The notes under the pieces were generated by a model that made no database searches, was not told the origin of the DNA, and worked only from the letters and a program-made list of their open reading frames with translations. A DNA stretch of 64,000 nt from Primulina eburnea (Eukaryota; Streptophyta; Magnoliopsida; Lamiales; Gesneriaceae): the NCBI RefSeq assembly GCF_022965805.1, contig NC_133103.1, forward strand, positions 33,761,281 through 33,825,280. The letters run 5' to 3'. Below are positions 1-64,000 of this stretch, in pieces. The position numbers and the translations under genes are program-made. The first letter of the stretch is position 1, and each line of letters starts with the position of its first letter.

Positions 1-1737
1 TGAAACACTCGGGCGAATATAACCTTTATCAAGAAGATCCTGCAATTGCTGCTTCAATTCTCTCATCTCTGACGGAGCAAGACGATAGGGGGAACGAGAA
101 ATCGGTGCTGTCCCTGGCATTAACTCAATGCCAAATTCCACCTCTCTAACCGGAGGAAAACCAGGAATCTCATCTGGAAAAACATCAGGAAATTCACAAA
201 CCACTGGAATATCATCTATACCAACACTACCTGTGGAGGAATCAATCGCATAGATGAGGTAGCCTTCCCCGCCCGCCTCTAAAGCACGACAGGCTTTCAG
301 AGCAGATACCACTGGCATCGGAGGTCGCGCTCCCTCACCATAGAAAAACCAACTAGAGCTCTCAGTCGTACGAAACTGAACAAGCTTCTGGTAACAATCC
401 ACGGTAGCTCGGTAGGTAGTCAAAAGGTCTATACCTAGAATACAATCAAAATCTTCCATCTCCAGGATCATAAGATTCGCAATCAATTCGTTACCCTCAA
501 AATCTAAGGGACAACCCATCACTAGTCGCTTCGCTAACACCGAATGACCCATCGGAGTAGAAACAGAAAGCATGACGTCTAGAGAAACATACGGTAACTT
601 ATGACGCTTAACAAATCGTGCAGAAATGAATGAATGTGATGCTCCGGTATCAATAAGAACAAAAGAAGGAATACCGCATAAACGAAAAGTACCTGCTATG
701 ACTCTCTCTGTCTCATCTGCAGCCTGATCCTGGTTCAGCGCAAAAACCTGACCTTGGGCACGAGGTCGAAGATTTGAACTACCCACTGCCTGACCCTGCC
801 TCCTCTGCTGAACAGTCGTCTGAGATCCGGAACCAGATCCTGCTCCACCTCGCAACTGAGGACAATTCTTCTTGATATGACCCATCTCTCCGCACTGAAA
901 ACAAGCTCCCGCGGCTGATCGGCATTGCTCCGATGGATGGTTCTTCCCACAATGCACACAAGAAACCTTCTTCTTACCAAAGCGAAAAACACCGCTAGAC
1001 CGTGATCCAGATCCAGAAGAAGAAGAACCTGACTTCTTGAAAGACTGAGATCGAGGGCTCAAAGTGCTCGGAGGTCTAGAAGAAAGAATAGCCCTACCAC
1101 GCTGGAGACTGATCTCTGCCTGGCGACACCGGTTCACTAACCCATCATAAGAAGTAGGATTATCACAGACAGTGACTCGATCAAAAATCTCCTGGTTAAG
1201 ACCCTGAAGGAAATGGTCATACTTGGCCTCAGAACTGCCACTGATATGAGGGGCAAAGGGTAACAACTCGAAGAACTTCTGCTGATATTCATCAACAGAC
1301 ATACTCCCCTGCTTAAGATTCAGGAGCTCAATCGTCTTTGCCTGGCGAAGGGCTGGAGGAAAATACAGCTGCATGAAAGCTGCACGGAAATCGGCCCAAG
1401 TCACCCTACCCTGGGACTGAACTATCGGCGCAGAAGTCTATCGCCACCACTTACGCGCACGGCCCTCGAGAAGAAAACTAAGGGTCTCTATCTTCTGCTC
1501 CTCGGTGCACTGGAATGCACGGAAACAGCTCTCCATGCGCTCTAACCAATCTTCAGCATCATCAGGAGTCTCACCGCCGACTAAAGGCTTAGGCCCCATC
1601 TGAATGAAACGGTGCAAATCAAAACGCCTAGGACCATCCCGACGATGACGATTTTCACGATGACGCCTACGATCGTCCTGGTCACCCCAACGACCTACAC
1701 TTCCCTGACTACTCTCATCACCAAAGTGGTCAGTCAT
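1..1737 (-). pseudogene. gag-pol polyprotein of element 1 (Gag, zinc knuckles, protease, start of RT), one in-frame stop, 3' partial
   Basis: Translated from the ATG at 1737 (MTDHFG), the frame encodes a Gag capsid-type domain (WLERMESCF, then WWR), stops at a TAG at 1438-1440, and then stays open for 479 codons to the window edge. After the stop the Gag domain continues (FPPALRQAK, LNLKQGSMSVDEY, FAPHIS). Two zinc knuckles follow: an atypical one (CVHCGKNHPSEQC, at about 920-960) and a regular CX2CX4HX4C one (CFQCGEMGHIKKNC, at about 855-900). The protease active site DTGASHSFI is at about 625-650, and the frame ends in the RT N-terminus (KGYIRPSVS). The products would form the particle and copy the element RNA. 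An ATG 51 bases upstream is in frame, but MTDHFG fits the Gag start better. A single stop could also be a sequencing difference. Confidence 0.9.
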
Positions 1738-1820
1738 CGCTACAAGATAGAATGGGGAAAATGGTAAAATGGTCAACGAAAATCCCAAAACAGAAATCTA
1801 TATCCCAAAATCGTAAGCAT

Positions 1821-1832
1821 GCTCTGATACCA
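1821..1832 (-). promoter_or_regulatory. Primer binding site of element 1
   Basis: The minus strand reads TGGTATCAGAGC four bases after the LTR end. This is the common plant LTR-retrotransposon primer site, complementary to the 3' end of initiator tRNA-Met. Confidence 0.93.
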
Positions 1833-2954
1833 TAAATGTAGTGACCCGTTCCAGAATCACCTACTAATCAAGAACTAAGCATGCAATTAACTTAATTAAT
1901 AATAATCAGAGATAACAGCGGAAAAAATGGCCAACGACAATAGTTATACAACCCAATCGAAATCAGAACAACTCAAAATAATCGGTACAACCATATCGAA
2001 TAGAATAGTACTGAAAACTAAACCAACCAGCTACTCACTGTCCTCCTCCTGCTCTTCCTGAGCCATCCAACCTGAGGCCTGCCCCGTGGGAATGGGGTGT
2101 CCAAGATAAACAAAACCGAGGACGTGAGCGATAAGAACGCCCAGTACAAAAGCATGAGTATACAAGCCTATATGAAATGCACATGCTATGATATGATACC
2201 AGGGTAGTCAAGAAACAGGAGTAACAAAGGATCTCAAAATGCTCAGTCTAGAGGCGCCAAGTGGATAGTGCCGCGCGGTACTCCTCTGGGTCACTGCATC
2301 CACTACAAGAACAGACGTGGACCAAAAATGTCCCGGATCACCGAAGCCCTCCCGACCCGTCGGCCACTGTGTACTCTCGGTGTCCATGCGTCCACAAGAC
2401 AAGACAGGGCTGAGCGGCCCCACAAGATATAGCTTATCTCGAAAGAGATACAGCTCAACAATAAAGGCTATCTCGAAGGAGATACGGCTCAACATGAAAT
2501 GCAACATGCATCATAAAGCGTGACATAATAGCATGCATCATATGACATATATCAATGCACCACATAATCATGCAACACATATAAGAATGTATACTCGACC
2601 AGGATATCTCGGATAGTACTTTCGTACCTCTATCACAGCAAGCCTAGCCTTACGCAACACCGCTAATCAGGTCTAGAACAAGCCTACGCATCAAAAGCAT
2701 ACCCAATGAACAATACTACCATGCTCGACTAGCAAAACCAGTACTCTCCAGTACTACCAAAGGTTTAGGGTTTACCTTCGTCCGTCGACAGCCCTTTGAT
2801 GTCGATTGCCTCGTAACTCAGGCGTCGCTACGCTACCAATCCTGGCAGCTCTTGGCTATCGCTCGCCCGACAACTAACCCTAGAAACCTTCCAAACTTCT
2901 CAAATATGAGACATAACTCAAGAATTTGCAATGCAAAATGAGGAAATCCGAGCA

Positions 2955-2966
2955 CTATTTATAGGC
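2955..2966 (-). promoter_or_regulatory. Probable TATA box of element 1 LTR
   Basis: The minus strand reads GCCTATAAATAG, directly downstream of the U3 repeat modules. It is the expected core promoter of the LTR. Confidence 0.65.
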
Positions 2967-2970
2967 TATG

Positions 2971-3200
2971 TTCGGATCCACCGAACCCACTTCGGAACGT
3001 CCGAACTCCCACGTGTCCATCGGCTCTTGACACCTCATGATCGGATCCACCGAACTTACACTTCGGATCATCCGAACTTGCATGTAAACTGACGTGTCGA
3101 TCGACTCTTGACACCTCATGATCGGATCCACCGAACTTACTTCGGATCGTCCGAACTCTTCGGTGCTACCGAACCATCTTCGGTCCGTCCGATCATGACC
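2971..3200 (-). repeat. Tandem U3 modules of element 1 LTR (81-bp period, palindromic units)
   Basis: An 81-bp unit recurs: acgtgtc begins at 3011 and again at 3092, each followed by ctcttgacacctcatgatcg. Inside are repeated dyads such as TTCGGATCATCCGAA, a 7-bp perfect inverted repeat around one base. The block lies immediately upstream of the TATA box, where enhancer repeats of LTRs sit. The ACGTG cores are G-box-like. Confidence 0.8.
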
Positions 3201-3278
3201 ACGGTCAAAATTACACATTAAACCTTCTTAATCACCATTAATCCGTTAATTACCCAATTTGGAATTCGGGCTACTACA

Positions 3279-4215
3279 TTCGAACTATTTGATATACACA
3301 AATCAGTTAATAACATAAGTAAAGATAAAAATACCTACCTGGTATTCGGCTCTGACTATCGATATCAATTCTGTTATACAATTCTGAAACATTCTGACAT
3401 CACAAGATAATCAGTCTCATATAAAATACACAATCACATATCTGTTACTCGACTCTGATTACTGAAATCTGGTTCTGAACACTCTGATCACATTCTTGAA
3501 TTACTATAACTCTTGAATTCAACTCTGATTCGGTTGAAACTGTATATACTCTCGCTAGTTCACACTAATCTGTAGCATATACGGATTCAAAACACAGTAA
3601 TATCAAATCAGAAACGAAATATAAATATCCTATACAGATCTAGTGAGTTCAGTAAACTCATAAAGCAAGGATTTCTGATACATATCTTCATGTCATTCTG
3701 ATCAATTGTTATATCTCATCTGCAAATAAAATATGCTCCCTAAAACAATATAAGATGTCTCAAATACTGATTTAGATCAATCACAATACGCAAGCAGATA
3801 TAACATAATAAGAGAATAAGAGAATAAGAAAATCTGCAAAACTCAACAATTCTGACATTTCTGAACTTTCTGGTCTTTCTGATATCGATTTCTTATCAAT
3901 CCCTGATTGCACTCTTGACTGGATCAAAATCAATCTGTATACTAACTTCAGATATCGCCTATTCTGAATACAATCTGTTTCAAGCGGGATTCTTATCTGA
4001 ATAATTTCTGTATACAATCCTTACAGTTCTCAGAATATTCAATAAAATCTTCAGATATTCTATTCAATCAATCAGATGCTGCAAATATATCAAAATCTCA
4101 TAGATATAAAAAGTATAAAATCATCAGAACATCTCTGAATATATTGACACATGCCAAAGAGCAACACTAAATCAGGTGTAACTCCTGGTCGATATTCTTC
4201 TACTGATCTTTCAAT
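3279..4215 (-). other. Noncoding internal 3' region of element 2
   Basis: This is AT-rich sequence full of short words such as ttctgaaacattctga. It has no open frame with recognisable RT, RNase H or integrase motifs on either strand. It aligns by eye with 32710-33530 of the related element (for example aatacctacctgg at about 3331 and 32755), which confirms it as family sequence and not random intergenic DNA. Confidence 0.7.
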
Positions 4216-4595
4216 TCATTCTGTACCATTCTGTACATTTAATATCATTCTGTACTGAATTCTAAAACAACAATCAGTATCTGATCTGAATTCAATTCTG
4301 AAATCTATCTTTCTGATGTAAAGCATATCTAAAATCTTATCTAGGCAAACATCTGCCAACTCGTATATCACTGGCAAATCTGCCAATGTTAGGCTCGATT
4401 TCAGTAAATCTACTGAATACATAAGGATAATATCTGTTCCTTTCTGTAATAATCGAGTCATAGACAATACAGATATCAAAGGAATTCTAAATCTAGAATC
4501 CTTGTCGTGGTATCTCCCCTGATCAGTCATCTCTGATCTAACTCTTACCATTTCTGGAAAATTTCTACAGTATGTCTGTACTTGTTCAACATGTA
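4216..4595 (-). pseudogene. Protease/RT linker remnant of element 2
   Basis: Minus-strand translation gives pieces such as LLQKGTDIILMYSVDLLKSS and LADLPVIYELADV, which match the linker between protease and RT in element 3 ([33 protein letters not shown] at about 10800-10920). Upstream, a frame-shifted MLNKYR piece at about 4560-4590 matches the protease end. The reading frame is broken and the RT that should follow is missing. Confidence 0.8.
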
Positions 4596-4889
4596 CATAT
4601 CAATAATGCGTTCAAATCAGAAAACACAAGTACATCATAATCTATCTCTATTTCATTCTCATCTTACTGTAGTCTACAATCTATACTGAAATCTCTGATA
4701 TTAACGTTTTCCTCAACAATCCAAAGAAATCAATACTACAGTATAAACAAACCCAACAGGTACAGCATATCTCCATGCCACTCAGTCACAGATACTTATA
4801 CAGAATGCATTAGTACATATCAATACGTATGCAGTATAATCATAAAAGAATAGTACCTGTTGTGAATTCTGGATCTGTTTCTCACTTAA
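4596..4889 (-). other. Decayed protease region of element 2
   Basis: By position this is the zinc-knuckle-to-protease segment, but no DTG active site or open frame is visible. I see only AT-rich decayed sequence. Confidence 0.5.
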
Positions 4890-5798
4890 CACTGTTCCCT
4901 AAGATCTTCGGGACCGTCTCTGGGGACAAACTTTAGCAAAATGCCCCAGCTGTTTACAGATATTGCATCTACCAAGCACTCCTTTTCATTGCTCTGAGGA
5001 ATGTCTCCCTCCGCAAGTCCTACAATAGACATCGGTATGGCTTGGACTGGAACCACTTGAGCTAGAGGAACCACTTCCCAACTTCTTGAATGGCTTCTTT
5101 TGAGCTTTCAGCAAATCTTGCTTTCCACTCGTGCTGCCACGCTCAATTTGAAGAGGGGATTGTTGTGTCTGAGGTGGCTTCACACACACCCTTGTCAATT
5201 GTCTAATCAGACTTGCCTCCGCTCTCTTCGCTCTACTCAGGATGTCAGCAAAATGATAAGGTCGTTGCAAATTCAGAAATGCAACTACCTCTGAATTCAG
5301 CCCGCTGATGAACTGATTCACTACAGCTTCATCATTTCCAGCTATCTGAGGAGCAAAACGCAGTAGAGTCGAGAATTTAGTAGCATATTGGTCAATATTC
5401 AGCTGCCCTTGGCTCAAATTCTCAAACTCTAATTTCTTGTCCTCTCGGTACGAGACTGGGAAAAATCTTCGATAAAATTCAGTTCTGAATATTTCCCACG
5501 AAATCACTGTACCTCTCTGTGCCCACATTCTTCTACTGGTAATCCACCAACTCCTGGCGGCTTCTCGTAACTGGTAAGGCACCATTTTAACCCTCTGTTC
5601 ATCTGTACAGTCAAGTAAATCGAACAAGATTTCTATATCATCAAACCAGTTCTGACAATCTTCAGATGTCTCGGTACCATTCAGAACCGGCGGCTGTAAT
5701 AACTCAAATTCTTTCATCTTTTCTTCTAACTGAGTTTCTGATACATCTCTCTGTTCAGACGAAGTACTGCCCTTTTCTGAAATTCTTCGGGGCGGTAT
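4890..5798 (-). pseudogene. gag of element 2, broken: start codon lost and stop in zinc-knuckle region
   Basis: The minus-strand frame encodes a Gag domain (ENLSQGQLNIDQYATKF, FAPQIAGNDEAVVNQFI) closely similar to that of element 3 (ANLRQGQLNIEEYVAKF, FAPHVSGNDEAVADQFI). The first conserved codons (PPRR) follow ATA at 5796-5798, where element 3 has ATG, so the initiator is lost; the next ATG is at 5717. The first knuckle (CRTCGGRHSSEQ) ends in TGA at 4986-4988, where element 3 has its last Cys. In the same frame a second knuckle (CNICKQLGHFAKVC) is still readable. No functional Gag is expected. Confidence 0.88.
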
Positions 5799-6110
5799 AT
5801 CTGAATATCAAACAGATTAGTACACCATCTATACAATCTGTCTCAGCCCTCCTCTGATCGTATACCTCTGATTCAGACTCGGTTCTGATCCAGGCTTAGT
5901 AATTACATGCTGCAAACAACTCAGATAACAAGCAACATGTAATAGGGAAAGCAATAAATCATGCCACAAACACAATGTAGTCAACATTGAAATAAATCTC
6001 ATGCTAGCAATCACATGCAAGGAAAGAAAATTCAATCTACCCCGCTCATTCTCTTCTATCTCAGTCTACAGAATCTACTGCTCTAGAACCTACTGTTCTG
6101 GAAACCTAAT
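5799..6110 (-). other. Leader of element 2 between primer site and gag
   Basis: This is the untranslated leader, with no gene. It resembles the shorter leader of element 3 at 12490-12730, including the shared stretch ctaccccgctc close to the primer site. Confidence 0.6.
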
Positions 6111-6122
6111 GCTCTGATACCA
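6111..6122 (-). promoter_or_regulatory. Primer binding site of element 2
   Basis: The minus strand reads TGGTATCAGAGC, two bases from the LTR end at 6125. Confidence 0.92.
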
Positions 6123-6781
6123 CCTGTTGTGGGGACCCGGACGCTAATCATCTTCTTAATCATCGTTGGGATTTAATTATCAATTAAGATAAAACAGGGT
6201 CTAAAAATTTTTCTTTTTAAAGTACAAGTGCGGAAGGTAATGGCATCTAAATAATATACATATCTGTATAAAACTACAATTCAGTAGGAAAGTACAAGAC
6301 TATACAACCTAAGTCTAAGGTTCAATTACTAAATTCAAGTAATAAACCAAGTCTGCTACAAGTCCGGAATCACCACGCTAACTCGTCTTCTCTCATCGTC
6401 ATCTCGACCCTGATCCAGCCCCACCTGTTGTCATGCACACATACAAAACACAACAACAGCCGGATAACTCCGGTGAGAATAAATCCCAGTATAAAACATG
6501 GTAAACATGCATATACACATAATAATTCATGAAACATTCTGTCATGAAGAGATTAAAACAATAGTAAGAGATTTCATGATCTATGAAATCTAATCTAACT
6601 AAACATGCATCTCAAATCAGATAAACATGCACATACACAATCTAAATCATAAAACATGCTATCATGACTGAAGGCAAGAACAATGGGTTCCATAATCTAT
6701 GAATCCCATTCATATAAACATGCAGTTCTAGTCAAATCATGTCTAGACTCGACTCAACTATAACTCTAGGGATCCCGTGAT

Positions 6782-6922
6782 GAATAAGACGTCAATGCCT
6801 GTTACCTACTCAACCGATCGTGGTAACCGTACGTCTTATTCCTAGACTTCGGTCCGAGCTGTATCAACGGCTGGCAATAGGAGTAATACCTGCTCCTAAG
6901 TTGAGATACACCGAACGTCTAG
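6782..6922 (-). other. Two consecutive predicted RNA hairpins in R-U5 of element 2 LTR
   Basis: Hairpin A (6782-6841) has perfect outer arms GAATAAGACGT and ACGTCTTATTC and inner arms GTTACC/GGTAAC. Hairpin B (6842-6922) has outer arms CTAGAC/GTCTAG and further paired blocks inside (GTATCAAC with GTTGAGATAC, TAGGAG with CTCCTA). Both are at the same spacing in the element 3 LTR at 13125-13264, where the inner arms are GTCACC/GGTGAC, a paired change. A role in the retrotransposon RNA is inferred. Confidence 0.65.
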
Positions 6923-7829
6923 AAGTCTGACAATGACTGTCAAGACTTTCCTATCTTAGATGCAATGAATAAGAATCTGTAAACAAAGCATAATCATATT
7001 CATAACTGAATATCTCAATTATCTTACCTGCTTGAATACAATTCTATAATCAAAGCATAATCAGGTAACAATATAAACAATAATCTAGTATGTGATTTTA
7101 TTGGGAAACTCAAATTAATCTAATTTGAGTTATGCTTCCCGATATCACATGAATTATACCTTTGTCGTCCCGGTCTGACGAAGACGATGATTTGTATTCA
7201 ACTCTGTCCATATCAAATCTGAAATGACAATATCGAATACGCTGTGTCAGTGAATAACTCAATACACAATTTGTTCTGATCAATACTCAACTCAGTACAT
7301 AATCTGATCAATATCTGGACAATACATAATCTGATTCATATCAACGATATCACGATGAAATCTAAATCATTACTGAATCTGATCAATCTAAATCAACTGA
7401 TGTTTCAACGGCATACTAACACAGTCTTGTAACCCCGTAAATCTGAACATCACAAATATAATACTGGAACTCATAATCGGTGTCAATATAACTCATAATC
7501 TGAATATTAACACAATTCTGATATAGAATCTCAGTCAATATCTTTCAAAAATCATAACAATTACAGAAACGGTCTGTTCTTTAATCTGACTTCAATTCTA
7601 TAATGTCTACGGTAGTAAAAACACCCTATCTGAATCATATTCAATTCTGACAATATCATATTTTCAAAACATCTCAAAACTTAATAAAACTTACGTCCAA
7701 ATGAAGCCTGCGTTGCTAGGAACTCAATACCGTAATCGGATTCAAAACAGACGGACGGATTGTCAAAATCTTCAATCAAACTCAAGAGCTTCCCTCGGTT
7801 TCCCTCTGAATTCCCCCAAGAAATCTTGC

Positions 7830-7832
<3 letters not shown>

Positions 7833-7889
<57 letters not shown>
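7833..7889. repeat. (TA)24 then (CA)n microsatellite at the TATA position of element 2 LTR
   Basis: There are 48 bases of alternating TA at 7833-7880, then cacacacac. It lies just downstream (minus strand) of the GC-rich U3 modules, where related LTRs have their TATA box, so it looks like an expanded TATA box. Confidence 0.9.
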
Positions 7890-7935
7890 GAACATGCACT
7901 AGGCCAAGTGGCTCGCCTTTCAAGCTACACGTTAC

Positions 7936-8112
7936 TCGCTAGGGCGGACAAAAGTTTCCGCTCGGGCGGAGAACTCTCGGCCCTCACAAATTATTCAAGC
8001 GCGCTCGGGCGAACAAAAAGTTCCGCCCGGGCGAAGGACTCTCGGCTTTCTACCAACACTCAATGGCGCTCGGGCGGACAAACATTTTCGCCCGGGCGCT
8101 ATACCTTCCGCC
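7936..8112 (-). repeat. GC-rich U3 modules of element 2 LTR (GCTCGGGCGG type)
   Basis: Repeated cgctcgggcgga and cgcccgggcg words form imperfect inverted pairs with short AT-rich spacers, in strong contrast to the AT-rich surroundings. The same type of module occurs in the unrelated solo LTR (9674-9782) and in element 5 (31513-31722). Confidence 0.8.
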
Positions 8113-8233
8113 CAAATTGTATAATTTCATATACTTGCTCAAATCTTTGCTCGAACTGGCCCGGCTATAATTACATCAATTCATAATCAGTAAATCATAT
8201 CAGATTACAATAATTAAATTCTCGGGCATTACA

Positions 8234-8365
8234 CTCTGCATGCTCATTTCTGTTCTTAGAATACACCAGAATATCATCTATGAAGACAATCACAAAATCA
8301 TCCAAATATCTCTGAAAGATTTGATTCATCAAGCCCATAAATACCGCCGGAGCATTTGTTAAACC
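8234..8365 (-). pseudogene. RT active-site fragment of element 3
   Basis: Minus-strand translation shows the RT region with GLTNAPAVF, the catalytic [10 protein letters not shown] and NRNEHAE. The segment is separated from the RT N-terminus (ending MPF at 10371) by the solo LTR and ends at the element 2 LTR. The motif normally written FGLTNAP is cut between its first and second residues by the insertion. Both Asp of the active site are present, but the gene is in pieces. Confidence 0.93.
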
Positions 8366-9658
8366 AAAAGTGTCACACCCTTACTCTATACTTAGCATAA
8401 TTACCATAATCAAAAATAGGATTTGAATGATATAACTATATTATGAATCAAATCAACAAGGGGCATCCCTTTGACGGTTTTTAAAAATTTTGGCATGATG
8501 TCCCCATATTTTGTATAAGCCCAAACCAAGCAACAACATTCATATATACATAGACAAAAACTCAACTCAAGCAACAACATCAACCCATATATATATAATC
8601 GTATTCTTACACACAAACATATTTTGTACCATCATACCCCTAGACATAAACATTGTAAAACTTGTTTCAAACCCTGACATTCAATTCATTATAATACATA
8701 TGCGGAAGCTATACAATAAGAAGCCCGGTTCTTGTCGAGGTGAGACACGTCACAAGCATCCATTGGCGAACCGGCATCCTAGGTCTCTTCACTACCTGAT
8801 CCTGTAATACATGAGCTACGTGAGTTTATAAAACTCAATAAGTTGGCACTTGTATGTATCAATATGCATCGAAGGAACATACATATCAAGTCGTGGCAAC
8901 AATGAAGCTTTAAACCATGTCATATCATAGCATATATTCATGTTCATTTTGTACTTGAGCCTCATTAGTTGACCTGTACTACCGTGCTTGCTTTATTATA
9001 TAGCTACTACTGTGTTGGACGTCAGGGAGCAACCTTTGGCAACCCCACGCCCCATGAACATATATTGGCCAATAGCTTTGGTGGACTTAAAACCACCCAT
9101 GATGTCAACAAGCTCTATATCATGTAAAATCATTCATTTTCCTTTTTCTTTCAATGTTCATGTTCGTGTTCATAACATAGCACCCATCATCAATATTCAT
9201 GAGGTTCTTACATATTTACTACATAACAATGGAATATGGTGCTATGTTTTCATCAATAAGATACTAACAATGTACATATAACAATAATCAATGGGAAGTG
9301 TTTGAAATCATAATAGTACTCATGTATTACTTCAAGAACATGCCAACTTACTGTCCAAGCTTAAGAACACTGGTTTGAGACGGTGTTTCACGCTCCTATA
9401 CTGTCAAATATATCAATAAACTCATCACTATGTGTATACTAGGTGAAAATCACTCCTCTACATGTGCAACAACTAAAAGAGAAGAAAACTTACACCTATA
9501 TGATGTTCTTGTGATGGGGAACAAAGTTCTAACTTCGAAACTTTGAAAGGAATGAAGAAGAGAGCTTTGAAGGAAGATTCCTGTAGGTTTCTCTCGAGCT
9601 TTTGCTGTTAAGGAATGAAAAATACTGAAGAAATGGTTTAGAAACTCGAAACTTATCT

Positions 9659-9671
9659 TCTTATATATAAG
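9659..9671 (-). promoter_or_regulatory. Probable TATA box of the solo LTR
   Basis: The minus strand reads CTTATATATAAG, next to the GC-rich modules. Confidence 0.6.
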
Positions 9672-9673
9672 GT

Positions 9674-9782
9674 GGCGCTCGTGCGGTCATTTTCTACCGC
9701 CCGAGCGCGGAATGTTCTGTCCGAAACCAAAAATGCAGAACCATTGGCGCTCGGGCGGTAATTTCTTACCGCTCGGGCGCCA
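9674..9782 (-). repeat. GC-rich hairpin modules in U3 of the solo LTR
   Basis: There are two modules. The clearer one (9746-9781) has arms GGCGCTCGGGCGGTAA and TTACCGCTCGGGCGCC, pairing at 14 of 16 positions around four bases. They lie immediately upstream of the TATA box on the minus strand. Confidence 0.8.
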
Positions 9783-10370
9783 CTCTACGCACAACCCTCT
9801 CAAAGATCGCTTCAGAAATGGCTCTTCCGTTCATAATCTGAAAAGTGGTAAACTAGGAAGTTGTAGCTCTATGTCTTGGCTTGAATCTCCCTTTGGTTTC
9901 AGGTCATTTGGAGGTCTGAGTAAAACGTTATGCCCATTCTCACAACATGTGTCATTGTAGGAGTGACGATACACACAACTCACTTCGGGGCGTTTTTGGC
10001 TTGTCTTCCACAATGATTTGGACAAAACCCAAAACGTGAAAGTTGTAGCATTATATCTTAGCTTTCTAAGGGTTAAGGCCTCACACAATTTGGATCAATA
10101 TTTAAATCATTATGCTAAAACCCGTACGAACTACCATATTTACGTCTCATTTCCCACGACTTCCATTACACTATCATTACCTACACATCTTACTCTAACT
10201 ATTTAGGCATATATTCATTCTCAATATACCATGGACAATATAAAAGTCATGTTCAATCTCAATATTGATACCTCAATCATCACTTTAAATCTAACAAGCT
10301 AAACAACTACATAATAAACGACATAAACGCATTATTATCATTTGTACGAGTAACCGGGCATTACAAAAAG

Positions 10371-11391
10371 GCATAACAATAAATTCGTAATGCCCATACC
10401 TGGTTCGAAATGCTGTCTTCGCTATGTCCACATCTCTAACTCGGAGCTGATGATATCCGGATCGTAAATCAATCTTAGAATAAACAGAGGATCCCTGTAA
10501 CTGATCAAATAAATCATCAATTCTAGGCAAAGGATACTTATTCTTTATCGTTGCCTTATTCAGTTGCCTGTAATCGATACACAACCGCATCGATCCATCT
10601 TTCTTTCGCACAAATAGTACCGGAGCGTCCCAAGGAGATACACTAGGTCTGATATATCCCTTGGCTAGCAAATCTTCCAATTGTGCCTTCAATTCTTTTA
10701 GTTCGATGGGTGCCATCCTATACGGAGCTCTTGAAATAGGGACGGTAGCCGGTACAAGATCAATACCAAAATCTACCTCTCGAATCGGAGGTAATCCTGG
10801 AATCTCATCTGGAAAAATATCTGCAAATTCCCGTACTACTGGCAGATCCGCCAATGGCGGGCTCGACTTCTGCATATCTACAGCATAAATAAAGAAACCA
10901 TCTGCTCCTTTTTGTAACAATCTGTTCATAGTAAGAGCCGAAATCAAGAGAATCCGAGATCTGGAACCCTTCCCGTAGAATTTCCACTCGTCTGTCATAT
11001 CGGGTCTGAATCTGACAATCTTATGGAAACAATCTACAATGGCTCTGTACTTCGTTAGCATGTCAATACCGACTATGCAATCAAAATCAGCTAGCCCAAG
11101 TACAATGCAATCTAGATCAAGTTCATGACCCTCAAACTGTAAGATGCAATGTCTAACCGTAGTCACCGATATCAAACCACTTCCCAACGGAGAAGTAATA
11201 GACACAACATCTAACAAGGACTCAACAGGCAAAGAATGCAATAATGAAAATCGTTCCGATATGAATTTATGCGATGCACCCGTATCTATCAATATATAAG
11301 CAGGATAACCGCAAAGGAAACAGTTACCTACAATGACATCATCTGGGGCATCCTGTGCTTGCTCCTCTGTCAACGCAAACACCTGAGCCTA
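10371..11391 (-). pseudogene. pol of element 3: protease and RT N-terminal half, truncated by solo LTR
   Basis: The frame continues that of gag after a TAG at 11389-11391. It shows the protease active site [10 protein letters not shown] (at about 11255-11285), the conserved [11 protein letters not shown] block, the linker, then [38 protein letters not shown] and [11 protein letters not shown], ending at MPF where the solo LTR enters. The products would process the polyprotein and copy RNA to DNA. The motifs are intact, but the gene is disabled by the stops and by two insertions. Confidence 0.93.
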
Positions 11392-11436
11392 TTGTCGGGT
11401 CGGCTGGCTCCCGGTCTTACCACCTCGGGTTCGAGG

Positions 11437-12489
11437 CTAGGTCTGTGTCGGTGGCGGCTGAAATGAGTGAACAGATGAAGCTTGCCTCTCAGGCTGAGTC
11501 ACTGATGCTGATGACCCTGCACCCTGAAATCTCGATGCTCCACTTCTCTGAGGACAGACCTTGCCATAATGTCCCGGTTGCTTGCATATGTTACACCTGC
11601 CCACTACACCTTGACACTGTTCTGTGGCATGCTTACCTCCACAAGTACTGCAATATCCACTCATCACCTCTAAACTCTGGCCAGGACCTCTCTGTCTTGA
11701 CCCGCTGGAGCTCGATGAACTCCTCCCTGCCCTCTTAAACTGTTTGCCCTTTGCTTTCAACGGATCCTTCCGCCCGCTGCTACTACCGCCGCTATCAAAT
11801 CTAGGAGGATGTTGTGCTGGAGGTAGTGGCGGTCTCGGACTCGGGGCAATATACGGAACACCCCGTTGCCTAAGCAATCCGGCTTCTGCTCCTTCGGCAC
11901 GATTCAATGCATCCGAGAAGTTGTTGGGTCTCCCCGTATTTACCAACATAAAGATATCTGGATTCAGGCCATTTATAAACTGATCTGCCACGGCCTCATC
12001 ATTACCTGAAACGTGAGGTGCAAAGCGAAGCAAAGAAGAAAATTTAGCAACGTACTCTTCAATGTTCAATTGCCCTTGCCTAAGGTTTGCAAATTCAGCG
12101 CCTTTATCTTTACGGTAGGATACAGGAAAGAATCGCTGATAAAACTCCGTCTTGAATGCTTTCCATGTAATCTCGGTGCCACGCTGTTCTAGTGCCCTCC
12201 TAACATTCAACCACCAATACTTAGCCACGTCTTGCAGTTGATGGCCAATGAGTTTCACTCGCTTCTCATCATTATATTCCAGAGATTCGAATAACATCTC
12301 GATATCCTCCAACCAACTTTCACATTCAATTGCATTCTCTGTACCCTTTAAAGTCGGTGGTCGGAATGACTGGAATCGCTTTAATAATGTCTCCATGGGC
12401 GTAGCAGTGACATCCATCGTATCACCAGATGTGCTACCCTGTTCTGGTGCTGGTGGTCGTAAAGGAACGGCTTCTCTTCTGGGAGGCAT
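11437..12489 (-). pseudogene. gag of element 3, ended by TAG
   Basis: The likely start is the ATG at 12489 (MPPRREAVP); an in-frame ATG 15 bases upstream also exists. The Gag domain (WLEDIEMLFESL, WWLNVRRAL, FPVSYRKDK, LNIEEYVAKF) is followed by a Pro- and Ser-rich linker and two knuckles: CSTCGGKHATEQC and the regular CNICKQPGHYGKVC. TAG at 11437-11439 ends it. The next in-frame stop is 48 bases on, and then pol is open in the same frame, so gag and pol were one reading frame. Confidence 0.92.
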
Positions 12490-12730
12490 GTATCTGATAT
12501 TCAAACAGTTTAGTATACAATCTATACTAACCGTCTCAGCCTTCCTCTGATCATTTACCTCTGATCCAGAAGCGGTTCTGATTCAGTTCATTACATGCTG
12601 TAATCACATCATATATAGTACAACACATACATAAGAAGGAAAGAAATAATCATGCTAACACACCAAAAGCAAGGAAGATGACTCGATCTACCCCGCTCCT
12701 TCTACTCTATCTCCGTCTACAGAACCTACA

Positions 12731-12742
12731 GCTCTGATACCA
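12731..12742 (-). promoter_or_regulatory. Primer binding site of element 3
   Basis: The minus strand reads TGGTATCAGAGC, two bases from the LTR end at 12745. Confidence 0.92.
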
Positions 12743-13124
12743 CCTGTTGTGGGGACCCGGGCTCTAACTCTTTCTCTGGGATGTAATGGATCATTAATTT
12801 AAAAAGTGGGTCAAATTTTAAATACAGTACATGTCAAAGGTACAACCACTAGTCCTTCTGCTAAGCCCGAGATCACCACGCTATGTCCATCTCTCATCCT
12901 CTGTGTGACCCAGATCCTGCCCCACCTGTTGTTATGCACACATACAGACATAACAACAGCCGGAAACTCCGGTGAGAACAAATCCCAGTATAAACATGTA
13001 TACATGCATATAATCAATTAAACATGAAACATACTATCATGAATGAAATCATATGCACATGCAATGCAATGCGAATCAAACCATGTCTGACTCGACTCGA
13101 CTAGAACTCTAGGGATCCCGGTGT

Positions 13125-13264
13125 GAATAAGACGTCAATGGCTGTCACCTACCCTCCCACTCAGGGTGACTGTACGTCTTATTCCTAGACTTCGGTCTGA
13201 GCTGTATCAACGACTGCAATAGGAGTCGAGGCTGCTCCTAAGCTGAGATACACCGAACATCTAG
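13125..13264 (-). other. Two consecutive predicted RNA hairpins in R-U5 of element 3 LTR
   Basis: Hairpin A (13125-13184) has outer arms GAATAAGACGT/ACGTCTTATTC, identical to element 2, and inner arms GTCACC/GGTGAC at the same offsets (19 and 40). Hairpin B (13185-13264) keeps the GTATCAAC/GCTGAGATAC and TAGGAG/CTCCTA pairings. Confidence 0.65.
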
Positions 13265-14140
13265 ATAGTTGACAATGGCTGTGAACGACTCTCCTATCTT
13301 AAATGCAATGACTATCAACCTGTAACAAAGCATGCTCATATTCATATCTGAATATTACCATAATCTTACATGCTTGAATACAATTCTATAATCAAAGCAT
13401 AATCATGTAACAAGATTTGAATATAATTCTATAAACAAGTCATAAACATGTTACCATATATATACAACAATACTAGTATGTGATTTTGGTTGGGAAACTC
13501 AAATAATATCTTATTTGAGTTGTGGCTTCCCAAATAAACATGACTTATACCTTTCGTGTCGCAAAGTCTGTGATGTAGTCGAAATCTCGCTATCACGTTG
13601 CCAATATAAATCTGAAATGGCACCATCAATGTGCATTCTATCAATACACAACTCAAACAACAATAACCAAATCTAGATACAATTTGACGGTATAACGACG
13701 TGATTTCTCAATACCGATCAATTCAACTTTCATCATATCTCAATATCTAATTTTCATAATCAAAAATCAACCTCTTAGAACATTATACTCTCAAAATCTG
13801 CACAATCTCGATTCAATACATGCTGGAAATTCCTAGTAAATGCATACGCTATCATTTCTTCGTTCCGGTTTCGATTATAACCTCATAATCATCACAAGAA
13901 CACTTCTCTTTATGCATAATACATTTTCTCCAATACATGTTTTCCAAACCATGCTGAAGTTAAAGAAACTTACATCACTTTGAAGCTCTTGATGCAAGGA
14001 TCAATAATCTAAGCTTGAATTTAAAATCGGATAGCTAAATCTTGATAAATCTTACCTCAAAGTTTTGAAGAAACTTGAGGATTCTAAGAAAGCTCTCGTT
14101 CTCAGCTGCTGGAATGAAGAAATGACTGAATCAGCATCAC

Positions 14141-14159
14141 TTCTATATATATATATATG
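14141..14159 (-). promoter_or_regulatory. Probable TATA box region of element 3 LTR
   Basis: A run of alternating TA (ctatatatatatatatg) is followed, upstream on the minus strand, by the GC-rich modules. It is a shorter version of the expansion seen in element 2. Confidence 0.55.
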
Positions 14160-14203
14160 CCATCTGTCAAGACAAGAAGAAGGGGTGTATTTCTCGCATG
14201 CAG

Positions 14204-14486
14204 CACCGCGGGTGCGCTCATATTCAGACCGCGGGTGCGCTCAGGCTTCGACCACAATTTCATTTTCCTAAAATGCCGACCGCGGGTGCGGTCTTTACAA
14301 CACCGCGGGTGCGGTCTTTACACCGCGGGTGCGGTGATGCTACGGAAATTTTGGCTAACTTACTGTCCATGCACCGCGGGTGCGGTGTCTACAAGCACTG
14401 CGGGTGCGGTATGGATTCGGCAGCACATTCAAAATTCCATGATTTATGACCGCGGGTGCACTCTTGTTCTGAGCGCGGGTGCAGTC
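14204..14486 (-). repeat. Nine ACCGCGGGTGCGGT modules in U3 of element 3 LTR
   Basis: Copies of accgcgggtgcggt or close variants begin at about 14205, 14230, 14280, 14303, 14322, 14372, 14396, 14449 and 14472. On the transcribed (minus) strand they read ACCGCACCCGCGGT, the same sense as the modules in the element 4 3' LTR. Confidence 0.88.
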
Positions 14487-14593
14487 TTGCAAAACCCTCA
14501 TTTCTCATGTATTTTCCTCCCTCTTTGCATTTCATGCATTCTCGTATTCTCCAAATCGTTCGTCATTAAAAACTAATAACCACGAGCCTTACA

Positions 14594-15004
14594 AGCCCTT
14601 TCACACACCTTTCTTGTTTTGTTTTGTCTATTTAATCATTGTAAACATTATGAACGAGATACAATTGAAGATATATGAAATTGTATTGAGTTCTCTCAAT
14701 CTTGCAAGGCTTGTGTTTTGTGTTTACTAAAAATCAAACTTATCAAAGATTTAATCTTTGTGGCGTTTGTCGATTGTTTCTCGCTCGGATTGTCATAGGC
14801 TTTGTTCTTTGAAGGTTCGTTCTTGATTCAATTGTTTTATCGTTGATATTTTTTGCTAAGTTAAATAAATTAGAGGTGAATATCACAAATCTTTACTTGT
14901 TTCAAAAAGATCGGGACAAAATAATCGTTCCTTGTTTGTTATTGAATTGAGGGTGCGACTTCTATATTCGTGCTTGCCTTTTATTCGTACGAGGATTCTT
15001 ATCA
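14594..15004 (+). repeat. 5' LTR of element 4, left end lost to element 3 insertion
   Basis: From gccctttcacacacc to gattcttatca it matches 18132-18540 nearly base for base. The upstream U3 is replaced by the element 3 LTR. The rest of this LTR should lie on the far side of element 3, outside the window. Confidence 0.9.
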
Positions 15005-15006
15005 TT

Positions 15007-15018
15007 TGGTATCAGAGC
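15007..15018 (+). promoter_or_regulatory. Primer binding site of element 4
   Basis: TGGTATCAGAGC lies two bases after the LTR end (…ttatca). Its strand defines the orientation of the element. Confidence 0.93.
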
Positions 15019-15606
15019 TTTGGCTCATTGAATTCAAGTAAGTTATTGTTGTTGTTGTTATTTTCAGATCTGTCTAAAAATTAAAAAAAATATCCGTTCT
15101 CTTATCAGATCTGTGTTATCCTTTTGTTTCTATTTCAGATCTGTTTAAAATCGTTCTGTTCTCAGATCTGTGTTATCCTTTCGTTTCTATTGTCAAATCT
15201 TTCTATATAAGAAAAGAAAAACAAAAATTTCGTTCTGTTATCAGATCTGTGTTATTCCATCGTTTCTGTTTTCAGATCTGTGTTATCCTTTGTTATGTTT
15301 TCAAATCTGTGTTATTCTATCGTTCTTTTTTTTGTCCAGTCCAAGTGAGACAGTTGCAAGTGTCCACAAGTTGAATCTTGTTAGTTTGATATACAAATAC
15401 AAAGCTTGAGCACATCTTAGAGAGAACTATCAAATTCGAGTGAAAACACTTGAGTGCGAGCGTTATTTCTTTGGAGTGATCGGTGAGTATTTTGTAGTGA
15501 GAAAAAAAAAGATTCGAGTGAATTTTTGATTGGAGTGACCAGTGAGGATTCGTGGTGAGGAAACTTATCTTTTATTGTTTTATACTAACCTTTTCTTGCA
15601 GGTATA
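15019..15606 (+). repeat. Leader of element 4 with degenerate tandem repeats
   Basis: This is an untranslated leader. Between 15065 and 15325 about eight degenerate copies of a unit starting cagatctgtgttatcc and followed by a T-rich stretch are arranged head to tail, about 30-40 bases apart. The rest is AT-rich with no gene. Confidence 0.75.
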
Positions 15607-17787
15607 ATGGTTGACGATCGACAATTTCAAACAATGTTAGAAGGGGTGGATAAAATATGGGAGAAGGAGTTTAAGCCTCTACGAAAAAAATATATGGGTT
15701 ATGAAGAAGAGGCGATGCATGATAGGCATGTTGATGAGCGTAGTCGAGGTAGTGGAGTTGAAAGAAGTAGAACATGGCATTTACATCATGATGATGATAG
15801 GCGATGTGAGGAGGATAGAGGAGGTGGCCGGAGATGTGAATCTTGCAAATATGAATATCAAGGTACATTTAAAAATTCAATTTCTAGTACTTGTGATGTT
15901 ATATGTTGTTGGTGTTTAGAAATTGGTCATGATATCAATCATTGTCCACGTGATGAGGTGACCATAATAAAATCGCCAGTTGAGCTTAATTCTCAAATGG
16001 AGGGTGATGTTGTGGGTGAGTTTGAATCCCGAATGGAGGATGATGTTGTAGAATAACCTGAATTTGAGGTTGTGGTTGAGATAGTTGTTGATGATGTTAT
16101 TCCACTAGTTGGTGAGTTGAATATTGTTGAACGATATACAACGGAGAATGAATCATTAAGTGGAGAAGAAATGCTTAATTTGTCTACTATGGAGGAGGAA
16201 AGTAGACAAGGAGAAGTTATTGTACATAAATTTGTTGAGGAACCAAATGTTTCATTGGTTCAATTGAATCCAAGTGTTCTTGAGGATCAATTGAAAATTA
16301 TTCTTGAATTGAGTGAAAAAGAAATTAAAATGGCCGAAAGAAAGAGAGATGAAAAGAGTGAGATGGCCATAGAAAATAAAAAAGAGATAAAAGAAAAATA
16401 GGCCAAAGAAAAAGAAAAGAAAAATGAATTAAAGGCCCAAAAGAGTAAAACGAGTGAGGTTGAGAATTATGTATTTTTGAATAAACCCTTTAAAGTACCT
16501 TTGTACAAAGTGGTTTATTGTCATTGTGATGATATAGCCGGTTCAATCCCGAGCGATGTTAATTCTTCTTTGTAGGATTATTGTGATGGCATGATGAAGA
16601 GGAGAACAAATGTTGATGGTGTGAGATTGCAATGGGATGATCCATATGAAGTCAAGAGCATTCGAGATGAAGTAAGGTTAGTTGTCAATACAACAACTAT
16701 GAGGTATGATTTGTTTCCTTACCGTAATTTTGTGTTGTCTTGTTTTCAAGATTTTGTAGAACGGGTTGAAAGTGTTACATTTAATAAGAATGACTGTGAT
16801 TTGATAATTTTGCCAAAGTGTCATATAATTGAAAATGGCTATATATTGTGTGAATTAAATTCGAATTTTATTGATTTGGAGTGCTCAGAGAATATCAATT
16901 TGATGTGTTTTTTTCATGACAATGAATTGTATGCATTAGAATTAAATTCATGTGATGAGTTAAATGATTACATGGATATTACATCTAGCGTGTTTTACTT
17001 GCATGATTCATACTTGTTTGATGATGACTTTGGAAAGATGATGAGTGAATATAAGAATTTCTATGTCCATGATGAATATATTTTTAAGGAGATTAAGTTG
17101 TTCATGTTATGTTCATTTTATGAATTAATCGCTAGTGAGGTGTATTTTTGTGAATTCATCATTGATAAAATACATGAGTATATGTGTTGGTTGCATATGA
17201 AACGACATGTTGAGTGTGATTTGGGAACATGCGTTGCATACGAGAAAATGACATGTCGAGTATATTCATATGTCGTGCATCAGTTATATCTTATTCCTAC
17301 TGAGCTATGGTCGTACACGTGTATGAATATCATTTGTGTGTTAACTAGGTCTAAGAAAGGGAGGAACTTAATTTTTGTGATACTTAATAGTATTTTATCA
17401 TTTGGTGTCAATTTTTATTTGGTATTTGGTAAAGTTGATGAATACATAGGAAAGGCGACCGTGAAATTGGGGTTTCCATTGCTGATGGAGCGAGTAAATA
17501 ATAGCGTCTACAATCTTGAGCTTAAAGGTAAGCATGTTGATAATATCATCCTTGTTATTACTAACTTGCTTCGCTTTTGTGCAGGTAGACAAGATTTGAG
17601 GACAAATCTTTTTGAAGAAGGGGAGTATGATATGATTCTGGTTAGGCACCGTGTGCAAATGTTTGGGGGAAGATTTAAGATGTGTTGTTGTTTCGGACTT
17701 TCAAGCTTGATTGTCATAAAAGATGATGAATCAAGCATATTCAAGCAAGTCGTGGAGTTCAACAAAGAATGCCTGAAGGAACTATAA
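15607..17787 (+). pseudogene. Single former reading frame of element 4 (about 727 codons, 3 stops): Gag-like start, charged middle, degenerate integrase-like end
   Basis: One frame stays open from ATG 15607 to 17787 except for TAA 16054-16056, TAG 16399-16401 and TAG 16573-16575. Residues 1-149 include a zinc knuckle CCWCLEIGHDINHC (CX2CX4HX4C) but not the usual long Gag capsid domain. The middle is Glu/Val-rich, then Lys/Glu-rich (KEIKMAERKRDEKSEM), probably helical. The last uninterrupted part is 398 codons from ATG 16591. Near its end are stretches resembling gypsy integrase: LTRSKKGRNLIFVIL against [15 protein letters not shown] in the satellite, and NSVYNLELKG then DLRTNLFEEGEYDM, like integrase C-terminal tails. 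Protease and RT motifs are absent. What the middle does is unknown. Confidence 0.75.
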
Positions 17788-17951
17788 CAAGGGGAAGAAG
17801 CAAGAAGTTTAAAGTTGCACTTCAAGGACTCATGATGAGCTATCAAGGAAGTCCTACAAGTTGGATGTCTAAATTAGAGGAGGTTGGGATTCATGGCAAT
17901 AATATTGGAGGTCTTTGGAATGTAATTCAAGTGAAATTGCCGAAGGTCTAG
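17769..17951 (+). pseudogene. Pol C-terminal tail fragment of element 4, shifted frame
   Basis: A different frame from the preceding one encodes EGTITRGRSKKFKVALQGL, resembling the EGPITRARAKK-type tail that follows the integrase in many plant Ty3/gypsy polyproteins. The frame change from 16591-17787 indicates a small indel. It ends at the start of the GC modules. Confidence 0.65.
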
Positions 17952-18094
17952 CGCACCCGCGCTCGAAAGAGGGCCGCACCCGCGGTCTTGCTAAAAAAAA
18001 AAAAAAAATTTATTTTTTTTTTTAAATTTTTTTTTTTTCCCTAGACTGTACCGCACCCGCGGTCCAGTCTGCAGCGCACCCACGGTCCTTTGGC
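17951..18094 (+). repeat. U3 modules (ACCGCACCCGCGGT type) and A/T homopolymers of element 4 3' LTR
   Basis: Modules gcgcacccgcgct (17951), ccgcacccgcggtc (17974), ccgcacccgcggtcc (about 18052) and gcgcacccacggtcc (about 18074) flank long A and T runs at 17992-18040. They are in the same transcriptional sense as the modules of element 3, although the LTRs are otherwise unrelated. Confidence 0.8.
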
Positions 18095-18131
18095 GCACTT
18101 CCGTGTCAAATTTGCTAGTTATCTTATTTAG

Positions 18132-18540
18132 GCCCTTTCACACACCTTTCTTGTTTTGTTTTGTCTATTTAATCATTGTAAACATTATGAACGAGATACA
18201 ATTGAAGATATATGAAATTGTATTGAGTTCTCTCAATCTTGCAAGGCTTGTGCTTTGTGTTTACTAAAAATCAAACTTATCAAAGATTTAATCTTTGTGG
18301 CGTTTGTCGATTGTTTCTCGCTCGGATTGTCATAGGCTTTGTTCTTTGAAGGTTCGTTCTTGATTCAATTGTTTTATCGTTGATATTTGTTGCTAAGGTA
18401 AATAACTTAGAGGTGAATATCACAAATCTTTACTTGTTTCAAAAGATCGAGACAAAATAATCATTCCTTGTTTGTTATTGAATTGAGGGTGTGACTTCTA
18501 CATTCGTTCTTGCCTCTCATTCGTACGAGGATTCTTATCA
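18132..18540 (+). repeat. 3' LTR of element 4 (part shared with the 5' LTR)
   Basis: This matches 14595-15004. The true LTR start is upstream, probably near 17.95 kb and including the GC modules, but no polypurine tract or TG start could be fixed. It ends in …gattcttatca, directly followed by satellite sequence. Confidence 0.85.
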
Positions 18541-19722
18541 ACTTGTCATCCTCAAACGGATGGACAAACTGAAGTTGTCAATAGAACTTTGGGAACACTT
18601 TTGCGTGTTATTCTTAAAAAGAACTTGGATTGACATTTCTATGGACTTTATTTTGGGGTTGCCTAGGACTAAGAAAGGGAGAGATTCTATTTTTGTTGTT
18701 GTGGATATATTCTCTAAGATGGAACATTTTATAGCTTGTCATAAAACCAATGATGTTTCAAACATTGAGGATTTGTTCTTTAGAGAAGTCGTTAGGTTGC
18801 ATGTCATGCCTAGAACTATTATTTCTGGTCGCGATGTTAAATTCTTGAGTTACTTTTGGAAGACTTTATGGGCAAAACTTGGCACAAAATTGTTGTCTTC
18901 TAATACTTGTCATCCTCAAACGGATGGACAAACTGAAGTTGTCAATAGAACTTTGGGAACACTTTTGCATGCTATTCTTAAAAAGAACTTGGATTGACAT
19001 TTCTATTGATTTTATTTTGGGTTTGCCTAGGACTAAGAAGGGGAGGGATTCTATTTTTGTTGTTGTGGATAGATTCTCTAAGATGGCACATTTTATAGCT
19101 TGTCATAAAACCGATGATGCTTCAAACATTGCGGATTTTTTCTTTAGAGAAGTCGTTAAGTTGCATGGCATGCCTAGGACTATTGTTTTTGGTCGTGATG
19201 TTAAATTCTTGAGTTACTTTTGGAAGACTTTATGGGCTAAACTTGGCACAAAGTTGTTGTTTTCTACTACTTGTCATCCTCAAACAGATGGACAAACTGA
19301 AGTTGTCAATAGAACTTTGGGAACAATTTTGCGTGCTATTCTTAAAAAGAACTTGGATTGACATTTCGATGGACTTTATTTTGGGTTGCCTAGGACTAAG
19401 AAGGGGAGGGATTCTATTTTTGTTGTTGTGGATAGATTCTCTAAGATGGCACATTTTATAGCTTGTCATAAAATCGATGATGATTCAAACATTGCGGATT
19501 TGTTCTTTAGAGAAGTCGTTAGCTTCCATGGCATGCCTAGGACTATTGTTTCTGGTCGCGATGTTAAACTCTTGAGTTACTTTTGGAATACTTTATGGCC
19601 TAAACTTGGCACAAAATTGTTGTTTTCTACTACTTGTCATCCTCAAACGGATGGACAAATTGAAGTTGTCAATAGAATTTTGGGAACACTTTTGCGTGCT
19701 ATTCTTAAAAAGAACTTGGATT

Positions 19723-20086
19723 GACATTTCTATGGACTTTATTTTGGGGTTGCCTAAGACTAAGAAGGGGAGAGATTCTAATTTTGTTGTTGTGGATAGA
19801 TTCTCTAAGATGACACATTTTATAGCTTGTCATAAAACCGATGATGCTTCAAACATTGCGGATTTGTTCTTTAGAGAAGTCGTTAGGTTGCATGGCATTC
19901 CTAGGACTATTGTTTCTGGTCGCGATGTTAAATTCTTGAGTCACTTTTGGAAGACTTTATGGGCTAAACTTGGCACAAAATTGTTCTTTTCTACTACTTG
20001 TCACCCTCAAACGGATGGACAAACTGAAGATGTCAATAGAACTTTGGGAACACTTTTGCGTGCTATTCTTAAAAAGAACTTGGATT
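19723..20086 (+). repeat. Reference monomer of the satellite (364 bp)
   Basis: The in-frame translation contains [70 protein letters not shown] and [17 protein letters not shown], then TGA. The first catalytic Asp is at 19735-19737 and the Glu at 20026-20028. The second position, where the family has Asp, is GGT (Gly) at 19918-19920; it is 61 codons after the first Asp and 36 before the Glu, so DD35E spacing is kept. Because 364 is not a multiple of three, the frame shifts at each junction (KKNLD-stop in one frame, [11 protein letters not shown] in the next) and no poly-integrase can be translated. Confidence 0.95.
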
Positions 20087-23000
20087 GACATTTCTATGGA
20101 CTTTATTTTGGGGTTGCCTACGACTAAGAAGGGGAGAGATTCTATTTTTGTTGTTGTGGATAGATTCTCTAAGATGGCACATTTTATAACTTGTCATAAA
20201 ACCGATGATGCTTCTAACATTGCGGATTTGTTCTTTAGAGAAGTCGTTAGGTTGCATGGCATGCCTAGGACTATTGTTTCTGTTCGCGATGTTAAATTCT
20301 TGAGTTACTTTTGGAAGACTTTATGGGCTAAACTTGGCACAAAATTGTTGATTTCTACTACTTGTCATCCTCAAACGGATGGACAAACTGAAGTTGTCAA
20401 TAGAACTTTGGGAACACTTTTGCGTGCTATTCTTAAAAAGAACTTTGATTGAAATTTCTATGGACGTTATTTTCGGGTTGCCTAGGACTAAGAAGGGGAG
20501 GGATTATATTTTTGTTGTTGTGTATAGATTCTCTAAGATGGCACATTTTATAGCTTGTCATAAAACCGATGATGCTTTAAACATGGCGGATTTGTTCTTT
20601 AGAGAAGTCGTTAGGTTTCATGGCATGCCTAGGACTATTGTTTCTAGTCGCGATGTTAAATTTTTGAGTTACTTTTGGAAGACTTTATGGGCTAAACTTG
20701 GCACAAAATTGTTGTTTTTTACTACTTGTCATCCTCAAACGGATGGACAAACTGAAGTTGTCATTAGAACTTTGGGAACACTTTTGCGTGCTATTCTTAA
20801 AAAGAACTTGGATTGACATTTCTATTGATTTTATTTTGGGGTTGCCTAGGACTAAGAAGGGGAGGTATTCTATTTTTGTTGTTGTGGATAGATTCTCTAT
20901 GATGGCACATTTTATAGCTTGTCATAAAACGATGATGCTTCAAACATTGCGGATTTGTTCTTTAGAGAAGTCGTTAGGTTGCTTGGCATGCCTAGGACTA
21001 TTGTTTCTGATCGCGATAGTAAAATCTTGAGTTACTTTTGGATGACTTTATTGCTAAACTTGGCACAAAATTGTTGTTTTCTACTACTTTTCATCCTCAA
21101 ACGGATGGACAAACTGAAGTTGTCAATAGAACTTTGGGAATACTTTTGCGTGCTATTCTTAAAAAGAACTTGGATTGACATTTCTATGGACTTTATTTTG
21201 GGGTTGCCTACGACTAAGAAGGGGAGAGATTCTATTTTTGTTGTTGTGGATAGATTCTCTAAGATGACATATTTTATAGCTTGTCATAAAACCGATGATG
21301 CTTCAAACATTGCGGATTTTTTCTTTAGAGAAGTCGTTAGGTTGCATGGCATGCCTAGGACTATTGTTTCTAGTCGCGATGTTAAATTCTTGAGTTACTT
21401 TTGGAAGACTTTATGGGCTAAACTTGGCACAAAATTATTGTTTTCTACTACTTTTCATCCTCAAACGGATGGACAAACTGAAGTTTTCAATAGAACTTTG
21501 GGAACACTTTTGCGTGTTATTCTTAAAAAGAACTTGGATTGACATTTCTATGGACTTAATTTTGGGGTTGCCTAGGACTAAGAAAGGGAGGGATTCTATT
21601 TTTGTTGTTGTGGATAGATTCTCTAAGATGGCTCATTTTATAGCTTGTCATAAAACCGATGATGCTTTAAACATTGCGGATTTGTTCTTTAGAGAAGTCG
21701 TTAGGTTGCATGGCATGCCTAAGAAAATTGTTTCTGGTCGCGATGTTAAATTCTTGAGTTACTTTTGGAAGACTTTATGGGCTAAACTTGGCACAAAATT
21801 GTTGATTTCTACTACTTGTCATCCTCAAACGGATGGACAAACTGAAGTTGTCAATAGAACTTTGGGAACACTTTTGCGTGCTATTCTTAAAAAGAACTTG
21901 GATTGACATTTCTATGGACGTTATTTTCGGGTTGCCTAGGACTAAGAAGGGGAGGGATTATATTTTTGTTGTTGTGTGTAGATTCTCTAAGATGGCACAT
22001 TTTATAGCTTGTCATAAAACCGATGATGCTTTAAACATTGCGGATTTGTTCTTTAGAGAAGTCGTTAGGTTGCATGGCATGCCTAGGACTATTGTTTCTA
22101 GTCGCGATGTTAAATTTTTGAGTTACTTTTGGAAGACTTTATGGGCTAAACTTGGCACAAAATTGTTGTTTTTTACTACTTGTCATCCTCAAACGGATGG
22201 ACAAACTGAAGTTGTCAATAGAACTTTGGGAACACTTTTGCGTGCTATTCTTAAAAAGAACTTGGATTGACATTTCTATTGATTTTATTTTGGGGTTGCC
22301 TAGGAATAAGAAGGGGAGGTATTCTATTTTTGTTGTTGTGGATAGATTCTCTATGATGGCACATTTTATAGCTTGTCATAAAACGATGATGCTTCAAACA
22401 TTGCGGATTTGTTCTTTAGAGAAGTCGTTAGGTTGCTTGGCATGCCTAGGACTATTGTTTCTGATCACGATAGTAAAATCTTGAGTTACTTTTGGAAGAC
22501 TTTATGGGCTAAACTTGGCACAAAATTGTTGTTTTCTACTACTTTTCATCCTCAAACGGATGGACAAACTGAAGTTGTCAATAGAACTTTGGGAACACTT
22601 TTGCGTGCTATTCTTAAAAAGAACTTGGATTGACATTTCTATGGACTTTATTTTGGGGTTGCCTACGACTAAGAAGGGGAAAGATTCTATTTTTGTTGTT
22701 GTGGATAGATTTTCTAAGATGACACATTTTATAGCTTGTCATAAAACCGATGATGCTTCAAACATTGCGGATTTTTTCTTTAGAGAAGTCGTTAGGTTGC
22801 ATGGCATGCCTAGGACTATTGTTTCTAGTCGCGATGTTAAATTCTTGAGTTACTTTTGGAAGACTTTATGGGCTAAATTTGGCACAAAATTGTTGTTTTC
22901 TACTACTTTTCATCCTCAAACGGATGGACAAACTGAAGTTGTCCATAGAACTTTGGGAACACTTTTGCGTGTTATTCTTAAAAAGAACTTGGATTGACAT

Positions 23001-26000
23001 TTCTATGGACTTAATTTTGGGGTTGCCTAGGACTAAGAAAGGGAGGGATTCTATTTTTGTTGTTGTGGATAGATTCTCTAAGATGGCTCATTTTATAGCT
23101 TGTCATAAAACCGATGATGCTTTAAACATTGCGGATTTGTTCTTTAGAGAAGTCGTTAGGTTGCATGCCATGCCTAAGAATATTGTTTCTGGTCGCGATG
23201 TTAAATTCTTGAGTTACTTTTGGAAGACTTTATGGGCTAAACTTGGCACAAAATTGTTGTTTTCTACTACTTGTCATCCTGAAACGGATGGACAAACTGA
23301 AGTTGTCAATAGAACTTTCGGAACACTTTTGCGTGCTATTCTTAAAAAGAACTTGGATTGACATTTCTATGGACTTTATTTTGGGGTTGCCTAGGACTAA
23401 GAAGGGGAGAGATTCTATTTTTGTTGTTGTGGATAGATTCTCTAAGATGGAACATTTTATAGCTTGTCATAAAACCAATGATGTTTCAAACATTGAGGAT
23501 TTGTTCTTTAGAGAAGTCGTTAGGTTGCATGGCATGCCTAGAACTATTATTTCTAGTCGCGATGTTAAATTCTTGAGTTACTTTTGGAAGACTTTATGGG
23601 ATAAACTTGGCACAAAATTGTTGTCTTCTAATACTTGTCATCCTCAAACGGATGGACAAAATGAAGTTGTCAATAGAACTTTAGGAACACTTTTGCGTGC
23701 TATTCTTAAAAAGAACTTGGATTGACATTTCTATGGACGTTATTTTCGGGTTGCCTAGGACTAAGAAGGGGAGGGATTATATTTTTGTTGTTGTGTATAG
23801 ATTCTCTAAGATGACACATTTTATAGCTTGTCATAAAACCGATGATGCTTTAAACATTGCGGATTTGTTCTTTAGAGAAGTCGTTAGGTTGCATGGCATG
23901 CCTAGGACTATTGTTTCTAGTCGCGATGTTAAATTCTTGATTTACTTTTGGAAGACTTTATGGGCTAAACTTGGCACAAAATTGTTGTTTTTTACTACTT
24001 GTCATCCTCAAACGGATGGACAAACTGAAGTTGTCAATAGAACTTTGGGAACACTTTTGCGTGCTATTCTTAAAAAGAACTTGGATTGACATTTCTATGG
24101 ACTTTAATTTGGGGTTGCCTAAGACTAAGAAGGGGAGAGATTCTATTTTTGTTGTTGTGGATAGATTATCTAAGATGACACATTTTATAGCTTGTCATAA
24201 AACCGATGATGCTTCAAACATTGCGGATTTGTTCTTTAGAGAAGTCGTTAGGTTGCATGGCATGCCTAGGACTATTGTTTCTGGTCGCGATGTTAAATTC
24301 TTGAGTTACTTTTGGAAGACTTTATGGGCTAAACTTGGCACAAAATTGTTCTTTTCTACTACTTGTCATCCTCAAACGGATGGACAAACTGAAGTTGTCA
24401 ATAGAACTTTGGGAACACTTTAGCGTGCTATTCTTAAAAAGAACTTGGATTGACATTTCTTTGGACGTTATTTTCGGGTTGCCTAGGCCTAAGAAGGGGA
24501 GGGATTATATTTCTGTTGTTGTGTATAGATTCTCTAAGATGGCACATTTTATAGCTTGTCATAAAACCGATGATGCTTTAAACATTGCGGATTTGTTCTT
24601 TAGAGAAGTCGTTAGGTTGCATGGCATGCCTAGGACTATTGTTTCTAGTAGCGATGTTAAATTTTTGAGTTACTTTTGGAAGAGTTTATGGGCTAAACTT
24701 GGCACAAAATTGTTGTTTTTTACTACTTGTCATCCTTAAACGGATGGACAAACTGAAGTTGTCAATAGAACTTTGGGAACACTTTTGTGTGCTATTCTTA
24801 AAAAGAACTTGGATTGACATTTCTATTGATTTTATTTTGGGGTTGCCTAGGACTAAGAAGGGGAGGTATTCTATTTTTGTTGTTGTGGATAGATTCTCTA
24901 TGATGGCACATTTTATAGCTTGTCATAAACCGATGATGCTTCAAACATTGCGGATTTGTTCTTTAGAGAAGTCGTTAGGTTGCATGGAATGCCTAGGACT
25001 ATTGTTTCTGGTCGCGATGTTAAATTCTTGAGTTACTTTTGGAAGACTTTATGGGCTAAACTTGGCACAAAATTGTTGGTTTTTACTACTTGTCATCCTT
25101 AAACGGATGGACAAACTGAAGTTGTCAATAGAACTTTGGGAACACTTTTGCGTGCTATTCTTAAAAAGAACTTGGATTGACATTTCTATGGACTTTATTT
25201 TGGGGTTGCCTAAGACTAAGAAGGGGAGAGATTCTATTTTTGTTGTTGTGGATAGATTATCTAAGATGACACATTTTATAGCTTGTCATAAAACCGATGA
25301 TGCTTCGAACATTGCGGATTTGTTCTTTAGAGAAGTCGTTAGGTTGCATGGCATGCCTAGGACTATTGTTTCTGGTCGCGATGTTAATTTCTTGAGTTAC
25401 TTTTGGAAGACTTTATGGGCTAAACTTGGCACAAAATTGTTGTTTTCTACTACTTTTCATCCTCAAACGGATGGACAAACTGAAGTTGTCCATAGAACTT
25501 TGGGAACACTTTTGCGTGTTATTCTTAAAAAGAACTTGGATTGACATTTCTATGGACTTAATTTTGGGGTTGCCTAGGACTAAGAAAGGGAGGGATTCTA
25601 TTTTTTTTGTCGTGGATAGATTCTCTAAGATGGCTCATTTTATAGCTTGTCATAAAACCGATGATGCTTCAAACATTGCGGATTTGTTCTTTAGAGAAGT
25701 CGTTAGGTTGCATGGCATGCCTAGGACTATTGTTTCTCGTCGCGATGTTAAATTCTTGAGTTACTTTTGGAAGACTTTATGGGCTAAACTTGGCACAAAA
25801 TTGTTCTTTTCTACTACTTGTCATCCTCAAACGGATGGACAAACTGAAGTTGTCAATAGGACTTTGGGAATACTTTTGCGTGCTATTCTTAAAAAGAACT
25901 TGGATTGACATTTCTATAGACGTTATTTTCGGGTTGCCTAGGACTAAGAAGGGAGGGATTATATTTTTGTTGTTGTGGATAGATTCTCTAAGATGACACA

Positions 26001-28650
26001 TTTTATAGCTTGTCATAAAACCGATGATGCTTCAAACATTGCGGATTTGTTCTTTAGAGAAGTCGTTAGGTTGAATGGCATGCCTAGAACTATTATTTCT
26101 GGTCGCGATGTTAAATTCTTGAGTTACTTTTGGAAGACTTTATGGGATAAACTTGGCACAAAATTGTTGTTTTTTACTACTTGTCATCCTCAAACGGATG
26201 GACAAACTGAAGTTGTCAATAGAACTTTGGGAACACTTTTGCGTGCTATTCTTAAAAAGAACTTGGATTGACATTTCTATTGATTTTATTTTGGGGTTGC
26301 CTAGGACTAAGAAGGGGAGGTATTCTATTTTTGTTGTTGTGGATAGATTCTCTATGATGGCACATTTTATAGCTTGTCATAAAACGATGATGCTTCAAAC
26401 ATTGCGGATTTGTTCTTTAGAGAAGTCGTTAGGTTGCTTGGCATGCCTAGGACTATTGTTTCTGATCACGATAGTAAAATCTTGAGTTACTTTTGGAAGA
26501 CTTTATGGGCTAAACTTGGCACAAAATTGTTGTTTTCTACTACTTTTCATCCTCAAACGGATGGACAAACTGAAGTTGTCAATAGAACTTGGGAACACTT
26601 TTGCGTGCTATTCTTAAAAAGAACTTGGATTGACATTTCTATGGACGTTATTTTCGGGTTGTCTACGACTAAGAAGGGGAGAGATTCTATTTTTGTTGTT
26701 GTGGATAGATTCTCTAAGATGACACATTTTATAGCTTGTCATAAAACCGATGATGCTTCAAACATTGCGGATTTTTTCTTTAGAGAAGTCGTTAGGTTGC
26801 ATGGCATGCCTAGGACTATTGTTTCTAGTCGCGATGTTAAATTCTTGAGTTACTTTTGGACGACTTTATGGGCTAAACTTGGCACAAAATTGTTCTTTTC
26901 TACTAACTTGTCATCCTCAAACGGATGGACAAACTGAAGTTGTCAATAGAACTTTGGGAACACTTTAGCGTGCTATTCTTAAAAAGAACTTGGATTGACA
27001 TTTCTATGGACGTTATTTCCGGGTTGCCTAGGACTAAGAAGGGAGGGATTATATTTTTGTTGTTGTGGATAGATTCTCTAAGATGACACATTTTATAGCT
27101 TGTCATAAAACCGATGATGCTTCAAACATTGCGGATTTGTTCTTTAGAGAAGTCGTTAGGTTGCATGGCATGCCTAGAACTATTATTTCTGGTCGCGATG
27201 TTAAATTCTTGAGTTACTTTTGGAAGACTTTATGGGATAAACTTGGCACAAAATTGTTGTCTTCTAATACTTGTCATCCTCAAAGGGATGGACAAACTGA
27301 AGTTGTCAATAGAACTTTGGGAACACTTTTGCGTGCTATTCTTAAAAAGAACTTGGATTGACATTTCTATGGACTTTATTTTGGGGTTGCCTAAGACTAA
27401 GAAGGGGAGAGATTCTATTTTTGTTGTTGTGGATAGATTATCTAAGATGACACATTTTATAGCTTGTCATAAAACCGATGATGCTTCAAACATTGCGGAT
27501 TTGTTCTTTATAGAAGTCGTTAGGTTGCATGGCATTCCTAGGACTATTGTTTCTGGTCGCGATGTTAAATTTTTGAGTTACTTTTGGAAGACTTTATGGG
27601 CTAAACTTGGCACAAAATTGTTGGTTTTTACTACTTGTCATCCTTAAACGGATGGACAAACTGAAGTTGTCAATAGAACTTTGGGAACACTTTTGCGTGC
27701 TATTCTTAAAAAGAACTTGGATTGACATTTCTATAAACTTTATTTTGGGGTTGCCTAAGACTAAGAAGGGGAGAGATTCCATTTTTGTTGTTGTGGATAG
27801 ATTATCTAAGATGACACATTTTATAGCTTGTCATAAAACCGAAGATGCTTCAAACATTGCGGATTTGTTCTTTAGAGAAGTCGTTAGGTTGCATGGCATG
27901 CCTAGGACTATTGTTTCTGGTCGCGATGTTAAATTCTTGAGTTACTTTTGGAAGACTTTATGGGCCAAACTTGGCACAAAATTGTTCTTTTCTACTACTT
28001 GTCATCCTCAAACGGATGGACAAACTGAAGTTGTCAATAGAACTTTGGGAACACTTTTGCGTGCTATTCTTAAAAAGAACTTGGATTGACTTTTCTATGG
28101 ACGTTATTTTCGGGTTGCCTAGGACTAAGAAGGGGAGGGATTATATTTTTGTTGTTGTGTATAGATTCTCTAAGATGGCACATTTTATAGCTTGTCATAA
28201 AACCGATGATGCTTCAAACATTGCAGATTTGTTCTTTAGAGAAGTCGTTAGGTTGCATTCATGCCTAGGACTATTGTTTCTGATCGCGATGTTAAATTCT
28301 TGATTTACTTTTGGAAGACTTTATGGGCTAAACTTGGCACAAAATTGTTGTTTTCTACTACATGCCATCCTCAAACGGATGGACAAACTGAAGTTTTCAA
28401 TAGAACTTTGGGAACACTTTTGCGTGCTATTCTTAAAAAGAACTTTGATTGTTATTTCTATGGACTTTATTTTGGGGTTGCCTAAGACTAAGAAGGGGAG
28501 AGATTCTATTTTTGTTGTTGTGGATAGATTCTCTAAGATGACACATTTTATAGCTTGTCATAAAACCGATGATGCTTCAAACATTGCGGATTTGTTCTTT
28601 AGAGAAGTCGTTAGGTTGCGTGGCATGCCTAGGACTATTGTTTCTGGTCG

Positions 28651-28716
28651 CCTAGATTAGTAGCTAAAGAATTCCTTCAAGAATATTGAGTCGAACCCTT
28701 TTAGAGATAGGGAAAA
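28651..28716 (+). other. 66-bp unique insertion inside a satellite monomer
   Basis: Between ggtcg and cgatgtt of a monomer are 66 bases (cctagattagtagctaaag … gagataggg aaaa) that do not occur in other monomers. There is no TG…CA and no clear target duplication; the origin is not recognised. Confidence 0.85.
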
Positions 28717-31254
28717 CGATGTTAAATTCTTGAGTTACTTTTGGAAGATTTTATGGGCTAAACTTGGCACAAAATTGTTCTTTTCTACTACTTGTCATCC
28801 TCAAACGGATGGACAAACTAAAGTTGTCAATAGAACTTTGGGAATACTTTTGCGTGCTATTCTTAAAAAGAACTTGGATTGACATTTCTATGGACGTTAT
28901 TTTCGGGTTGCCTAGGACTAAGAAGGGAGGGATTATATTTTTGTTGTTGTGGATAGATTCTCTAAGATGACACATTTTATAGCTTGTCATAAAACCAATG
29001 ATCCTTCAAACATTGCGGATTTGTTCATTAGAGAAGTCTTTAGGTTGCATGGCATGCCTAGGACTATTGTTTCTGGTCGCGATGTTAAATTCTTGAGTTA
29101 CTTTTGGAAGACTTTATGGGCTAAACTTGGCACAAAATTGTTCTTTTCTACTACTTGTCATCCTCAAACGGATGGACAAACTGAAGTTGTCAATAGAACT
29201 TTGGGAACACTTTTGCGTGCTATTCTTAAAAGAACTTGGATTGACATTTCCATGGACGTTATTTTCGGGTTGCCTAGGACTAAGAAGGGGAGGGATTATA
29301 TTTTTGTTGTTGTGTATAGATTTTCTAAGATGGCACATTTTATAGCTTGTCATAAAACCGATGATGCTTTAAACATTGCGGATTAGTTCTTTAGAGAAGT
29401 CGTTAGGTTGCATGGCATGCCTAGGACTATTGTTTCTAGTCGCGATGTTAAATTTTTGAGTTACTTTTGGAAGACATTATGGGCTAAACTTGGCACAAAA
29501 TTGTTGTTTTTTACTACTTGTCATCCTCAAACGGATGGACAAACTGAAGTTGTCAATAGAACTTTGGGAACACTTTTGCGTGCTATTCTTAAAAAGAACT
29601 TGGATTGACATTTCTATTGATTTTATTTTGGGGTTGCCTAGGACTAAGAATGGGAGGTATTCTATTTTTGTTGTTGTGGATAGATTCTCTATGATGGCAC
29701 ATTTTATAGCTTGTCATAAACCGATGATGCTTCAAACATTGCGGATTTGTTCTTTAGAGAAGTCGTTAGGTTGCATGGCATGCCTAGGACTATTGTTTCT
29801 GGTCGCGATGTTAAATTCTTGAGTTACTTTTGGAAGAATTTATGGGCTAAACTTGGCACAAAATTGTTGGTTTTTACTACTTGTCATCCTTAAACGGATG
29901 GACAAACTGAAGTTGTCAATAGAACTTTGGGAACACTTTTGCGTGCTATTCTTAAAAAGAACTTGGATTGACATTTCTATGCACTTTATTTTGGGGTTGC
30001 CTAAAACTAAGAAGGGGAGAGATTCTATTTTTGTTGTTGTGGATAGATTATCTAAGATGACACATTTTATAGCTTGTCATAAAACCGATGATGCTTCAAA
30101 CATTGCGGATTTGTTCTTTAGAGAAGTCGTTAGGGTTGCATGGCATGCCTAGGACTATTGTTTCTGGTCGCGATGTTAAATTCTTGAGTTACTTTTGGAA
30201 GACTTTATGGGCTAAACTTGGCACAAAATTGTTGTTTTCTACTACTTTTCATCCTCAAACGGATGGACAAACTGAAGTTGTCCATAGAACTTTGGGAACA
30301 CTTTTGCGTGTTATTCTTAAAAAGAACTTGGATTGACATTTCTATGGACTTAATTTTGGGGTTGCCTAGGACTAAGAAAGGGAGGGATTCTATTTTTGTT
30401 GTTGTGGATAGATTCTCTAAGATGGCTCATTTTATAGCTTGTCATAAAACCGATGATGCTTCAAACATTGCGGATTTGTTCTTTAGAGAAGTCGTTAGGT
30501 TGTATTCATGCCTAGGACTATTGTTTCTGGTCGCGATGTTAAATTCTTGAGTTACTTTTGGAAGACTTTATGGGCTAAACTTGGCACAAAATTGTTGTTT
30601 TCTACTATTTGCCATCCTCAAACGGATGGACAAACTGAAGTTTTCAATAGAACTTTGGGAACACTTTTGCGTGCTATTCTTAAAAAGAACTTGGATTGAT
30701 ATTTCGATGGACTTTATTTTGTTGTTGCCGAGGACTAAGAAGGGGAGTGATTATATTTTTGTTGTTGTGGATAGATTCTCTAAGATGGCACATTTTATAG
30801 CTTGTCATAAAACCGATGATGCTTCAAACTTTGCGGATTTGTTCTTTAGAGAAGTCGTTAGGTTGCATGGCATGCCTAGGACTATTGTTTCTAGTCGCGA
30901 TGTTAAATTCTTGAGTTACTTTTGGAAGACTTTATGGGCTAAACTTGGCACAAAATTGTTGTTTTTTACTACTTGTCATCCTCAAACGGATGGGCAAACT
31001 GAAGTTGTCAATAAAACTTTGGGAACACTTTTGCGTGCTATTCTTAAAAAGAACTTGGATTGACATTTCTATGGACTTTATTTTGGGGTTGCCTAAGACT
31101 AAGAAGGGGAGAGATTCTATTTTTGTTGTTGTGGATAGATTCTCTATGATGGCACATTTATAGCTTGTCATAAACCGATGATGCTTCAAACATTGCGGAT
31201 TTTTTCTTTAGAGAAGTCGTTAGGTTGCATGGCATGCCTAGGACTATTTTTTCT

Positions 31255-31354
31255 NNNNNNNNNNNNNNNNNNNNNNNNNNNNNNNNNNNNNNNNNNNNNN
31301 NNNNNNNNNNNNNNNNNNNNNNNNNNNNNNNNNNNNNNNNNNNNNNNNNNNNNN
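31255..31354. other. Assembly gap (100 N)
   Basis: Exactly 100 N, the usual placeholder for a gap of unknown size. Satellite lies to the left and LTR sequence to the right. Confidence 0.99.
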
Positions 31355-31853
31355 GACGGACGGATTTCTCACAAAAGGCGTAAGGATTATTCTTTATTCT
31401 TCCTCGACTTCTTCTCGTTCCTTTCTTCTGAATTCTGAAGAGTAACATATGTATATATTTGTATAATCCCATGTTGCATGCGAAGAAACGTGTCACCCTT
31501 CTCAATGCCGGCTGGCGCTCGGGCGGTAATAATTTCCGCCCAGGCGCGAGCTCAGCGCTCGGGCGGTAAATATCTGCCGCCCGGGCGCGAAGAGTTCTGT
31601 CTCCGAATTCCCCCTTGGCGCTCGGCGGTCAAAAACACCGCCCGGGCGCCACATTTTCTGCCCGAACCAAAATTTGCGATTCATTGGCGCTCGGGCGGTG
31701 CTTTTCTACCGCTCGAGCGCCGAGGATTCTGTCCACTTCCGTGGTTATCATGCAACGACGCTCGATCTCGGCATAACTGTTCTTTGAGTTCTTATAACCT
31801 TAATCATGCCAATAAATCACTGTCTGATTGATAAATTAAATCTCGGCATTACA
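31355..31853 (-). repeat. U3 portion of an element 2 family LTR, with four GC-rich hairpin modules
   Basis: It starts gacggacggatt, as at 7751 in the element 2 LTR, and ends ctcggcattaca. A TATA-like region is at about 31448-31468. Modules at 31513-31547, 31554-31588, 31616-31650 and 31685-31721 each have arms of the GCGCTCGGGCGGT / ACCGCCCGGGCGC type around a short AT-rich loop. Confidence 0.85.
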
Positions 31854-31868
31854 TTTCTCCCCCCTCTT
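31854..31868 (-). promoter_or_regulatory. Polypurine tract of element 5
   Basis: The minus strand reads AAGAGGGGGGAGAAA directly before TGTAATGCCG, the LTR start. It is the plus-strand DNA primer site of the element and shows that this LTR is a 3' LTR. Confidence 0.9.
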
Positions 31869-33660
31869 AGATCTGAGTTCGTCCTCGAACTCATAAGCAA
31901 TCAATTTCAAATATAGAAAGAAATGTATAATAGAGTTTAACATCCAAACTCATTTCACTAGCCAACCTCATCCCATATTACTGGCTATACAACACCCATA
32001 TATGCCAATTGCAATCCATAACAAAGCAATACCACCTATAGTTGCTATTCCATCTTGTTACCCCAATCAAGGACCTATGCCATCTTCGGTTTTCAAATAC
32101 CAATCGTCATCATCCGACATTGGTTTCCTACATCTATCCATTCTGAATTATCTGATAACTAGTGCTAACATTCAGCACTAGAGTTCTACTAATATCTTTC
32201 AATATCTGAACAAGACACTCCGACTACCTGTCACTCTGTATAAAAGTTTGAGAGAAAACAACTTATGATATAACCTATCATAAGTGCAAACTTCATCACA
32301 ATCACATCAATCTGATTATTTCTTTGACAGTGACTCTGTCTTCTAGTTTTGTTGGTAATCTTCTTATACAACCTACTAGATATAGATTGAACAATCTATC
32401 AATCACAATCATCTCACATCTCTATCTGAAGAAAATGCGGTAATTTTACCACAAAGTAATAGAAATGTATTCCCATTTCTATTCAGAATATACTAAGTCG
32501 GTAATCATCTTCTATTCCTAGCTTCTGCTTCTTTTGTTAGCGATCCAGACATATCAGTACCATTTTTCCCAACCTTTCGGTAACTTCGGTTATAACTGAT
32601 CAAATCTGTCTATACCAACACTATTTTGTTCGAGTATCATACATTCTGAAATATCTGAATAAACTGATCCTCTGCGGTGCATTTCTGACACTACTTGTGA
32701 CTTCAGATTCGAACTATCCGTGATAAACAATCAGTTATAATATAAATAATGAAGAAATACCTACCTGGCATTTGGCTCTGACTACCCATATCAAAAGCTA
32801 TAAATAATTCTGAAACATTCTGACTCACAACATAGAAGTAGTCTGTCTGTACAAACACAAAGTCACATATCTGTTACTGTAAACGAGGCTCTGCCCTGAT
32901 TTCAACTGTTTACATAAACTGTATTACACTGATTCACAATAACGGTAATATCACATTGAATTCTGAATAGAAAGAACTTATACAGATCTAGTGAGTTTAA
33001 AAAAAAAACTCAAACATAATAAATTCTGGCTGGCTGACCAAATCTTCATACTGCCCAGATCAACTGCTATATCCATCTGCAAATAGAATATACTCCCAAC
33101 CAATATAAAATGTCTCCAATACTGATTTAACTCATAATATACTCAGCAGATGTAAATCAAACACAAACATAAGATAATCAATAAATAATCTGTCTAGCTT
33201 AGATAAGAAAGTTCTGACATATCTGACCTTCTGCTAATTCTGACATTCCTGATACCGCACATTCTGAATATAAACCTGTATTAATAACTGCATTCGGATC
33301 CCTACCTGACCCATTGCTGATACAATAATCACCGTTCTCGGAATATTTAACCTAGTCTTCAAATATTCAATATAACCAATCAATGCGGGGGAATATCCCG
33401 GAATCATAGATATAACAAGCATAATTCTTCAAATACCCCTGAACACATAATCTGTCAATCTAGAACCAGAACTAAAATGTCTTCAAGAGAAATACACAAT
33501 CAACTGGATTCTTTAGCCCATACTTTAATCTGTCAATTCTTTCAATTCTCTCCTGATAGAGAAACCCATATGACATCTTATCTAAGCAAACACCAGTTAA
33601 CTATTATATTACTATCAAATTTAGGCTCGATTTCAGTGGATCTACTGAATACTATAAGTA
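31869..33660 (-). other. Noncoding internal region of element 5
   Basis: AT-rich, with no recognisable RT, RNase H or integrase. The segment 32710-33530 parallels element 2 at 3279-4150. At 33580-33660 the minus strand matches the protease/RT linker of element 2 (ggctcgatttcagt…tctactgaatac). The whole pol enzyme region is therefore absent from this family. Confidence 0.75.
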
Positions 33661-33670
33661 ATCCAATGGG

Positions 33671-35268
33671 CAATCCGTCTGAATTAGAATCCGACTTCAG
33701 TACCGTGTTCCTATCAACACAGGCTACAACTGGACGTAAGTTTTGTTACGTTTAGACATGCTTTGAACTTATGAGGTGGTCAGAATTGAATAGGATTCAT
33801 ATATGATGTTCTTGTCATGTTAGAAATCATAGAATCGAAGTCAGAATAAGAAACAGAGTGTTTATATAATTGTTATGATTTTTGGAGTTGATTTGATTGA
33901 GATTGGTATCAGAATTATGTTGTTATTCATTTTAAAGTGTACAGATATTGAGGTTATAGATTGTACTGAGATTTATTAGGAATTCTGATATTATAATTGG
34001 GATGTTAAGACTGACGGGGTTACAAGACTGTATTGTTATACCGTCTAAACATCAGTGGGTACAGATTGATCAGATTCAGTATTGGTTTCTGTTATCTTGT
34101 GATATTGTTGATATGAATCAGATTGTAGATTATTCAGGATATTGACCAGACAGATTGTGAATTGGATTACACATTGATACAGTGTATTGGTTATTGTCAT
34201 TTCAGATCAGATATGGACAAATTCGACTTCGAGACGTCTTCTTCATCAGATCAGGAAGACAAAGGTATAATTCATGTGATATTCGGGAAACATAACTCAA
34301 ATTAGATTAATTTGAGTTTCCCAATAAAATCACATACTAGATTATTGTTTATATTGTTACCTGATTATGCTTTGATTATAGAATTGTATTCAAGCAGGTA
34401 AGATAATTGAGATATTCAGTTATGGATATGATTATGCTGTGTTTACAGATTCTTATTCATTGCATCTAAGATAGGAGAGTCTTTGACAGGCATTGTCAAA
34501 TAGCTAGACGTTTCGGTGTATCTCAGCATAGGAGTAGGTATTACTCTTATTGCCGCCGTTGATACAGCTCAGACCGAAGTCTAGGAATGTGACGTACATT
34601 ACCCCGATTGGAGGGTAGGTAGTGACGTCTTATTCACCCCGGGATCCCTAGAGTTATAGTTGAGTCGAGTCTAGACATGATTTGATTAGGACTGCATGCT
34701 CATATGGATGTGGCTCCTAGATCATGGGACCCATCATTATTACTTTCAGTTATGATAGCATGTTTGTATGATTTAGATTGTTTATATGCACGTTTAGCTG
34801 ATTTGAAGTGCATGCTTGTTGTGAGTAGATTTCATAGCTTATGAAATCTAATGTTTTGATTTTATTCGTGACAGCATGTTTCATGAATTATTTTATGTAT
34901 ATACATGTTTACCATGTTTTATACTGGGATTTATTTCTCACCGGAGTTATCCGGCTGTTGTCTTGTTTTGTATGTGTGCATGACAACAGGTGGGGCTGGA
35001 TCAGGGTCAAGATGATGAGGAGAGAAGACGAGTGTAGCGTGGTGATTCTGGACTTACAGTAGACTTGGTTTTATTACTGGACTTTAGTAGTTGCACATTA
35101 AATTAGCTTGTTGTACTTTAATACTGAAATGTATTTTATACAGACATGTATAGTATTTATATTCCATTACCTTCCGCAGTTATATCTTAAAACGAAAAAT
35201 TTTTAGACCCTGTTTTATCTTAATAGATAATTAAATCCCAAAGATGATTAGCGTCCGGGTCCCCACAA
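33671..35268 (+). repeat. R-U5 portion of an element 2 family LTR, plus orientation
   Basis: It is the reverse complement of about 6127-7756 of the element 2 LTR: ggacgtaagtttt at 33733, the block around gatcccta at 34650, caccggagttatccgg at 34939 and the end gtccccacaa. The last two bases of the LTR end (ca) are missing and the sequence runs directly into satellite at ggggagag. Confidence 0.87.
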
Positions 35269-36284
35269 GGGGAGAGATTTTATTTTTGTTGTTGTGGATA
35301 GATTCTCTAAGATGGCACATTTTATAGCTTTTCATAAAACCGATGATGCTTCAAACATTTCGGATTTGTTCTTTAGAGAAGTCGTTAGGTTGCATGGCAT
35401 GCCTAGGACTATTGTTTCTGTTCGCGATGTTAAATTCTTGAGTTACTTTTGGAAGACTTTATGGGCTAAACTTGGCACAAAATTGTTGATTTCTACTACT
35501 TGTCATCCTCAAACGGATGGACAAACTGAAGTTGTCAATAGAACTTTGGGAACACTTTTGCGTGCTATTCTTAAAAAGAACTTGGATTGACATTTCTATG
35601 GACGTTATTTTCGGGTTGCCTAGGACTAAGAAGGGGAGGGATTATATTTTTGTTGTGTATAGATTCTCTAAGATGGCACATTTTATAGCTTGTCATAAAA
35701 CCGATGATGCTTTAAACATTGCGGATTTGTTCTTTAGAGAAGTTGTTAGGTTGCATGGCATGCCTAGGACTATTGTTTCTAGTCGCGATGTTAAATTTTA
35801 GAGTTACATTTGGAAGACTTTATGGGCTAAACTTGGCACAAAATTGTTGTTTTTTACTACTTGTCATCCTCAAACGGATGGACAAACTGAAGTTGTCAAT
35901 AGAACTTTGGGAACACTTTTGCGTGCTATTCTTAAAAAGAACTTGGATTGACATTTCTATTTATTATATTTTGGGGTTGCCTAGGACTAAGAAGGGGAGG
36001 TATTCTATTTTTGTTGTTGTGGATAGATTCTCTATGATGGCACATTTTATAGCTTGTCATAAAACGATGATGCTTCAAACATTGCGGATTTGTTCTTTAG
36101 AGAAGTCGTTAGGTTGCTTGGCATGCCTAGGACTATTGTATCTGATCGCGATATTAAAATCTTGAGTTACTTTTGGAAGACTTTATGGGCTAAACTTGGC
36201 ACAAAATTGTTGTTTTCTACTACTTTTCATCCTCAAACGGATGGACAAACTGAAGTTGTCAATAGAACTTTGGGAACACTTTTG

Positions 36285-39200
36285 CGTGCTATTCTTAAAA
36301 AGAACTTGGATTGACATTTCTATGGACTTTATTTTGGGGTTGCCTACGACTAAGAAAGGGAGAGATTCTATTTTTGTTGTTGTGGATAAATTCTATAAGA
36401 TGGCACATTTTATAGCTTGTCATAAAACCGATGATGCTTCAAACATTGCGGATTTGTTCTTTAAAGAAGTCGTTAGGTTGCATGGCATGCCTAGGACTAT
36501 TGTTTATGGTCGCGATGTTAAATTCTTGAGTTACTTTCGGAAAACTTTATGGGCTAAACTTGGCACAAAATTGTTGTTTTCTACTACTTGTCATCCTCAA
36601 ACGGATGGACAAACTGAAGTCGTCCATAGAACTTTGGGAACACTTTTGCGTGTTATTCTTAAAAAGAACTTGGATTCACATTTCTATGGACTTAATTTTG
36701 GGGTTGCCTAGGACTAAGAAGGGGAGGGATTCTATTTTTGTTGTTGTGGATAGATTCTCTAAGATGGCACATTTTATAGCTTGTCATAAAACCGATGATG
36801 CTTTAAACGTTGCGGATTTGTTCTTTAGAGAAGTCGTTAGGTTGCATGGCATGCCTAAGACTATTGTTTCCGGTCGCGATGTTAAATTCTTGAGTTACTT
36901 TTGGAAGACTTTATGGGCTAAACTTGGCACAAAATTGTTGTTTTCTACTACTTGTCATCCTCAAACGGATAGACAAACTGAAGTTGTCAATAGAACTTTG
37001 GGAACACTTTTGCGTGCTATTCTTAAAAAGAACTTGGATTGACATTTCTATGGACTTTATTTTGGGGTTGCCTAGGACTAAGAAGGGGAGAGATTCTATT
37101 TTTGTTGTTGTGGATAGATTCTCTAAGATGGAACATTTTATAGCTTGTCATAAAACCAATGATGTTTCAAACATTGAGGATTTGTTCTTTAGAGAAGTCG
37201 TTAGGTTGCATGGCATGCCTAGAACTATTATTTCTGGTCGCGATGTTAAATTCTTGAGTTACTTTTGGAAGACTTTATGGGCTAAACTTGGCACAAAATT
37301 GTTGTCTTCTAATACTTGTCATCCTCAAACGGATGGACAAACTGAAGTTTTCAATAGAACTTTGGGAACACTTTTGCGTGCTATTCTTAAATAGAACTTG
37401 GATTGACATTTCGATGGACTTTATTTTGGGGTTGCCTAGGACTAAGAAGGGGAGTGATTCTATTTTTGTTGTTGTGGATAGATTCTCTAAGATGGCACAT
37501 TTTATAGCTTGTCATAAAACCGATGATGCTTCAAACATTGCGGATTTTTTCTTTAGAGAAGTCGTTAGGTTGCATGGAATGCCTAGGACTATTGTTTCTG
37601 GTCGCGATGTTAAATTCTTGAGTTACTTTTGGAAGACTTTATGGGCTAAACTTGGCACAAAATTGTTCTTTTCTACAACTTGTCATCCTCAAACGGATGG
37701 ACAAACTTAAGTTGTCAATAGAACATTGGGAACACTTATGCGTGCTATTCTTAAAAAGAACTTGGATTGCCATTTCTATGGAATTTAGTTTTGGGGTTGT
37801 CTACGACTAAGAAGGGGAGAGATTCTATTTTTGTTGTTGTGGATAGATTCTTAAGATGGCACCTTTTATAGCTTGTCATAAAACCGATGATGCTTCAAAC
37901 ATTGCGGATTGTTCTTTAGAGAAGTCGTTAGGTTGCATGGCATGCCTAGGACTATTGTTTCTGTTCGCGATGTTAAATTCTTGAGTTACTTTTGGAAGAC
38001 TTTATGGGCTAAACTTGGCCCAAAATTGTTGATTTCTACTACTTGTCATCCTCAAACGGATGGACAACTGAAGTTGTCATGGCATGCCTAGGACTATTGT
38101 TTCTGTTCGCGATGTTAAATTCTTGAGTTACTTTTGGAAGACTTTATGGGCTAAACTTGGCCCAAATTGTTGATTTCTACTACTTGTCATCCTCAAACGG
38201 ATGGACAAACTGAAGTTGTCAATAGAACTTTGAGAACACTTTTGCGTGCTATTCTTAAAAAGAACTTGGATTGACATTTCTATGGACTTTATTTTGTGGT
38301 TGCCTAAGACTAAGAAGGGGAGAGATTCTATTTTTGTTGTTGTGGATAGATTCTCTAAGATGACACATTTTATAGCTTGTCATAAAACCGATGATGCTTC
38401 AAACATTGCGGATTTGTTCTTTAGAGAAGTCGTTAGGTTGCATGGCATGCCTAGGACTATTGTTTCTGGTCGCGATGTTAAATTCTTGAGTTACTTTTGG
38501 AAGACTTTATGGGCTAAACTTGGCACAAAATTGTTCTTTTCTACTACTTGTCATCCTCAAACGGATGGACAAACTGAAGTTGTCAATAGAACTTTGGGAA
38601 CACTTTTGCGTGCTTTTCTTAAAAAAAACTTGGATTGACATTTCTATGGACTTTATTTTGGGGTTGCCTAAGACTAAGAAGGGGAGAGATTCTATTTTTG
38701 TTGTTGTGGATAGATTCTCTAAGATGACACATTTTATAGCTTGTCATAAAACCGATGATGCTTCAAACATTGAGTATTTGTTCTTTAGAGAAGTCGTTAG
38801 GTTGCATGGCATGCCTAGGACTATTGTTTCTGGTCGCGATGTTAAATTCTTGAGTTACTTTTGGAAGACTTTATGGGCTAAACTTGGCACAAAATTGTTG
38901 TTTTCTACTACTTGTCATCCTCAAACGGATGGACAAACTGAAGTTGTCAATAGAACTTTGGGAACACTTTTGCGTGCTATTCTTAAAAAGAACTTGGATT
39001 GATATTTCTATGGACTTTATTTTGTGGTTGCCTAAGACTAAGAAGGGGAGAGATTCTATTTTTGTTGTTGTGGATAGATTCTCTAAGATGACACATTTTA
39101 TAGCTTGTCATAAAACCGATGATGCTTCAAACATTGCGGATTTGTTCTTTAGAGAAGTCGTTAGGTTGCATGGCATGCCTAGGAACATTGTTTCTGGTCG

Positions 39201-41519
39201 CGATGTTAAATTCTTGAGTTACTTTTGGAAAACTTTATGGGCTAAACTTGGCACAAAATTGTTCTTTTCTACTACTTGTCATCCTCAAACGGATGGACAA
39301 ACTGAAGTTGTCAATAGAACTTTGGGAACACTTTTGCGTGCTTTTCTTAAAAAGAACTTGGATTGACATTTCTATGGACTTTATTTTGGGGTTGCCTACG
39401 AATAAGGAGCGGAGAGATTTTATTTTTGTTGTTGTGGATAGATTCTCTAAGATGGTACATTTTATAGCTTTTCATAAAACCGATGATGATTCAAACATTG
39501 CGGATTTGTTCTTTAGAGAAGTCGTTACGTTGCATGGCATGCCTAGGACTATTGTTTCCGTTCGCGATGTTAAATTCTTGAGTTACTTTTGGAAGACTTT
39601 ATGGGCTAAACTTGGCACAAAATTGTTGATTTCTACTACTTGTCATCCTCAAACGGATGGACAAACTGAAGTTGTCAATAGAACTTTGGGAACACTTTTG
39701 CGTGCTATTCTTAAAAAGAACTTGTATTGACATTTTTATGGACGTTATTTTCTGGTTGCCTAGGATTAAGAAGGGGAGGGATTATATTTTTGTTGTTGTG
39801 TATAGATTCTCTAAGATGGCACATTTTATAGCTTGTCATAAAACCGATGATGCTTTAAACATTGCGGATTTGTTCTTTAGAGAAGTTGTTAGGTTGCATG
39901 GCATGCCTAGGACTATTGTTTCTAGTCGCGATGTTAAATTTTAGAGTTACTTTTGGAAGACTTTATGGGCTAAACTTGGCACAAAATTGTTGTTTTTTAC
40001 TACTTGTCATCCTCAAACGGATGGACAAACTGAAGTTGTCAATAGAACTTTGGGAACACTTTTGCGTGCTATTCTTAAAAAGAACTTGGATTGACATTTC
40101 TATTGATTATATTTTGGGGTTGCCTAAGACTAAGAAGGGGAGAGATTCTATTTTTGTTGTTGTGGATAGATTCTCTAAGATGACACATTTTATAGCTTGT
40201 CATAAAACCGATGATGCTTCAAACATTGCGGATTTGTTCTTTAGAGAAGTCGTTAGGTTGCATGGCATGCCTAGGAACATTGTTTCTGGTCGCGATGTTA
40301 AATTCTTGAGTTACTTTTGGAAGACTTTATGGGCTAAACTTGGCACAAAATTGTTCTTTTCTACTACTTGTCATCCTCAAACGGATGGACAAACTGAAGT
40401 TGTCAATAGAACTTTGGGAACACTTTTGCGTGCTTTTCTTAAAAAGAACTTGGATTGACATTTCTATGGACTTTATTTTGGGGTTGCCTACGAATAAGGA
40501 GGGGAGAGATTTTATTTTTGTTGTTGTGGATAGATTCTCTAAGATGGCACATTTTATAGCTTTTCATAAAACCGATGATGCTTCAAACATTGCGGATTTG
40601 TTCTTTAGAGAAGTCGTTACGTTGCATGGCATGCCTAGGACTATTGTTTCTGTTCGCGATGTTAAATTCTTGAGTTACTTTTGGAAGACTTTATGGGCTA
40701 AACTTGGCACAAAATTGTTGATTTCTACTACTTGTCATCCTCAAACGGATAGACAAACTGAAGTTGTCAATAGAACTTTGGGAACACTTTTGCGTGCTAT
40801 TCTTAAAAAGAACTTGTATTGACATTTCTATGGACGTTATTTTCTGGTTGCCTAGGACTAAGAAGGGGAGGGATTATATTTTTGTTGTTGTGTATAGATT
40901 CTCTAAGATGGCACATTTTATAGCTTGTCATAAAACCGATGATGCTTTAAACATTGCGGATTTGTTCTTTAGAGAAGTTGTTAGGTTGCATGGCATGCCT
41001 AGGACTATTGTTTCTAGTCGCGATGTTAAATTTTAGAGTTACTTTTGGAAGACTTTATGGGCTAAACTTGGCACAAAATTGTTGTTTTTTACTACTTGTC
41101 ATCCTCAAACGGATGGACAAACTGAAGTTGTCAATAGAACTTTGGGAACACTTTTGCGTGCTATTCTTAAAAAGAACTTGGATTGACATTTCTATTGATT
41201 ATATTTTGGGGTTGCCTAGGACTAAGAAAGGGAGGTATTCTATTTTTGTTGATTTGGATAGATTCTCTATGATGGCACATTTTATAACTTGTCATAAAAC
41301 GATGATGCTTCAAACATTGCGGATTTGTTCTTTAGAAAAGTCGTTAGGTTGCTTGGCATGCCTAGGACTATTGTTTCTGATCGCGATATTAAAATCTTGA
41401 GTTACTTTTGGAAGACTTTATGGGCTAAACTTGGCACAAAATTGTTGTTTTCTACTACTTTTCATCCTCAAACAGATGGACAAACTGAAGTTGTCAATAG
41501 AACTTTGGGAACACTTTTG
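36285..41519 (+). repeat. Higher-order repeat copy 1 (divergent, about 5.24 kb)
   Basis: It has the same monomer order as the later copies but lacks the 31-bp deletion that marks them, and is shorter by about 590 bp around 37.7-38.2 kb, where it is rearranged. The monomer with KMEHF at about 37.1 kb lacks the one-base deletion shared by the later copies. It looks like an older form. Confidence 0.8.
37936..38219 (+). repeat. 142-bp sub-monomer tandem duplication
   Basis: The segment catggcatgcctagg … aagttgt occurs at 37936-38077 and again at 38078-38219, with two single-base length differences that cancel out. It is the only clear duplication of less than a monomer that I found in the array. 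Confidence 0.85.
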
Positions 41520-44500
41520 CGTTCTATGGACTTTATTTTGGGGTTGCCTACGACTAAGAAAGGGAGAGATTCTATTTTTGTTGTTGTGGATAAATTCTAT
41601 AAGATGGCACATTTTATAGCTTGTCATAAAACCGATGATGCTTCAAACATTGCGGATTTGTTCTTTAGAGAAGTCGTTAGGTTGCATGGCATGCCTAGGA
41701 CTATTGTTTATGGTCGCGATGTTAAATTCTTGAGTTACTTTCGGAAAACTTTATGGGCTAAACTTGGCACAAAATTGTTGTTTTCTACTACTTGTCATCC
41801 TCAAACGGATGGACAAACTGAAGTTGTCCATAGAACTTTGGGAACACTTTTGCGTGTTATTCTTAAAAAGAACTTGGATTCACATTTCTATGGACTTAAT
41901 TTTGGGGTTGCCTAGGACTAAGAAGGGGAGGGATTCTATTTTTGTTGTTGTGGATAGATTCTCTAAGATGGCACATTTTATAGCTTGTCATAAAACCGAT
42001 GATGCTTTAAACATTGCGGATTTGTTCTTTAGAGAAGTCGTTAGGTTGCATGGCATGCCTAAGACTATTGTTTCTGGTCGCGATGTTAAATTCATGAGTT
42101 ACTTTTGGAAGACTTTATGGGCTAAACTTGGCACAAAATTGTTGTTTTCTACTACTTGTGCATCCTCAAACGGATGGACAAACTGAAGTTGTCAATAGAA
42201 CTTTGGGAACACTTTTGCGTGCTATTCTTAAAAAGAATTTGGATTGACATTTCTATGGACTTTATTTTGGGGTTGCCTAGGACTAAGAAGGGGAGAGATT
42301 CTATTTTTGTTGTTGTGGATAGATTCTCTAAGATGGAACATTTATAGCTTGTCATAAAACCAATGATGTTTCAAACATTGAGGATTTGTTCTTTAGAGAA
42401 GTCGTTAGGTTGTATGGCATGCCTAGAACTATTATTTCTGGTCGCGATGTTAAATTCTTGAGTTACTTTTGGAAGACTTTATGGGCTAAACTTGGCACAA
42501 AATTGTTGTCTTCTAATACTTGTCATCCTCAAACGGATGGACAAACTGAAGTTTTCAATAGAACTTTGGGAACACTTTTGCGTGCTATTCTTAAATAGAA
42601 CTTGGATTGACATTTCGATGGACTTTATTTTGGGGTTGCCTAGGACTAAGAAGGGGAGTGATTCTATTTTTGTTGTTGTGGATAGATTCTCTAAGATGGC
42701 ACATTTTATAGCTTATCATAAAACCGATGATGCTTCAAACATTGCAGATTTTTTCTTTAGAGAAGTCGTTAGGTTGCATGGAATGCCTAGGACTATTGTT
42801 TCTGGTCGGGATGTTAAATTCTTGAGTTACTTTTGGAAGACTTTATGGGCTAAACTTGGCACAAAATTGTTCTTTTCTACTACTTGTCATCCTCAAACGG
42901 ATGGACAAACTTAAGTTGTCAATAGAACATTGGGAACACTTTTGCGTGCTATTCTTAAAAACAAGTTGGATTGACATTTCTATGGACTTTATTTTGGGGT
43001 TGTCTACGACTAAGAAGGGGAGAGATTCTATTTTTGTTGTTGTGGATAGATTCTTTAAGATGGCACATTTTATAGCTTGTCATAAAACCGATGATGCTTC
43101 AAACATTGCGGATTTGTTCTTTAGAGAAGTCGTTAGGTTGCATGGCATGCCTAGGACTATTGTTTCTGTTCGCGATGTTAAATTCTTGAGTTACTTTTGG
43201 AAGACTTTACGGGCTAAACTTGGCACAAAATTGTTGATTTCTACTACTTGTCATCCTCAAACGGATGGACAAACTGAAGTTGTCAATAGAACTTTGAGAA
43301 CACTTTTGCGTGCTATTCTTAAAAAGAACTTGGATTGACATTTCTATGGACGTTATTTTCGGGTTGCCTAGGACTAAGAAGGGGAGAGATTATATTTTTA
43401 TTGTTGTGTATAGATTCTCTAAGATGGCACATTTTATATCTTGTCATAAAACCGATGATGCTTTAAACATTGCGGATTTGTTCTTTAGAGAAGTCGTTAG
43501 GTTGCATGGCATGCCTAGGACTATTGTTTCTAGTCGCGATGTTAAATTTTTGAGTTACTTTTGGAAGACTTTATGGGCTAAACTTAGCACAAAATTGTTG
43601 TTTTTTACTACTTGTCATCCTCAAACGGATGGACAAACTGAAGTTGTCAATAGAACTTTGGGAACACTTTTGCGTGCTATTCTTAAAAAGAACTTGGATT
43701 GACATTTCTATTGATTTTATTTTTGGGTTGCCTAGGACTAAGAAGGGGAGAGATTCTATTTTTGTTGTTGTGGATAGATTCTTTAAGATGGCACATTTTA
43801 TAGCTTGTCATAAAACCGATGATGCTTCAAACATTGCGGATTTGTTCTTTAGAGAAGTCGTTAGGTTGCATGGCATGCCTAGGACTATTGTTTCTGTTCG
43901 CGATGTTAAATTCTTGAGTTACTTTTGGAAGACTTTATGGGCTAAACTTGGCCCAAAATTGTTGATTTCTACTACTTGTCATCCTCAAACGGATGGACAA
44001 ACTGAAGTTGTCAATAGAACTTTGAGAACACTTTTGCGTGCTATTCTTAAAAAGAACTTGGATTGACATTTCTATGGACTTTATTTTGTGGTTGCCTAAG
44101 ACTAAGAAGGGGAGAGATTCTATTTTTGTTGTTGTGGATAGATTCTCTAAGATGACACATTTTATAGCTTGTCATAAAACCGATGATGCTTCAAACATTG
44201 CGGATTTGTTCTTTAGAGAAGTCGTTAGGTTGCATGGCATGCCTAGGACTATTGTTTCTGGTCGCGATGTTAAATTCTTGAGTTACTTTTGGAAGACTTT
44301 ATGGGCTAAACTTGGCACAAAATTGTTCTTTTCTACTACTTGTCATCCTCAAACGGATGGACAAACTGAAGTTGTCAATAGAACTTTGGGAACACTTTTG
44401 CGTGCTATTCTTAAAAAGAACTTGGATTGACATTTCTATGGACTTTATTTTGGGGTTGCCTAAGACTAAGAAGGGGAGAGATTCTATTTTTGTTGTTGTG

Positions 44501-47310
44501 GATAGATTCTCTAAGATGACACATTTTATAGCTTGTCATAAAACCGATGATGCTTCAAACATTGCGTATTTGTTCTTTAGAGAAGTCGTTAGGTTGCATG
44601 GCATGCCTAGGACTATTGTTTCTGGTCGCGATGTTAAATTCTTGAGTTACTTTTGGAAGACTTTATGGGCTAAACTTGGCACAAAATTGTTCTTTTCTAC
44701 TACTTGTCATCCTCAAACGGATGGACAAACTGAAGTTGTCAATAGAACTTTGGGAACACTTTTGCGTGCTATTCTTAAAAAGAACTTGGATTGATATTTC
44801 TATGGACTTTATTTTGTGGTTGCCTAAGACTAAGAAGGGGAGAGATTCTATTTTTGTTGTTGTGGATAGATTCTCTAAGATGACACATTTTATAGCTTGT
44901 CATAAAACCGATGATGCTTCAAACATTGCGGATTTGTTCTTTAGAGAAGTCGTTAGGTTGCATGGCATGCCTAGAACTATTGTTTCTGGTCGCGATGTTA
45001 AATTCTTGAGTTACTTTTGGAAAACTTTATGGGCTAAACTTGGCACAAAATTGTTCTTTTCTACTACTTGTCATCCTCAAACGGATGGACAAACTGAAGT
45101 TGTCAATAGAACATTGGGAACACTTTTGCGTGCTATTCTTAAAAAGAACTTGGATTGACATTTCTATGGACTTTATTTTGGGGTTGCCTACGAATAAGGA
45201 GCGGAGAGATTTTATTTTTGTTGTTGTGGATAGATTCTCTAAGATGGTACATTTTATAGCTTGTCATAAAACCGATGATGCTTCAAACATTGCGGATTTG
45301 TTCTTTAGAGAAGTCGTTACGTTGCATGGCATGCCTAGGACTATTGTTTCCGTTCGCGATGTTAAATTCTTGAGTTACTTTTGGAAGACTTTATGGGCTA
45401 AACTTGGCACAAAATTGTTGATTTCTACTACTTGTCATCCTCAAACGGATGGACAAACTGAAGTTGTCAATAGAACTTTGGGAACACTTTTGCGTGCTAT
45501 TCTTAAAAAGAACTTGTATTGACATTTCTATGGACGTTATTTTCTGGTTGCCTAGGACTAAGAAGGGGAGGGATTATATTTTTGTTGTTGTGTATAGATT
45601 CTCTAAGATGGCACATTTTATAGCTTGTCATAAAACCGATGATGCTTTAAACATTGCGGATTTGTTCTTTAGAGAAGTTGTTAGGTTGCATGGCATGCCT
45701 AGGACTATTGTTTCTAGTCGCGATGTTAAATTTTAGAGTTACTTTTGGAAGACTTTATGGGCTAAACTTGGCACAAAATTGTTGTTTTTTACTACTTGTC
45801 ATCCTCAAACGGATGGACAAACTGAAGTTGTCAATAGAACTTTGGGAACACTTTTGCGTGCTATTCTTAAAAAGAACTTGGATTGACATTTCTATTGATT
45901 ATATTTTGGGGTTGCCTAAGACTAAGAAGGGGAGAGATTCTATTTTTGTTGTTGTGGATAGATTCTCTAAGATGACACATTTTATAGCTTGTCATAAAAC
46001 CGATGATGCTTCAAACATTGCGGATTTGTTCTTTAGAGAAGTCGTTAGGTTGCATGGCATGCCTAGGAACTATTGTTTCTGGTCGCGATGTTAAATTCTT
46101 GAGTTACTTTTGGAAGACTTTATGGGCTAAACTTGGCACAAAATTGTTCTTTTCTACTACTTGTCATCCTCAAACGGATGGACAAACTGAAGTTGTCAAT
46201 AGAACTTTGGGAACACTTTTGCGTGCTATTCTTAAAAAGAACTTGGATTGACATTTCTATGGACTTTATTTTGGGTTGCCTACGAATAAGGAGGGGAGAG
46301 ATTTTATTTTTGTTGTTGTGGATAGATTCTCTAAGATGGCACATTTTATAGCTTTTCATAAAACCGATGATGCTTCAAACATTGCGGATTTGTTCTTTAG
46401 AGAAGTCGTTACGTTGCATGGCATGCCTAGGACTATTGTTTCTGTTCGCGATGTTAAATTCTTGAGTTACTTTTGGAAGACTTTATGGGCTAAACTTGGC
46501 ACAAAATTGTTGATTTCTACTACTTGTCATCCTCAAACGGATAGACAAACTGAAGTTGTCAATAGAACTTTGGGAACACTTTTGCGTGCTATTCTTAAAA
46601 AGAACTTGTATTGACATTTCTATGGACGTTATTTTCTGGTTGCCTAGGACTAAGAAGGGGAGGGATTATATTTTTGTTGTTGTGTATAGATTCTCTAAGA
46701 TGGCACATTTTATAGCTTGTCATAAAACCGATGATGCTTTAAACATTGCGGATTTGTTCTTTAGAGAAGTTGTTAGGTTGCATGGCATGCCTAGGACTAT
46801 TGTTTCTAGTCGCGATGTTAAATTTTAGAGTTACTTTTGGAAGACTTTATGGGCTAAACTTGGCACAAAATTGTTGTTTTTTACTACTTGTCATCCTCAA
46901 ACGGATGGACAAACTGAAGTTGTCAATAGAACTTTGGTAACACTTTTGCGTGCTATTCTTAAAAAGAACTTGGATTGACATTTCTATTGATTATATTTTG
47001 GGGTTGCCTAGGACTAAGAAAGGGAGGTATTCTATTTTTGTTGATGTGGATAGATTCTCTATGATGGCACATTTTATAACTTGTCATAAAACGATGATGC
47101 ATCAAACATTGCGGATTTGTTCTTTAGAGAAGTCGTTAGGTTGCTTGGCATGCCTAGGACTATTGTTTCTGATCGCGATATTAAATCTTGAGTTACTTTT
47201 GGAAGACTTTATGGGCTAAACTTGGCACAAAATTGTTGTTTTCTACTACTTTTCATCCTCAAACAGATGGACAAACTGAAGTTGTCAATAGAACTTTGGG
47301 AACACTTTTG
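41520..47310 (+). repeat. Higher-order repeat copy 2 (16 monomers, 5791 bp)
   Basis: It starts at the unique junction cacttttgcgttctatgg, where 31 bases normally between cgt and tctatgg are deleted. The monomers in order show: [43 protein letters not shown]…[13 protein letters not shown]…FFKM; ILWLPK; ILGLPK…[65 protein letters not shown]…SDRDIKIL. Sixteen times 364 minus 31 and small indels fits the period. Confidence 0.93.
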
Positions 47311-50300
47311 CGTTCTATGGACTTTATTTTGGGGTTGCCTACGACTAAGAAAGGGAGAGATTCTATTTTTGTTGTTGTGGATAAATTCTATAAGATGGCA
47401 CATTTTATAGCTTGTCATAAAACCGATGATGCTTCAAACATTGCGGATTTGTTCTTTAGAGAAGTCGTTAGGTTGCATGGCATGCCTAGGACTATTGTTT
47501 ATGGTCGCGATGTTAAATTCTTGAGTTACTTTCGGAAAACTTTATGGGCTAAACTTGGCACAAAATTGTTGTTTTCTACTACTTGTCATCCTCAAACGGA
47601 TGGACAAACTGAAGTTGTCCATAGAACTTTGGGAACACTTTTGCGTGTTATTCTTAAAAAGAACTTGGATTCACATTTCTATGGACTTAATTTTGGGGTT
47701 GCCTAGGACTAAGAAGGGGAGGGATTCTATTTTTGTTGTTGTGGATAGATTCTCTAAGATGGCACATTTTATAGCTTGTCATAAAACCGATGATGCTTTA
47801 AACATTGCGGATTTGTTCTTTAGAGAAGTCGTTAGGTTGCATGGCATGCCTAAGACTATTGTTTCTGGTCGCGATGTTAAATTCATGAGTTACTTTTGGA
47901 AGACTTTATGGGCTAAACTTGGCACAAAATTGTTGTTTTCTACTACTTGTCATCCTCAAACGGATGGACAAACTGAAGTTGTCAATAGAACTTTGGGAAC
48001 ACTTTTGCGTGCTATTCTTAAAAAGAATTTGGATTGACATTTCTATGGACTTTATTTTGGGGTTGCCTAGGACTAAGAAGGGGAGAGATTCTATTTTTGT
48101 TGTTGTGGATAGATTCTCTAAGATGGAACATTTATAGCTTGTCATAAAACCAATGATGTTTCAAACATTGAGGATTTGTTCTTTAGAGAAGTCGTTAGGT
48201 TGTATGGCATGCCTAGAACTATTATTTCTGGTCGCGATGTTAAATTCTTGAGTTACTTTTGGAAGACTTTATGGGCTAAACTTGGCACAAAATTGTTGTC
48301 TTCTACTACTTGTCATCCTCAAACGGATGGACAAACTGAAGTTTTCAATAGAACTTTGGGAACACTTTTGCGTGCTATTCTTAAATAGAACTTGGATTGA
48401 CATTTCGATGGACTTTATTTTGGGGTTGCCTAGGACTAAGAAGGGGAGTGATTCTATTTTTGTTGTTGTGGATAGATTCTCTAAGATGGCACATTTTATA
48501 GCTTATCATAAAACCGATGATGCTTCAAACATTGCAGATTTGTTCTTTAGAGAAGTCGTTAGGTTGCATGGAATGCCTAGGACTATTGTTTCTGGTCGCG
48601 ATGTTAAATTCTTGAGTTACTTTTGGAAGACTTTATGGGCTAAACTTGGCACAAAATTGTTCTTTTCTACTACTTGTCATCCTCAAACGGATGGACAAAC
48701 TTAAGTTGTCAATAGAACATTGGGAACACTTTTGCGTGCTATTCTTAAAAACAAGTTGGATTGACATTTCTATGGACTTTATTTTGGGGTTGTCTACGAC
48801 TAAGAAGGGGAGAGATTCTATTTTTGTTGTTGTGGATAGATTCTCTAAGATGGCACATTTTATAGCTTGTCATAAAACCGATGATGCTTCAAACATTGCG
48901 GATTTGTTCTTTAGAGAAGTCGTTAGGTTGCATGGCATGCCTAGGACTATTGTTTCTGTTCGCGATGTTAAATTCTTGAGTTACTTTTGGAAGACTTTAC
49001 GGGCTAAACTTGGCACAAAATTGTTGATTTCTACTACTTGTCATCCTCAAACGGATGGACAAACTGAAGTTGTCAATAGAACTTTGAGAACACTTTTGCG
49101 TGCTATTCTTAAAAAGAACTTGGATTGACATTTCTATGGACGTTATTTTCGGGTTGCCTAGGACTAAGAAGGGGAGAGATTATATTTTTATTGTTGTGTA
49201 TAGATTCTCTAAGATGGCACATTTTATAGCTTGTCATAAAACCGATGATGCTTTAAACATTGCGGATTTGTTCTTTAGAGAAGTCGTTAGGTTGCATGGC
49301 ATGCCTAGGACTATTGTTTCTAGTCGCGATGTTAAATTTTTGAGTTACTTTTGGAAGACTTTATGGGCTAAACTTAGCACAAAATTGTTGTTTTTTACTA
49401 CTTGTCATCCTCAAACGGATGGACAAACTGAAGTTGTCAATAGAACTTTGGGAACACTTTTGCGTGCTATTCTTAAAAAGAACTTGGATTGACATTTCTA
49501 TTGATTTTATTTTGGGTTGCCTAGGACTAAGAAGGGGAGAGATTCTATTTTTGTTGTTGTGGATAGATTCTTTAAGATGGCACATTTTATAGCTTGTCAT
49601 AAAACCGATGATGCTTCAAACATTGCGGATTTGTTCTTTAGAGAAGTCGTTAGGTTGCATGGCATGCCTAGGACTATTGTTTCTGTTCGCGATGTTAAAT
49701 TCTTGAGTTACTTTTGGAAGACTTTATGGGCTAAACTTGGCACAAAATTGTTGATTTCTACTACTTGTCATCCTCAAACGGATGGACAAACTGAAGTTGT
49801 CAATAGAACTTTGAGAACACTTTTGCGTGCTATTCTTAAAAAGAACTTGGATTGACATTTCTATGGACTTTATTTTGTGGTTGCCTAAGACTAAGAAGGG
49901 GAGAGATTCTATTTTTGTTGTTGTGGATAGATTCTCTAAGATGACACATTTTATAGCTTGTCATAAAACCGATGATGCTTCAAACATTGCGGATTTGTTC
50001 TTTAGAGAAGTCGTTAGGTTGCATGGCATGCCTAGGACTATTGTTTCTGGTCGCGATGTTAAATTCTTGAGTTACTTTTGGAAGACTTTATGGGCTAAAC
50101 TTGGCACAAAATTGTTCTTTTCTACTACTTGTCATCCTCAAACGGATGGACAAACTGAAGTTGTCAATAGAACTTTGGGAACACTTTTGCGTGCTATTCT
50201 TAAAAAGAACTTGGATTGACATTTCTATGGACTTTATTTTGGGGTTGCCTAAGACTAAGAAGGGGAGAGATTCTATTTTTGTTGTTGTGGATAGATTCTC

Positions 50301-53099
50301 TAAGATGACACATTTTATAGCTTGTCATAAAACCGATGATGCTTCAAACATTGAGTATTTGTTCTTTAGAGAAGTCGTTAGGTTGCATGGCATGCCTAGG
50401 ACTATTGTTTCTGGTCGCGATGTTAAATTCTTGAGTTACTTTTGGAAGACTTTATGGGCTAAACTTGGCACAAAATTGTTCTTTTCTACTACTTGTCATC
50501 CTCAAACGGATGGACAAACTGAAGTTGTCAATAGAACTTTGGGAACACTTTTGCGTGCTATTCTTAAAAAGAACTTGGATTGATATTTCTATGGACTTTA
50601 TTTTGTGGTTGCCTAAGACTAAGAAGGGGAGAGATTCTATTTTTGTTGTTGTGGATAGATTCTCTAAGATGACACATTTTATAGCTTGTCATAAAACCGA
50701 TGATGCTTCAAACATTGCGGATTTGTTCTTTAGAGAAGTCGTTAGGTTGCATGGCATGCCTAGAACTATTGTTTCTGGTCGCGATGTTAAATTCTTGAGT
50801 TACTTTTGGAAAACTTTATGGGCTAAACTTGGCACAAAATTGTTCTTTTCTACTACTTGTCATCCTCAAACGGATGGACAAACTGAAGTTGTCAATAGAA
50901 CATTGGGAACACTTTTGCGTGCTATTCTTAAAAAGAACTTGGATTGACATTTCTATGGACTTTATTTTGGGGTTGCCTACGAATAAGGAGCGGAGAGATT
51001 TATTTTTGTTGTTGTGGATAGATTCTCTAAGATGGTACATTTTATAGCTTTTCATAAAACCGATGATGCTTCAAACATTGCGGATTTGTTCTTTAGAGAA
51101 GTCGTTACGTTGCATGGCATGCCTAGGACTATTGTTTCCGTTCGCGATGTTAAATTCTTGAGTTACTTTTGGAAGACTTTATGGGCTAAACTTGGCACAA
51201 AATTGTTGATTTCTACTACTTGTCATCCTCAAACGGATGGACAAACTGAAGTTGTCAATAGAACTTTGGGAACACTTTTGCGTGCTATTCTTAAAAAGAA
51301 CTTGTATTGACATTTCTATGGACGTTATTTTCTGGTTGCCTAGGACTAAGAAGGGGAGGGATTATATTTTTGTTGTTGTGTATAGATTCTCTAAGATGGC
51401 ACATTTTATAGCTTGTCATAAAACCGATGATGCTTTAAACATTGCGGATTTGTTCTTTAGAGAAGTTGTTAGGTTGCATGGCATGCCTAGGACTATTGTT
51501 TCTAGTCGCGATGTTAAATTTTAGAGTTACTTTTGGAAGACTTTATGGGCTAAACTTGGCACAAAATTGTTGTTTTTTACTACTTGTCATCCTCAAACGG
51601 ATGGACAAACTGAAGTTGTCAATAGAACTTTGGGAACACTTTTGCGTGCTATTCTTAAAAAGAACTTGGATTGACATTTCTATTGATTATATTTTGGGGT
51701 TGCCTAAGACTAAGAAGGGGAGAGATTCTATTTTTGTTGTTGTGGATAGATTCTCTAAGATGACACATTTTATAGCTTGTCATAAAACCGATGATGCTTC
51801 AAACATTGCGGATTTGTTCTTTAGAGAAGTCGTTAGGTTGCATGGCATGCCTAGGAACATTTTTTCTGGTCGCGATGTTAAATTCTTGAGTTACTTTTGG
51901 AAGACTTTATGGGCTAAACTTGGCACAAAATTGTTCTTTTCTACTACTTGTCATCCTCAAACGGATGGACAAACTGAAGTTGTCAATAGAACTTTGGGAA
52001 CACTTTTGCGTGCTTTTCTTAAAAAGAACTTGGATTGACATTTCTATGGACTTTATTTTTGGGTTGCCTACGAATAAGGAGGGGAGAGATTTTATTTTTG
52101 TTGTTGTGGATAGATTCTCTAAGATGGCACATTTTATAGCTTTTCATAAAACCGATGATGCTTCAAACATTGCGGATTTGTTCTTTAGAGAAGTCGTTAC
52201 GTTGCATGGCATGCCTAGGACTATTGTTTCTGTTCGCGATGTTAAATTCTTGAGTTACTTTTGGAAGACTTTATGGGCTAAACTTGGCACAAAATTGTTG
52301 ATTTCTACTACTTGTCATCCTCAAACGGATAGACAAACTGAAGTTGTCAATAGAACTTTGGGAACACTTTTGCGTGCTATTCTTAAAAAGAACTTGTATT
52401 GACATTTCTATGGACGTTATTTTCTGGTTGCCTAGGACTAAGAAGGGGAGGGATTATATTTTTGTTGTTGTGTATAGATTCTCTAAGATGGCACATTTTA
52501 TAGCTTGTCATAAAACCGATGATGCTTTAAACATTGCGGATTTGTTCTTTAGAGAAGTTGTTAGGTTGCATGGCATGCCTAGGACTATTGTTTCTAGTCG
52601 CGATGTTAAATTTTAGAGTTACTTTTGGAAGACTTTATGGGCTAAACTTGGCACAAAATTGTTGTTTTTTACTACTTGTCATCCTCAAACGGATGGACAA
52701 ACTGAAGTTGTCAATAGAACTTTGGTAACACTTTTGCGTGCTATTCTTAAAAAGAACTTGGATTGACATTTCTATTGATTATATTTTGGGGTTGCCTAGG
52801 ACTAAGAAAGGGAGGTATTCTATTTTTGTTGATGTGGATAGATTCTCTATGATGGCACATTTTATAACTTGTCATAAAACGATGATGCATCAAACATTGC
52901 GGATTTGTTCTTTAGAGAAGTCGTTAGGTTGCTTGGCATGCCTAGGACTATTGTTTCTGATCGCGATATTAAAATCTTGAGTTACTTTTGGAAGACTTTA
53001 TGGGCTAAACTTGGCACAAAATTGTTGTTTTCTACTACTTTTCATCCTCAAACAGATGGACAAACTGAAGTTGTCAATAGAACTTTGGGAACACTTTTG
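47311..53099 (+). repeat. Higher-order repeat copy 3 (5789 bp)
   Basis: Same monomer order and the same marker deletion as copy 2; the two differ by eye only at scattered single bases and one-base indels (for example a lost a at about 47185 and a lost t at about 51000). Confidence 0.93.
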
Positions 53100-56000
53100 C
53101 GTTCTATGGACTTTATTTTGGGGTTGCCTACGACTAAGAAAGGGAGAGATTCTATTTTTGTTGTTGTGGATAAATTCTATAAGATGGCACATTTTATAGC
53201 TTGTCATAAAACCGATGATGCTTCAAACATTGCGGATTTGTTCTTTAGAGAAGTCGTTAGGTTGCATGGCATGCCTAGGACTATTGTTTATGGTCGCGAT
53301 GTTAAATTCTTGAGTTACTTTCGGAAAACTTTATGGGCTAAACTTGGCACAAAATTGTTGTTTTCTACTACTTGTCATCCTCAAACGGATGGACAAACTG
53401 AAGTTGTCCATAGAACTTTGGGAACACTTTTGCGTGTTATTCTTAAAAAGAACTTGGATTCACATTTCTATGGACTTAATTTTGGGGTTGCCTAGGACTA
53501 AGAAGGGGAGGGATTCTATTTTTGTTGTTGTGGATAGATTCTCTAAGATGGCACATTTTATAGCTTGTCATAAAACCGATGATGCTTTAAACATTGCGGA
53601 TTTGTTCTTTAGAGAAGTCGTTAGGTTGCATGGCATGCCTAAGACTATTGTTTCTGGTCGCGATGTTAAATTCATGAGTTACTTTTGGAAGACTTTATGG
53701 GCTAAACTTGGCACAAAATTGTTGTTTTCTACTACTTGTCATCCTCAAACGGATGGACAAACTGAAGTTGTCAATAGAACTTTGGGAACACTTTTGCGTG
53801 CTATTCTTAAAAAGAATTTGGATTGACATTTCTATGGACTTTATTTTGGGGTTGCCTAGGACTAAGAAGGGGAGAGATTCTATTTTTGTTGTTGTGGATA
53901 GATTCTCTAAGATGGAACATTTATAGCTTGTCATAAAACCAATGATGTTTCAAACATTGAGGATTTGTTCTTTAGAGAAGTCGTTAGGTTGTATGGCATG
54001 CCTAGAACTATTATTTCTGGTCGCGATGTTAAATTCTTGAGTTACTTTTGGAAGACTTTATGGGCTAAACTTGGCACAAAATTGTTGTCTTCTAATACTT
54101 GTCATCCTCAAACGGATGGACAAACTGAAGTTTTCAATAGAACTTTGGGAACACTTTTGCGTGCTATTCTTAAATAGAACTTGGATTGACATTTCGATGG
54201 ACTTTATTTTGGGGTTGCCTAGGACTAAGAAGGGGAGTGATTCTATTTTTGTTGTTGTGGATAGATTCTCTAAGATGGCACATTTTATAGCTTATCATAA
54301 AACCGATGATGCTTCAAACATTGCAGATTTTTTCTTTAGAGAAGTCGTTAGGTTGCATGGAATGCCTAGGACTATTGTTTCTGGTCGGGATGTTAAATTC
54401 TTGAGTTACTTTTGGAAGACTTTATGGGCTAAACTTGGCACAAAATTGTTCTTTTCTACTACTTGTCATCCTCAAACGGATGGACAAACTTAAGTTGTCA
54501 ATAGAACATTGGGAACACTTTTGCGTGCTATTCTTAAAAACAAGTTGGATTGACATTTCTATGGACTTTATTTTGGGGTTGTCTACGACTAAGAAGGGGA
54601 GAGATTCTATTTTTGTTGTTGTGGATAGATTCTTTAAGATGGCACATTTTATAGCTTGTCATAAAACCGATGATGCTTCAAACATTGCGGATTTGTTCTT
54701 TAGAGAAGTCGTTAGGTTGCATGGCATGCCTAGGACTATTGTTTCTGTTCGCGATGTTAAATTCTTGAGTTACTTTTGGAAGACTTTACGGGCTAAACTT
54801 GGCACAAAATTGTTGATTTCTACTACTTGTCATCCTCAAACGGATGGACAAACTGAAGTTGTCAATAGAACTTTGAGAACACTTTTGCGTGCTATTCTTA
54901 AAAAGAACTTGGATTGACATTTCTATGGACGTTATTTTCGGGTTGCCTAGGACTAAGAAGGGGAGAGATTATATTTTTATTGTTGTGTATAGATTCTCTA
55001 AGATGGCACATTTTATATCTTGTCATAAAACCGATGATGCTTTAAACATTGCGGATTTGTTCTTTAGAGAAGTCGTTAGGTTGCATGGCATGCCTAGGAC
55101 TATTGTTTCTAGTCGCGATGTTAAATTTTTGAGTTACTTTTGGAAGACTTTATGGGCTAAACTTAGCACAAAATTGTTGTTTTTTACTACTTGTCATCCT
55201 CAAACGGATGGACAAACTGAAGTTGTCAATAGAACTTTGGGAACACTTTTGCGTGCTATTCTTAAAAAGAACTTGGATTGACATTTCTATTGATTTTATT
55301 TTTGGGTTGCCTAGGACTAAGAAGGGGAGAGATTCTATTTTTGTTGTTGTGGATAGATTCTTTAAGATGGCACATTTTATAGCTTGTCATAAAACCGATG
55401 ATGCTTCAAACATTGCGGATTTGTTCTTTAGAGAAGTCGTTAGGTTGCATGGCATGCCTAGGACTATTGTTTCTGTTCGCGATGTTAAATTCTTGAGTTA
55501 CTTTTGGAAGACTTTATGGGCTAAACTTGGCCCAAAATTGTTGATTTCTACTACTTGTCATCCTCAAACGGATGGACAAACTGAAGTTGTCAATAGAACT
55601 TTGAGAACACTTTTGCGTGCTATTCTTAAAAAGAACTTGGATTGACATTTCTATGGACTTTATTTTGTGGTTGCCTAAGACTAAGAAGGGGAGAGATTCT
55701 ATTTTTGTTGTTGTGGATAGATTCTCTAAGATGACACATTTTATAGCTTGTCATAAAACCGATGATGCTTCAAACATTGCGGATTTGTTCTTTAGAGAAG
55801 TCGTTAGGTTGCATGGCATGCCTAGGACTATTGTTTCTGGTCGCGATGTTAAATTCTTGAGTTACTTTTGGAAGACTTTATGGGCTAAACTTGGCACAAA
55901 ATTGTTCTTTTCTACTACTTGTCATCCTCAAACGGATGGACAAACTGAAGTTGTCAATAGAACTTTGGGAACACTTTTGCGTGCTTTTCTTAAAAAGAAC

Positions 56001-58890
56001 TTGGATTGACATTTCTATGGACTTTATTTTGGGGTTGCCTAAGACTAAGAAGGGGAGAGATTCTATTTTTGTTGTTGTGGATAGATTCTCTAAGATGACA
56101 CATTTTATAGCTTGTCATAAAACCGATGATGCTTCAAACATTGAGTATTTGTTCTTTAGAGAAGTCGTTAGGTTGCATGGCATGCCTAGGACTATTGTTT
56201 CTGGTCGCGATGTTAAATTCTTGAGTTACTTTTGGAAGACTTTATGGGCTAAACTTGGCACAAAATTGTTCTTTTCTACTACTTGTCATCCTCAAACGGA
56301 TGGACAAACTGAAGTTGTCAATAGAACTTTGGGAACACTTTTGCGTGCTATTCTTAAAAAGAACTTGGATTGATATTTCTATGGACTTTATTTTGTGGTT
56401 GCCTAAGACTAAGAAGGGGAGAGATTCTATTTTTGTTGTTGTGGATAGATTCTCTAAGATGACACATTTTATAGCTTGTCATAAAACCGATGATGCTTCA
56501 AACATTGCGGATTTGTTCTTTAGAGAAGTCGTTAGGTTGCATGGCATGCCTAGGAACATTGTTTCTGGTCGCGATGTTAAATTCTTGAGTTACTTTTGGA
56601 AAACTTTATGGGCTCAACTTGGCACAAAATTGTTCTTTTCTACTACTTGTCATCCTCAAACGGATGGACAAACTGAAGTTGTCAATAGAACATTGGGAAC
56701 ACTTTTGCGTGCTTTTCTTAAAAAGAACTTGGATTGACATTTCTATGGACTTTATTTTGGGGTTGCCTACGAATAAGGAGCGGAGAGATTTTATTTTTGT
56801 TGTTGTGGATAGATTCTCTAAGATGGTACATTTTATAGCTTTTCATAAAACCGATGATGCTTCAAACATTGCGGATTTGTTCTTTAGAGAAGTCGTTACG
56901 TTGCATGGCATGCCTAGGACTATTGTTTCCGTTCGCGATGTTAAATTCTTGAGTTACTTTTGGAAGACTTTATGGGCTAAACTTGGCACAAAATTGTTGA
57001 TTTGTACTACTTGTCATCCTCAAACGGATGGACAAACTGAAGTTGTCAATAGAACTTTGGGAACACTTTTGCGTGCTATTCTTAAAAAGAACTTGTATTG
57101 ACATTTCTATGGACGTTATTTTCTGGTTGCCTAGGACTAAGAAGGGGAGGGATTATATTTTTGTTGTTGTGTATAGATTCTCTAAGATGGCACATTTTAT
57201 AGCTTGTCATAAAACCGATGATGCTTTAAACATTGCGGATTTGTTCTTTAGAGAAGTTGTTAGGTTGCATGGCATGCCTAGGACTATTGTTTCTAGTCGC
57301 GATGTTAAATTTTAGAGTTACTTTTGGAAGACTTTATGGGCTAAACTTGGCACAAAATTGTTGTTTTTTACTACTTGTCATCCTCAAACGGATGGACAAA
57401 CTGAAGTTGTCAATAGAACTTTGGGAACACTTTTGCGTGCTATTCTTAAAAAGAACTTGGATTGACATTTCTATTGATTATATTTTGGGGTTGCCTAAGA
57501 CTAAGAAGGGGAGAGATTCTATTTTTGTTGTTGTGGATAGATTCTCTAAGATGACACATTTTATAGCTTGTCATAAAACCGATGATGCTTCAAACATTGC
57601 GGATTTGTTCTTTAGAGAAGTCGTTAGGTTGCATGGCATGCCTAGGAACATTGTTTCTGGTCGCGATGTTAAATTCTTGAGTTACTTTTGGAAGACTTTA
57701 TGGGCTAAACTTGGCACAAAATTGTTCTTTTCTACTACTTGTCATCCTCAAACGGATGGACAAACTGAAGTTGTCAATAGAACTTTGGGAACACTTTTGC
57801 GTGCTTTTCTTAAAAAGAACTTGGATTGACATTTCTATGGACTTTATTTTTGGGTTGCCTACGAATAAGGAGGGGAGAGATTTTATTTTTGTTGTTGTGG
57901 ATAGATTCTCTAAGATGGCACATTTTATAGCTTTTCATAAAACCGATGATGCTTCAAACATTGCGGATTTGTTCTTTAGAGAAGTCGTTACGTTGCATGG
58001 CATGCCTAGGACTATTGTTTCTGTTCGCGATGTTAAATTCTTGAGTTACTTTTGGAAGACTTTATGGGCTAAACTTGGCACAAAATTGTTGATTTCTACT
58101 ACTTATCATCCTCAAACGGATAGACAAACTGAAGTTGTCAATAGAACTTTGGGAACACTTTTGCGTGCTATTCTTAAAAAGAACTTGTATTGACATTTCT
58201 ATGGACGTTATTTTCTGGTTGCCTAGGACTAAGAAGGGGAGGGATTATATTTTTGTTGTTGTGTATAGATTCTCTAAGATGGCACATTTTATAGCTTGTC
58301 ATAAAACCGATGATGCTTTAAACATTGCGGATTTGTTCTTTAGAGAAGTTGTTAGGTTGCATGGCATGCCTAGGACTATTGTTTCTAGTCGCGATGTTAA
58401 ATTTTAGAGTTACTTTTGGAAGACTTTATGGGCTAAACTTGGCACAAAATTGTTGTTTTTTACTACTTGTCATCCTCAAACGGATGGACAAACTGAAGTT
58501 GTCAATAGAACTTTGGGAACACTTTTGCGTGCTATTCTTAAAAAGAACTTGGATTGACATTTCTATTGATTATATTTTGGGGTTGCCTAGGACTAAGAAA
58601 GGGAGGTATTCTATTTTTGTTGATGTGGATAGATTCTCTATGATGGCACATTTTATAACTTGTCATAAAACGATGATGCATCAAACATTGCGGATTTGTT
58701 CTTTAGAGAAGTCGTTAGGTTGCTTGGCATGCCTAGGACTATTGTTTCTGATCGCGATATTAAAATCTTGAGTTACTTTTGGAAGACTTTATGGGCTAAA
58801 CTTGGCACAAAATTGTTGTTTTCTACTACTTTTCATCCTCAAACAGATGGACAAACTGAAGTTGTCAATAGAACTTTGGGAACACTTTTG
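53100..58890 (+). repeat. Higher-order repeat copy 4 (5791 bp)
   Basis: Same order and markers. Landmarks recur at constant distances: 48282 to 54071 and 51237 to 57028. Confidence 0.93.
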
Positions 58891-61100
58891 CGTTCTATGG
58901 ACTTTATTTTGGGGTTGCCTACGACTAAGAAAGGGAGAGATTCTATTTTTGTTGTTGTGGATAAATTCTATAAGATGGCACATTTTATAGCTTGTCATAA
59001 AACCGATGATGCTTCAAACATTGCGGATTTGTTCTTTAGAGAAGTCGTTAGGTTGCATGGCATGCCTAGGACTATTGTTTATGGTAGCGATGTTAAATTC
59101 TTGAGTTACTTTCGGAAAACTTTATGGGCTAAACTTGGCACAAAATTGTTGTTTTCTACTACTTGTCATCCTCAAACGGATGGACAAACTGAAGTTGTCC
59201 ATAGAACTTTGGGAACACTTTTGCGTGTTATTCTTAAAAAGAACTTGGATTCACATTTCTATGGACTTAATTTTGGGGTTGCCTAGGACTAAGAAGGGGA
59301 GGGATTCTATTTTTGTTGTTGTGGATAGATTCTCTAAGATGGCACATTTTATAGCTTGTCGTAAAACCGATGATGCTTTAAACATTGCGGATTTGTTCTT
59401 TAGAGAAGTCGTTAGGTTGCATGGCATGCCTAAGACTATTGTTTCTGGTCGCGATGTTAAATTCTTGAGTTACTTTTGGAAGACTTTATGGGCTAAACTT
59501 GGCACAAAATTGTTGTTTTCTACTACTTGTCATCCTCAAACGGATGGACAAACTGAAGTTGTCAATAGAACTTTGGGAACACTTTTGCGTGCTATTCTTA
59601 AAAAGAATTTGGATTGACATTCCTATGGACTTTATTTTGGGGTTGCCTAGGACTAAGAAGGGGAGAGATTCTATTTTTGTTGTTGTGGATAGATTCTCTA
59701 AGATGGAACATTTATAGCTTGTCATAAAACCAATGATGTTTCAAACATTGAGGATTTGTTCTTTAGAGAAGTCGTTAGGTTGTATGGCATGCCTAGAACT
59801 ATTATTTCTGGTCGCGATGTTAAATTCTTGAGTTACTTTTGGAAGACTTTATGGGCTAAACTTGGCACAAAATTGTTGTCTTCTAATACTTGTCATCCTC
59901 AAACGGATGGACAAACTGAAGTTTTCAATAGAACTTTGGGAACACTTTTGCGTGCTATTCTTAAATAGAACTTGGATTGACATTTCGATGGACTTTATTT
60001 TGGGGTTGCCTAGGACTAAGAAGGGGAGTGATTCTATTTTTGTTGTTGTGGATAGATTCTCTAAGATGGCACATTTTATAGCTTATCATAAAACCGATGA
60101 TGCTTCAAACATTGCAGATTTTTTCTTTAGAGAAGTCGTTAGGTTGCATGGAATGCCTAGGACTATTGTTTCTGGTCGGGATGTTAAATTCTTGAGTTAC
60201 TTTTGGAAGACTTTATGGGCTAAACTTGGCACAAAATTGTTCTTTTCTACTACTTGTCATCCTCAAACGGATGGACAAACTTAAGTTGTCAATAGAACAT
60301 TGGGAACACTTTTGCGTGCTATTCTTAAAAAGAAGTTGGATTGACATTTCTATGGACTTTATTTTGGGGTTGTCTACGACTAAGAAGGGGAGAGATTCTA
60401 TTTTTGTTGTTGTGGATAGATTCTTTAAGATGGCACATTTTATAGCTTGTCATAAAACCGATGATGCTTCAAACATTGCGGATTTGTTCTTTAGAGAAGT
60501 CGTTAGGTTGCATGGCATGCCTAGGACTATTGTTTCTGTTCGCGATGTTAAATTCTTGAGTTACTTTTGGAAGACTTTACGGGCTAAACTTGGCACAAAA
60601 TTGTTGATTTCTACTACTTGTCATCCTCAAACGGATGGACAAACTGAAGTTGTCAATAGAACTTTGAGAACACTTTTGCGTGCTATTCTTAAAAAGAACT
60701 TAGATTGACATTTCTATGGACGTTATTTTCGGGTTGCCTAGGACTAAGAAGGGGAGGGATTATATTTTTATTGTTGTGTATAGATTCTCTAAGATGGCAC
60801 ATTTTATAGCTTGTCATAAAACCGATGATGCTTTAAACATTGCGGATTTGTTCTTTAGAGAAGTCGTTAGGTTGCATGGCATGCCTAGGACTATTGTTTC
60901 TAGTCGCGATGTTAAATTTTTGAGTTACTTTTGGAAGACTTTATGGGCTAAACTTAGCACAAAATTGTTGTTTTTTACTACTTGTCATCCTCAAACGGAT
61001 GGACAAACTGAAGTTGTCAATAGAACTTTGGGAACACTTTTGCGTGCTATTCTTAAAAAGAACTTGGATTGACATTTCTATTGATTTTATTTTTGGGTTG
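58891..61100 (+). repeat. Higher-order repeat copy 5 (partial)
   Basis: The first six monomers follow copies 2-4. In the seventh (about 61.08-61.15 kb) it switches to a monomer of the RFSMMAHF…SDRDIKIL class, so the repeat order is broken by recombination before the array is cut by the copia LTR. Confidence 0.85.
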
Positions 61101-61850
61101 CCTAGGACTAAGAAGGGGAGGAATTCTATTTTTGTTGTTGTGGATAGATTCTCTATGATGGCACATTTTATTGCTTGTCATAAAACGATGATGCTTCAAA
61201 CATTGCGGATTTGTTCTTTAGAGAAGTCGTTAGGTTGCTTGGCATGCCTAGGACTATTGTTTCTGATCGCGATATTAAAATCTTGAGTTACTTTTGGAAG
61301 ACTTTATGGGCTAAACTTGGCACAAAATTGTTGTTTTCTACTACTTTTCATCCTCAAACGGATGGACAAACTGAAGTTGTCAATAGAACTTTGGGAACTC
61401 TTTTGCGTGCTATTTTTAAAAAGAACTTGGATTGACATTTCTATGGAATTTATTTTGGGGTTGCCTACGACTAAGAAGGGGAGAGATTCTATTTTTGTTG
61501 TTGTGGATAGATTCTCTAAGATGGCACATTTTATAGCTTGTCATAAAACCGATGATGCTTCAAACATTGCGGATTTTTTCTTTAGAAAAGTCGTTAGGTT
61601 GCATGGCATGCCTAGGACTATTGTTTCTAGTCGCGATGTTAAATTCTTGAGTAACTTTTGGAAGACTTTATGGGCTAAACTTGGCACAAAATTTTTGTTT
61701 TTTACTACTTGTCATCCTCAAACGGATGGACAAACTGAAGTTGTCAATAGAACTTTGGGAACACTTTTGCGTGCTATTCTTAAAAAGAACTTGGATTGAA
61801 ATTTCTATGGACTTTATTTTGGGGTTGCCAAAGACTAAGAAGGGGAGAGA

Positions 61851-63965
61851 TGAAAGCGGACCGGTTACGGTGGCCGGAAGCGCAACGGAAGCACAAAAAC
61901 GAATTTTTGAGGGAAATATTTTCGGTTTTTAAGCCAAAATTCGGCCACCACATGTTCTTGTGTAATATTTACAAAAACAAAAAACACCATTCATAGGATG
62001 ATAAGAAAATATACCTATCAACTTTAAAAGTTGATGTTGGCTCCAACTTTGTTGTCAAACAACAAAGCTCTTCAAGGCATGAAGATCTACAAGCTCCTCC
62101 TCCAAATCCTTGAAAAATTTCCTTCAAATTAGGCCCACCACCAACTAGATAAATCCCCTCTTAATTTGCACTAGAAAATTAAGAGGATTTTTCAAAGAGA
62201 AGACTTTTATTCTCCAACACTTGAAGAACAAAAGAGAGAAGAAAAATTTGAGAGAAAAGGAAGGGAAATTTCGGCCAAGGTGAGATACAAGAATGAGGGA
62301 GTGAAGTCTAGACTTGGGTGTGGGAAAAGTGGAAAAAGCTGTTCCCCATGCCATGCATTATTTTATTAAAAAGTATTCAAAGTCTCTTCACCTCCCAAGC
62401 ATGCAAACCCTAGCATGTCATGCATATATTATATGGTTTCTTAACACATTAAAAAACCATGGACTAAATTTTAATTATCTCAAACACATTTGAGATTAGT
62501 TAAATACTACTTGAATTTATTCAAGTCCCACTAGTTAAATAATTATTTTAATTGAGCTCTACAAGACTCAATATTATTTAATTAATTCAACACTTGAATT
62601 AATTTAATTATTTAGACTCTACTAGGTCCACTAGTGTTTAATTAATTCAACACTTGAATTAATTTAATTTAGTCTACAATAATGTTTATGAAAATCACAA
62701 TTTTCAACTACATTATTTACTTGGCCAAATTTTAATCTTAGGAACACTTCCATAAATTAAAATTTATGTTTCTCTCTTAGAAGTCATACTTCTATTTTTA
62801 TTTATGCTTATAAACATATTTATAAGCCGTTCAACACATTGAACAATTTTTTACTTCTCATCGGGATTTACAAAGCTAGTACTTGTGTGGCCCTCAATGG
62901 TTCATTGATACAACTAGCCGTGGGTTCACATCTCTATGTGATTCGGACTAAACATGTCCTTATACGAGCATACCCCAATTGCCCCATTCTTACTTATCAA
63001 CTCCTTGATAGTAAGAACGTCAGAACTCAAGTCTGATAGTACCCAACCAATCACGTTAAACGCCTAGCAGCATCGCTTACGTGATTCCCTAGGTATCACA
63101 TGATAGTGCCTGCAAGAACCATTCAATTATGGTTAGCGTACAGTACGGTCCCTTCAACTCATATATCCCGATCGATTCGACAACCATTGGTTTATCGAGA
63201 GTTGTCAATGAATCGATACTATGTGTCATGTCGTAGTTGCATCGATGGTGTAATCTATGAAACACCTTTCATAATTACAACCATACTCTGGCCAGAGATT
63301 TCGATCTACATACACATGATAACACATAGGATATCCATACCCGAAGGTAAGCGGTGAATCCCCGACTACAATGCATCGACTCCTATGTGTTTCGACAGAA
63401 CACCCAACCTTGCCACCTGATGACCCCATGAGAGTCGATAAACAAGTCAAAGTGTAATTCTAGCACATAGAGTCTCAATGTTGTCCCGGGTCATAAGGAC
63501 TAATTCTGTACAACCATAAACCAGGACTTTTCCACTCGATAAGTGAGAACCACTTGGAAAGTCCTTTTATGGAGGGTTGTTCAGTGCACTCTACAAGGAG
63601 CACCTATCTGCATGTTCGGACATCACAATGTCCCCTACCAATGAAACATGGTACTCACATCGCAGATACTAGTCTCTAACTCGAGCGGCCTATATCCTTC
63701 TTAGTGGCGGCTGAATCGACTAGGAACCGTTTAGAATATACAGTATTACAAATATGAGTTTCATGATACTCATCATATGAGCATATCATATTCTTTCTAC
63801 TATTTGTATATTCAAGGGCTTTATCTATGCAGCTAGCATGGGTATACAGATAAAGATTTGCCAAAATAATAATTTCAAATATTATTAAAATAAAGACTGC
63901 TTATACATAGAGTTTCATTGTGAACACTCGGCCAACACTTGGCTCGACGGGCACCTACTCTAACA
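61851..63965 (-). repeat. 3' LTR of the copia-type element (2115 bp)
   Basis: It has TG…CA ends. A TATA-like TATGTATAAG lies at about 63900-63909 on the minus strand. Short open frames inside (for example 63100-63357) show no protein motif. It is a long LTR for a copia element. Confidence 0.85.
62580..62664. repeat. Two copies of a perfect 11-bp palindrome, 60 bp apart
   Basis: AATTAATTCAA, CAC, TTGAATTAATT occurs at 62580-62604 and 62640-62664, inside the copia-type LTR. Each can form a hairpin with a three-base loop. Confidence 0.9.
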
Positions 63966-63976
63966 ATCTCCCACTT
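63966..63976 (-). promoter_or_regulatory. Polypurine tract of the copia-type element
   Basis: AAGTGGGAGAT on the minus strand, adjacent to the LTR start. Confidence 0.8.
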
Positions 63977-64000
63977 GCACTAGAGCCAACTACCCTTATG

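What the first reader, a model, noticed from the sequence alone, without database searches (positions are those of the whole stretch)
18541..61850. A satellite made from the catalytic core of a retrotransposon integrase
More than 100 head-to-tail 364-bp monomers each carry one Ty3/gypsy integrase core, cut just before the first catalytic Asp and just after the Glu, with DD35E spacing. Satellites derived from retrotransposons are known, usually from LTR or untranslated parts; one built from the DDE core of pol is unusual. The monomer length is about two nucleosome repeats, and the integrase resembles chromovirus types, so a centromeric or pericentromeric role is possible but not shown.
Basis: partly seen in the sequence, partly recalled or inferred. 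Interest (0 to 1): 0.9.

Follow-up and report, generated by a model that had tools for sequence, protein, structure and literature searches.

The report
Plant satellite made from integrase core
A block of short repeats on a plant chromosome was built by copying, over and over, the central piece of a jumping gene's integrase; the repeats no longer make protein, occur tens of thousands of times on many chromosomes, and look like centromere-type DNA, although that role is not shown.

Summary
In detail: 104 bounded head-to-tail monomers (70 of 364 bp, mean pairwise identity 95%), at 18541-31254 and 35267-61851, with an N gap and another element between. Each is one Ty3/gypsy integrase-core segment. 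Corrections: D35E spacing is kept, but the middle catalytic Asp is lost in 94 of 104 monomers; in the consensus it is the only residue rare among the 120 best homologues. Coding is gone: 364 is not a multiple of 3, TGA sits at the junction, substitutions ignore codon position. The edges are transposon insertions, not array ends: the left one has a 5-bp target duplication, and satellite resumes on both sides of the window. Genome-wide the exact junction 31-mer occurs 32,392 times (control 0), about 11.8 Mb or 1.45% of the assembly as a floor; capped listings put arrays on 9 or more chromosome-sized contigs. Six sampled loci elsewhere are 99.5-99.9% identical; the window's block is more diverged, with a 16-monomer higher-order repeat in its right half. 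Best reading: a major non-coding retrotransposon-derived satellite in transposon-rich, centromere-like heterochromatin. CENH3 binding is untested. Satellites from gag and LTR/UTR are in print; my searches found none from the integrase core.

The parts
18541..31254 (+). Satellite array, left part: 364-bp integrase-core monomers, no higher-order repeat seen
31255..31354 (.). Assembly gap (100 N) inside the array; the left junction of the middle insert is lost here
31355..35266 (.). Foreign insert between the two array parts; 33674-35250 matches window 6157-7755 in reverse at 82%; related sequence recurs in many fetched stretches
35267..61851 (+). Satellite array, right part, with a 16-monomer (~5.79 kb) higher-order repeat; monomers 16 apart 99.5% identical against 94.8% for neighbours
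41508..41840 (+). Short 333-bp step between anchors that recurs once per higher-order unit (also at 47299, 53088, 58879)
37932..38221 (+). Internal partial duplication (period 142) giving a 504-bp step
14595..15004 (+). 3' part of the 5' LTR of an LTR element inserted in the array; its 5' part lies left of the window (L009 6711-7210)
15007..15018 (+). Primer-binding site TGGTATCAGAGC (initiator Met tRNA type; motif recalled)
   Evidence: sequence
15589..16056 (+). Open frame with a CX2CX4HX4C zinc-knuckle pattern read by eye (gag-like); no Pfam hit
17197..17388 (+). Degenerate integrase N-terminal remnant in the inserted element (30% identity to P0005 residues 1-64, E=9.5e-7)
17628..18540 (+). 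3' LTR (TGATATG...TTATCA) of the inserted element; followed by target duplication ACTTG at 18541-18545
61852..63959 (-). LTR of a copia-like element inserted in reverse (type recalled); second LTR 99.7% identical in L011 4994-7100, after which the satellite resumes

Best explanation
This is a major, non-coding satellite of a plant genome. A ~364-bp piece of the integrase coding region of a Ty3/gypsy element was joined end to end, so that its 3' side (...KKNL) meets its 5' side (WIDISMD...). The source is most likely the large dispersed family of this integrase type still present in the genome (inferred; shown at protein level only). The joint may have run through a short shared CTTG, by circularisation or tandem duplication (inferred, one side untested). 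The unit was amplified to tens of thousands of copies and spread over many chromosomes by unequal exchange or rolling-circle products (inferred from homogeneity and the higher-order repeat). It is not read as protein. It works as structural repeat DNA: a block of heterochromatin that takes LTR-retrotransposon insertions, most likely centromeric or pericentromeric (inferred, not shown).
For: Array and homology. Not coding: length 3n+1, TGA at the junction, substitutions 333/385/342 at codon positions 1/2/3, distinct synonymous 47 of 234 and non-synonymous 164 of 804 possible. Abundance: 32,392 exact junction 31-mers, control 0; the exact form is 40 of 104 junctions in the window and 57 of 60 in L002-L007, so the true number is higher. 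Spread: 40 contigs in the capped lists, among them C1, C2, C3, C5, C8, C9, C10, C12, C15. Homogenisation: 54 monomers of L002-L007 on five contigs are 99.5-99.9% identical within and between. Satellite in 12 of 24 fetched 9-10 kb stretches of C3, from 33.70 to 34.41 Mb. Integrase family with sequence beyond the monomer: 150 of 150 scored hits cover at least 160 of P0005's 162 residues, with open frames up to 1688 aa. Insertions into monomers: 5-bp duplications, read by eye, at 4 of 6 sites with both edges held.
Against: No CENH3, FISH or methylation data. C3 has a second group of hits at 43.3-43.97 Mb, ~9 Mb from the window's block, and C9 has hits at 9.13 and 15.82 Mb: unusual for one centromere per chromosome unless scaffolding is wrong. 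Stop-making changes are fewer than the substitution spectrum predicts (26 against 46). The parental left-side context was never tested (search unanswered). No parental DNA was obtained, so monomer-parent nucleotide identity is unknown. L002-L007 were returned as best matches to the window, which favours homogeneity.
Confidence: 0.82

Rival explanations
1. It is the functional centromere satellite: the homogenised arrays carry CENH3, and the window is an older, transposon-broken flank of such a core.
For: Genome-wide abundance, arrays on at least 9 chromosome-sized contigs, very homogeneous arrays elsewhere and a more divergent block here, an inserted element with CRM-like traits (5-bp target duplication, tRNA-Met primer site, TGATA/TATCA termini, open frame running into the 3' LTR; compare PMC3059260 section 7).
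Against: Two groups of hits on C3 and on C9; no chromatin data; no 10-bp periodicity.
Confidence: 0.45
2. It is a pericentromeric, interstitial or knob-type heterochromatic satellite without kinetochore role.
For: Blocks at more than one place on C3 and C9; dense nested transposons in and around the C3 block.
Against: The points given for a centromere.
Confidence: 0.45
3. The monomers are still made as proteins, a tandem family of small domesticated integrase-like genes.
For: 52 of 104 monomers are open as far as the junction stop; stop-making changes are rarer than the spectrum predicts, 26 against 46.
Against: No codon-position bias, synonymous and non-synonymous variants equally frequent, a stop and frame change at the consensus junction, middle catalytic Asp lost in 94 of 104.
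Confidence: 0.02
4. The array is an assembly artefact.
For: N gap at 31255-31354; higher-order copies nearly identical.
Against: 85 distinct monomers of 104, insertions with target duplications, tens of thousands of copies over many contigs.
Confidence: 0.03

Closest known systems
CRM1TR and CRM4TR of maize (PMC3648361; passages seen, with part of the abstract)
   Same: Tandem repeats made wholly from Ty3/gypsy elements; CRM1TR lies in a pericentromere
   Different: Those come from LTR and UTR and sit at one or two loci; this one comes from integrase coding sequence and is genome-wide
Ogre 3'UTR-derived satellites of Lathyrus sativus (PMC7004042; passages seen)
   Same: Satellites born from Ty3/gypsy elements and expanded into long arrays
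   Different: Their tandem repeats pre-exist in the 3'UTR of the elements; here the source is a coding segment for which no prior tandem form was seen
Cereba gag-derived 250-bp centromeric repeat of wheat and rye, Cheng and Murata 2003 (not held; seen only as cited in PMC3648361 and PMC9659126)
   Same: Satellite from a coding part of a Ty3/gypsy element
   Different: gag with CAA repeats at 53% protein similarity; here an integrase core whose consensus departs from the 120 best homologues at one rare residue
Sugarcane centromeric repeats Ss68 and Ss166 (PMC5278356; passages seen)
   Same: Centromere-enriched repeats similar to CRM gag-pol
   Different: Long stretches of gag-pol (1.2-3.9 kb); the passages seen do not describe them as short-unit tandem arrays
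CRM clade centromeric retrotransposons (PMC3059260; section 7 and passages seen)
   Same: Compared with the element inserted at 18540: tRNA-Met primer site, 5-bp target duplication, near-matching LTR termini
   Different: The inserted element is degenerate, and it is not the satellite itself

Membership tests
Satellite DNA | Long head-to-tail arrays of one unit, in many copies at several loci | tested here: met
Retrotransposon-derived satellite | Whole monomer homologous to an element part that also exists in dispersed elements | tested here: met
   at protein level only; nucleotide identity to a parent not tested
Retrotransposon-derived satellite | Source is LTR or UTR, as in the commonest printed cases | tested here: not met
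   monomer lies in integrase coding sequence
Functional DDE integrase gene | Intact D, D, E triad and frame under constraint | tested here: not met
   D2 lost in 94 of 104, no codon-position bias
Centromere satellite | CENH3 association | not testable with these tools
   no chromatin data
Centromere satellite | One main block per chromosome | tested here: inconclusive
   hits on at least 9 chromosome-sized contigs but two groups on C3 and on C9; listings are capped
Higher-order repeat organisation | Multi-monomer unit more alike than neighbouring monomers | tested here: met
   16-mer in the right half only: lag 16 0.995, lag 1 0.948; left half lag 16 0.946
CRM clade (element inserted at 18540) | TGATG/CATCA termini, tRNA-Met primer site, 5-bp target duplication, integrase with CR motif | tested here: inconclusive
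   TGATA/TATCA (4 of 5 letters each), primer site and ACTTG present; integrase only a remnant, CR motif not tested
Named chromovirus lineage of the parent (CRM, Tekay, Reina, Galadriel) | Phylogenetic place of the integrase | not tested
   no labelled lineage references at hand

The most novel reading that the evidence does not exclude
The kinetochore-bearing centromere satellite of this plant was replaced recently by repeats cut from the catalytic core of a still abundant retrotransposon's integrase, after that core had lost its middle catalytic Asp: a genome-dominant centromere repeat born from an enzyme's active-site coding sequence rather than from LTR or UTR.
Probability: 0.4. Interest if true: 0.72.

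Novelty: new variant of a known kind. Interest (0 to 1): 0.5.

Why it matters
It is a clear case of a coding segment becoming a genome-wide satellite while a large dispersed family of the same integrase type is still present. That lets the steps from element to satellite (junction, spread, homogenisation, invasion by newer elements) be tested in one genome, and it bears on whether any sequence of suitable length can become centromere-type DNA.

Tried and rejected
Coding function: rejected on frame, junction stop and codon-position counts. Array ends at the given coordinates: rejected, both are insertion edges. Satellite born from, or beside, the LTR that abuts it at 18540: rejected, because the LTR is an insertion with target duplication ACTTG and the same monomer continues on the far side. 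Nucleosome-phasing signal: none. Global alignment of whole higher-order units slipped register in most pairs; the three pairs with the last, partial copy aligned cleanly at 98.7-98.8% over 2,971-2,972 bases. In one search the gaps at monomer positions 359-364 come from my fuzzy cutting of monomers, not from the sequence. L004 and L008 overlap by 3,072 bases, so searches count about eight monomers twice; one search recounts without L008. Right-side parental context CCN-TGGATTGAC: 81 hits, 80 of them CCT, but satellite variants give the same letters (9 hits lie in the C1 31.56 Mb array, and one of the 20 isolated hits among the 43 on chromosomes, C3:33728908, lies in the array part of L020), so this does not prove the parental side. 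Rfam at gathering scores and ARAGORN on the window: nothing.

Literature: searches listed no satellite from an integrase core that I recognised from titles, abstracts and the passages read; only the open-licence library was searched, and Cheng and Murata 2003 is not held. The search for the parental left-side context (AAAAAGAACTTG followed by AAR AC) did not complete.
Full report
Where it lies. The window is C3:33761281-33825280 of an 812-Mb assembly in 1,224 contigs.

The array. TRF reports 364-bp arrays over most of 18541-61851. A 22-base anchor finds 108 copies on the + strand and none on the - strand; 104 monomers are bounded on both sides and average 95.0% pairwise identity, 97.1% to their consensus. 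The array is broken by 100 N at 31255-31354 and a foreign stretch to 35266.

What the monomer is. In one frame the consensus reads as 120 residues of integrase core: Pfam rve (E=4.5e-8, just above its curated cut-off), Ty3 Gag-Pol in the PDB (E=8.8e-30), and 7,468 of 7,509 candidate proteins at E<=0.001, of which the listed best 120 are 79-91% identical. The first Asp is GAC or GAT in 96 of 104 (four gapped), Glu is GAA in 99 of 104, and 35 residues lie between the second site and Glu. At the second site the Asp is lost in 94 of 104: GGT 53, AGT 24, GTT 16, GAT 10, CGT 1. Against those best 120 homologues this is the only consensus residue present in under 5% of them (D in 110, N in 6, G in 2). 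In six other loci (L002-L007, on five contigs) all 54 monomers carry GGT. A search that demands Asp at this place found 776 matches genome-wide, dispersed copies included; 25 of them fall in an array at C1:31.601-31.622 Mb, so some arrays keep it in part.

Not coding. The unit is 3n+1 long and the consensus junction carries TGA. Substitutions fall 333, 385 and 342 on codon positions 1, 2 and 3; distinct synonymous and non-synonymous variants are 47 of 234 and 164 of 804 possible. Stop-making changes are fewer than the spectrum predicts (26 against 46), which goes against wholly free drift, but related copies are not independent.

Edges are insertions. Left of the window the satellite runs to C3:33748990 (L009 6710), ending CTACTACTTG, where an LTR starting TGATATGAT begins; at window 18540 the same family's 3' LTR ends TTATCA and satellite restarts ACTTGTCATCC. 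The 5-bp duplication ACTTG, and the consensus reading straight across it, show an insertion. Its 5' LTR is itself split, with a nested gypsy element between the pieces. The two LTRs are 95.1% alike over 509 columns and 97.1% over 410; at the rate often used for rice (1.3e-8 per site per year, recalled) this is of the order of 1-2 million years, and the array would be at least that old. On the right, a copia-like LTR (99.7% like its partner) starts at 61852 and satellite resumes at L011:7100, without a target duplication, so some rearrangement followed. Of six insertion sites with both edges held, four show a 5-bp duplication by eye (ACTTG, TTCTG, GATTC, AAGTC); the window's right edge and L032 do not. 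The middle insert cannot be judged because its left edge is in the N gap. For GATTC and AAGTC I take the stretch between the edges as one insertion.

The inserted element at 18540 has traits described for CRM elements (PMC3059260 section 7): tRNA-Met primer site, 5-bp target duplication, termini near TGATG/CATCA, a frame running into the 3' LTR. It is degenerate, with a gag-like zinc knuckle by eye and an integrase remnant at 30% identity, and Pfam finds nothing in its two long frames. I leave CRM membership open.

Extent and spread. Of 24 stretches of 9-10 kb fetched on C3, 12 hold satellite, on both strands, from 33.70 to 34.41 Mb; the six from 33.20 to 33.67 Mb hold none. Of 20 stretches of 1.5 kb from 20 to 40 Mb none holds satellite; one 54-bp hit lies in another integrase at 47% identity. 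The exact 31-base junction occurs 32,392 times in the assembly, 0 for the reversed control: at 364 bp each about 11.8 Mb, 1.45%. Since 40 of 104 window junctions and 57 of 60 in L002-L007 keep this exact form, the real number is higher. Capped listings name 40 contigs, nine of them chromosome-sized: C1, C2, C3, C5, C8, C9, C10, C12, C15. C3 has a second group at 43.3-43.97 Mb and C9 hits at 9.13 and 15.82 Mb, which speaks against a simple one-block-per-chromosome picture.

Evolution. Monomers of L002-L007 are 99.5-99.9% identical within and between contigs, the 267 held monomers of the C3 block 94.7%. Their consensus differs from the window's at one site, position 49, apart from a cutting artefact at the end. 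L002-L007 were returned as best matches, which favours likeness. The right half of the window has a 16-monomer unit of about 5,790 bp: monomers 16 apart are 99.5% identical, neighbours 94.8%; ungapped pieces one to three units apart are 99.6-99.8% over 3.9-4.4 kb; the left half shows no such unit. The C3 block therefore looks like an older, locally reorganised part of a family that is homogeneous elsewhere.

Source. A search with P0005, an integrase stretch reaching beyond the monomer, gave 150 of 150 scored hits covering at least 160 of its 162 residues, at 85-88% identity, on C1-C18 and small contigs, two with a stop inside, with open frames up to 1,688 aa. The 88,332 first-look candidates of that search will include satellite copies. 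So a large dispersed family of this integrase type is present beside the satellite. I could not obtain parental DNA, so the founder and its identity to the monomer remain open.

Mechanism. Shown: a coding segment stands as a tandem unit without coding constraint, in tens of thousands of copies on many contigs, homogeneous between sampled contigs, with a higher-order repeat here, and invaded by LTR elements. Inferred: first junction by illegitimate recombination or circularisation, spread by unequal exchange or circles, and centromeric or pericentromeric location.

What is known. Passages read show satellites from LTR/UTR (maize, PMC3648361), 3'UTR (Lathyrus, PMC7004042), and coding parts: gag in rye and wheat, ORF2 of LINE elements, and a CACTA transposase (review PMC9659126), which concludes that any part of an element may serve. 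Sugarcane centromeric repeats resemble CRM gag-pol over 1.2-3.9 kb (PMC5278356). Searches brought up no satellite from an integrase core in this open library. Hence a new variant of a known kind.

The recount replaced earlier figures that counted overlapping loci twice (63 to 54 monomers; 67 of 70 to 57 of 60).

Noticed in passing
window 10291-12582, minus strand: Gypsy gag, protease and partial RT frames of a nested element whose LTR-like flank (12818-14593) is 97% like L009 7404-9198; it sits between the two pieces of the 5' LTR of the element inserted in the array.
   Followed up: partly
window 4986-5807, minus strand: Another Ty3-type gag frame (Pfam Retrotrans_gag 2.4e-17).
   Followed up: no
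window 14279-14335, 17940-18090, 7937-8098, 31515-31733: Short GC-rich repeated motifs (CCGCGGGTGCGG and GCTCGGGCGG types) inside several element ends.
   Followed up: no
window 16576-17787: A 403-aa open frame in the inserted element that runs into its 3' LTR, with no Pfam match and only an integrase N-terminal remnant: a probably non-autonomous element that keeps a long frame.
   Followed up: partly
L031 1253-3407: A solo copia-like LTR inserted in the satellite with target duplication TTCTG.
   Followed up: yes
C1:31601368-31621670: An array in which 25 listed monomers keep the second catalytic Asp codon, unlike the homogenised loci; possibly an older subfamily.
   Followed up: no
C3:43.3-43.97 Mb: A second group of satellite hits on the minus strand of the same chromosome, ~9 Mb from the window; a second block or a scaffolding error.
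   Followed up: no
C4:15688153-15699430: Hits of the right-side context spaced by multiples of about 364, which suggests an array on C4 too.
   Followed up: no
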